Shown here: positions 1 through 64,000 of the stretch, one piece after another
How positions within the stretch are numbered: the first letter of the stretch is position 1
Layout of the letters: each line of letters opens with the position of its first letter
Origin: Heterotrichella gracilis
Lineage: Eukaryota > Sar > Xanthophyceae > Tribonematales > Xanthonemataceae
Reading direction: 5' to 3'
NCBI GenBank assembly: GCA_032358255.1
Contig: JAULBX010013872.1
Location: 33,112-97,111 of the forward strand
Length of the DNA: 64,000 nt
Position numbers and translations under genes: made by a program
The notes under the pieces: generated by a model
Told to the model about the DNA's origin: nothing
Database searches by the model: none
What the model saw: only the letters and a program-made list of their open reading frames with translations

Positions 1-934
1 TCCTGTATCCAGTGGTGACCCAGGCAGGGTGCCGGGGATCAAACAGCAAATCGGCACGACAACCGTTTCGCGTCATGTGCGAGCATATACACAGCCAAAC
101 TCACTCCCAGATACTTGTCCTATATTTTTACCGTTAGGCTTGCGTTTAGCGCGCTGGCACGGCAGTATACTGCGAGCTGTAGTATGGTTTGTGTGGTAGT
201 GGTTGCACTATCCCCCAGGACACAGGCATGCACACCAACTGTAGCACCACACGAGTCGACGACTTGACTAGTGTTAACGAGCATGCACCACGGAGGCGTA
301 TACTTGTCACATTGTTACAGCTATGAAAGGAACGGTGGTGGTGGCTTTTATGGGAGGTTTTGCCTTTATGTCTATCTGACACCCCCAGAGAGAGCGCCAC
401 GTGTACTTTGGGGGTGTCACCATTGGAAGGCATGGCGCCTCCTCGAGTGTGGCCAGGTTGCACCTTCAGCTGGCCAGTAGTATACGTAAAATTCTGCTCC
501 TAGACAGTTGGGCACAAACTTGCAACGACCTTGGTCAGGACCCAACTGCCATGAGCAGTGATTTTGCAAAATTGACCCCAACCGTGGAATCAGCGTCAAA
601 TGCATGCATGCATGCCATGGCAAGAATCATATTGCAGTACTGGGTTGATTAACCATACTCACTATGAAAAGCCTTCACATATGCTATATCTGAGGCTGCA
701 CCTTCTGCACCAAGCGGCCCAACAGCAAACTGACGGCTATAGCCTGCAGTAACCTACCGCAGTGCACCTGCACACAGCTCCTGGGCCAGGCAACTATACA
801 AGTGAGTGGGAAGATCGTATTTTCTGTATTCCCTCCTAACCAGGGTAGTCTGCCACACACATCTGATACTGTTTCAAAACCACCTAATCACTAGCCTACC
901 CCCATGCCCCCCCCACGGCATTGCCCCCCCCCGC
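1..934. other. Non-coding left flank, no gene seen
   Basis: Only short unsupported open frames occur here, none with splice-phase continuity or a recognisable domain. It lies downstream of the minus-strand RPAP2-type gene and probably holds its 3' untranslated region and terminator. A run of repeated GCAT units lies near position 600. Confidence 0.5.
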
Positions 935-3900
935 TCACTCCCCTTCGCTGGGGACCAGCAGCTCCAGCAGCGAGCTGAACTCTTCCACGCTGCTGCCGCG
1001 CGCTGCCAGCACTGTGCCCAAGCGGGTCAGACCACTGCGGGACTCAAAGGGCGGTCGCAGCGCAGGCAGGCGCTCCAGCGACACGGCCTTTGCAAACAGG
1101 AGCGCCAGCAGCTGCCAGTCGCGCGACTGCGGGCCGCAACACACGGGACACGTCATGGTAGGGTGTTGAGGGATACGTCATGGTAGCATGGATATGTCGT
1201 GGTAAGGCAGGGAGGGCAAGACGCAACAGTTTGTGGAATGGACGAATAAGCACCCTGCAGGTAGCAAATGAATTGAGTGACCAAAATTGAATTTAATGTG
1301 TCAAACTCCCCAGCATACCATCAGCACTCTCACCTTGAACCCCGGCAGCGGCCCGTTGAACATCAGTGTGCGCAGCAGCGGTGCCAATTGGCGCTCCATT
1401 TCCCCTGGCGCCAGGGGCATGAGCATGTCGGCAATGACGGGGGGCAGGGCGGCGGCCATGAAGCGCGACGCGGCGGCCACCATGTCGTATGCGCGCGCAT
1501 CCAGAGAGATGGAGTTGGCGGGCATGCTGTGGCACGGGAGCAGACGTGAATATGCAGTGGCAGGGGGCAGGGGCAGGGCGCGGAAACACGCTGCATACTA
1601 TGGTGCGACAGCATATGGAGAGGACAACAAACTCACGGTCTGGCATGCACAGCAGGTAGCGCATATGTTGGGGAAAGTGTAATATCCAATTACCAGCAGT
1701 GTGCAGGGCGACGGTGCTGGACTCATGCCTGGATTCGTGTCCCCATCATGTTCCCCACAAGTAGACTTTTAATTTACATCGTTCCATATTATTATAATAT
1801 TATTATAATATTATAATATTTATTATTTCTAATGAGCCCGGGTTGGCTCCCTCATGACTGTATAAAAATTCCTGTAGGATTCCCGTATTACAAGATTTTA
1901 CAAGATTTATTTGACAGTCACATTATGCATAATTGATCAAAATATTTATTATACCTCATTAAATATTAATAACAAATATTTCAAAATCTCAAAATCATTC
2001 AGCATCCATACACCTTTGAATATGCTAGATACATCATGAAAGACTAAACGATTTATATATGATATCAATGCCATTACCCACGCCCCCTGCAGGGGGCGCA
2101 TGTGCAACCCGCACCGCATGTGCAAGCGCGGCAATTCTGCACCCCGTGCCCTGTGCGCATTGTGTCAATCTCTCACCTTGGGCTATGCAGGTACTCAATT
2201 GTCTGCTGGCTGATCCAGTTGTCCAGGCAGGTGTACATGAGGCCAAAGGGGGACAGGGAGGCGTGGTGGCTGGGGAAGTCATCGCTCTGCCAAGGAACCA
2301 TGCCCTCCTCCCCGTCACTGTCGACCTCCCCTGATGACTCCTCACCATCCCTGCACCATGGCACCCTGCCTCAGCCACCCTGTCTTGGACAGGCAACATG
2401 CCTCCACACCCTTGCCGCCACCCACACGTACTGACATCATGTATGATCAGACAACACATAACCAGCATCATTCAAACACACGCACGGCCAGCTACATCAG
2501 GACACCACCACCTCAAAACACCAGCCATCTTGATGTAGCAGCATAGTATTACCTGTCGCTGCCCATCCCCTCCTCCCCTCCTCCATTAACATCACTGAGC
2601 TCCCCCTCCTCGGATCCGCTTGAGCTCAGCTCAAAGTCGGCGATGTTGTCAATGCCCCTGCCACTGCTGCCCCCCACCCTTACCCCCGCCTGCTCCCCAC
2701 CCTCCACCAGCCTCAGGTGCCCAAATACCTCCCCAAGTTCAGCAGCAGACCCTTCCAATGGCCCCTTAGGGTCCTCGATGTTGAACACAAGCACGGGGGG
2801 AGAGGGTGCAGCAGCAGGGGCACCGGGCGGCACACCACTCAAGCTGACTCTACTGCTTGCTGCTTGTGCGATGTTAGGTGTGTTGAGGGTTGACGCCAGG
2901 CCATTGGCTGCCTCCCCGTTGCCATTGCTCTCCCTCACAATGTCCTCCACCACCCCCGTCACAGCGCACATCGCACCCTGGGCTTGGTCTGCAAAACGGA
3001 CGCTCTTCCCTCCCTCCCCACACCCGCCCACTGCTTTCACGTGTGCCTGTGCCCTGTCAGGTGTGAACCCCTCCACAGCAAAGGAGGCGCCAGGCCCTGT
3101 GGCCACTCGCGCCAAGTCACGCTCTGCTGCAGCCACGTCAGCTTCCACAGCATCAGGTGCACGCTCCTGAGGGGAGGGAGTGTGCTGTGAGGCCCATATA
3201 GCACAGGCGCATGTGCGTGGCCTGATTGGGAGTGGCTTTGCAGCTATTGCGGCACATACCTGATGTGACCCCAACCAGGCTTGCCCCGCATTGATGGCAC
3301 AGCCCATACATGCTTGCGTTTGCACACATTAAGTGTACTCCTTTTGAGGAGCATGGCACAGTTTGTTGTTTCCCTTACCTGCACGACACCCAGCATGACG
3401 GCAGACCCGTCCGGACCAAACGCCGCCACCTCCTGACCCTTGGCCCCTTTCTGCGCTACTCCACTTGCGCCTTTCTTCAGGATTGGCTTGGGAGCATGGG
3501 ACACCAGTGCCGCAGGGAGGGTGGTGGTGGTGGCCACTGCTGGTGGGCCACTGGCTGTGCTGCTGCCATGTGGCGCAACTGGAGGGTAACCCTCGCCACC
3601 CCTGGCAACCACACTTTTGGCAGCGGTAGCCATAGGAGCATCCCCAGCCGCCCCGCCATTACTGGCACCAGTGGCAGCCACAGGTGTTGTTGCACCAGCA
3701 ACCACCTCCTCTGCTGCCTGCCTTGCCCTGACCGCCTGCCTTGCCTTGTGCACCAGGTCCATGAAGCGCTGCCCCGCATCCACCTCGCTGCCCAGCTGAC
3801 GTGCAAACACCTTCACAGCAACCGCGCACCTGGGGAAGGGGAGGGATGGCTCTAAACCACAGCAATGGCAAGGAAGCAGCATTCGTTGCCGTCAATGCTA

Positions 3901-4982
3901 TCAATGCGCAGAACAGATGCACAGTCGTGCATCATGACCAGCAAATTGAATGGGCCATTGCATGCATGTCCAACGGCTGTGTGCAGAATGCATTGCGTGC
4001 TGGGTATGACTGCACAGCATGCCCCTTACTTGTTGTTACAGTAGTGCCCCTGGCCCGCCCCTTGCGTGTCGTACACCGCTTGTTGAGACAGAGATATGCG
4101 ATAGCGCCCCCTCGCCGCCTGGGTGGGCAGCTGGTTGCCACACAGGGGGTTGCCGCACAGCCCAGCCAGGTGGCGCTCCTCTGCGGCCTGGACACGCAAG
4201 CAAGTCGTTGCATGCCGACTGAGATGGTGTATTCCCCTGTTCACTATGGGGCTCCTCCTACACATGGTACGCCGGCCTTGATGCCAATGCGTCTAGCCCA
4301 CGACTGCAGCTCCGCATGTCAAACAAGGACAAAACACACCAAGCCAATGCCCTGTTCCACTTCCCCTCTCCCTCACCTGCTCCAGCTCCTCCCCTGACAG
4401 CGGCTGCGCCACACGCCACAGCTCGCCTTCACTGTGCGCACCAGGCTCAAGTAGCCTGCAGGGAGGAAACAGGCACAGGGGTGGCATGCAGCGCAGGGAA
4501 AATAGGCATTTCCAAGTCGTACATATGGCATTGGTGGCTCACATGCATGCCTGGATGGATGCGTGCAAGGAGACCAGCATACAAAATGCTGGCCGCGTCT
4601 AGTGGTTTCGCCATGGATGGCATACCCCGGTGTGTGCGCAGGGGATCCTCAGTTGCGCTGCAAGGCATATCAGAGATGTCACATGCAACATTCCCATGCG
4701 CTTCCCAATGGCATCACACAGCATCTGCTGTCATGCCTCCTTCATTGAGGAGTAATTTATGCGGGCTTATTAGGACGCATGCGCCCTGGGTCCCTAGCCC
4801 ACTGTCCGCATCCAGCCCCACCTCTCCACCGCCCTCAGCGCCGCCTTGCGCCTGGCAGCTGTGCGGGTCATGGAGGCATCCGCATGCACACGCGCCTGGG
4901 CACGCACAGCTGCGGCGGTTGGCCACACCTGCTGCTGCTGTTGCTGTGGGGGGGCCTGCGCTGGTGGGCCACCTGCATCCAT
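935..4982 (-). CDS. RPAP2: RPAP2/RIMA-type RNA polymerase II CTD phosphatase (Rtr1 zinc finger)
   Basis: Eight exons on the minus strand: 4982-4822, 4455-4377, 4187-4030, 3829-3379, 3166-2553, 2350-2177, 1526-1334 and 1126-935 (stop TGA 937-935). All have GT-AG borders and matching phases, giving 673 residues. Residues about 81-145 form an Rtr1-type zinc site: CGNPLC (C-x4-C, Cys91/Cys96), then YRISLS and VYD, then CNNKC (C-x3-C, Cys130/Cys134). The middle (about 150-490) is low complexity. The C-terminal part (SPFGLMYTCLDNWIS onward) has the helical pattern of plant RPAP2 homologues. Family knowledge: these proteins dephosphorylate Ser5 of the Pol II C-terminal repeat and help import Pol II into the nucleus. 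Exon 1 starts at the only upstream ATG in frame and has a short poly-Gln run; the start is the least certain part. Confidence 0.85.
1785..1830. repeat. AT-only stretch in RPAP2-type intron
   Basis: A short run made almost entirely of ATTATA-like units lies in the intron between exons 6 and 7 of the RPAP2-type gene. It contrasts sharply with the GC-rich surroundings and can fold back on itself. It is probably simple-sequence expansion. Confidence 0.6.
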
Positions 4983-6625
4983 TCAACACAGCCACTCGGT
5001 CACTGCCCTTCCGCAGGCGATTTCATGCTAGCGCCTACCTGGCGGCCATAGGCGGCGAAAGATCAAACCCATGCTGCCTTGCATGTGCTGCTCTTAGAAA
5101 TTCCGGGGTGATGTCTGAGTACGGGTGCAGCAGCGCTTACCATTGCCGTTGCCTGTCCCCTGCCGTGCTGTGCCTGCGCCCACCACTTCCTTGTTTCCCT
5201 TCTGTTCCTTGTGTGCGGTGGAGCACGTTGGGACGTCAGCACTGGCCATGCTGTTGGCACTACCATCCTCTACCACGCCTGTGTGTTTGGCAGCAACTGC
5301 TCAAGGGCATGGCACACACAGACTGCTGGTGCAGCGCAGCGCCTGGCTGCAAGTGGAATACGACACAAGCTTCTGCTTGCTATAGCCACTGGTGCGGGAA
5401 CACGAGCACAAGGCGATCCTTCCACTCCCCGTTGGATTGGGTTCAGTTTGCGAATGTTCAAGACTGTCAAGCCACACACTACTCTCCATTCCCACCACCT
5501 GTGCTCGCAATCCCCGTGCCTGCACCCAGCCACCTACCTGGCGCACCGCCATAGCTCAATATAGGCAGCCTGTCCCCAAACATGGCTGCCATACTCCAGC
5601 CCGCCTACTCTCTTGCCACTCCTGATGGGAAAGGCGGTGTTCCCCGCCCACCCCTGCCCTGGCCCACCACCACCTAGCTGCCACCTAACATGGACATGCA
5701 CAAGCCCCACGGGCAGGCACAGTTGAGCCAACAGTTTGGTAGCGAGCACCAGAGTTCTGTGGTATAAAGTGGACGATCAGGGGACGGCTATGATGTCTTA
5801 ACACAAACGTGCTGGTGAAGGTGCACTTCTCGCGAGCCTCGGTGCAAACGTTTGCAACTTTTCTTTGTTATAGAACGTGTAGTACGCTGCAATCTGGGAA
5901 GCTGGTGGAGTGCACTAGTGGCCGGCTGGCAACCACGGACTGTGCCCAAGGGATGGCCAGGTGATGGACGAAGCACGCGGCTTGCTGCACCCACTTCAAG
6001 AGTACGGCTCAGAGGTTACACGCACTCCTGGTTGAAAACAGAGCTCGAACAGTGTTGAAAACAACAACTCTATTATAAACTGTTCTCGGCTTGTGCATGC
6101 ATGCACATGCAGGTAGGGGTGTGGCAAAAACTGGCGCAACGGGAGTGGCACACCGTGTTCTGAAATCCTCGCCCGTGACCGTGGTCATCCACTGCAGCTC
6201 GTTGTTGCGCAAAGCTAGCATAGGAGGATCGACGGGTGGGGTGAAAATGCCCAAGATAAATCAAAGCACACATTTTTGACACCCAGTCCTGGCATTGGCT
6301 CCATGCGCCAGTTGACACTGGCACACTTGTTGTCACTTGTGCTGTTCAACCGCACTGAGTGTCAGCATGGAAGTTCAGCATATGCGTATTTAAAAACACA
6401 AAATTGGACGTGAAAAGCCCGCATGTTTCAACGACATGGCATGCGGTGGAATGTGAGGCAATGGCATGGGACACATAGACTGAAAATTAGACAATGCTGC
6501 CCAATATGTTATGGGTTCAAAAACAGCAAAAAGCATTGCAGCCAGTGTACATATACCCCAGGTGACATCTCGAAACTGGGTTGTGGTCTCCGTTGTGAAA
6601 GTCCACACTTCGCTCTCTGTCCCTA
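4983..6625. other. Intergenic region between two minus-strand genes
   Basis: This holds the presumed promoter of the RPAP2-type gene (right of 4982) and the 3' flank of the coiled-coil gene. A 412-residue open frame on the plus strand (4316-5554) runs antisense through RPAP2 exons into this area and looks like a GC-driven shadow. No further gene is supported. Confidence 0.5.
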
Positions 6626-9600
6626 TCAACCACACATCTGCTCATTGCTGCCACCTTCCCAGCCTGCGCATTCCCCAACCCCATACTCCATGCCACCCTC
6701 CCCCTCCCCTCCCTCATCTTGCATGATCTGCGCCACCGCCGCCGCCAGGCCCTCGCTGCGCACCTGCAGCGCCTGGTAGCTGCCCAGCACCTGTTGCACG
6801 CGCTGCACCAGGTCGGAGTAGCCAGCAAGCTCGCCCTGCAGTGAGGGGTCGGCAGCGGCGGCAGCCGCCAGGTGCGCATGGGCGGCACTGGCGCAGAGAG
6901 GGAGCTGCAGGAGAGGTGGGGAGGGGGGGAGGGAGTGCTCCTGCGAGTCCATCGGCGTGGCGGGTGTGTGGGGTGGGGCACCAGGGGGAGAGTTTAGCAG
7001 GGGGGTGGATGCCTGGTGCTCGTATGCAGGGTCCTGGGCCCATGATGCCTCCCAGTAGCTCCCCATTGCATTGCCACTGCATTCAATGGGCGCACTCGTG
7101 GATACCCCACCCGCAGACTCCAGGCCAGTTCCATGGCCAGGATAGCCGCCAGGGGTCCCGTAACCTGCCTCCTCCCTCCCCTCAGCATCACTCCCCACCC
7201 CCCAGCCAGGTGTGCTGTCCCCGTCCTGCAGCATGCTGTCATCATCCAGCGGGTAGCGCGGGACCCAATGGCGGGGAGGGGATGACGACACGGCAGCAGC
7301 CATCCCACGGGGACTGCTTGCCACACGCCCATACGTGTACTCGCCATCTGCCGCGACTGGTTCGCTATGATGCTCCTGGCTGTACTGGCCATCTGGTTCG
7401 CCATGCTGGCCCCTTGCTGCATCCCCAGTGTTCCCATGAGCGCACACGCCACCGCTGTGCCGCCCGCTGCTGCCTGCGCGCCCATGCCCATGCTCTGTGC
7501 CCCATCCTCCTTCACCGCACCCGGCTTGGTCCCTGCACTGCTGTGGGGTGCACCCCGCCCTGCCCGCCACCTCTGCCAGGCTGCCCCCCCGCCCATCAGG
7601 CACACACAGGGCTGTCGCAAATGTGTGTAGACGGCTGTACGCCTGCAGCCATAACAACAAGGGTGGGTTGGCCTTTCTGAAAACAATGGATGCACAAGGC
7701 GCATGCCGTATGCTTTGCTGTCATCTGTGTGCCCCTGGCCTTGTGGCTCACACACAAGGTGTAGAGGGGTGCTGCCACTATACAAGTCAAATGATCCCCC
7801 TACCTGCTTGTATGCATTGCACCAGCCCTTGTATTGCTCCACCTGTGCCCTGCTGCTGTGCCACTTGGCGGCCAGGCGGTCACAGGCAACCTGGGGACAG
7901 GGGGAGAAAATGCTTTGGTTAGCTCGCAGACCACAGAGCTATTAGACGTTGAATCTGTCTTGACAATTTGTACCTTGATTTTCATACATGAATACAAGCT
8001 ACAAACATTTCATGCTGCGCATTCAAATGTGAGTATTTATAACATATATAAAAGTCAGACACATATCTGGTGGACAGTTCAGTCAATAAATCATTCTTTT
8101 ACACACCAGCACAAGGGCTACCTCGTGTTTTTTTATTGTATATTATATATGTACATATGAAGTCAGGCATTCCGATACAAGGAAATTGGGGTTACCAATA
8201 ACATCTGTTTTTTATTTATTCAACTCATTGTGCCCGTGTGGGCACCCCAGAACGTAGTGCGTTCTTGGTGTTTTGGCATCTGCATGCCCATACCGCTACA
8301 TGCATGCCCCTGCAGCCCTCATGCCTGTATCCTCCCCCTTACCTGCATCCTGTCCGCCTGCTGCTTCCACCTGGCACCCTCCTGGCTCGCCTCCACTGCC
8401 TGCTGCCGCAACACGCTGCTGTACGCCTTGAGCAGCGCAACCAGACGCCACAGCAGAGAAAGCTGTGAGGGGTCCTCCCCGCTGACACACCCACCACCCG
8501 CCACCCCTGGACCATGTGCGGCACCTTCCCCCTCCCCTGACGCGGCCAGCAGCTGGTCCAGTATGGACTCCAGGGGTGCGCTACCGCCACTGCCTGCCGT
8601 GTCGTGGCCAGCAGTGGGGTGGGTGCTGCTGCCTAGCCCCTGCTGTGAAGCCATTGGCATGTCTGCAAGGGGTGTATTGGGGCCAACACAGCCTGTTGCC
8701 TGCCCTGCCTCAACATCATCATCAGAGCCACGTGCCTCAACCTGATGACGCACCACTGCCCGCCCTTCTGCCTCAGATAGCCCATGCCCTCCCCAGGTGG
8801 CCCCAGCCACCATCCCCTGCCCTGCCCCATGCGCCCCCGCCACCGCACCCTCCAGCGCCGCCACCTGGCTGCTGAGGTGTGCGATGACATCGTCACGCGC
8901 CACCAGCTGGCACAGCAGGTACTCCTCGTAGCACTCGCCCACATCAGGTGGGGGGCACATGGCGCAAGTGGCGACATCAGGAGCGCTACCCTCATTTCCG
9001 CACTGGCAAGCAGCATCAACATCCACCAGCATGCTGCTGCCACACTCGCCAGGGGGGAAGCACTGGTTGCCATGCGTATCGAGGGCTGCATGCTTGCCCA
9101 ACTCCTGTTCCAGCGCTGCAGGGGTGGCGCACTCCCCCGCCCCCTCCACAACCCGCCGCACCCCACCACCACCACCACCCCCATGTGACGGCTGTGAGGA
9201 GGCAGCTGGCAAGGGGCTGTGAGTCAATGTGTCGTGTAGGTGTGGCAGGGGTGCATGTGGCTGTGGTGTTTGGAGGTCAGGCTCCACCCCGCACCTGCCC
9301 TGACCCCCACTGCCTGGCGCTGCATGCTGCTGCTGCTGCTCACTGCCAGCGCTGCCTTGGTGGCCCTGCTGCTGTGGGAGGTGCCTGGCATGGGGGAGCA
9401 GGCCACAAGTGTCACAGGTGAACAGGTGGAGGCAAAGGCCAAGCAAGCCATAGAAAAGGTAGGGAAGTATTTTGAAGAGTATGGGTTGCCGCGCAAAAAA
9501 TAAGAGGGATTTGTGTACATATGTAATTTTTATACAAATATGTATATTTATTTTGGAGTGACAATTATGAAACAAGGTGCAAGGGCCATGCGACAATCAC

Positions 9601-11434
9601 AGGACCGCTGTGGGTCACATGCGCCAGATCCAGCTGACCAACGATGATGTGGCAGCATGTCAGTACCCCCCACCTGCACTCCGCCTCCTCCAGCCGCTGC
9701 CTGAGCTCAGCCACCTGGCACTCCACCATGGCGCTGTGCCTGCTCAGATCCATGTTCCTACCCTGCAGCGACGCATTCTCTCCCGCTTGACGTGCCATCT
9801 CTGCCTCACTGGCCTGCAATCTGGCTTCCAGCTCAGCGTTCCGCCCTGCCATCTGCTTCCACCTGGCCTCGACCCCTGCCACCTCACCCGCCAGCTCTGC
9901 AGCATGCCCCTCAAACGCCACTACCTGCGCCTCCTTCTGTGCCAACTCATCCGCCAGCTCCGCATGAGATCCTTCCAGCTCGGCCACGCGGGCCTCCCAC
10001 CCAGCTGCCTGCTGCTGTGCGGCCTTCACCTGCGCCACCAGCTGTGCGTTCTGTGCCCCCAGGTCAGCCGCTGCCCCCTCCCACTCCGCCGCCTGCTGGC
10101 CCCTGTGCGCTGCCACCTGGCCCAGCTGCAGGTTCTCCTCCTCCAGCGCATGTATGCGCGCCAGCAGCCCCGCCACCTGGCCGTGCAGCTCCATTGCCGC
10201 GGCCTTGGCTGCCCCTACCACCGCCACCGCCCCGTCGCGCTGCGCCTCAAGGGCATGGCAGTGGGACTGGAGGGAGGATAGCTCATCCTGCAGGCACAAG
10301 GGTGGGATGGAATCTTTTGGGAATCAGGAATGCCAGATATGCTCGTCTGTGTGTGACAATAGGTCGGGAGTGGGGACTGGGAGGGTTCCTGCAATGTAAA
10401 ATGTACATCACCTACTGGTGGGATGTGCTCAGGTGTATGGGAGAAGCAGGCATGCAATTTATGGTGGTCCACCCGCCACCAATCCCAACCTGCATCACGC
10501 TGTCCTCTCCCGCCAGCTGCCCCGCCCTGGCCACCGCACGCCCGTGTGACAGCTGCAGCCAGCGCACGCCAGCAGTGCCCATGCCCCCCTCACCACCACC
10601 GCATGCTAGCAAGCTCCCCATCATGTCATCCAGCCTGGCTGCCAGATGGCCAGCCTCCACTAGCCCAGCCTGCATGAAAATACACATGTGCCATGAGCAA
10701 CCACCACTGATGCGAGGCTTTATGCGGCACCACAAATAACACAGTGCCAGGGGTATACGTACAGGGTGTGCACGTGACACCAACAGTACCAGCACATGGG
10801 AACATATGTACACCAGCCCCAGAGTTCAGGAGGTCCTTAAATATGATTACTTTAATAAAGCGCGTCTGTGCACAGCTGCATGACAGGCCTGCTGATGCAT
10901 GTCCACCCCCTCAAGGTAGTGCATCCCTGACCACACTTTCCGGCAACACACCTTCGCCTGCGCCAGCTTCCCCCTGTGTGCCCCTATGTGTTCACATGTG
11001 GAGGCCACACTGATAGCGCCTGCGCTGCATTCCTGCTCAAGGGACTCACACCTGGGAAGCAAGTGGGGGGTGTTGACATATGGGTGAGTCAATGGGGGGC
11101 ATAAGGCACACCGCATGACGCATCGTGTTATGTTCTTTTCGACCCTGCTTGTGGCGTGTGGCACATTGTTGCACGGCAGGGTAGCAGACAACCTACAGCT
11201 AAACCAGCACTCGCACCCCACCTTGTCCCCGTGTCCAGCCCTCCACCTGCCCCCTTGTGCTGGGCCACAGCTGGGCAAACCTGGACACAGCACAGGAGGT
11301 TGTAGGCAATTGCACCCCTGACACCACAGCACGCAGCACAGCAAGGGACGCTGCCCACCAAGCCAAACCTCGCCTACCTCCACCTCCTGCAACAAGGGCT
11401 CGGCACAACTACTGGTAGAGCATACGCCTGCCAT
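6626..11434 (-). CDS. Large coiled-coil protein of unknown function
   Basis: Minus-strand model of eight exons: 11434-11378, 11280-11222, 11051-10952, 10669-10490, 10287-9674, 9384-8343, 7890-7804 and 7642-6626 (stop TGA 6628-6626). Phases match at every junction, giving 1,051 residues. Residues about 133-337 are a long heptad-rich coiled coil (LEEENLQL, VAELEGSHAELADELAQ, ELEARLQASEAEMA, ELRQRLEEAE). A Cys-containing, Gly/Ser-rich region follows, then short helical segments (RWKQQADRMQ, SRAQVEQYKGWCNAYK), a disordered stretch and a last helical pair (ELAGYSDLVQRVQQVLGSYQ). No enzymatic domain is recognised. The last six exons are well supported. The first two short exons and the start codon are chosen on phase agreement only. 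A scaffold, cytoskeletal or centrosomal role is possible, but nothing in the sequence decides it. Confidence 0.6.
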
Positions 11435-12239
11435 CTTTGGAGGTGTGGCTCGACTGCCCGCCCACTTGCATGCCTCTTGTCCACCCTTGTCAAGCAAGGG
11501 GATTTGCGATTTGATTAGGGCCAGAGATCGGAAGCGTAGGTACAGAGCTGTGTTATTTGCAAGAACGCTCCTACAGCCACAGGTGTATGCGAAACAAGCG
11601 AAAGGTGGTCGTGTACCCAACAAGCGCGACTCGTATGCATGCATGTGAGGCGTGCCAACAAACCGTGCCCAGTACCAAGTACACGCGATGCCAGCATATC
11701 CGCGCACCATCAAGCAAACCCTTCCCACCTGTCACGGCAGTTGGTCACTGTGTCAGCGCAGCAGAGCGGAGTTGCAGCGACACTGTGGGATACTGGGCGA
11801 TGCCGTCGCAGCTGCAAGTCCTGAAGCTTTACAGGCAACGCAACACAGCCCTTATGGTAAAGTGTACGTGGGTGTGCCCCTCCTGGTGTTGAAAACTGGA
11901 GGACGTTTGTATTGGCATTTCAGGCGTTCGAAACCCCAATTTAAAAATCGCCCGCCTTTAGCCACCGACCGCGGCGCGGCGAAACGTTGCCGCCTTCAGA
12001 CTGTGTTTCACAAGATGCAGACAACTGCCCCACTTCTTAAGACTTAGCTTTGCGTGACAAGGTTCGCAAGGAGAGCTTCTACTTTTGCTGCTCGAGTTGT
12101 GATCACACTGCCTTGGTTGATCGACCTTGCACACCCTCCACTGGGCGCCATCTGCGTCCCCATGATTTAGTACTGCGTGTGCCTAGCGTCGTTATTTTCC
12201 AGCCCTGATAGCTACCTTAACAGCAAGAATCAGATAAAA
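11435..12239. promoter_or_regulatory. Divergent intergenic region, coiled-coil gene / sugar transporter
   Basis: About 0.8 kb between the presumed start of the minus-strand coiled-coil gene and the plus-strand transporter ATG, so it should hold both promoters if the 5' exons of the former are right. No clear TATA box or other motif was recognised. Confidence 0.4.
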
Positions 12240-14804
12240 ATGGCAGAGCAAGAAGAGGTAGCAACCTGGGGGTTAAGTGCAGTCTGTGCCAGTTTGGGAT
12301 CGGCGCTTGGGATCAGTCCACAGGCAGTCAGTTCCACCCTAGCGTAAGTACTGGTCCCCGCTGTAATCGAAGCCTTTTGGGCTCAGGCCTCTGCGAATTG
12401 ATAAGCACGTGCATTCATATACATCCTGAGTGCTGGATACAACGCCACTGGCTGACACACACTTGTTGCATGCGCTGCACCCTCCTTGCCCCTGGGCACG
12501 AGACACGAACCACAGGAGCCTGTTCCTTCTGCAGGTTGATCGGGGTTAGTTTAGCCGCACTGATAGCCATTCCCATCATCAGAAGAAACTACAAGAAGCC
12601 AGGTGGGTCCTTGGCCGCACATTGAGCCACATTTGCTCGACCTTGTACAGCTGAGCTGTCGCTCACCACCCTGTCAGCTTGCCACAGACACCACCTGCTG
12701 AACTTTGAGCCACCTCACTGCTGAGAATACACGCTTCCAGTTGCACTTCTGTTGACTAGCACCTGTGCCGGACAGATGATGCAACCAAGGCGATCAGAAT
12801 TGTTGTTCTTATCGTGTGCTACAGTCTTTGCAGCAGCATGCTCCTGCTGCTCAACAAGGTGCGCAGGCCCCTGTGATGCGGTGCCGGCAGGCAAGATCTG
12901 GCTGCTGCTCACCTCTGCCTTCCCTACCTTTCAACCAGAATCTGTGCTCCGTACCTTTGTGTTGTGGGTAGCCTTGAGCCAGCTGGTGCCCCTTGTGCCC
13001 ACACTCGCTGTTGCAGCCCCCACAGGTCGCTGTGCCAACAAACCACAACACCGTGCCTTGCAGATTGCGGTTGTGGACATCCCTGCGCCCTCCGTCATCC
13101 TGTGCTGCCAGATGCTCACCTCAGCGGTGTTTGTCAAGGTGCTGGCTGCAGGCGGGGTGGTGGAGTGTGAGGAGATCCAGCTGGACAAGGCAAAGAAGTT
13201 TGCAGCTATTGTCATAGGCTTCATGGGCGTGCTGTACTCAAGCGTCAAGGCGCTGCAGGTAGGGAGGGGCGCGCACTGGCCATGCATGCAAGTTGACGCA
13301 TCGCCTTGCTGCACATCGTTCAGCCTGCTCTGCCTGCCTGTCTGTGGGACTGGGTTCACCTTGGGGGCAGCGGGCACACAGTGGAAGCACCGCACCCTCC
13401 TGCAGCTGGGCATGCGCTTGACCCCTGCCCACGCCTCATGCCCCACCCTCTGCCCCCCGCAGTACACGCCTGTGGAGACGGTCATCTGCTTCCGGACCTC
13501 CACCACCATCGTCATTGCTGTCATCGAGTTCATGTACCTGGGAAGGGACCTGCCCAACACGCGGTCATGGGCCTCGCTGTTTGGTGCGTGCAACTAGCAG
13601 AGCATATACCCAGCAGGACTTGCCATCTTGCAGCTGCATTGGCTGCTTGGTCTACTAGCCTAGCAACCCGTTGCAGGCTGCCACCGCTGTGAGGCACCAC
13701 ATTGCAAGGGCCTTGCCAACAGTGTGCCTTGAAGCCTGTTGCAGCACATTTTATGTCTCATTAAGAGGGCGCATCCTGCACCCTGCCCCACGTGACACCC
13801 CCATGTCCCCCACAGGCGTGCTGTGCGGTGCCATCGCCTACGTGCGCTACGACGTGTTCTTCAACCTGCTGGCCTACTTCTGGATCGGCATCTGGTACTT
13901 CTGGGCTGTGTTTGAGATGATCATGGTGAAGAAGGTGTGCGACACAGTGCCCATGTCAAGCTGGACAAGGACGTACTACCAGGTGAGGGCGGGAGACAAG
14001 GGAGATGCGGAGAGGGGGACATGAAGATCCATGCATGTTTCATTGCAGTTGGCAGGCATGCACTGCACATGCACATGCCTTGTAGGTCAAGTACCATTTG
14101 CAAGATTCCCAGTACCAAATTTGTGGACAATGCCCACACACGCTGAAATGATACATCCTTCCTTCTCTCAGAACCTCCTGGCCGTCCCCCTGGCCATCGT
14201 CCTGGCGTTGACCTCTGGAGAAATGGCCTACCTCACCACTGCCGTGTTCCCTGCGCGTGGCATGTGGGCGGTGCTGCTGTCCTGCATAGCTGGCCTAGGC
14301 ATGAGCTACTTCTCATTCGCCCTGCGGGCAGCCATCAGCGCAACATCCTTCTCGGTCATCGGCAACATCTGCAAGGTCCTCACGGTGACGGTCAACCGGG
14401 TGATGTGGGACCAGCACGCAAACATGCAGGTGCGGACAGGGGTGCACAGATGGGGGAGGGGGGTTGCGCCAACTCTGTTGCTCACGTAGCTGCCACACCT
14501 CCATGGGAAGCTTCTTACGTGTCATTGCATCAGTGCTGGCCCATATCTGGTCAAAGCTTATCATGTCAAACAAAGCCATTTGCTTTGGCCATATGCACAG
14601 GGCATGCATTTACCTCCTTGGCCGCATGTGCATATTGCCCCCCAGTGCTGCAGCTGCTTCCCCCCTTGCTTGCAGGGCACCACCGCCCTGTTTGTGTGCC
14701 TGGCTATGGGTGCGCTGTACAAGCAGGCCCCCATGCGCGTGAAGGCGCTGCCAGTCACCTATGACGAGGAGAAGGAGCCACTCAAGGGGGGCCTCAAGGT
14801 ATAG
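12240..14804 (+). CDS. Nucleotide-sugar transporter (GONST/GDP-mannose-transporter-like)
   Basis: Eight exons: 12240-12343, 12535-12602, 12776-12858, 13064-13258, 13463-13583, 13816-13982, 14172-14429 and 14676-14804 (TAG). Phases agree throughout, giving 374 residues. The protein is almost wholly hydrophobic, with about 8-10 membrane helices. It has the family pattern SSMLLLLNK then IPAPSVILCCQ near the N terminus, and a late conserved segment GNICKVLTVTVNRVMWDQHA. Family knowledge: these drug/metabolite-superfamily carriers exchange a nucleotide sugar for the nucleoside monophosphate in the Golgi membrane, feeding glycan and cell-wall synthesis. The GNICK segment sits where GONST proteins carry their GDP-sugar motif, but it is not the canonical GALNK, so the substrate is open. 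The C terminus is a short charged cytosolic tail (DEEKEPLKGGLKV). Confidence 0.88.
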
Positions 14805-15984
14805 TGGGATGCCAGGGGACATACACCCGCGCACATCCACAGCTGTGTCCACAGGAGCACACCGGTGGTGTGGCAGCTTGGGGGAGAAGGCCTGGGTATG
14901 AGGCGTAGCAGCCATGCGGGGCGCTGTCCCCACTTTTTCCTTCCACATGACCCTTGACGCCAGTGCAGCCTGCTGGCAGCCACATGCAGCGTGTGGCATG
15001 TGCAAAGACATGAGCGGTCACATGGTTTTTGTCAAGGGTATGACCACTGCTGGGTAGTTGAGGCCTCCGGTAGGGGGCCGGGGCGGGCAATGTTACCTCA
15101 GTTGAACTATGTTTCGTTAACAGTTGGTAGAAGAAAGGGAACACACAACATGTTACAGCATACAGCCCCTGATTGCTGTTAGATCAGCCTTAGAATAAAT
15201 TCTGTGATGTTGCAATTACAGTTGATATGCATATAAAAAATTATGAGGTTTAATGAGCCAACGAGGTGTTGGATCGATTAATATTTAATTACCAATTATG
15301 TCTTCGCGATTTAAATTGCAATTGCCATATGCAGCTCCATGATAGCAGTGAGTGCTCAGCAGGGCCCAAGCTTTGATCCGCTGCCAGTGGCGAGCAGCTG
15401 AGTCAGCAGCAAATTGCATTCAATATTGCCCGGCAAATTAAATTTGAATGGCGTTGCCACAATCATTATGGCACAGACATGTGCATTTGCGCTCTGAGTT
15501 CAAAGCTGTTGGCTGGGCCCACGCGGCAGCAATTTGCCAAATCATTTGAGCAACTTGAGTCAAGTTGAGCCATTGATGCCACCCAATTGCGTCAGAACAC
15601 TGTACAGTGCTGACTGCTTGCTGCTGCAGCACTAGGTGCGACAGGCATGCATGCCATGGCATTGCCATGTAGGCCCAATTGGGTCACCGGTGCGGCATGC
15701 AGCAAGCACATTTAATGGCAATTAGCAGATGGCGATGACCCCAGAGCTGCGCCGGGTGCGTTTGGTGGAAAATAAACCAGGGAAAGCACAAAGGCCCAGG
15801 TCTCCTCTACGAGTCGACCTGTCCCTGAACGGCGTCCCGGCACCCCCGGCCTAATCAGCTATCCTTAGTCATGCTGACTAGTACATGTCAAGACTGCGCA
15901 AGATTGCGCAAGCTGCCCTTGCCTGCTCTCTGATGGTGCCTGGCGCTTCCACTCCCTTCCCACTCTTCCATCCTGGTAGTAACA
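14805..15984. other. Convergent intergenic region
   Basis: The 3' ends of the sugar transporter (+) and the formaldehyde dehydrogenase gene (-) face each other across about 1.2 kb. The centre (about 15180-15720) is AT-rich, with many CAATT/AATTG words. No open frame, repeat or RNA gene was recognised. Confidence 0.5.
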
Positions 15985-18987
<3,003 letters not shown>

Positions 18988-19664
18988 TGTGTTAACAGGT
19001 GACGCGAAAGTGAAGAGGGTCCCTGTGGAGCGGGAAGAGCAGGCAGGGGGCTATGGTGGTGGTGGGTGTGCCTGATCCAAACCCTGTATGCACGACGAGT
19101 CGATCTCGGTGTGTATCGTTCTTGGCACAGAACAGCCCGCAGTATACACGAGTAATAAGCAGAGTGCGATGCCTACAAGTGCACTGCACAATAACAGCAT
19201 TAGGGTTACCTGCGGTTGAACATATCAGCGCGACGCACCTCCCGCGCAAATGTTCCACCCTCCCAGGGCATTTGTTTCGAAATTGAATGGACCCCTGATA
19301 ATAGGTATTATCTACCCTTGGCTGCCAGATGGGCTTTTTACATCCCCGTTACGCACGGGACTGCCAGGACATCTCGCACAATGTCGGTACACGACCGGCG
19401 ATATATGGCCCTTGCTGCAGTTTACGTGACTGACGCATCGTCCCAAAGTTCGTTCTCCCCAGCTTGATCTAGGCACCTACACAACGTTCAGTACTGGCAC
19501 AAGCTACGTGACAGTAGCGTATGCGTGTTCTTATTAACAGTGGCCAACGAAGTCTTCCTCTCGATGTTATTTCTCTACGCATGCATGCATATGCCTGCCC
19601 CCTAGCCACTCCTGCCAACGGGAAGCTCCGCCTCCCGTGCAACCGCCACACGTCCCACCGCCAG
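18988..19664. promoter_or_regulatory. Shared divergent promoter of formaldehyde-detoxification pair
   Basis: About 680 bp separate the outermost start codons of class III ADH (-) and S-formylglutathione hydrolase (+). The region has no supported gene. It contains a perfect 7-bp dyad at 19297-19312, a candidate binding site for a symmetric regulator. Co-regulation is inferred from the arrangement only. Confidence 0.5.
19297..19312. promoter_or_regulatory. Perfect dyad GATAATA-GG-TATTATC
   Basis: A 16-bp perfect inverted repeat with a 2-bp centre lies near the middle of the divergent intergenic region. Each arm contains a GATA core. It could bind a dimeric or GATA-type factor, but no function is known. 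Confidence 0.35.
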
Positions 19665-22600
19665 ATGCTCCGTGCCGCAGTCTGCCGCGCCCAGCTACTG
19701 CGCCCTCACCCGCGCCACGCGCCCTGCTTCCAGCCCCACCACCCACCACCCGCTCGCCCCCTGCGCCTGGTGATCCAGCGCACCATGGCAACCGCCACTG
19801 ACAAAGCCGGCGTGAAGGAGCTGAGGGCCAACAAGGTGCGCAGGTCGCTGCATGGGCGATGGCCGCGCGGCCCTCCTGGTTGCCGAACCCACCAACCTCA
19901 TCACACATGCCCGCAAGGAGCACATGCACAGAGCCTGCTACCCACCAGCACCTCCCTCAGTCAGTTTTGTGAGGTTATAAACTACATACTCTTCAAGGAA
20001 TATCCCAAGCCCTGTCCTTCCTCCAGCACCTTCACTCGTCGCCTTGCGCCCCACGCGCACCCACTACCCGCACACCTCCCTTGCCCCCCAGATGTTTGGC
20101 GGTGTGAACCGGCGCTACGAGCACTACAGCGAGGTCCTGTCCTGCCCCATGGTGTTCACTGTGTTCTACCCCCCTGGCGCCACCCCTGACGCACCCGCGC
20201 CACTGGTGTACTACCTGTCCGGCCTCACCTGCAATGACGAAAACTTCATCACAAAGGTAGGCTGGGGTGGTGGGCACTGGTGGTTGATGTGGAGGTGGTG
20301 TGGGTATTGTGTAGGTTGGGGACAAGTGGCGAGTGTGCTTGACAAGGGCCAGTGGCGGAACAACCGGTGTGCAGGAGTTCCAACTGGTATCAAGAAACAC
20401 AACCGCTGACCTTGCGTGTTGTGCCAGTAAAACATCCTGCCTGTCCCGTTCGAGAAGCGGAAGTGCAATTAAAACCCATTCGTGCACTTATCAAGAAACA
20501 CGGAGCTCGCTGCCCTGTGTGACGTGGCTGCTGCCCTCCCCCACCCCTTCAGGCCTGTGCCCAGCGCCGCGCCGCCCAGCTAGGTGTGGCCCTGGTGGCA
20601 CCAGACACATCACCAAGGGGGCATAATGTGGAGGGGGAGGCAGACTCGTGGGACTTTGGGTGGGTTCGGAGGCGGCAAGGGGCTGGGAGTCAACACTGGC
20701 GGAACAGTGTGTGTCCAACATATTGAAGTGTGCTTTGATCCGCTGCCTATGTGGCCAAGCATGTGCAACGTGTTTGACCTGGTATTGCAACCGCAGTTAC
20801 ATATTGTTCAAAACTAGGGTTTCTCATAGAGTGAAAAGAATACACCGGACACCTGCTAATGCTGTCTCATTGTGGTGGACCCTGCTGTACCGTGAATGGG
20901 CTTCATGGGCTGTTTACTACGTGGCCGCTGTACCACCCTGCCTGTGATGCTACATTGCATGAGGGAAGTTGGCCACGATGCACCACACACATCCGGCACT
21001 TTGGTTCACGGTGCACCCATGGCCACCATAGTACGGGATTGGTGGTGGTGTTTGCATTAGTGTTCCAATCCCTGGTGGCCACTTGCACAGCCTCCTGACT
21101 GCCACCCGCTGCTCATTTTAAGTGCTGCATGGGGTGGGTGTGCACATGCAACAGGCTGTATGCACACCCCTTACCAGCACTGCATGGGCCCCTCACCCCT
21201 GCCCCTGTCCTGTTCCCTGCGCAGCGTTGGCGCTGGTTTCTACCTGAACGCCACCGTGCCCAAGTGGTCTCACTGGCGCATGTACGACTACATCACGGAG
21301 GAGCTGCCACAGCTGCTGGCCAATAACATGCCACTGCTGGACACAGCAAATGTATGGGCACTGGGAGGGCTGACTGCCAGTTGCTGCATTGTGTTGTGCT
21401 GCTGTGGCTGATAGCATCCTGCCTAGGTGCACGCGCGATTGTGTGCAGCAGGCGGTGCGGGTATGGCCAGTACCCGGGCGATGCAGTGCAGGCAGCATGA
21501 AGGTTCCAGCATTATGTCATGTTGTGGCGCCAGCTGGCTTTAGGCTGCTGTTTTGCTTGCTCCGCAATGTCCCTGATCATATTTTCCCTTCATACCCCCA
21601 GGCAGCCATCACCGGCCACAGCATGGGTGGCCATGGTGCCATCACCATTGGCCTCAAGAACCCACACAAGTACAAGGCCATCTCGGCCTTCTCCCCTATT
21701 GTCAACCCAATGAGCGTCCCCTGGGGACAGAAAGGTGCGGTGCGCAGGGCAAGGCCCAGGGCACGCAGCCCATTGCTGTGCATGTGCTTGGGCAGTGTGT
21801 TGACAGGGAGACAGCAATTCGGTGCATGTACTTACTGGTGCTAATTAGTCATTGTATCAGAGCTGTATGTGTATAGGAAGGAGTATTGCTAGGCTCCCCC
21901 ACGGTCTGTTAGTGGTTGCACCTGGGTTTAGGTTTGTGCACACCACATTATGTATTATTCCCGCAAACCCCTTCCACCACACACCCACACACCGCCCACA
22001 CACCCTTTTGTTTTGTGAACCATCCCCGCACTGCCCTTGTGCATGCAACACCTCCCCAACTGTGTGCCTCCTCCACCCATCCGTTCCCCTCCTCCCAGCT
22101 TTCAGCGGGTACCTGGGCGACGACCATGAGTCGTGGAAGCAGTACGATGCGTGTGAGCTGGCCAAGGCCTACTCCGGCCCCGAGCGCCACATCCTCATTG
22201 ACGTGGGCACAGCAGATGATTTCCTAGAGAAGCAGCTCACACCGGAGGTAGGGAGAAGGGGGGAATTGGGGCAGCAAAGTCGCAGGTTTGGGTTGAAAAG
22301 TGGTAGCGCGTATGATTTCACGACTGATGCAGTTTGTGGGCAATAGAAGTACCAGTTTGTGGCAATAGAAGTACCAGTTTGTGGGCAATAGAAGTAGAGG
22401 TATGGTGCGCACTAGGTGGGCGCTGTGTAGCATGTAGTGGTGAGCACTGCTGGCGCATGCTGCCTGAAGGGGACCACTACTGCCAGCAATGCGCCCTGCC
22501 CAGCATGCATGTGCATGTGTGTGTATTATTTCTGCTGCCCACAACCTGCTCCACCCACCCAGTTGCATGCCTCCCTGCAGGCTTTTGAGCAGGCTGTGGA

Positions 22601-22890
22601 GGGAAGCAGCGCGCTCAAGACCACTGTCAGGTTGCAGGTGGGGCGCCTGTGCAGATGTGCAGAGTCGTGACTGTATTGTTGGCGCACCATGCTTGCTTAT
22701 GAATGCCATCTGTGTGCACCCTCTGCACCGGTTTCCGCAGGCAACACTGGCAGTCACACCAGGATGTCCTCCCCTTCCAATCTTAACCTCTGTCCCTCCC
22801 CTTCAGCCTGGCTACGACCACTCCTACTACTTCATCGCCTCATTCATGGAGGACCACCTGGACCACCTGGCGCAGGCGCTCAAGGGGTGA
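19665..22890 (+). CDS. ESD: S-formylglutathione hydrolase (esterase D)
   Basis: Eight exons: 19665-19835, 20092-20256, 20553-20659, 21225-21351, 21602-21734, 22099-22247, 22581-22637 and 22807-22890 (TGA), all in phase. It hydrolyses S-formylglutathione to formate and glutathione, the step after class III ADH. From the Met at 19785 it has 290 residues, normal for the family. The nucleophile is Ser157 in GHSMGGHG. The acid is probably an Asp of IDVGTADDF, and His268 lies in [27 protein letters not shown] and [11 protein letters not shown] are family signatures. The in-frame Met at 19665 adds 40 Arg/Pro/His-rich residues without acids, resembling a transit peptide. Still earlier in-frame Mets exist at 19521 and 19581. 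Which start is used, or whether both are (dual targeting), cannot be read from DNA. Confidence 0.95.
22331..22396. repeat. 22-23-bp tandem repeat, three copies
   Basis: Three near-identical copies of a unit containing CAGTTTGTGGGCAATAGAAG lie in the intron between exons 6 and 7 of S-formylglutathione hydrolase. One copy lacks a G. Confidence 0.8.
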
Positions 22891-23040
22891 ACAGGGGGGG
22901 ATTGGGAGGGCAAGCACTCTTAACAGCATGTCACAAGGGTAGGCAGCAAAACACTGCTTTTCCCTACTGGGAGGGGCGGTCACCCTTCCTAGGGCGGGGG
23001 CCCCACACATATGGAGGAGACAGCACGCATGCAGGTGATG

Positions 23041-23099
23041 CAGGCTCGGCCCGGGGGGTCATGACAGCATGCATGCAGGCTCGGCCCGGGGGGTCATGA
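23041..23099. repeat. 24-bp direct duplication
   Basis: Two identical 24-bp copies, starting CAGGCTCGGCCC at 23041 and 23076, are separated by 11 bp of GCAT-rich sequence. They lie just downstream of S-formylglutathione hydrolase. Confidence 0.8.
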
Positions 23100-24772
23100 G
23101 CTCCAGCAGACCTGGCTGGGCTCGCCGCGCACACACCACAGCCGCTTGTGGTGTTGGGCAATGCTTGTGGCGTGGACAGTTACTGTGGCAGAAAATTGCA
23201 CAGTAGCGCCCCCTGCTGTGGTGCCCCAATTGGGTTGTGGGGATTGGCGCTGCAGGTTTGTTGAACAGTCATGTGTAGGCCATGGCCCACGGGGTGGCCC
23301 ACAGGACCACTGTATTCATGAACGTTGAACCACTTGTGCGAATGGCCCATGGGCCCCTTCCCAATGCCTTCCCGCACCGCTTAAGGCTGCCACAGTGGAT
23401 GCATGGCAATGTTTGGCGGTTTCGTGGGTACCACGTGGTGAACGTAGACAAATCACTGCTCATTGACTTCTCAGACTTTCAATGCCTGCTCAGGCAGGGA
23501 TCCCCGACAGCATTTTTTAAATCCTTTTTGCAATGTTTGCGATCCCACGAATAATCCCTCGCCATCGCACCAGGGGTCGCAGTCCCTGGGACGGAGGCAC
23601 GACGGTACAGCGAGGTCGTCATGATGACGTTTGATGTGTGAACAACATATCACACGCAGACTGTACCAACCAGACGCATGTGAACAACAGCACCAGTCAC
23701 TCACAGTTGCACATATCTCGTCCATACTTGTCTGGGCCATAGGCTCCTCTGTGACCTGTCTACACAGTGCGCTCGGCTTGTAACGTAGCTTGCTCCGGAG
23801 CTTGGCCCCAATTCACGTGTGCGCCGCGCATCACGTGGAACCTCACTTCTTGGCCGGGTAAGGAACAGACGGTCCCCTTGTCACTTGTTGCTGGGTGTTT
23901 GGCGTGCTTTAGGCTTTGTTCGCTTTGTTGCAAGCAGCTTTGTGGGTGCAAGGCAGATCAATACGCACGCAGGCCCGTTGGTAGGTGCCAAAAGGTTAAC
24001 CTACGGGTGTCTACTATCCACTGAGGTGTGCCACCTTGTTGCACACGTGGGGCCGTCGTCGGAGTGCCAACCCATTGGAAGTACGGGGCGTCTTTTCCCA
24101 CTTTTCAGCTTTTATCCCGCCTTACTGGTCCGTGTGCATCGCCTTTCGCGTTCGTCTCTGTCAGGCGCCCAGGTGTACACGTGTCAGAGGCTTCAAGCCT
24201 GGCGAGCCGTGTGTACTGCTATCTCCTTCCAACATGCACTTGTTGTGAACGTGACATGGTTTTAACCGTTTACCTGGTTGCTCGACGCTGCTCCGGCACC
24301 GGTGATACTATATGCTCGTGATCACCTCGCTGGTCCATTGCACATGCATGTGAATCGCCCACATCCGTTGCAAGCTGTCAGTACCTGCCAGCCGAAGTTC
24401 TGACAAGTCAATACTCTTTTCCCTCCTGTTTCCACCAGACTTACAGCGTTGGGCCATGTTTTTGTGAAATAATCCGCACCGTGTTACCTCGACCTTGTGT
24501 CTGAGTTGACCATTTCTTCCGGCAACCTTTTCGTTTCAGGTCACGTGTCCAACACGCGTCCATCACGCTGCCCTTCTTCAAGTTGACTGTCAAGTGGACA
24601 CTGCTATGCATACCTGCATCACCGCCGTCATCTAGTTGCTGCTGTGGGCCAAGCCCTTGGGCGAGGTGTACTGATAAGGAACAATTGTACTTGCAAGTCA
24701 CCAGATAGTTCCAGGGTATGCACTGCAACCATGGTAGCAAACCAAACTGAGCCGCCGATTGATGCCACCAAG

Positions 24773-24781
24773 TATATATAT
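24773..24781 (+). promoter_or_regulatory. Possible TATA box of the ammonium transporter gene
   Basis: TATATATAT lies 293 bp upstream of the AMT1 start codon in otherwise mixed sequence. Position and composition fit a core promoter with a 5' leader of roughly 260 bp. This is inference only. Confidence 0.3.
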
Positions 24782-25073
24782 GCGGTTGGCGCTTGAGCAT
24801 ATGCTGTTACTGTCGTTGTAAATAGTGCGTGTGACGTGCTGTGCCCGCATTGGCTATTCGTGGCTAGGCTATGCTGTAGCTGGCCATTTGTTTGCCCTTA
24901 CTGTCTTGTCTGTCGTTCATCTCCACACTTTCCCTCTGTAACACTGTGAGCACTGTCTTGCCACTGCCTTGCCACTCATGTCCCACTGCTGATCCCCCTG
25001 CCCCTTCCCCCGCCCCCCTATTACAGGTCCCATTGCTGATCCCCTGCCGGGCGCCCCTTGAAATCCCCACACC

Positions 25074-27436
25074 ATGGCGGCGGAGGAGCTTACCCTCGCG
25101 GGGCTGGAGGAGCGCATCACTGTCATACAAACCAACCTGAACATTGGCTACACGCTGCTGTCAGGTTTCCTGGTGTTCTTCATGCAATGTACGTGCCCAC
25201 GCGAACTCGCTGCCCTCCCCTGCCTGCCTGAAGGCGCCTGCGTGCCTGCTATCGCTTTGCTTTGCCAGGCGCCTGCAGCACTAGGCTTTGTGCCATGCCA
25301 TGCCGCTCACCTTTGGATGCTTTGGAGCCCCTGCACCCGGTCAGCTGCACCTTGGCCACACCAGCTGTTGCAAAGTGCGTGCCCAGGAGTAGCATTTAGG
25401 CACCCAGCTCTCCTCCCCCTGCAGGCGGTTTTGCCATGCTGTGCGCCGGCTCCGTGCGTGCAAAGAACGCCAAGAACATCATCCTGCTCAACCTGATGGA
25501 CGCCTGCTTTGGCGCCATCGCCTGGTACCTGCTGGGCTATGCGTTTGCTTTTGGCGTGCCCCAGGAGGTGCTGGACGGAGGGAACGCACCCGGACATCTC
25601 AAGTTCATCGGCTCCGCCAACTTTGCCATGAACAACATGCCCAGCAACTCCGCCTACTACTTTTGGTACTTCCAGTTCACCTTTGCAGCAACAGCCGCAA
25701 CCATCGTCAGGTGAGCACGCGCACAGCACTAAGCCACTATGAATATATTTTTGTTATATATATCACCTTGCTGCTGCTGATGGAGTGATAGTCTTTTACA
25801 TGCACTTCAGCAATACACCCAGATTAGCAGTCAGTCTTGCACATGCAGCACCCAGCAATGGCATGTGACTTTCTCTCCGAGCCACACCACCCTCTTCCCT
25901 GCCTCATCATACCCTCCCGGCTCCTTGCAGTGGCGCCGTTGCTGAGCGCACCAAATTTGTGTGCTACGTGGCCTACGAGGTCATCCTGGTGTCGTTTGTG
26001 TACCCATGCGTCGCCCACTGGCAGTGGTCCGCCTTTGGCTACGCCTCCAACATCCAGGCACAGGACGACTACTTCCTGGGTGCTGGCTTCTGGGACTTTG
26101 CTGGTGATGGCCCCGTGCACATGGTGGGGGGGGTGGCCTCACTGGCCGCCGCCCTGGTCATCGGCCCCCGCCTGGGCAGGTTTGACTCCAACGGTCAGCC
26201 AGTTGACATGCCCGGCCACAACGCCTCCCTCACGCTGCTTGGGGTCTTCCTGCTGTGGTTTGGATGGTTGGGCTTCAACCCAGGCTCGCTCAACCTGCTG
26301 GTCCTGGGCACCACCAGCTACGGCAACGTGGTTGCGCGCATCGCCATCAACACCACCCTGTCTGCGGCTGCCGGCACCATCTCCGTGCTGTTCATCACCC
26401 TGGCACACGGCTACATCACCACAGGCACAGTGCTGTGGGACCTGCTCATGGCGGGCAACGGCGCTCTGGCGGGCCTGGTGGCCATCACCGGCCCCTGCGC
26501 CTTTGTGCGCACATGGTCAGCCATCATCATCGGGCTCATCTCAGGACCAATCTACTACGCGGCATCCAAGTTCATCCTGCACACCATCAAGGTGATGAAG
26601 ACAAATTGGACATCAGTGCAACATGTCACATCTCGCCGCACGCCCCATGCCGGTGTTTCGTTTCTTGTATTTTACTTCATCCCCATGACCAACTTCCGCT
26701 TCCACCTGACTTTTGTCTCCATCTCCTGTAGGTGGACGACCCCGTGGACGCCATTGCCGTGCACATGTTCTGCGGCATATGGGGCAACATTGCAACAGGC
26801 CTGTTTGCCGACTGTAACTATGCCCTGGAGATCTCTACGTCACTGGGCAAAGCATCTCAGCCAGGGATATGTGGTGTGTTCATGGGAGGCAATGGGAAGA
26901 TGCTGGCCGCGCAGATTGTGCAGGTGCGCAGTAGTCTGAGTGGTGCATGTTCATCGGTTGCTTTCGCTGTATGTATTATGGACCAGTGAAAGCGCCATGG
27001 CATGCTCACCACTGGTTCACCTAGTGCCCCCCCCCGCACACATTCCCACCAACTATGTGCACATTATTGCGCCACACCCAGCAGTCTTGCAAGACCACCA
27101 TGTCCGCCTCCTTATTCATTCTGACATCACCTCCCTCCCCGTCAGGTCCTGATCATCTGTGGCTGGGTGTTTGGCATCGTGTACCCCTACTTCCTGCTGC
27201 TCAAGCTGCTCAACATGGCCCGCGTGTCGCCTGAGGTGGAGGCAGCCGGGCTGGATGTGTCGCACCACGGTGGCTCAGCCTACCCCGGCCAGAAGGAGGT
27301 TGGTGATGGCGGCCTGAGGCCCTTTGAGGTCAACGCCCTGGTGGCAGCGGAGGTGGACAAGAAGATTGCGGCACTGAGAGCGGAGCTCAGCGGCAACGGC
27401 GCGGCAGCTCCAGCGGCAGCTGCAGCCAAGGTGTAA
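25074..27436 (+). CDS. AMT1: AMT1-type high-affinity ammonium transporter
   Basis: Five exons: 25074-25188, 25425-25710, 25931-26591, 26732-26923 and 27146-27436 (TAA), in phase, giving 514 residues. It carries ammonium across the plasma membrane as a trimer with about 11 membrane helices per subunit. The Amt signature region reads DFAGDGPVHMVGG, with the first pore histidine at about residue 197. The second pore histidine, about 365, lies in DAIAVHMFCGIWG. GFAMLCAGSVRAKNAKN near the N terminus and the FNPGS and YFWYFQFTFAATAATIVSGAVAERT segments are typical AMT1. In the cytosolic C-terminal tail, GLDVSHHGGSAY matches the plant AMT1 switch region whose Thr phosphorylation closes the trimer; here Ser457 occupies that place. 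The last 35 residues are Ala-rich and variable. It is a lone gene with a long upstream region. Confidence 0.95.
25806..25845. repeat. Dispersed intronic repeat, short copy in AMT1
   Basis: The second AMT1 intron contains TTCAGCAAT, CCAGATTAGCAGTC and ACATGC in the same order as the giant-gene copies. Similarity stops after about 40-50 bp. Confidence 0.4.
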
Positions 27437-28996
27437 GCGGACATGTGCGCATAACTGGGGCAGGGCAGGCGATGCGCTCCTGGTGCTGACCATCCGCCCT
27501 GCCCAGGACTACATGCTGGTTTTCGTGTGATGTGAAGCTTTGCAGGGGACCCATATGCCTTTGCACAGTACTTCCACCCAGTTCTGCTATATTTAATTGA
27601 TGAGCAGGAGCAATACCCTGATGCCCCCACGTATTATACTGCGTTTGATGCATCAGGAGGGCATGGCCGTAGTATGCATCTGCGTGCCAGCTCAAATAAT
27701 TTCAGCCTACAGCACTGTTTGAAAGCAGCATTTTGAACTTAGGGTCATGTGTGCAGTTAGTGCGGAGGCAGAGTGCCTGTCACAATTGATGCTTGTGTGG
27801 TTTATGGTGCTAGGGCAGCTTTTTTTCCAATTGATCGACACTCTATAGTTGGCACTGTGCTGGGCATGATTGTTTCCTGTCACCCTCCAAATGTATTCCC
27901 AAGGGCAGCAACAGTTGAATCTTTGTTAAGAAGGCGCCAGTAAGGAATTCCATTTTAGCAGCAGCTGCCTGGTGTTGGAACAGAATGGCAGATCTGCAAT
28001 TTCATGAAAATTATTACTATTGCAAAGTTTCATAAGCTTTGAAATACTCACTTAGGCCTTTGGAGTACTGTGGAGACACGGCTAGCCCTAAGGGCTCAAT
28101 GACGATGACAGCTGACCTACTAGGATGACATGCCATGGTCATGATGACCTACTAGCTAGTAGCTTTGCTGTTCGACAGTGGCACTTTTTTGCCTAGCATT
28201 GTGAGAGCCTCTGAGCTGACATCTATCGCTATACTGAGTATGGTCAACTTTGAATGGACATATTATGGGTATGAATAATCACGACTCTGCAGAAGCTGGT
28301 GACTGTTCCCCGGGATGGGCCATGGGCTTGCCAGGCCAGGTAATGAGTGGGACACCGGTACTGACTTCACCGTGGCCAATTTGCAATTCTGAAAACATCA
28401 TACGATCATCGATACTGGAGTGAGTATGTTTATCCCCGGAGAACTGCGTTTACACCGTTCATGGATCATTTAATATTCTGTTGCGCAATTCAATATTGCG
28501 CGCGCATCAGTTGCTAGCCTACGGACGTTATTGACTCAACCCTCGTGGTGAAAACGCATCTATGTCCATTGTGCACCATATGGTATAAAATTAAGCGCTC
28601 CGCTGCCTCCATATACATGGACTGCCTGTGCACATGCCAAGGCAATGTCAACCGTCAACTACATACACTAAATTGTATACACTGTTAAGGCACCATGGTG
28701 CATCACAAATCAGCATGTTATCCAATGTTTCCCCCGGGGCAATAATACGCAAAGTACTGTGATAAATGGGGTGCAACACGAATCAGATTAGCAAAATTCC
28801 CATGGTTTACCCATGAATATGGATTTTAATGGAAATGCCATGCAGCATGTAAAAATCAACTAAAATTGTATGTCCTTCCAATAATCTCTAAATCCCCCTC
28901 GCGCACAACCCCTCTGCTGATGTCTTTCATGCCCATCCACCATTGCGCTACACAGGCCATCACCACATGATCATGCTCACATCAATGTGAACAGGT
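27437..28996. other. Convergent intergenic region, AMT1 / TSR1
   Basis: About 1.6 kb between the 3' ends of the ammonium transporter (+) and TSR1 (-). There is no open frame of note, it is AT-richer than the genes, and no repeat or RNA gene was recognised. Confidence 0.5.
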
Positions 28997-31900
28997 TCAT
29001 GCAGCGAAGGTCATGTCTTGCGGCCACTTGGGGAATGAGCGCTTGTACAGCGCCACACACACCGCATCGCGCTGCGCCACAGGCCCATCAAAGACAGCCT
29101 TCAGCGCCCCATGCGTGCCCAGCGCTTCGCGTATCCGGCCCCGCCGCCCCGACTTGGTCCACAGCTCCAGCGGTCTGAACCAGCGCACGTCCTCAGGGTT
29201 GTGGAACAGCAGGCGCACCACCGCCTTGTTCTTGTGCACGCGCACCGGGTAGCCGGACAGCACAACCTTCTTGAGCACCACACGGTCGGGGTCGCACGAC
29301 TGGAGCGTGCCTGCAAGAGGGAGCGAAGGGGATCAGACAGTTGCCAGGTGGTGGCACCACACCTTTGGATCCAAAGCGTGCTGTTGGCAGATCAAGTCCA
29401 TTGCACAGTAAAAGGGCTTTGCCAATTGTAATCGCAAGCATGCTAGAGGGAACAGCATGGGATGACCATTGCTACCCACAACCACATTCAAGCAGGCGCC
29501 ATGCAGAGCCTGGGGTCTCACCTGTGAAGGCCAGGTGCGGGGTGGCCCCTGGCGTCACCTTGAACGCCATGACTGGCAGGGGGGGGTACGATATTGGTGC
29601 GTACACCGTTGCCATGGCTGGCCTCCCCGCATGCAGGAACCTCTCCATCTTGTGCTTGCTCACGCGTGGCTCGTCAGTGGAGTAGGTGGGTTGGGCCAGC
29701 CAAGTCCTGCATAGGTGCAGGGCGTTCAATGCGATACTCCTCAGGTGGCGCATGGCGCTGGGTGCAGCGTGTGCAATGGTGGAATGCGTGTTGCATGGCG
29801 GAGGTGACAAGGGCAGGTACACAGGCAATGCAGGGGTAGCAATGGGTGGCCGCGGCTCAGGTGTTATATGTGTATCGGCACAGGCGGTTGCCCTGGGAAT
29901 TTGATGGTATATGATATTCATCCCCGCCGCAGCAGCACCCCTTGCCCCTGTGCACCACATCAAGGTATGACACAGCAAGCTTGCACATCTCTCAAAGCTG
30001 GAGGCTTCAAGGGTGCAATCTCTCCCCCATGATTTCCTGTGGTGCCTCACCTTAGGCCTGTGACCAGCAACAGCTCCTCCTTGCTTGCAATGGGCTGCTC
30101 ATACCCCTTGGCCTTGCGCACAGACAGGTTGGCCACGGAGAGCTTGCACTCGTGTGTGAGCAAGCCAGTGGCGACAAGGGGGGGAAGACCCTGAAGCAAA
30201 GGGGGAGAAGGGGTCAACATGCCAGCTGCACTTCACAGCCAATGCCAGCCTTCTTGCATATCACCACATGACCTATTTTATCAATCGTCAACTGTGGCCA
30301 TTCCCTTGACATCAATGTGGTGCTCCAGAACCAGGCAGATGCAGTTGTTCTTGCACACCCAGCTCTCCTAGCCAGGCCTTGTACCACTTGTAAGAATGTC
30401 ATTATTCAAAGGCATTACAGCAAACGCCTGTGGCCATGGATGCCCCCGCAAACTAATTGTTCTTATCGATTCCTTGTTCTGAGCCACAAAACCGCTGTGT
30501 CCTGGCACCAAGCTGCCCCAAAAATAACAGTCCCAACAATGCCGAATCAATAATCCCCCACAGGGTCAACCTAATCCCCACTGCGACCCAAGTATATATC
30601 TTATATAATACCCCTAGTATCCACCCCCTCCTCCTAATACCCACCTCCTTGGCTGTGGCCTGCACCCGCACCACCACCGCCTGGCCCCTGCCAGCCTCCA
30701 CCCCCTTGACCACCACACACACGTACGTCCCAACAGCCACGCCATAGGGGTCCCCAGGCGCCGCCACCTGGAGAGCCGCCGCCTTGGCACTGGGGGGCAA
30801 ACACAGGGGAGGCGTTAGGCGCTAGGACAGGAGAGCACATCAGCTGCTGGTTGTGCAATTCCTGTGCAGGTGTTTGGCACCATATGTGTTGTATGGCAGT
30901 TGGCACAGGGCAAGGACCCAAGAAGGGTTTTCACCACACAGAGTGCACCCTAGCCAGTGTCGTTCTTGGCAGCTTTTAGCGCTGTACACGCCAAGGTATG
31001 GGCATGCCAGTGACTCTAATAAGGCTGCCGTGTTGAGCGCATGACATGCAGCAGCCAAGGAGGCACAAAGGATGAAGCATTGGATGACGCCCAGTAACCC
31101 GCCAGCAACCAGCAGGTTTTTGAACAGCAAGGATGAGGAGCACGAGCAACGGAAGGTACGTTCCGCACCGCTTCTGTGTCCGCTTGGGGTTTTCAAACGC
31201 AAACACCCTTGAGTACTCCTGTGGCAGGCTCTCCATTGGGTCCCATGGGCTGGTGCGCCAGCTCTTCAAGCCGCGGAACTTTGCAAAGCGCTGGCGGGCA
31301 GGCACGTCATCGGGGGTGTCAATCTGCAAAACACAGGCGGGGTTGGCCATTGGCGGGATGGTGGAACACTGAACTAGACCACCGTGTTGCTATCAATCTC
31401 GACGCGCAAGGCCAGCAATGACATAGTACCCTAAACAGGAGCTCGTACGCACGTATTGAACAGCAGCGGGGCAGTAACAACTAAATAGGGTGTAATTAGT
31501 GGGCAGATGCTGGCTACATGGTGCATGCACAAGGCGAATGTGCAGTAAACATGACCCAGTTGGTTACCTCATCCGGGTAATCTGCGTCCTCCTGCTCTGC
31601 CCTATGGCGCTGCTTCATGCGCTGCGCCATGCCCTCCTCGCCCTCCTCATCTTCACCCTGGGACCAGGCAAATAGGCTGGCAAGGGGCGACCATGGCAGC
31701 ACAGGGGTGTGCAACATGCTCAACAAGGGGGCGCAACATGAGTAACAGAGGGGTGCAACATGAGTACCAGGGATGTGAAACATGATCAACAGGGGGGTGC
31801 AACATGGACGACAGGGATGTGCCACATGAGTAACCAGGGAACATGCAATATAGAGGCGTACACCAGGGGTGGAGGGAAAGGGGCTGTGGCAGCATACCAT

Positions 31901-34900
31901 GTCATCAGTCCCCTCGTCGCCGAACATGTCATCATTATCCTCCCCTCCCATGCCCACCGCCTCCACCTCCTCTTCACTGTTGGCGCCCTCCTCAGACCCA
32001 GAGGAGGCGTCCTCCATATCAGAGCCTGCCGCCTGCGCGTCTTCCTCCCCCTCCCCCTCCTCGTCTGACTCCTCTATGATCCATGCGGCCTGGTAGTCTG
32101 ACGTCCCCCTGGGCACGCGCTTCCGCCGCATGTGCTTGCGGTGAACCTTGGCCAGCTCGGCATCCAGCAGCTCCTGACAAAGCAAGGGGAGAATAGGAGG
32201 GTGTCAATGGCTAAAGGCTGGGAGTTGTGCACTGGGGACCAATAGGGGGTAGCAATGAAGGGACGTGTACTACTGGTGAGCAAATAATAGTGACAGGCCC
32301 TTCATTTGTGGGTGTAAATGTCCAGATACGAGTCCACCCAAGCTTTCAGAAGCAATCGCATGCACCACCAGCTGAACACAGTGCAGCGACACATCTACAT
32401 GGTTTTGTGATTTACTTTTCATATTTTGTTTGTGTGAGAGCTACTATCAGAAAAACACCCATTGGCGGAGAACACCCCCCCCTAGTGCTGTCAGCGAAAC
32501 TCTCACTGGTGATGTGATGTGCGCCCCACATGAAACTCCCCGGGCAGTGGCAGTTAGCACCAAGGGAGGGATTATTAGGGGCGCAAAACAGGGGTGGTGC
32601 AACTTTGCAAGATGGAAATCCAACCCAGCCTCATCCATTGCCAATGACTCCTCACCTCTTCCGTGGGCCAAGTCTGCTCCCCTGCCAGCGGGTCAGCCAC
32701 GTTCTCCCTCACCAGCTGCTCCTGCTCCTCAGGGCAGGGGCGGGCCAGCACAGGCATCTCCTCTTGCAAGGTGTCCATGGCAGCCAAGCCTGAGGTGTCC
32801 TCACGAGCCACCCTGACAGGGGCCAGGGGATCTGGGGGTCCCGCAATGTGGTCTATTTGGCAGTCTCCCACCATGGGTATGTGCACCAGCTGGTTTGCTG
32901 ACAGGCCAAGGCCCCGCACGTACCCCCTGACACAGATCAGCACACAGCCATATGTCAGCACCACCCAGCACTCCCATACACTCTGGGCAAAAGCATCTGC
33001 AGGCAAAGGATTTTGACACACCAGCACCCCCTGCCAAGGATTCCCGACTCACCACAGCCTCAGGGTTCCACCACTTGCGCCGGGCTCCTCCTCTGCCCAC
33101 TGCGCGCTGTCCGCCAGCAGGTATGGCCGCTGCTGGCGCCACAGGGGGGGTGCGGCACGGTGGTCCGCCAAGTGGCGCAAGAGCAACTGGGAGTCTGAGT
33201 TTGTGTGGAGCAGCATCAATTTGATGTCGGAAGAAACCTGCATGAAGGGGCAGCGGTAAGGGTGCACACTAATGGGCTATTAGGCAGGGACGCAGTTGTG
33301 AGTGTAGTGTAGCAATTTACTGCGATGTGGTGGTGCCACATGTCCATGCAAGCACTAGGCTTCCTGTGGTTGTTGCGGGGAGGTGTCAGTCCCAACATGA
33401 TTCGGGGTGTTTTTGTCCTCACGCTTGGTTCGGACTGACGTGCAAAAGATTTCATCACCCACCCCCCTACCGCTACCACTGCCACACCAGCACCCTCAAG
33501 CACCAACATCATCAAGAAACACTCGCACACTGGAAGGCTGGCAATGCACACCATGGATGGTCCATATACCATTGCTATTGAACATACATTTCAGCCCACC
33601 ACATCAAACACAAGGCTTACCCCCGCACCTCAGTCTCCAGCACCGCAGCCGCACGTTTCTTTGCCGCTGACCGTTCCTTCAGCAGCTGCGCGCTGTTCAT
33701 CCCTGTGGCATTGATCTCCACCACCCCTAGGGGCGAGGGCAGCCCCATGGCCCGCAGCACCGTCAGCGCCATCCTCCCCTCGCCGTCAACCACGTCGTAC
33801 CCCTCCCCACCTGGCACACCCACCACAAGCACCTCTGCAGCACGCGCCAGATCAACCACCGCAAGGGGGTTGCTGCGATCAAGGGGTGGAGGGATGAGTG
33901 TGAAGCGTGTGTTGGCGCGGCCAGCCAACGCCACTGACACCATCGTCATGGGCACATGCGGATAGGCGGACGAGTCCCCCTCCACATCCATTGCATCATC
34001 CCCTTGTATTGATCCGCTGGCCGCTACATCGCCCCCGCACACCGCCACCAGCCGGTTCCAGAGGTGCTGTGCATTGACTGCCGCTGACAGGGGGAGAAAG
34101 GCAATGGCAAGCGGGGGTGCAACCTGTCGCCGCCGCTCTAGCACCTCAGCGCGCTTCCTGTCCCTGCAGGGTTGGCATGAGGGGGGTGGCGACATGCTGG
34201 GGACACAGCTCAGGGTGCAGGCTGCATACATGGCTGTGGTACAGGCGAGGTGCCAGGTGCACTGGGTTGCAGTGTGGCTGGTGAACGTGGTGCAGCGCTG
34301 TGTAGCCCCAGGAGTGTCAGATATGGTTGGTAACAGCAGGAGATCAGAAGGAATCCGACTAAAGATAACCGAATCATCACACACAGCCGGGGCGGCGGAG
34401 GGTCACCACAAGCAACAGGCACCATGGCATGGCATGTGGAAGTATGTGCTGCAGACCAAGGATGCTGGATCGTTGCATGTTTGCACAAACGGTTAGGTGT
34501 GCTCGGTACAGCGGAGAAATCCTTTATCAGCACAGCGAACTCAGTTCTGTTGAGCTTGATAGTTGTACATCGTCACCGCACCCCACCGCTTGGCATGTAT
34601 GCAGTTTCTTGAATGCGCTGGCCACTTATCAAGCCGTCTCTCTCACACGCACACGTCAGAAGTACATGCTAGCAATTCCTCTAGGTAGCAGCACCAACCT
34701 CTGTGACTTTGCGGCCTGCAGGCGGGCAGCCTTGCTGGCCTGGGCCCTCCCACCCGCCTTGATGGTGTTGCGCGGGCCCTCTACAAACACACAGCAGTGC
34801 AGGCTAAGTGGAGTGACAAAAAAGTCTTTCAGGCAGCGGGGCGAGGTGGGTACTGCGGCACCTCAGGACAGGGGGCTGCAGGGAAAAGTCAGGTGGCATG

Positions 34901-35360
34901 TCGCAGCCAGGCGGCTGGGTGGAAAGGCACGCACCTTTGGCGGCGTTGTGCTTGTGGCGGGCGGACTTGCTTGCATGACGACCTGACTTGTGGACCTGCA
35001 GGAAGGAAAGAAGTGGGCAACAAGCAGTGCGGGGCGGCAGCCGAGAGTCTGCGGCGGCTGTCACACTGGGCGTAGCTTGCACGCTTGCACCTGCCGGCAA
35101 CGCCCCTGGTGCCGGCAACCACGGCCATGATGTAATAAACAGTGTGTGGTGCAAGGAACGTGCATACGGAGCTGGGGGTGTGGTTGTGCAGTAGCGGTAG
35201 CGCCATGCTCGCCCACATGCATGCACATTGGCAGTGCCCATATACGACCTACAACAATGCGAGCAACACAACAGCTATAGCAGCTACCAAGTAACCTCAG
35301 GATTCACATTGTAGCTTTGCTTACCTTATTTTTCTGGCCATGTCCACTGGGACCTGCCAT
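28997..35360 (-). CDS. TSR1: Ribosome biogenesis factor TSR1 (BMS1/TSR1 family)
   Basis: Thirteen exons: 35360-35325, 34995-34935, 34780-34699, 34163-33629, 33237-33053, 32926-32656, 32173-31898, 31657-31568, 31323-31169, 30789-30645, 30190-30051, 29706-29522 and 29310-28997 (stop TGA). All phases agree; 824 residues, close to the family's usual length of about 800. TSR1 is a GTPase-like protein without GTPase activity that acts in late cytoplasmic 40S maturation. The N terminus is very basic (HKSGRHASKSARHKH). The GTPase-like fold and AARP2CN region follow (about 60-390). A long acidic stretch begins after GTSDYQAAWI (about 410-490). The C-terminal domain ends with the diagnostic VLSGYPVRVHKNKAVVRL, FHNPEDVRWFRP and SFPKWPQDM. 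It is divergent from the giant MYND gene across 1 kb. Confidence 0.94.
31705..31850. repeat. Minisatellite in TSR1 intron
   Basis: About six diverged copies of a 22-24-bp unit with the core GGGTGCAACATGAG lie in the intron between TSR1 exons 7 and 8. Copies differ at several sites, so it is an old array, possibly length-variable between strains. Confidence 0.7.
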
Positions 35361-36362
35361 ACCGCTCACATTGGGGTGCCTAGGCACGGGATGAGATAAA
35401 CTACGATCAGAAGCGTGCTCAACCTTGACCTTAGTCTGCAGTTTCTGCTGGGTCTAGTCAAACCACTACTCGGTTGCCAGTGCAAACGAGACTTTGTGCA
35501 GAACTGGCAAGTCGACGAAGTATTATTAGTACTCGATAGCAAGGGCGTGAGAACCAAACAAGCTTCAAAAAAAAAACCATTTAAGTAATTCAAGTCGACG
35601 AAGTTGACTTCCGGACCTGGGCGCCTGCTTCTTGCAAAATAAGCAAACTCGTCGACAGCATTGTGCATTTTTCTAGCCGGTTTTGAACTTCGGGCATAGG
35701 AACTTTGAGAACGCGCCAACAGCTTCATGCCAAGGGGGCAGCAGTCCGTGGGACCCACCAGCTTCTTCGTCATCAGCTTGCGCTATGAACTGCCAAGCTG
35801 ATCTCGTGCACAGTCAGTACCGTCGTTAGCAGTGAAAACCACCCGTGGGACCGAGCACAGTCAGGTGGGTCAAACACCCTGCCATATGCATGTGGCAGCG
35901 CAGGTCAACGTAGGAAAGTAAATATGCCGTTTGAATGTACACAGGTGAGCATAGGAAAAGTATGGGTGTACACTCCGCAAGCGTGCATGCCCAAGGGGTT
36001 TGACCCACCCTGCCATATGCATGCACGCCCCATTTGCACAGGCGCAACCGCCCTGCTCGTGACACACGGCAGAAACTGGCGGGATTGCCGTCCATGTCCA
36101 TGTCTGGGTTTCTAGGCAACACACATTACTGCAATGTGCGAGGCCCCACCGTTGCTGTCAATTGACCTACAAGGATACCCACAGCAAAGCCAATGGACAC
36201 GACCACTCAGCTCACTAGCTACAAGTCGCGTTGCTATAATAGTGCTGCGGCTGTTCCGAATAAACACTGCCCGAATTTCTATCGCTACCAGCCATGCTGC
36301 ACCTCTCACCCCTGCTAACCCTGCACCCACCTACCTAACCACGCACCCCACAGGCTGTAGCG
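35361..36362. promoter_or_regulatory. Divergent promoter region, TSR1 / giant MYND gene
   Basis: 1.0 kb between the start codons of TSR1 (-) and the giant gene (+). It has no supported gene. It contains two copies of CAAGTCGACGAAGT (35508-35521 and 35591-35604) and the paired repeat at 35864-36023. Regulatory use is inferred from position. Confidence 0.45.
35864..36023. repeat. Combined inverted and direct repeat
   Basis: GGTGGGTCAAAC at 35864-35875 faces its perfect reverse complement at 35998-36009. Each is directly followed or overlapped by the same 18-mer CACCCTGCCATATGCATG (35875-35892 and 36006-36023). The pattern fits a rearranged small duplication or paired factor sites upstream of the giant gene. 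Confidence 0.6.
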
Positions 36363-39300
36363 ATGGCCACACTCGCCCCCAACCCCGGTCCCCGCCCCCT
36401 ACCCGCGGCTCCAACCACCCGCAGCACCTGGGCCCTCCAGCAGCTCTCCCAGGCCACAGCGGCAGTGCAGGCAACTGTTGCTGGGTGCGCTTGCGTTGAC
36501 CCACTGGGGCCGCTGCTTGCCCTGGCACACAGCGGCGAGGTGCGCGACCAGGTGGCGCAGGTGGCGCGCCAGCTGGCAGCTTTGAGTGGGGGAGGGGAGG
36601 AGGGAGGAGGGAGTGAGGCACTGATCAGGGAGGCGCACAGGTAGGGCGCATGGGCAAAAACTGGGCAGCAGCCTTGTGCACTTCACACACGTGCCTGTGG
36701 CCTGGCCCTCACCCCCTGGCCCTGCCCCCTCGGGGAGCCTATATAACAGGGATGACTGCCTCTTTGGTGGTTAGGTGGTTGCCCTTGGTCCTTGGGGACG
36801 CCACTTGGCTGCACAACGCACCACACACAGTTGAGCTACGCCATGCCCACTACCCTAAACCAGCAGCAGTTGCTCCTCACTGAAATGATTTTGCGCCACT
36901 GTCAACCCCCCAGGCGTGGCTGTGTCCGCACCCTGCTGGACCCCCTTCACCGCGCCAACACACCAGACCTCCCCTCCCTCATCGCCGCCCTCCCCCCTCT
37001 GGACCGTGCCCTCCTCACCCACCTGCTGTGCGGGCCCCTAGCTGTGGCCCTGTGTGCGCTGCTCACCCCCGCACTGCACGCTCGCCACCCACCACACCGC
37101 GACGCGCCAGCTTACCTAAGCGACCTGATAGGCCACGGCCTGGGCCCTGCCACGCATGTGGTGGTCACCGCCGCCGCTGTCAACAGGGCAGGTGCTCCCT
37201 GTGATCCGCCTGCCGGCGTGTGTTTCCACCCCCCTGAGAAGTACGCCGCCATGTCCATGCACCTGCTTGCGCTGGTGTGCCAGTGCGGGGAGGCGGCGGG
37301 TGCGCGGGGTGCCGAGCGACTGCTGACCAGCTTTGACTACTGTGGTGCAGTGGGGCTGGTGGTGGACATGATGCAGGCGCCAGGTGAGGGGTGGGGTGAT
37401 GGGGTGCAGCGGGGTGCGTCACTTCTGGATTGGTGTCAGCTGTGTGCGTCTTCAACACTGTCCGTACAATCGCCGCCCCCACATTCGACACTGCCCCCTT
37501 GGTGTACCCACCCCCTCCTGCTCCTCCTGCAGGCTTTGCCTCCTCCCACCGTAGCCTGGCGCAGCCCTTTGGTGGCGCACTGCACGCACTCACACGCTGT
37601 GTCCCCCCTACCCTGCTGGCCCAGCCTGCCTTTGCTGCGCGCCATGTGGCCATGCTGAGGGGGGAGGGGCTGGGGGAGGTGGTGTTCAGGCTGTGGAAGG
37701 AGGTGGGTGGGGAGGCGTTGGTGCCTGGGCATGCAATGTGGTATTTGCCTGCACACCGCGCATATGCGGGCTGTGCACTACTGGAGTGTGCGATGGACGG
37801 GTGATCTGGCTGCTTGCTGGTGAATGCAAGTACAGCCCCGCGCAGTGGCCATGGCATGGTGGGTTGGCATGAGGACACAGGGCACCTGTGCCCCTTACTC
37901 CTCTCCCTGCCTCTTCTCCACCTCCCACTGGCCATGTCCCCCCAGGTTGTCCACGACGAGATGCTTGGCCTCATTGCGCGGACCGCCTTCTGGGACCGCA
38001 GTGTGCTGGCGGTGGACATGGCGTGGGTGGAGCGGGTGGCAGGGCCGCTGGCAGCTCAGGTCATGGCGCTGTCAGAAAAGAGGTGTGGTATTGGGTTGGG
38101 ATGCCATGTGGTTGGGTGGGTGCTGAGCTGCATGAGATGGCAATGTGTAGCCATTTCCTGATCTTGAAGATGCACCCAATGCACGGCACGATGTGTTGGC
38201 ACACCTGCAGTTCCAATGCACATGTAGGACCACCTTCCTCCTCTCCTTCTCGCCCCAACTCCACCCACCTGGCTGTCCCAGGGATTAGGGACCAGGGCTA
38301 TGGTATTAGCCATAGCATGTAAAATTTGGCTGTGTGTGTGGCAAATTTTATGCCTCCCGCCATTTCCCACTGCCCAAACCATCCATGTACCTGTTGCAGG
38401 CTATGTGTTGACATGCGCCCTGTTGTCCCCCTGCAGGGACCAGCTCCTTGAGCCTGTGTATGTGGAGTCGTTCCGCACAATGCTGCAGCTGTGGGCGGAT
38501 GGGCGCGCGCGCTTTGGTTCACGCCTCGTGCAGTGCATCACAACCATCGTGGCGGCACTGGCAGCGGGCGCGAGAGTGGGGCAGCGCGCCAGCCTGGGGC
38601 GGGTGGCAGGGGCAATGGTAGCAGTGATGCGGCGGTGGGAGGTTGCGCAGTGGGAGGCGGGAGCGGGGGGACAGGTGAGGAAGGACCCTGTGTTGAAAGT
38701 TTGACAAGCCTAAGGGTTAACGAATGTGACGCATTGCTTGGATATTGGCGGCATTGGTTCACATCCCCAGGCACGTGGTGATTATTTGTACCAATTTGAG
38801 ATGCAGTGCCACATTTCTTTACGACCCCCACTCCCCCTTTCTACAGTCTGACGCCAGCAGCGAGTCGTGCGCCCTGCACGCGCTGCACGCCGATGTGGTC
38901 AGCCAGTGCCTGTCGGTCATCACAGACCTGCTGTGGCCAGGCAGGGAGGAGCAAGGGGCGATGAGGAGGGAGGTAGGGAGGGGACAGGGTAGCGCCAAAA
39001 GCATGGTGGACATGGTCAACAGCTAGGACATGTGTTGCACATAAAGGGTAGCAAATCTGTGATGATTACATGGGTGACTGACTGCATTCATATCTGAGCC
39101 AGCTGTCCTTGAATTTTATGTTCTGCGCTAGATGTCTTTGGGTCAGGAGGGGACATGCAGCCTGCACTGTGCATGCAGGGGCTCCGCCTGCGCTCCTAGG
39201 CAAGGCAAGGAGGCTCACTATCCCACCTGCCCCTTGCAGATCACTGCCATCCCGCTCATTGTTTCCTCCTATTGTACCCCCTTGGAGACACCATCTCAGC

Positions 39301-42300
39301 AGGGGGCCGAGTGTGCTGTCCCATTGATGCGCGACCTCCTTGACAGAGGCCTCATTGTTTGCGTGGAGGGGCTGATTAGGCACCACCTCAGGTGACGCCC
39401 ACACGTGCTGCCTCTTGATGTGCTCGCCATCCTCGTACCAACTTGCTGTAGCACATGATCACAGGTCCATGCTGCTGCAGCCCCTGAATACAAATATTGA
39501 TAGTGTCAGTAGCCTTCGCTACGCTCATGTGTGCAAGTCTCGCTGCCCTGGGCACAACACCCTCCCTGGTTTCCTGCCCTTCAGGGCCCCCAGCAGCCAG
39601 CCCCTCTCCTCCCTCCCCGTCCGCCAGCTGCTGCCGCTCATCCTGGCCACCAAGCACATCACCACACTCAACCACTACACACAGGTAGGTGAAGGGGGAA
39701 CGGGGTGGCAGGGGAAGGTGTCGCTCAGGCTGCACATGTAATGGTAGAATAATTGGTGCCCTCGGTGATGACAGGATTGCACTGCAAGTTGCAAGTTACA
39801 ATTCAAAAGTCAGCTGCAGGGCAGCGCAAATATTACATTAAATATCCAATAAACTGAAACAAAACAACAATTTATTTGTTATCCCCTCACACTGCAACAA
39901 CAGAATAATTATAATATAAAAGAATGCTTCAAGCCATATTAACAGCTAAACACTAGACAATTCAGTGTACCTCTTATATTGATGAAGGCATTTGTTTATG
40001 GGGCATTTGAAGATATGCTTGATGCCTACAGTAGTTGCAGAGCATGTCAGTTATCGTCATTCCACATAATGCAACGTACTGTGAGACCAGCACAGCAGCC
40101 TGGGATGCAGGCCATGGTGAAGCCAGGCAGTTGGCTCTGTCGCCTATCAAGGGCCGACTGACTGATGGCTGTGCTGCTCCCCTGCAGGTCACCAGCCTGC
40201 TGGCCACATGCACCAAGGTCCTGCGCAGGGCACAGTACTCAGGCGGGCAGGAGTGCCATGCGGCGCATCTGCCCTGGCTGGTGCTGTCCACCAACTTGAT
40301 TGTCACACTCACCCTGCCCCAAGGATGGATCATTGAGCCGCACTCAGTCGCGTTCCCAAAGTACGCCCTACCACCACCAGTTAGTTAGTTACACGCATTC
40401 CAGCAATGCAGCCAGATTAGCAGTCGGTGTTCACATGCGCCGCCAAGCAGCTCTTTCCTGGCACTCTTTGAAACCGCCTATTGATCCCATGCAACTTGTT
40501 GCTGCTGGAGAAGGTCAGCCCATGTAGCCCTTGCTTTACCTACCCCTTTGCCCCCTCTACCCTACCAAACAGCATTTAGGCCATACCATCACCAGCGTCT
40601 CACCATTCTGCCTGCTTACAAGTGGCAATGCTGATTGTGGCCTGTGTGGGCCTGAGCTGAGGCAAGCCAGGGCCCGTCATGACATTGCCGGCACGGCATC
40701 CCTTGCTTGAGGCCAGCCGTTCTAACCACACCTTGCAGGCTCGTCACCTTCATCTCGGTGCACTGCCTGCCCGCGCTGGTCTCCCTCTTCCCATCCCCAG
40801 GCCCCTCCACTCAGCCCTACCCCTCGTCGCTGTTTGGCCTGTGCCTGCTGCGCGTGTGCCACTCGCTGTGCGCCCAGGGCCTCACCCGCCACGTGGCGCG
40901 CAGCGGGGCTCCCGCACTCATGGCGCAGGCAATGGAGGCAGGCAAGCTGGTAGGTGCAGGGAGCAGATCATAGAGGTCATAGAGGGTTTTCACTGACGGC
41001 CAATGCTTGCACAAGTAGGGCATAGGAATGGGTTCAAGTTCACGTGGTAAACAGCCGGGTAGTGAATGCCAAAACCATCTCATATGTATTTCTGGGTATT
41101 ATTTGTGAATGCCAAAACCATCTTATGTTTATTTCTGAGGATTATTTGAAGTCTTGAAGCTCGTGTTTGTCTGGAGGGTCTTGAGCGCAGACCACGGCAT
41201 GATTTCTGCACCTGCATTGCCTCAACCCCCAACCCTCTCTGTGTACAGCACGAGCGGGACATCACCGATTCGCGCCTGCTTGCCCTCATTGGGGTGGAGT
41301 CCTGTGGCCCCTGCCCCCCCATCTTTCCACTGCAGCGCCAGCGGCCACTCTTCCAGGAGACGCTGGACCCGCCTCAGTGCTGCAACACGTGCTGCACCAA
41401 CCTGGCAGGTGGGCAGGGTGCGGGCAATGGGTCTTGTTAGGGTTCCCCGAGGGCATATGACCCGTAGCGAAATCTATGCCCTCATGGTAAGGGGAGGCTT
41501 GCACCTGGTGCTTGGGCAGGCGCTGGGCTGCCATGCAATGGCAGGCTTCCGATTGGTTGGGTCTGCATGGTGTCCTTGCGGTTGGCTTGAGACAAAGGTG
41601 CCACTGGGCCTTAAAAACTGTCGTGCTACTGCGCACTTTCACGCTGTATGTTGGCTGGGTGAGACAGTGCAGGTCCATGGGTCCTCCCCTCCCCTCCCCT
41701 GCTCACACCTGTCTCCCTGTGCCTCAGGACCCAGCGAGTCATCCCTGGCACTGCACAGCTGCGCAATCTGTGGCACCGCCACGTATTGCACCAAGGTACG
41801 AATGAATCACATAGATGGTGGACAGGAGACGACCTTGCCCAGCCTCCTTCCTATCCTTGCCATGGCAGTAATTCTCCTCGTTGCAAAGAAACTGGCAAAA
41901 TTTGGGGTTTCCAGTCATTGTGGGCACCTATTTCAATAAAAAGTACGTAAATGTTGGTGGTTCTACACTGGAAACAGGTCAAATATCGAGAAGATTATTA
42001 AATTTGACCCAGGAAACGTGCTCACCACGGACACCAGTTTGATGGCATGACGATTTTTTGCTAATAAGATGTAAGCACTGCGCCATGGGCAGCGCCATGT
42101 ATGCGTTGGTTGCCCGTGCACGGGTGTTGTGTGCATCTGGAATGTGCATGCTTATTGCTGCATCTGGACCTGCTGCTGAAGGCGGTGGTGCAAAGTGCCT
42201 AGGTCATCTGCGCATCCTCACCTTTCAAGGTATGCCAACCCCGTTGTCCACTTCACCACTCGCTGGTAGTATCATGGCCCCCCCTTCCCCCCTTCAGGAG

Positions 42301-45300
42301 TGCCAGCAGGATGCCTGGTGGCAGCACAGGCCCATGTGCCAGCAAGCAGGTGGAGCACGCCCTGAGAGCACTATTGCACCCATGGAACGATCACGATCGC
42401 AGCCCCTGGCATGGTAGGTTCAATGCTGTTCTGTACCCACTGCATACTGTTCTGAGCCAGCCCCTTCGTGTGTAGTCAGCAGGGGTGTGCCCCACCTTTG
42501 CCTGGGCATATCCATGGTGGCAGAGCGGCAGGTGCAGTGCATGCATGTGACAGGAGAGCGCAGCTCATATCGAAGCTTGTATGCCGCGTTCATTGCTTGC
42601 ACCTCGTTTGTTTGCCACCCCATGCGCCACCTGCCACACACTATCCTCTCCTCTGCAGGGTGTCGCCACCACCCTCGCCACTGCCGGTACCCGGGTCAGC
42701 TGCCTCAAGCTCTCATCCCAACCCCCCAACCCAAAGTGATGCACTGGCCAATGGCCGTGTTATGGGTGTGCCCGACACACGCACTGGCAGCCTGGTGCCA
42801 ATCCCAGTTGAGGTTCCTGCATGGAGCCACAGCCTTGCCACGCCTTTTGCCGCAGCCGGCAGCGGCGAAATGCAGCGCTCGCAGTCCGACCTGAGCCAGC
42901 TGTTCCAGGCATCCCGGGAGCGTGATGTGCGTGAGCCTTCCCTCCCGCCTGCGCCCCAAAACTCTGTGTCTCCTGGCCTTGGTCAGCTGTGGCTTCCCGC
43001 GGACCTGTCCAGCACCAGCCTGTCGCTGCCTGATGGCGATGCCAACCCCTTTGACCCGGACAACCCATCCCTGGAACTAGGAGCGCGCATGGCAGGGGGT
43101 GCGCCACACAGCTCAAGCGGGGTGGATACCACGGATACATCATTAAGGGTGCATGCAGGGGAGGACATGGCGCTGGCTTCAGGGGAGATTGCAGATGCGC
43201 AAGGTGAACGCCCTCCGCGTCACTGACTGTGTCACTTGTCACCAGTGTGCCCATCTACACTCACAATCTTCCTCTGACGTCTGACATGTTCGACACCATG
43301 CTCATATTGCTGTTGGTCAAGCTCTGGTGTGATGTGCAGGTGATGGGGACGGCATTGCTGATGTCACTGTTGCAGCCATGGCAGGAGTTGCCATTGGCGC
43401 AAGCGCCGTTGCAGCTGTTCATTCCCAGGCAACCCAGCAGGCGGCTCAGAATGCCACGAGCCACCCGTCCCCCACACCAGATGCAGCGCCAGAGCTGAGT
43501 TCGCGCTCCTCGGATGCGGCTGCACCAGATGCAATGGGGCTCTCAGGAGCAGACCAAATTCACACACCCTCTGACAGCCATATGGACAGCCTGCAGCCAT
43601 CTCAGCCTGCAGCAGTTCTCAATGACCTGGTCTCCTCGGTCTCCCCCACCACTGCACCTGCCGACCATCCAGGCGGTGTTGCGGCCGATGACAGTGCAGT
43701 GCGACACCCACATGGTCGCACCATGCCTGATGGGCCTGATGGGCCTGACAATCCTAGCCCTGAGACGCTACCAGCTGCCGCCACCCCCTTCCCTTCCCTG
43801 GTGGTCGCACCTCCCCCACCCAATCAGCCCCTTGGCACCAGCATCTCCAGCCCCCAGCCCATGCCCCTGGCAGCCACAAGTGGAGTGGTAGCCCCGGTCA
43901 CAGCCCCAGTCACCCCACAACCACCTGCAGAAGCAGCAGAGGCACCTATCGCCCACCCGAGCGCAAGCGTTGGCACTGCTTCACCAGCGTCACCTGGGGC
44001 CCCAGTGCAGGCCGGCGTACTGCACGCGCAAGGTGGGTGTCGAACCAGTGCATTACCTGCTGGCCACCACAGTGTCATGCTGAGGGTGCATGAAGTAATG
44101 TGCAACTCAGCAACAGTATACCACAAAATCTTTGCGTATATCAAAATATCTGGACCGCCCTGTATAGTGGCCAACCATTGCCTGCCACATGCCCCAGTGC
44201 AAGACAATCTGAATAACTATATGCTGCCTCCACATCCAGGCGGCTCATCATCAGTGGCAGCTCCCGTGGCGGCGGCAGCGGGTGGGGGGCTGCTGGCCGG
44301 CATGTGGTTGGGGGGCCGGCGCAGGCGTCAGGACAAGGAGCAGCAGGCGCCACAAGCGCCACCGCCACCTGAGGCACATCCTGACAGGACCCAGCCTACA
44401 GCAGTAGAAACTGCAGAACCGCTGCCACCTGCAGAGGTGGCAACAGGCCCCAGTGGCGCTGCATACAGCGGTCAGTCTCCGGCAGTGTATGGCGCACCAT
44501 CTGCTTCAACCTCCCAGTCCCCTGCTGTTATGGTGGCGGCAGGTGTTGCAGCTGGGGCTGCTGCAGTGGCGCTGGCCAGCGGTAGTACTGGGCCAGAGGC
44601 GGCAGGTGGCGACACGATTCACCCAGGTACTGCCAACAATGTGGATGCTGAGGTGGCATGTCCTAATCTGCAGGTGGCCTGTTATGCCCAGCATGTGCAT
44701 GGTGTAGCTGATGCATCCCCCTGCATACAATGCCTGTGGTGTGGTCTTTGTTAGATCATGCATGCCACACGAAGCAGTACGTGGCATTTGCTAACTCTAA
44801 TCCGTGGTGCATTCATCCGCAGCACCGCAACCACCCGCTGTGGTCCAACAAGGGGAGGCACCACGGCAATGTAGTGAAGATGGCGACTCCCTGCCCGATG
44901 CCCTGAGTATAGAGCCTTCTGCACAACAGGACGCCGGCACCCCTAGTGTGATGGGGATGGAAGCGCAGTCTCCTTTGCCAGCCACCCTACCTTTGACACA
45001 TGCTCCAGAAAGGGCCCTGGTTACTGCTGTACCAGCCGATCATGCTGTGCAGCCCCCACCAGCAGGGCGAAGTGATGCTGAGTGGGGAGGGGGGTCTTCT
45101 GAGCCTAGCGACCAAGCAGTGGTAGCATCACCAGTGTCCACCATTGCCCAGCTGTGGGGTGATGAGCCTGGCTGCGAAGAGGAGCAAGGCGCTGAGGCAC
45201 CAAGTCATGCTTTTGCACGAGAGGAGCCTGGCACCACAGCACCTGGCGAGGCAAGTACTGCTGTGCAGCCAGCAGCGCCTCAGCAAGATCAGTCACTATT

Positions 45301-48300
45301 GTCTGTGCACAAGGCAGATTCAGCTGAGCCAGCAATGCACCCTATGCTTGCGCAGCCCACTGAGGGGAGCGTTGCCCACCAGCATGAGGTTGGTGCTGTA
45401 CCCCAGTGCGTGGAGCAGCATGAGCAGAGCGGGTCCCAGGGCGCATCAGCTGGCAACTTGCAAGGGGAGGAAGCCATGTCCACCAATGGCCTAGGGGCGG
45501 GGGTGTGGCTGCCGCATGAAACCCCTGCAGGGCCTGCAATGGTGGGCGATGCGCATTCATGTGATGACGATCAGTGTACAGCGGCAGCCAGCGATCATGT
45601 GGATATGTTTACTGATGAACTTCAGGATGGAACAGATAGTGGTCATCTGGACACAGTTGTGTCCTCTGCGTCAATCAAGGCCCATCCGCCAGCCCCTGCC
45701 AGCCATGAAGCGGACACCACACCTGCGCCTCATGCTGCCTTGCATCCAATTGACCACACCTCTGATGCCCCAGCTTCTGCAGTGAAGGTCACTGCAGCCC
45801 CTGACCAGCAGTGGTCTGTCTCCATCGAGGCAGCCAGTAGCGGAGATCACATGACAAGCGGGGACCAAAAAGCCGATCTAGAGGAGGTGTACCAGGGAGA
45901 GGTGCAGTCTTGTGTTACTGTGCCGCTGGCCTCTGCAGCAGCAGCATCGGCAGTCCCTGTGGCAGCTCCTGTGGCAGCCCATACACCATCCACCAGCACA
46001 TGCCCTAGCCCTTCGCTGCAGCCTGCCACCCGGCCCTCCCCTCCCACCGCTACATCAACACCAGGTGTGACATGTGCATGCATCCAGTGTACATGTTTCA
46101 TGAAATTGTGCCTTGATCATCAGCATCTGCACTGCTGCTGGAGGTGTTGCACCTTGTGTTGACATGCTGTGGGTCCCAATGCAGGTCTCCATCAGCCATC
46201 TTCTGCACCCGTGGTTGCTGCAGCTGCAGCAGGTGGCCTGTGGGGAGGGCTGGGTGCCATGTTCATGGGTAGGCGCAAGGGTGTGGGCAGGACACCAGCT
46301 GCTGATGAGGCAATGGCAGATGGGGATGGATATAGAGATGCACCAGGAGTCAGCGCCAGTGCTCCATCCAATGACACCATGGATCTGCCAGTTGGCAATG
46401 AGAGTGGCAATGTGTCTGATGAACCACCAGGTGCGTGAGCACCCATGTCACAGCTGAATTGAGTGCTCCTGATGTTCTGCAAAGCCTTGTCCACCTGCAC
46501 TGTAATTGTAGTCGCTCATCTGGATGTGTGTACACATGCAGCGCTGTATCCTGCCGAGCTGTCGGATGCCACATCAGCGCGTGCAGCTGCGCCCCAGCTT
46601 GCTATGGACCGTGGTGTGCCAGCCGATACCGATGAGGTTGCAGGTATGCTGCATGGCAGCACTGCTTGTCTCACACCTCTCATCTCACACCAACCCCCAC
46701 CTCAGCATTGCAGTGCCGCAGCAAGATACTAGCTGGCTGCACATCTGGGAGGCTAACTGAGGTGCAGCCCCTGAAGTGCCTCAAGGCTACTTGTCCCCTC
46801 CCGCCATGCGATATCTTCCTCTGATATCATACCCTGCAATGCGGTATCTTGCTTTGATATCTTGATCAGAGCTCATTTGATGTGCAGGTGACACTGAACC
46901 CGCCGCACCTGTGCATCATGTGGAGCGCCTAAGAGGAGGATCAGCAGGGGATGATCACGAAGTGGTTGGGGAGAACCCTGACCTGTCATCTATGCAGGAG
47001 GATACTGTCTCTGTTGCAGTCCCTGATGCCATGCCTACCAATGGCAGTGCCAATGCAGCTGGCTTGGCACACTCTCCTCAGGGCGCACCAGCCAGTGCAC
47101 ACGCAGCCCGTCTGGAACCCCTACAGTCTTGTCAGGACGCACCAGAGGCACATGCGCAGGAGCCTGGCAACCCCTCCCCATGCCCCACTGTGGCCCTAGA
47201 TGCCTCGCCCTCAGATGCTGCCTTGGACCACCTGCGTGTTGGTGCAGAAGGGGCGTTGGGAGACGCAGGGCCACTGAATGTGCCTGGTACCGTGCATCAA
47301 GCGATGTTCGATCAGCATGGCGGTGACGCAGAGAGTAGGACCTCCCCTGCGCATGCGCCATCATCGCGCGTGACTCCTGCCCAAATGGATTTTGCCACAG
47401 GACACGCCATAGTGCAGCAAGCAGCTGGCAGCATCGCCCTTGGCGAGCTTGGTGTGCCACATGAGGTTGCAGCAGGTGGGGGTGCACCAGGTGATAGCAG
47501 TGAGCCTGGCGTCGGCGCCAGCACATCTGCAGCACCCTGGACAGAGGAGCTGCTGCCACCTGGAGCAGCTGCTGATGCTACGGGAATACTTGAAGGAACC
47601 TCTGTGCTTGCTGCACCCCCTGGCGATGTGCCATGGGACGGAGTAGCAGGCGGCGAGCAAATGAAGGCCAACTTCAACCACGCCGAGGGTATGCCAGATG
47701 TGCGGGAACCGTCAACGTCAGTACATACGTCACTGGCTGCAGCTGCCGCAATGACCGCTGCATCCCATTCAACCCCTGCAGCACCACCACCTCCAACCCC
47801 ATCACCTGAGCCAGCCACAGTCACAGCCACCACAGCCCCTGGATCACAAGTTGGGACACCCACTGCAGTAGGCCCTCCTCAAGGTACGTGCTTATAACCT
47901 GCGTTCCCACCCCTGAGTTGGAGCCATTGCGCCCTACCTTCCTGGCAAGCACTGCTGTGCCGCGCTGCATGCCCACTGGCTAGCTGTGTGCACGCAGGCT
48001 CCGCAGCTGCACCACTGGCGGCTGCAGCTGGTGGCGGCATCCTGGCGGGACTGGGGTTTATGCTCATGGGCAGCAAGAAGAAGAAGCGGCGCGGTGATGC
48101 AGCACCTGTGCCAGCGCCTGCTGCCCCCCTTGCCTCAATTAGTGCCGGAAAGGAAGCCGCACGCCCACAAGATACTGCAGCTGCTCCTGAGCAAGGTGTG
48201 TGGACCCTGGATAGTGTTCACACCAGGGCCTACTCTAACATCCATGCATTGTGCTGTAATGATGACAATACTGTTATTTTGGCCAAGTACTGCCGCAAGC

Positions 48301-51300
48301 TCACCAGCAATGCGTTCAAGCCGTGCATCTCTTCCCATGTCATCGCTTTTGCCATGCATGGCACCCACCCCTGGTGGTGTGCATGTGCAGCACCACACGC
48401 AGCCAACCAGCTCCGCAGCGGGACAGCTGGTGGCACTAGCGGCGCAGCAGCAGTGTTTGCTGGGGCAGGGGCAGGGGCAGCAGCAGCCCAGTCAGTGACC
48501 AGGGAGGACCAAGCGCTTGCTGCTGATGCTGATGCTGATGCTGGCCAAGGTGAGGCTTGCCATAACATTGCATAGCTGCAGGAAGCGCATGTGATGGTGT
48601 GCATTTGTGTACCATGCTGCACTGTCAATCAACGGCCTGTAATAAATGACCCAGATACGTCGCTGGGGCAGTGTGTGTCCTCCTGCCACCCCTTACTGAC
48701 CCAGGGAGGCATGATGCCGCATAATGTGCATGCACCTGAAGAGAAGCGCAACAACAGCCCATTCTATGTGCAGGCACCCACCAACAAGAGGTTAAAGTTT
48801 TGCTTGCCAGCGTGGACGCCATGCCCCTGGAACCCTCAAGCACCACGCCACATGGGCTGGTCGCTGTACGCAATGCGGATGAGGCCAAGCCTGGGCAGGC
48901 GGCTGCATCAGTGCCCACATCCTCACCACCCCATGCAGCCATTGAGCTTGCACCCGCGGCGGCCACCAATGAGCATGTGTTGGCTGCCAGTTGGGTGCGA
49001 GAAGGTGGTGATGAGGCTGGATCAGAGCCCACTGCTGCCGGAGATGGCGTGCAGACCATGGCTGAGATTGGCACTGCAGCAGGTACAGAAGATGATCACT
49101 AGCTGATCATTGCCTGGACCTGGAACTATTGTTACATGCAGATCAGAGCAGATGCTGTGTCACACTGATCACCACACTGCATGCTGTGTCGCACTGCCAC
49201 CACACTGCATGGTGTGTGCCTGTTTTCCACCATAGTGCGGGGTGCAGGCACACACCAGAGGTGGCTCCCCACTACCCTCCACCCTGCAGTGTATACCTGT
49301 TCATGCTTCCTGCGTGCAGATGCTGAATCACAGATACGCTGTGATATGCACAATGGTGGCGTACGTCCTGCCACAGAGCCGAGTGGTTATCTTTGCAGGT
49401 CTGGGAGCTGCACCGGCAGCTGCAGCCACAGGGGCCGTGCTGGCAGGGGTGGGGACAATGCATCTGGGGGGGAGCAACAGGCCAAGGGCTGATGCACCAC
49501 ACGCACATGCTGCCATTGCCGGCACTGACACGTCAACCAGTACTATTACGGACACCAGCAGTGCGGAGTCTATGCCAAGCATGTCACCAGGTGCGCCCTG
49601 CATGCCGTGGAGGCTTTCCATGGTGGTAGGCAAATGGAATTCTCGTGCGGGAATGTCTGGCAAACTCCAGTATCATGTCAGCTCCTGTCTGTGTTGCGGC
49701 TGGAGGGGTCGATGCGTAAGATTAGGATGTGGAAGGTGGCGCCAGTTGCAGCAGCTACTTAAGCAAATCAAACAAAAAGGGTTATTATCCTAATGAAATG
49801 TTCCATAAAGAAATAAAAGCTATAGCTATTGCGTTAGAGCCTAAAACAACATAGGGAAGTTGTTGTTTATGTAGCTAATGTCTAAGTTATCTAGTGATGT
49901 CACAGCATTAGTTTATCACCACATCAAAATCCAGTGGCAACCGCAGGCCCAGCTCCCAGCGCACCTGCAGGCAAGGTTGAGCCGCATGTTGTGTGGCCAG
50001 GCAGGTTTGCACTGTTCTGCTGCATGCGCCAACGCCAGCATGTTCCTGACTCCTACTGCAGTGCATGCTCTGTGTGCTGAACACGTGTGGTCATGTGGTC
50101 CAGGTGCTGGTGCCAGGCCAGCGCTTGCTCCACATCGAGAGGAGTGGCCTGGCGTGCTGGGGGAGGAGTTACAGGCCCAGGCCCACGCTTCTGTAAGCTG
50201 GGGAATTGATGCTGCCGCCTCCGATGATGGACCAAGTGAAAAGGGTGGGCCCAGCTCTGCAGAGGTCACACCCACAGCTTCACAGCCAGAAAGCGCTCCG
50301 CTTGCGCCCCTCCTTGCAGAGCCAGTGCCTGCATCAGGCGCTGCTGGGGCATGTGCCACTGACGGCCTGGCCCTTGCTACTGCGGTGGTCACCAGTGATG
50401 ATGCACAGCAAGCCGCTGAGAGTGGGGACAAAGCTGCACATGAAGCAGATGGGGCGGTGCAGCCGGTGGATCAACGTTTCCTGGCAGCCTCGTCTGCCAC
50501 CACCAATGCCACCACGGCTGCTGCTTGCCTGGACAATATGGTGGTCACAGATGGCAATGAGCACCCAGTGATACCTGTTGAAGAACAGGATTACGTAGTG
50601 GCAGCGCATAGACAAGGCATGGCAGAGCAGGCATTGGCAGACGGTATCCCCTCCGCCTCGCCGCTGCACGGATCCTTGTCTGCTGTCGCCACTATCAGCG
50701 ACACACTCCCGGCGCACAGAGTGCACAGCACTGCACCACGCGGCACAGCGGCACAGCCTGGAGCAGAGCAACTTGCCAGTATGCCGCAGCAGTTACCACC
50801 TGGCACAGCAGATGGCGCTGCAGCGCTGGACCTTGATGCCTGTCCCAGTGCGACAGCCCTGCGTGGCGTACAGGATACAGACAGCGCTGTCTCACATGAC
50901 GCACCTGGCATGCCATGGGCACCAGTGGCTGCAGGCGCAGTGCCAGCCATGGGGCACAGTGCCAGCCCACCTGTGCCAGAAACGTCACTCCCTATGGCGC
51001 ACACGGTCACATTTGCAGCCTCGCAGCCGCATGGTGAGCCATCGTCCACAGCCGCGCTTCCCCAGCAAACAGGTGCCAACATGCGTGTGCCACATCTGGT
51101 GCAGACACGTCATTTGACTATCACATGCATGCGGTGGCTTGGCACATTAATCGCTGGCATGTATTCAGTCATCCCGTGTATGCATGTGATGCACGCGTAC
51201 TGCTGATGCGTCACATGCCTGAAAATGTGCAAGCTCCATCACCACCACCGCCCGTGTCCTTGCAGGTGCAGCAATACAGGTGCAAGCGCCAGTGCCTCAT

Positions 51301-54300
51301 GCCGCAGTGTCTGGTGCAGCAGGCTTGGGCGTGCTGGCGGGGCTGGGTGCACTGTTGGGCGGGGGCAGGAGGAGCACGGGGCAAGGGGCGCCACCACCAC
51401 TGGCTGCAGCGAGCCACACGCCGGCGCCTGCCGCTGCGGGGGTGCAAGCTCGTGCTGGCGCACTAGGTGGGATGGAGGCAGGGGGGCATGGCACAGGGGC
51501 AGGGACCCAAACCAGGCAGCCCGCACGCGTGTCCGGTGAGCAGGAGAACGGGACACCAGGTGGGTGGCCCGGTTCTTGCATGGCCATGTGGGCACCAGTA
51601 CTGCAACAGGTGTTGTGCAAAGGGCATGCATGTGGCTATGCCCTTGTGTAAGTTGTGTTCTTGATGGCTGCCCGTATGTGTGAGGTGCACCTTGCGCTGT
51701 GCATGCCCCCTGGTATGATGCACATGGACATCCACCGCATGATGCGCATCCACCAGGGCCGGAGGACAGGGATGGCCGAGAGGGTGAGAGCTGGCTATGT
51801 ACTGCGGAGGATGACAGCATTGCAAACCCTACTACCAGCAACATGCCGCGTGCGCATCCTGTTGCCCAGCTAGTAGGCTCTGGGGATGGGGCTGTGCAAG
51901 GCGAGGAGGCCGTTGCTGGCGTGGAGGGTGAAGAGCAGCCGGCAGTGATCAGCAGCCAGCTACCTACCAGCCTGTCTCTGCAGGAAGCTCTTCTTAAACC
52001 CACCACAGCAGAGCCGGCGTCAACCACCAATCTAGAGCCAGTACCTACCATCAATCTAGGGCCAACTGTGCTGCAAGGTGATTACCCTTGATCCTTTGCC
52101 AATGCCTTGCATCACGAAATGCCAACAACAAACCCATGTGTTGTGTGGGGTCGCATTGCAGGGGGCGCGGCTGGCCCAACGACAGTGGTTGCGGGTGCAG
52201 CTCGTGCCGGAGTGTTTGCCGGACTGGGGGCGCTGTGGTTTGGTGGGCGCACCGCCAGGAGCACACGTGAACCCACGGCGCACAGCGGCTCGGTGTACGC
52301 AAGTGAAACAGCCATGGCCTTGGCGGGCGCAAGTGCAGAGGCAGCAGAAGGTGACACACCTTGTGCAGGGCATGTGTGGGTGTGATAGCAGCTGGTTTCA
52401 TATGTGCCTCCGCACATCCCCTGACGCATGATCATGTTCCTGCAGGCGACATTGGACCAGCTTTGCCGCAGGGTGAGCAGCAGTGCCAGACCAGCAGCGC
52501 AGACAGCCCTCAACCACGCTCATTTTCAACTTCGCCCATCGACGTCCACAGTGCCCGCTCTGGAGAATTTCCTGTGCAGGAGCATGAACCCATGACCGGG
52601 GCAGGGGGGGCACTGCTGGCCTTGCGCAGTGCCAGTCCCCCCCCCGCCCCGCCCCGCCCTGCCAGGTCCCCCAGCAGACCCAGGTCTGTGCCCCATTCGC
52701 CCCAGCGCCCCTCCTTCCTTGCCAGCTTCAGGTCCGTGCCTTCCACGCCCATGGGCAGTCCAACAAAGCGAGGTGCGCCATGCATGTTTGCAGACATGTC
52801 CTACGGTGCACACTACTTGCAGGCTTCAGAACGCAGAAATGTTCAGGGGGCAAGGGCCGCACCCACTGGGAGTGGGGGGACATGCAGGGGGTGCAATTAG
52901 TGTCGATCAAATACATTACATCATGTCATTTTATTTATCAAGCAGGCACAAGAATTGGCCTCATATTAATCATTTAGTATTCAGCATGGATGTATTACAT
53001 CATATAATGTGATTCATATTGTAAAAGGTGTCCACTATACCGTATTAAACATTAATCCTACACATTATGTAATATGTGGCCACTCGCCACCTTTGGGACC
53101 CTATGGGCGCAACCACGCACCTGCAGCCTGTCGTGGCTCAGCGCGGCTGTGCCCTGGGAGGGTGCTTTCTTTTTTTTTTGCATCGCGTGAGGCTCAAGGT
53201 CATGCAACTCAGGATGCACACGTGTATTTTGCCGCTGTGGTTGCTGGTGTAGGGTTGAGGGTGTAGGTCATTTAGAACGCCAGCCTTGTTGTGTGACAAC
53301 AGTCTTTTCAGTTATGTACTACAGGGTTAAGCACAGCATGACTGGTGGTATTGTGTGTGTATAGTTGTGGATCCCATAGCTGAAGCGGATGCTGCGGCAG
53401 CGGGTGTTGCAGCTGTGACTGGCGCCGGTATGGTTGGTGGCTTTGGCCCCGTGTGGCTGCGTGGGAGCCAGGGCCAAGTCCAGGTGCAAGCCCCACAGCC
53501 CAGCACAGCCGTGCAGGACAGCATGCAGATAGCTGAGACACCGCCACATCACCCAGATGTCGGCGCGAGCGATGATGCGCAAGGTATGCTGTCCCCTTGA
53601 GCTGCTGCAGAAGCGTGACAAGCTGATGCTCCCTACTGGCTGGATTGGCTGCCTTGCATGCTGTCGGCGCCCGCAATTAAAGTGCAGCACATTGTGTGTC
53701 ACAGGTTGCATTGCACATTGTGTTGCAATGTAGCATGTGGATTGACACTGTGCAATCTGCCTGCGTCTCTGGTGCAGCCCCTGCCCTGTTGGCGTCTCCG
53801 CTGGAGGATGTGCCGGAGGAGGAGGCCCAAGCTTCAAGTGGTGGGGACTGGCCATCACAAGGTGCCACGCCCCAAGGCGACACAACGAAGGGCCACCTCC
53901 CACCTGGCGCCGTCCTTGAACCAGAAGGTACTGTCAGTGGCTGGTGCTGCTCTGACTGTATCATGTTGGTGGGACTGGGTGCGGTGTGGCGGCAGGTGTC
54001 AGGCGGGGGCAGCACAGCAGCGGCGTTGGGGAAGGGTGGCCATGCAAGTAGTGAGCAGGAAACTGCGGTGTCTGGTGATGGTAGGTGCCTGTGATGGTGC
54101 TGTGCACCACCTAAAGCAGAAGCATTGGTTGAGTACGCAATGCACATTCCATCCATGCATCAAACTACCGTATATGATGCGCGTGTGCAGGTACCCTTGC
54201 CCCACCGCAGCTTGACGCAGCAGCCAGGCACCAAATGGAGGAGCAGGCAGATGCACCAACTCTGGAGCCAGCGCGCGCTACTTACAGCCCCAGTGCCACC

Positions 54301-57300
54301 AACTACTATGGTCGCTACCTGGCCCATGTCGCCCGTGAAGGCTCGCCCACACCAGGTTCACCCTCAGCCCTCCTGCTTGTCCCCCTGCCGCTGTCCCAAC
54401 TGCCATCCCCCCCCGTGGCAAGCACAGCCGCCACCCTGCAGCAGCAAGGGGAGAAGGACTTAGATGCTCAAGGTGGAGATGGCACGCAAACAAAACCAAG
54501 TGGTTTGGCTGACATCCAGATGGCGTCAAGCAGTGATGCTGTGGCAGAGGGGCAGGATGTTGTTTCTCCTGTCGATGGCTTGGTGATGGCTGGTTTGGGC
54601 CAAGGTATGCATGCTACTTGGCTGAGAATGCTGGCTGTCGACATCCTAATCGCGCCTTTAGAGGTACCCATTCAGGGTTGAATGCTGCCTGTTTTGACAG
54701 TCCCACTGCTGGCCATGGTTCCATCTCGCCCCCCTGATGCCTGTGAGGCCTGCTTTCCACTGCTCTCTCATTCGCCGTGTCTACCACTAGGTGATGCGGT
54801 TGACGGCACAGCGCACATGCCACCGCCAGCACCTGCACCAGTAGCAACCCCAATACGATCACCTCCATTAGCTCCAATGGTAGCGGTGGGCACCACTGAT
54901 GGGCTGGTGGGAGGGCTGGGTACCACGGCCACGGCCAGGCACAGGGTGCAGGGTGGGGCAACCCTACCTGCTGCCGGGGTCAACGCAGTCAGCGCTGCAG
55001 AAGCCAATGCAATGCCGGAGTCGGAGACATCAAGTGAACAGCACCATGCAACTGGCTTTGGTGGGGCTGGAGATAATGCCAGTGCAGGTGGGTGTTGCTG
55101 TGACTCGTGCGCCTTGAATGCTTGTGCTGATTGTGTAATCATTTGCATGATGCTGTGGCCTTTGGTGTGCCCCGATGATGCTCACCAATAGGACCTTAGC
55201 GTACAATGCATCAGCATAATGGTGAACACGCTCCTCTATTTTGACATATTCTGTCAAAATAGTTATCAAATTTAAATAATTTGTTTGTGTATTGTGCCCC
55301 TATCTATCTGGTCCCAGTGTTTGATCCGTCCACATGGTGGTGCCGCAGGCGGAGCCCCTGAGGCATTTCCTTTGGTGGTGCCACCTGGCAGAACCTGTGC
55401 AAGCGAGTGCGAGGCTGCAGACCAAGGGGAGGAGGAGGAAGAAGAGGTGGATGCAGAAGAGGGGCAGGATGTGGCTCGTCACAAAGAGGGCAATAGTGAT
55501 AAGGAGGGTGGAGGCCCAGCAGCCCCTGATTCGGTGGGGATTGGCCTGGCGCCTGTGGACAGAGCCAAGCAGGGCCGCGGCAATGGCAACCAGGGTGGTG
55601 GTTCGGAAATCCATGGTATGTACATGTGCAACATTGTACCTCTGCTCAATATGTGCACATGCCATGAGGCTGGTTGGGGGTCAAACGTGTGTGCATCACA
55701 TGGTTTATCGCATCCTGAATGTTCCCATGTGTGGATGCACGGGACGGCGGCATGGCCAGCGCCTCCCAACTCGGAAGCTGTGTCGCCTTGCAAGCAGGTG
55801 TGGTACAGCCTGCCAGCCTGCTATTGGAGGAATTTGCGTTGCATGGCTGGCCATTGGCGGAGCATTTGGTTCCTGCTCTTGACGATGTGGCGGTGCCAGC
55901 ATGTGGGTGTGAGCATGATGCATGCTGTCTTTGCACAGAGGCATCCCATGTAATCTGCTATTATTACTTCTATAAATAAAAGTATACTCAATACTGGTAT
56001 ACTGTATACTTTTGATTTACTCGTTACCATATTATGTAGTTAGTGGGTACTGCAACACAGTATGCAATTGCCCACTTGTACGCTGTCAACACTTGGTGAT
56101 TGTCATGCAGACGGCGAGGGCATTCCAGTTCCAGGAGAACATGATGATGGTGGTGGTGGTGATGGTCACGCACGGCAGACAGCATCGGACACCTTGCCAC
56201 CCCAAGCGTGTGCGCCTCCAGCTGCGCTAGGTGTGGCAGCTGCGCCAGGGAAGAAGAAGAAGAAAAGGAACAAGAAGAAAAAGCCCCAGCAGGCCATTGC
56301 ATCCACAGCCAGTTTAGATGGGGGAGGGGAACAAGGTACGCAAGCGTAATGTTTGAAGGAGGAGATGCCTGATGACCTACTCCACCTTGGTTTGCATGGT
56401 ATGCATGTGCAGTGCTCATGACTAGCGGAAGTTTGCACCACATGGAAGCACACATCGAGACAGTGTCTAGGAAGGTAGCTCTAGAAGTCGCTGCGCTGTT
56501 CTTGGAATACGTTATTCTCTTTGTAGCAAAGAATCTGCTTACAAAGATGCTTTCCAGCAGTACAGCCAAATTAACAGTCTGTCTTACATGCCTTGCGCCA
56601 ACCAGCCCTGTCCTGCCACTGCTTATACCATCTTTGCACCGGCATTGTCAAAGCAGCTATATCATGTAACACCAGGTCAGCCCGTGTGGCTCTAGGCCTG
56701 CTTACAGCGCACTGGCTATGTCCTCTTAAACATAGCAGCTTGGGTATATTTTCATCATGCCCTAGCCAACATAGCCTGAGTTCACTGAGCCTAGAAGAAA
56801 TAGTCTTGCATTTGCATTTTTTAAGCAACATCTGCACTGGAAAATGGTCAACCCTTCACACCCCTCGTATCATCCTGAAACAGTTTATTTTTGAAACACT
56901 TTCAATCTGCCTAGCTGGGCCTGCAAAATAGCCCAGTTGCCAGTCCCACACAACAGGGTGCACACACGCACATAACTGCACGGCCCCATTTTGGTGGACA
57001 GTGACACCTGCCTAGTGCCAATGAGCTTGCAAAGTGCACCATGTGTAGCAACAAATGACAGGCACTTAAGAAAGTCTGACTTGTGCCAGGTTTCGCAGGA
57101 GAGGGGCCCAAGGATTCTGTTGGCTCACGTGGAGGTGATGATGGGAGCAGCGGCAGCAAGGATTGTGCAGCAGCAGCAGTTACCAGTGGTGCTGAGTTGG
57201 TGTCTACAGGAGGTAGCCAGGCAGTGCCAGGGGCCAGTGGCAGGTTACAAGGGGATGAGGGGCTGCATGGGTACATCACACACCTGGAGCCTAGACCATG

Positions 57301-60300
57301 GGGCCACGAGCTATCTGGGACAGATGGTGAGCCACTTGCATGTCATTTACTTGGGGATTTACGATACTACGTATGTTTGAAACAAATACTTAATAATACG
57401 TATTTTAGCCCCTTTTTGGATCCTTACGCATTATATCAGGTGAAAAATACGTTAAGTGAATATTTATATTCAATGAAAATGTATGCTCAAACCTGTATTT
57501 CAGCCGTGGGCAAGTAGGGTTTGGCAAAATGAGTTATGTTGTGGGCTTTGTCATGTGGTTGGGTATGGCTTTTGTCTTTTTTCCCTTGAAATGACTAATG
57601 CATCTTTCACATACTTTCAACGTATGTAAAAATAAAATATGTATTATTACGCATTACATACTCATTGCGTATTACATATTACGTATCATGAATCCCTAAT
57701 TTTACTGCGGCTGTGCAGTAATGATGTGGGCCACGCTGCGACGTGTGTTGACATGACTGTGGGTCGCAGGTGCTGGAGACACAGGCAGTACTGGGAGCAG
57801 GGGGACTGGCGGCGTCGCAAGCGCTGCTATGGTGCATGCATCTCAAGAGGGTGGTGTCATGAATGAAGGGGAGAAGATGGCTGTGCACGTAATGCCAGTT
57901 GGCGACTCTGCTCACCATAATGCAGCTCAAGGGAAAAATGCTAGGAAGAAAAAAAACCGGAGGAAAGCCAGGCAGGCCATGGCAGCCAGCCTTCCCACTG
58001 CCGTCATGGCAGGCAGTGTTGATGGGCCAGCTGCCTCTTTGCCCTCCATGCCAGCCAATCACTCGTTGACTGCAGCAGAGCCAGTGCCAGCGCTGGCCAG
58101 CATTGAGCCCCCCACCCCACCAGCCTTGCCTCTTGTGGGTGTGGCAGCAGCAGCGCTGACAGCTGGGGTGGGCACCGCATTTGTGCTGCGTCACCAGGAA
58201 GCACCCCTGAGTGCGGTTGCCCCTGATGGTACTGCCTGTCTGGGCCAAGGCGAGGGCACCACCAGCCCTGCCTTTTCAGCACTCCTGGGTCCCCGACAGC
58301 AGGATGATCTTCCAGCTGAGCAGCCCACATGCCCAGCCATCGAGACTAGCTTGTATGAAGGTGCTGAAACGAGCACAGCAGCTGGAGATGTGTCCACACC
58401 TGGAGATACCGTGTACTCGCTTGATTCACTGGTGCCAGCTGTTGCACAAGGTGCGGCCAGCCATGATGTCAGCACTGAAGCCCTACCGCAAACCTACTTC
58501 ATGGTGGGTGGTGGCGTAGCAGGGGGGGTGGAGATCATTGAGGATCACGGACGAGGGGTGGGGACACCTCAGGAGGATGGTGGAGTGATTGTGGATGCAC
58601 CTCCAACGGCTGAGTATGCTAGCAGCGTGTGCGAAGCGGGATCAGAATCCACCAGAAATGTGTTCTCTTTGGCGGACGTTGCTGAGCATGTGGCATCATC
58701 TGAGACTGGTGATGACAGCCGCAGGGATGGGAGTGCGTTGGTCACAGGTCAGGACAACAGCATGGCTGCTGATCTTCAGGCCCTGGCCTCTGCCAGCATG
58801 CACATATCACCACTACGTCACCCCTGATCACGCCGTAGCCCATTGCATGTCGCAAATGTTGTCGAGGAGACATGGGCGGTTGGCGGCGCTCTTCTCAATC
58901 ACCGATCTTTGCCTGTTTTGTTCCTCGCAGGCATCCAGGCCTCGCCTTCCTTGCCAGCTGCTGACAAGCCACTCACCAGCACTGCTGCTGGCCAACTTCA
59001 AGCCAGGCACTCCAGTGTGATGAGACCTCAGGGAGAGCCAGCTATGTTGTACATGGGTGGCCATGCGGCTCAGGGAGCTGCTCATCTAAGAGACCCTGGC
59101 GTCGTTTGCACTGATGGCGCAGCGGAGTTAGTGGCGCTTCATGCTGGTGTTGTGGTGGATGCTTTTGCAGCTGACATGGCGGGGGAGGCTTGCGCGGATG
59201 ATGACATGGTGGGTGATGCATGCACAGATGCCAATGTTGAGCAACCTTCAATCCATACTTGTGTGGCAGCCATGCGGCATGATGTGTATACCCAGGGGGT
59301 GGTGTTACACCTTGACTTACAGCCATAGCCTTGTAGTGGTGCCACTCTGTGCGTTCAGCATATAGCAGCATGGCAGCAATCATGGGACCAAGGGGAAATA
59401 CCATCATATAGTCAGCAGGGAATGTAAAAATTAATCATTAACGAATAAACCAGTAAATGGCTTACTTTTGCACAGGTGGATGCGCTACCTCATGCTCCTG
59501 TGGATGCGGATGCTGACATGGTCGATGAGGCAGCAGCATGTTTGGCAGCCCAGCGGTTTGACATGGCCGTGCATGTGGAGCAAACCCCTGATGATGTGGC
59601 AGCACAGCAGGGCAATGTGGCAGCTGATGTGGTGGGAGCAGTGGCAGCGCCAGGCGATGGCGGTGTGGCTGAGCAAGCACAGGCGCACACAGCTGACGTT
59701 TTCTTGCCGCCCGTCCGCAGGGCTGGTGTGCATAGCACGATGTCTGTGTCTCAGGGTTCGCTGCCAGTGTATGCAATTCAGCAGGCACCTGGTGATCATG
59801 TGGCAGTATGTGAGATGGCCGATGGTGTGGCACACCAGGAAGTGCCTGTGGCACCTCCTGCATCCCCTCACACCTACACACCTGCCTTCCAACCAGTGGA
59901 AGAGGCCACGAGGGGCACTAGCAGCGGCGTGGACATTGACATGGCCATTGGTGCTGCTGGAGTCACCCCGCTGGCTGGGTCATCACCTAACATGCTGGCA
60001 GTGGCAACCAGTGTGCTGCCAGCAATGGGAGAACTGCAGGGGGATCACAGGGGACGGCCATCAGCAACCCATCCACAAGGTGCATTGCCGCAGGCCTGGA
60101 GGGTGGCAGGTGCGCAGCTCAATGCCATACCTGCACTTGCGCCCACTCGGCATCAACCTTCAACTCCTTACAAGCACCGCATCTGCACAATTTTCATCAC
60201 ATGTACGGCTGCGTAGTCATCTGTGACAGCATACCCGTTCCATACATGTTGGTGACATGTTGGTGGCACGAGTTGGAGTCAAAATAACATACATCTTTGC

Positions 60301-62676
60301 ATGCCATCATCCCCACCCACCCCTACAGGCTTGCCCCACCTGTGGCGCTCCACCGCTGATGGCACCAGCTCCAGTGGGGAGTCAGACTCTGAGCCGCCCT
60401 TCAAGCCGCCGCCAAAACCCAAGCCAGGCGCACGCAACGCAGTCAAGTCCCTGCACAACAACTGGTAATGTCCATGTGTACCCACTGATCACATAAGGCG
60501 CATGCACACGCCCTACAATACAATTATTTGGTGCACCCCACGTGGGCGTGGGGCGTTGTTCTTGACAGAAACTCCAGGCGGATTCGACAGCAGCAGATAA
60601 TATATTTCATTTTCCCCAATGTATATGGTATTTGCTAACCCACTGTTTGGCCTGTCCACAGGTACGGTGGCTACGTGGCAGACAGCGGGTCAGACGACAC
60701 AGATCCGTCCCTGGCGCACCCCACCAGAGTGCCAGCACTCAGCACTGGGCCACCTTTGCAATCGCAGTCCAACAGTGCAGAAGCGGCAGTGGCAGCAGGA
60801 GCAGAATTCTGCAGCGTTGGCAATGTCCTCCCGGAGGGCTTTGGAGAGTCTGATGGGGCCACGCTTACCGCCCCGCCGCTGCGCATGCTTGATGCGTTGG
60901 CATTGGCGGTAAGCATTGGGCCTGCAGCATGCGTCCAGTCAGGAGGCACGACTGAGATTGTGCAAATGGCAGCAGCCGTGGAACCTCCTGCTACTGACAG
61001 CGTTGAAGCAGCGCATTCACTTCCACAGGATGGGGTACAAACTGCCCTCTATCCCTGCGTGCATGTCCCGCGCCTCAACTTGCCCCTGCCAGGGTACCAA
61101 GCGGATGTCTGTTGTATGGAGGAGCATGCAGTGGTCTCAGTGGGAAGCGGGGGAAGCGGTGGTCCACGGGCCGGCGTGGCGCGCGCTCTCTTCCCTGATC
61201 TGTCTTCAGGACACGGCATGGCATCAAATGCTGAGGTACCTCCTCTTGGCAGTGCGCGGATGTTTCCTCAAGAAGGTGGTTTGGATGTGCCAGAGGGTGG
61301 GAGAGAGCCCTCACCCCCCCTCGGCGGCATGCACCCGGAGGAGAATGCCGAGTCGGTGGCATCATTATGCGGTCAACCTGAGGTGCGCATGACATATTGT
61401 TATGTGGCCACATGTAAGTGTGAACTTGCATTGCCGGTGTTGGCACTTCAAATTGATCGGATGGGTTTGTACTGGTACCATATATAAAAGCATAGGGTTC
61501 CTACTAAAGTTACAGGGTTGGTTCTAGGCAATATCCTCCTCTCTTTTTTTGTGTGTTCCTCGGGTTGCACTGTGCCTTGCCGGGTGCCCTGCTAACCCTT
61601 GGCGCCGCGGGAATTCCATATACAGGGTATGTCATGAGAGACATTTTCCATTGCGCAGGCCCAGCCAGACCGCGTTGACGTGATCGCGGCGCTGGACCAG
61701 GCCTGGCAGGAGCCGCGTGAGGCTGGCAGCAGGGGGACATCGCGCCACACCACGCCGCGGAAGCGATCGGCGCAGGAGGCACGCAAAGGAGTTCCAGCGC
61801 AACAGCCGCAGGTGTGCTGATGAGTTGCTGACATGCATTTTCCTCCTTATATTCCCTGATCAATGAGGGGTGTGATGGTGAGTTCCAACACCCTGTGAAT
61901 TCAAACATTGATGATGAATTCCAATTTAATTAATTCAACACCCTGTGAATTCAGACATTCATACTGAGTGAATCTCACCTCGCCGTCATGCCAGTGCATT
62001 TGGCCGTGACAATGGTGGCACTCCAATCTTTTGTAGGTTCACCCCTCGTCCTCTGCTGCCCCGCCCCCTGCCTCCCCTGCCCATTCCCTTGCCTCCTCCT
62101 CCTCCTCCTTTGCCTCACTCCTGAGCGCAGCCAGCCATACCAGCACCAGCAGCATTCTCTCGCGCTTTGCGGGCTGGAGGTGGGCACGACACAAGAGGCC
62201 CAAGAGGTGAGTAGTAAACACTTACATGTGCATGAACATTGTGCAATGTCCTGTAGCCGGCAGCAGGCTTGGCTCATTCCGCATGTAGTTGCCACACACG
62301 TTGCTGGCGCCATGTCTGTTACCGATTGTCCATGGATGCAGGAAGACAATGATTGGGTCAAGCTAGAATTGCCAATCAATGTGTCGAACAAATGCATGTT
62401 GTTTTGCAACCATGTCCATGGATGCGTCCTGACACTGTGTGTGCCAAGGCGTTATGGTATGTGTCTTCAATGTTTTTCATTCTTTTACTTTTTTCTTTTT
62501 TTATGCGATAGTGTTTGTCATGGGTGTGCAGGAACCACAGCTTTGTGTCGACCGCTGCCCCCACAGCGGGCATTGACGCGCCGCCCTCCGGTCCCCCCAT
62601 CTCCCCGATACAAGATGCAGCTGAAACAGGGCGCAGGGCCATGGATGGCCTGGATCAGGTGTGGTTTGGGGCGTGA
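36363..62676 (+). CDS. Giant MYND zinc-finger protein with modular glycine-zipper-like tail
   Basis: Modelled as 45 exons, about 4,961 residues, all phases consistent. N-terminal part: 36363-36640, 36914-37383, 37533-37702, 37946-38082, 38437-38674, 38847-38972, 39240-39391, 39585-39684, 40188-40360, 40739-40949, 41249-41408, 41728-41795, 42298-42413. Residues 1-720 look alpha-helical. Residues 730-775 are a full MYND finger: C-x2-C, then CAIC, YCTKEC and a final His-x3-Cys. The tail (exons 14-45, from 42659) is Ala/Pro/Ser-rich and acidic, with hydrophobic Ala/Gly modules followed by Arg/Lys. Exon 34 is Glu-rich, exon 36 Lys-rich, exon 29 Ser-Pro/Arg-rich. The C terminus (SESDSEPPFK, WYGGYVADSGSDD, ending DQVWFGA) is less repetitive. 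MYND fingers bind proline-rich partners. No function is known for the tail. It could instead be two genes, split after the MYND exon. Confidence 0.62.
40395..40530. repeat. Dispersed intronic repeat, copy 1
   Basis: In intron 9 of the giant gene. It shares CCAGATTAGCAGTC with an AMT1 intron copy (about 25806-25845). It also shares a further block (CCAGCA, GGTCAGCCCATGTAG) with the copy at 56553-56692. The copies are diverged and no coding capacity is seen. Confidence 0.5.
41062..41147. repeat. 43-bp tandem duplication in intron 10 of the giant gene
   Basis: Two adjacent 43-bp units (41062-41104 and 41105-41147), both starting GTGAATGCCAAAACCATCT, differ at a handful of positions. Confidence 0.8.
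41249..42413 (+). other. MYND zinc finger encoded across exons 11-13
   Basis: Pattern by residue: Cys730-x2-Cys733, Cys750-x2-Cys753, x4, Tyr758-Cys759, x3, Cys763, x7, His771, x3, Cys775. This is an exact MYND consensus (eight metal ligands, two zincs). The joins at 41408/41728 and 41795/42298 are needed to complete it, which supports these splice sites. MYND fingers are protein-interaction domains. Confidence 0.85.
42659..43203 (+). other. Exon 14, first exon of the low-complexity tail
   Basis: It joins to the MYND exon through TG|G (Trp) and continues VSPPPSPLPVPG. It is Ser/Pro-rich, with SQSDLSQLFQASRERDV and DGDANPFDPDNPSLE. It ends with phase 1, starting the long series of phase-1 introns. 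If the tail is a separate gene, an ATG at 42762 in this exon is a possible start. Confidence 0.55.
43340..44032 (+). other. Exon 15, first Ala/Gly hydrophobic segment of the tail
   Basis: It opens with an acidic DGDGIAD and then VAAMAGVAIGASAVAAV, an alanine/glycine-rich segment without the basic end of the later modules. A 200-residue Pro/Ser/Ala linker follows. It is the first of the symmetric phase 1-1 exons. Confidence 0.55.
44254..44328 (+). repeat. Glycine-zipper-like module 1 (exon 16)
   Basis: It encodes VAAPVAAAAGGGLLAGMWLG followed by GRRRR: an Ala-Pro start, Ala run, Gly-Gly-Gly, Leu-Leu-Ala-Gly, aromatic, Gly-Gly and four Arg. It is at the 5' end of its exon. A second Ala/Gly stretch (VMVAAGVAAGAAAVALASG) lies later in the same exon, near 44527-44583. 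Confidence 0.65.
46205..46279 (+). repeat. Glycine-zipper-like module 2 (exon 18)
   Basis: It encodes APVVAAAAAGGLWGGLGAMF then MGRRK. Same order as module 1: Ala-Pro, Ala run, Gly-Gly, Trp-Gly-Gly-Leu-Gly, hydrophobic, Gly and basic. It sits near the start of an 82-residue symmetric exon. Confidence 0.65.
48006..48092 (+). repeat. Glycine-zipper-like module 3 (exon 21)
   Basis: It encodes AAPLAAAAGGGILAGLGFML then MGSKKKKRR. This is the clearest copy and nearly repeats module 1 over its first half. Six basic residues follow the hydrophobic part. The exon is 66 residues, phase 1-1. Confidence 0.7.
48391..48549 (+). repeat. Ala/Gly-rich exon 22
   Basis: A 53-residue symmetric exon containing GAAAVFAGAGAGAAAAQ, a diverged relative of the module without the basic end. 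A short Ala-Asp repeat (ADADADA) then ends in a Gly junction. Confidence 0.5.
49407..49487 (+). repeat. Glycine-zipper-like module 4 (exon 24)
   Basis: It encodes AAPAAAATGAVLAGVGTMHL then GGSNRPR. The order is Ala-Ala-Pro, Ala run, Gly, Val-Leu-Ala-Gly-Val-Gly, Gly-Gly and basic, as in the other copies. It is at the 5' end of a 64-residue symmetric exon. Confidence 0.65.
51301..51375 (+). repeat. Glycine-zipper-like module 5 (exon 26)
   Basis: It encodes AAVSGAAGLGVLAGLGALLG then GGRRS. The core VLAGLGAL is shared almost letter for letter with modules 4 and 6. The exon is 98 residues, phase 1-1. Confidence 0.68.
52179..52259 (+). repeat. Glycine-zipper-like module 6 (exon 28)
   Basis: It encodes TTVVAGAARAGVFAGLGALW then FGGRTAR. 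The core GVFAGLGALW-x-GGR closely follows module 5. The exon is 63 residues, phase 1-1. Confidence 0.68.
52773..53364. other. AT-rich intron 29 of the giant gene
   Basis: A 592-bp intron whose middle (about 52905-53080) is AT-rich, with repeated TACAT/ATGTA words, unlike the GC-rich exons. An open stretch from 52823 (acceptor-like TTGCAG, 'GFRTQKCSGG') may be a lost or optional exon, but it lacks a phase-matched donor. Confidence 0.4.
53391..53468 (+). repeat. Glycine-zipper-like module 7 (exon 30)
   Basis: It encodes AAAAGVAAVTGAGMVGGFGP then VWLRGS. It is more diverged, but keeps the Ala run, Gly-x-Gly, Val-Gly-Gly-Phe-Gly and a basic residue at the same spacing. Confidence 0.55.
53960..54010 (+). 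repeat. Partial module 8 (exon 31)
   Basis: The used frame gives IMLVGLGAVWRQVSGGG, matching the second half of the module. The matching Ala-rich first half appears in a different frame just upstream (AGAALTV), so the copy looks broken by a small frame slip that leaves the long exon open. Confidence 0.45.
54868..54945 (+). repeat. Glycine-zipper-like module 9 (exon 33)
   Basis: It encodes LAPMVAVGTTDGLVGGLGTT then ATARHR. It keeps Ala-Pro, Gly, Leu-Val-Gly-Gly-Leu-Gly and a basic end, but has lost much of the hydrophobicity after the Gly core. Confidence 0.5.
55237..55261. repeat. Perfect inverted repeat in intron 33
   Basis: 10-bp arms TATTTTGACA and TGTCAAAATA around a 5-base loop, in an AT-rich patch of the intron. 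Confidence 0.75.
55978..56013. repeat. Perfect inverted repeat in intron 35
   Basis: 10-bp arms AAAAGTATAC and GTATACTTTT separated by 16 bases, in an AT-rich intron segment. It can form a cruciform or RNA hairpin close to the acceptor of exon 36. Confidence 0.75.
56111..56335 (+). other. Exon 36, lysine-rich block
   Basis: A 75-residue symmetric exon. It has a His/Asp/Gly-rich start and the short Ala segment AALGVAAAPG, followed directly by GKKKKKRNKKKK. The block resembles a nuclear localisation or acidic-lipid-binding cluster. Exon 38 has a second basic block, ARKKKNRRKARQ. Confidence 0.6.
56553..56692. repeat. Dispersed intronic repeat, copy 2
   Basis: In intron 36 of the giant gene. 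The block CCAGCAGTACAGCC through GGTCAGCCCGTGTGGC parallels the copy at 40395-40530 in order and spacing. Confidence 0.5.
57355..57710. repeat. AT-rich insert with TACGTA-type palindromic words in intron 37
   Basis: About 350 bp rich in ATTACGTAT, ATACGTAT and ATTACGCAT variants on both strands. It is sharply bounded by GC-rich exon sequence. It may be a decayed miniature inverted-repeat element, but clean terminal repeats were not identified. Confidence 0.4.
58126..58197 (+). repeat. Module 10, last hydrophobic segment (exon 38)
   Basis: It encodes LPLVGVAAAALTAGVGTAFV then LRHQ. The order is Ala run, Ala-Gly-Val-Gly, hydrophobic and basic. It is the last recognisable copy; the exon is 326 residues and the last of the unbroken phase 1-1 series. 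Confidence 0.6.
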
Positions 62677-63684
62677 GGAGAGGGAGAAGTCAGGGCCTTC
62701 AGCATCTCTTCAGGTGTTGCAGAGTTTCCTAGCTTCAGCTTTCCTAGACATCACTGGACACCTGCCGCATGTGGTGTTAAGCAGGACCTGCAACCTTGGT
62801 TGAGGCCAGACACACTGTACAGTATGTGCTCAGGGGACCTATAGACATGCAGAGTTATCAGCTTTTCTAAGCATATCGCATAATTCAACATGTAGTTTAG
62901 AATGTCTACATCGCGTGATGTGATAATCAATGTGTATTATGTTTTACCTTTTGCCTGTGAACTATCTTGTTTCCTTCATAAACAACAATGTTGGCACTTA
63001 TTTTAGCGAGCATATCCAGCTACCGCTCCACACCAGCCCACACTGCACTGCTTGTTTAATTTGTTGCCCACTGCGATAAAGCGACACAATGAACAACTTG
63101 TAGGCTGACGCCTTGAAGGCTAATGTCCGCCTAAGTCCCGCCATTCCACTGATTGGCTTGAGCAATGTTGTGCCCTTTTTTATTACATATTTTAATAGTG
63201 CGCCCATTTTGGTTTACTTTTCCAATGGTGAAGTGTATGGCCGTTTCTTTTTTTCTTTTACTCCTACTTATTGAGCAAGGGTAATAAGATAATAATAGGA
63301 CTATTATCATGTTTTTGGTCTAAGCTGTGAGCAACCAGCTGTCAACTTGAGCATTACTTCAGGAATGTGTTTCGATGATATGTTTTTTTGGCGCACTTAC
63401 AAAGATCACCCGGTAAAGTCACGTGCCCCTATGCCCAATCATTTATTTTCCAGAATTGCTTTAAGCTTGTTGTTGGTAACCAATACCAAGGGCACCTCTT
63501 GCAAGTGCATGCAGCGAGGATACAGACCAAGCCAAGTTGGTAACAGAAGAGGAGATATTCGCCCACCGGGGCAGGAACCCCACCAGGCTGCAAGAAACTC
63601 GGTCAGGAGCCGCTCGGATGGCCACAAAGTGGCGGGATGCAGCAACCTAGGTGCTCGTCGACGAATAGATAGCGCATACCCCTC

Positions 63685-63900
63685 GCAGGCCACGCCGCCA
63701 TCCCCCCGCATGCACGCGCGCTGTGTGCGGCCATCCACCTGGCCCCTGAGCCCTCTGGGGCCACACAGGGGACGCTCCCAAGCCGCATGCGCGCACACAG
63801 CCTGGCCTGACCTCGCCTGCCCTTCCCCCATGCGCCTGGACCTGGCAGGCCACGCCGCCATCCCACCGCATGCACGCGCGCTGTGTGCGGCCAGCCACCT
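63685..63900. repeat. 56-bp direct repeat, 160-bp period
   Basis: Copies at 63685-63740 and 63845-63900 start GCAGGCCACGCCGCCATCCC and end near CCACCT, with two mismatches. The second copy runs straight into the poly(T) tract. Confidence 0.8.
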
Positions 63901-63919
63901 TTTTTTTTTTTTTTTTTTT
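63900..63919. repeat. Poly(T) tract of about 20 nt
   Basis: A run of about 20 T (poly(A) on the minus strand) at the edge of a GC-rich repeat. It could mark the tail of a retroposed element on the minus strand, or be simple-sequence expansion. Confidence 0.7.
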
Positions 63920-64000
63920 CGCCGCGCCAAAGTTACAAGGGCACCCGGGGCAAGGCACAGGCCAAGCCGGGAAACACACGAAACAAAAGAGGAGAATTTC

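Follow-up and report, generated by a model that had tools for sequence, protein, structure and literature searches.

A MYND-finger gene and a candidate orphan giant gene with an elastin-like exon plan in the alga Heterotrichella gracilis

The best explanation as a whole of the coding sequence at positions 36363-62676, to which we give a probability of roughly one half, is that a MYND-finger gene is followed by an adjacent orphan giant gene built of symmetric exons, the product of which would be a scaffold. The first gene (36363-42417) would encode 800 residues with a C-terminal MYND finger and would be one of the genome's large MYND set. The second gene (about 42.76 kb to 61.8-62.7 kb) would be giant, apparently unique and roughly 4,000 residues long.

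The window, i.e. the whole 64 kb stretch of DNA analysed, is the right-hand part of a contig of 97,111 bases (C140) in a genome of 68.5 Mb and 903 contigs, in which 43 chlorophyll a/b-binding matches were found. Genes were predicted with a two-strand gene finder written for this analysis, combining a codon-position Markov model with splice matrices and trained on the window and 19 further regions; in the left part of the window its output includes recognisable genes, three of which were confirmed with NCBIfam. From the ATG at 36363 the finder returned a plus-strand exon chain that is open throughout, with the same start and strand as had been proposed by the sequence-only reading. Closed at the stop at 62676 (E1-E46 plus E47), the chain comprises 47 exons, 14,562 nt and 4,853 amino acids with one stop, so that the long open chain of the sequence-only reading holds and its figures of 45 exons and about 4,960 residues do not. 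That reading had also pointed to a CDS of an exact multiple of three in consistent phase, which is true of the 14,562 nt but is not evidence by itself, since any chaining of exons imposes both.

There is indeed a long coding structure here. Of 50 exons, 44 were returned unchanged by a model whose training had left out 36-64 kb (hold-out), and the tail exons E14-E41 hold no stop in 3,400 true-frame codons versus 54 and 164 in the other two frames. The in-frame coding score was above zero in 48 of 48 exons, a result that is partly circular as the tail was in the last training round of that model. Antisense coding was rejected, the finder still picking the original strand when given the reverse complement of the region. 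The 3' end of the chain is insecure, lying at 61820 (hold-out), 62676, 63810 or the contig end depending on the run; the predicted exons E41-E47 (58931-62676, plus strand) are of mixed phases and may end at 61820 or at 62676. Along 60329-62676, third-codon GC (GC3) alternates by exon (E42 0.52, E43 0.77, E44 0.55, E45 0.76, E46 0.73, E47 0.67). As a guide to gene ends the TGTAA poly(A) signal was useless, being found within 400 bases downstream of 13 of 35 predicted genes versus 14 of 35 in the reverse-complement control.

The predicted MYND gene (36363-42417, plus strand) consists of E1-E13, with mixed intron phases, and runs to an in-frame TAG at 42415-42417. Its finger is divided between E12 (41728-41795, first part) and E13 (42298-42413, second part), both on the plus strand, and in translation contains CNTC, CAIC, YCTKEC and HRPMC, which we take to fit the Cys/His zinc-ligand pattern of zf-MYND. 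The finger had been recognised in the sequence-only reading and is genuine: zf-MYND (Pfam PF01753) matches residues 730-775, near the C-terminus of the 800-residue part, at E 1.6e-5 and with 25.3 bits, above the curated cut-off of 22.7. A PDB sequence search of the MYND part matched the MYND end only (best E 0.0095, SMYD1). Of 161 zf-MYND candidates in the genome as a whole, 150 were scored, and at least 142 matches were found at E<=0.001; together with the 43 chlorophyll a/b-binding matches, this would fit a green alga. There is nothing exotic about the MYND half: MYND-bearing alpha-solenoid candidates are reported for green algae in a green-lineage solenoid survey, in which MYND fingers are the commonest annotation among repeat candidates, in Chlorophyta only (PMC13126933). 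With those candidates the gene shares zf-MYND, a long Leu/Ala-rich N-terminal region and many copies per genome, but other loci of its own genome matched the MYND protein at the MYND end only. If the gene ends at 42417, the finger lies about 25 residues before the C-terminus; among 14 distinct MYND loci with a recognised motif, this distance is 4-28 residues in eight and 65-591 residues in six. Behind a MYND finger on contig C118 (L025:5641-9303), the predicted exons encode a hydrophobic stretch of considerable length made of Ala/Gly/Leu/Val and an end rich in Pro/Ser, without a Pfam match; they may be a separate gene fused by the finder.

The disputed join lies at 42414-42761 on the plus strand, with an intron at 42414-42658 if there is one gene and a gene boundary if there are two, the first in-frame ATG of E14 being at 42762. 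At the end of E13, a possible donor at 42413/42414 overlaps the stop TAG. We favour two adjacent plus-strand genes over one by about two to one, with a probable boundary at 42.4 kb. Of the single MYND-plus-tail gene originally proposed, the exon chain stands, but the single transcript is called into question by the GC3 break and by a join score of 2.3 nats, a value that falls between a weak intron and a gene boundary. This score was taken free of penalties, with cuts allowed over 42.41-42.76 kb up to the ATG at 42762 and with equal ranges for introns and boundaries. Scores as low were obtained in 5% of 80 introns and scores as high in 8.75% of 80 artificial gene boundaries, and 15% of the boundaries versus 6.25% of the introns came within 1.5 nats of it, i.e. 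about 2.4 to 1. A boundary test with unequal cut ranges, in which 0 of 45 introns were as low as 2.3 nats, was unfair and was set aside; equal ranges gave the weaker result.

A single gene spliced from 42413 to 42659, whose product of about 4,850 residues would use its MYND finger to recruit partners to a modular scaffold, is a possible though somewhat unlikely alternative. The gene finder joins both parts in several runs including the hold-out, the acceptor at 42658 in front of E14 (42659-43203, plus strand, the predicted first tail exon) has the highest score of the chain (10.7), and the join reaches 8.2-10.1 nats, a usual intron value, if only cuts inside the intron are allowed. Furthermore, close MYND relatives extend past the finger, some across an intron: among the six closest in the genome, five (two on C118, two on C167 and one on C840) are predicted to run on and only the one on C305 stops, 7 residues after the finger, and by eye the similarity between the two C167 copies carries on past the next intron. 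However, when artificial pairs of genes were placed 345 bases from each other, the finder merged 47 of 60, and it split none of 29 single genes, so its preference for joining at 42.4 kb says little, and the extensions of the relatives come from that same finder. Against one gene there also stand the low join score once the cut may reach the ATG at 42762, the shift from mixed phases in introns 1-13 to phase 1 at the same place, and the drop in GC3 where the MYND domain ends.

From 0.78 over the MYND part, GC3 falls to 0.53 over the tail (E14-E41); 32 other predicted genes have values of 0.67-0.83. The best changepoint was located at codon 776 (771-778) with a gain of 91 nats, directly after the MYND match and 23 codons ahead of the exon join, and the step of 0.25 compares with a maximum of 0.19 inside the 32 other genes. 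As GC3 is already low in E13 (0.61), before the supposed boundary, and is back to 0.67-0.77 in E43 and E45-E47, it points to the end of the domain rather than to the exon join. Given the break in codon usage, one may ask how a gene of such length stays free of the third-codon bias that 32 out of 32 other genes checked display.

Taken as a gene of its own next to the MYND gene, the tail contains, from the ATG at 42762, 18% A, 11% G, 11% P, 9% S, 11% D+E and 5% K+R. Several of its exons begin with a hydrophobic Ala/Gly-rich segment of the consensus AAAAGGGxLAGLGxxxxG, often followed by Arg or Lys, and 14 hydrophobic windows were listed in the tail. Such modules, all on the plus strand, are carried by the predicted exons E16 (44240-44605, VAAPVAAAAGGGLLAGMWLGGRRRR), E22 (47998-48195), where KKKKRR follows, and E25 (49399-49590), by E28 (51266-51559) and its best match E30 (52162-52350), and by E32 (53386-53583), whose sequence has the module without a basic cluster. 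The linker exons are acidic and Pro/Ser/Ala-rich, and most of them have no similarity to one another. Among 27 exon proteins four pairs matched at E<=0.01, the best being E28/E30 (1.9e-5), whereas 40 local shuffles gave 0.075 pairs on average and never more than 1. The sequence-only reading described a modular tail, acidic and rich in Pro/Ser, with Ala/Gly hydrophobic segments; such a tail is both real and unfamiliar, and 11 pieces of it (which exclude E18, E19, E26, E37-E39 and E41) were without a Pfam match at E<=0.1. A PDB sequence search with E16 gave no good match (best E 0.13), and a second genomic copy was not found at E<=0.01 when five tail pieces (E14, E17-E20 and E33-E41 excluded) were searched against the own genome, the weak matches having E values of 0.022, 0.050 and 0.055. 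Of recent DNA-level repeats the tail holds only three short direct families.

We consider it improbable that the tail is in fact made up of at least two similar genes lying side by side, which tandem gene duplication would have produced. Weak links (1.6-4.7 nats) do occur at the introns 49083-49398, 52351-53385 and 57327-57769, and the finder breaks up the tail at 49.1, 52.4 and 61.8 kb when each new gene earns a bonus, but the splitting requires this artificial per-gene bonus, the other links amount to 6-29 nats, and phase 1 is kept on both sides of the first three weak links.

The exon plan of the favoured single tail gene is dominated by one intron phase, its main feature, which had escaped the sequence-only reading. 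Introns 14-40 are in phase 1 in 27 of 27 cases, so the predicted exons E15-E40 (43340-58747, plus strand) form 26 consecutive phase 1-1 exons, with lengths that are multiples of three in 26 of 26. Among 314 introns of other predicted genes, 163, 77 and 74 are in phases 0, 1 and 2, and the longest run of one phase is 9 (phase 0). As a null, expected phases were computed from the exon sequence alone, which fits 288 introns of other genes (expected 0.535/0.233/0.232, observed 0.535/0.226/0.240) and gives for the tail an expected 0.448 of phase 1 per intron. In addition, the tail's own introns were moved to random context-weighted sites in the same coding sequence; in 20 such simulated genes the finder called 43% of introns phase 1 (true value 43%), with longest runs of 2-6. 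The hold-out model placed 27 of 29 tail introns in phase 1 and its longest run was only 14, because doubtful introns were added inside E17 and around E31. An introner-like origin of the phase-1 introns was rejected, similarity among introns being limited to one 73-base pair, I38/I9. It is very improbable that the run has no special history and follows from composition (codons that begin with G, an Ala/Pro/Ser-rich protein) and from exon chaining: exon context favours phase 1 in the tail (0.45 versus 0.23 in other genes), donor-like sites within tail exons are mostly phase 1, and PMC8001218 ascribes the class 1-1 excess to Gly-rich proto-splice sites, but 27 of 27 has p=3.8e-10 under the exon-context null and the same protein gave no run above 6 in the 20 simulations. 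Gly-rich proto-splice sites explain part of the phase-1 bias, not the run.

The favoured reading of the tail, as far as its predicted features allow, is an orphan giant gene with an elastin-like exon plan. The human tropoelastin gene is described in PMC3458006 as having 34 exons, phase-1 borders and alternating hydrophobic domains. The tail shares the many exons, the phase-1 borders (uniform here in 27 of 27 introns 14-40, and in 27 of 29 in the hold-out) and hydrophobic Gly/Pro/Ala/Leu/Val domains that alternate with others. Unlike tropoelastin as presented there, it has long acidic linkers, Arg/Lys clusters and no known cross-linking; the likeness is one of exon plan, no sequence relation was found, and the 11 tail pieces matched no known family model of Pfam at E<=0.1. 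Brown-algal ROCO LRR genes, according to PMC11378527, have tandem phase-2 exons of 72 bp with one LRR each and are alternatively spliced. They share with the tail tandem one-phase exons of frame-keeping length in an alga, whereas the tail exons are of phase 1, 102-1242 bp long and without a known domain. The tail gene is not a member of the tropoelastin or the ROCO LRR kind, and no similar gene plan was noticed in the titles and abstract beginnings of the open-licence literature.

Runs of class 1-1 exons are also shared with metazoan exon-shuffled proteins, and symmetric exons were found here in 26 of 26 cases (E15-E40). PMC8001218 treats class 1-1 shuffling as restricted to Metazoa, explains phase 1 by Gly-rich proto-splice sites, and asks why the restriction exists and why class 1-1 predominates. 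While the metazoan proteins described there consist of folded domains reused in many genes, the tail is made of low-complexity modules at one locus of a photosynthetic genome, and the five own-genome searches found no reuse of its modules in other genes at E<=0.01. In a photosynthetic eukaryote, 27 phase-1 introns in a row, more than codon composition accounts for, would be a non-animal test of the class 1-1 ideas, in parallel to the test that brown-algal ROCO genes (PMC11378527) give for phase 2.

In the explanation that we propose, the giant gene would alternate between two sorts of exon, nearly all of class 1-1: short ones that start with a weak membrane-helix-like segment rich in Ala/Gly, in many cases with Arg/Lys after it, and linker exons that are acidic and rich in Pro/Ser/Ala. 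The simplest origin of such a plan would be repeated exon duplication followed by divergence, and we infer that the tail arose in this way. Any skip among E14-E41 keeps the frame, and 377 of 378 exon joins are without a stop. Since nearly every exon can be skipped in frame, many isoforms would be possible, varying in the number and spacing of hydrophobic modules; alternative splicing of the tail is predicted on these grounds, and it could vary the number of modules in the product. As a naturally occurring series of frame-keeping cassettes, the tail would lend itself to the search for combinatorial splicing. The hydrophobic segments, Gly-rich, about 20 residues long and flanked by basic residues, may insert in, or pack at, a membrane, and the acidic linkers would stay disordered, making a membrane-associated or self-assembling scaffold the most likely product, judging from sequence features. 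The boldest version, a giant orphan gene of the alga, possibly fused to the MYND protein and made almost wholly of interchangeable class 1-1 exons (Gly-rich membrane-helix modules and acidic linkers), whose skipping would yield combinatorial scaffold isoforms in an independent, non-animal elastin-type exon plan, is rather doubtful.

Elsewhere in the window, a predicted gene at 28997-35128 (minus strand) contains about six tandem copies of a 22-base unit at 31701-31839, and an ammonium transporter lies at 25074-27436 (plus strand; TIGR00836, E 5e-123). Moreover, NCBIfam identified a class III alcohol dehydrogenase (15985-18819, minus strand) head to head with an S-formylglutathione hydrolase (18908-22890, plus strand), with predicted starts about 88 bases apart, that of the hydrolase being uncertain; the two enzymes catalyse consecutive steps of glutathione-dependent formaldehyde oxidation.
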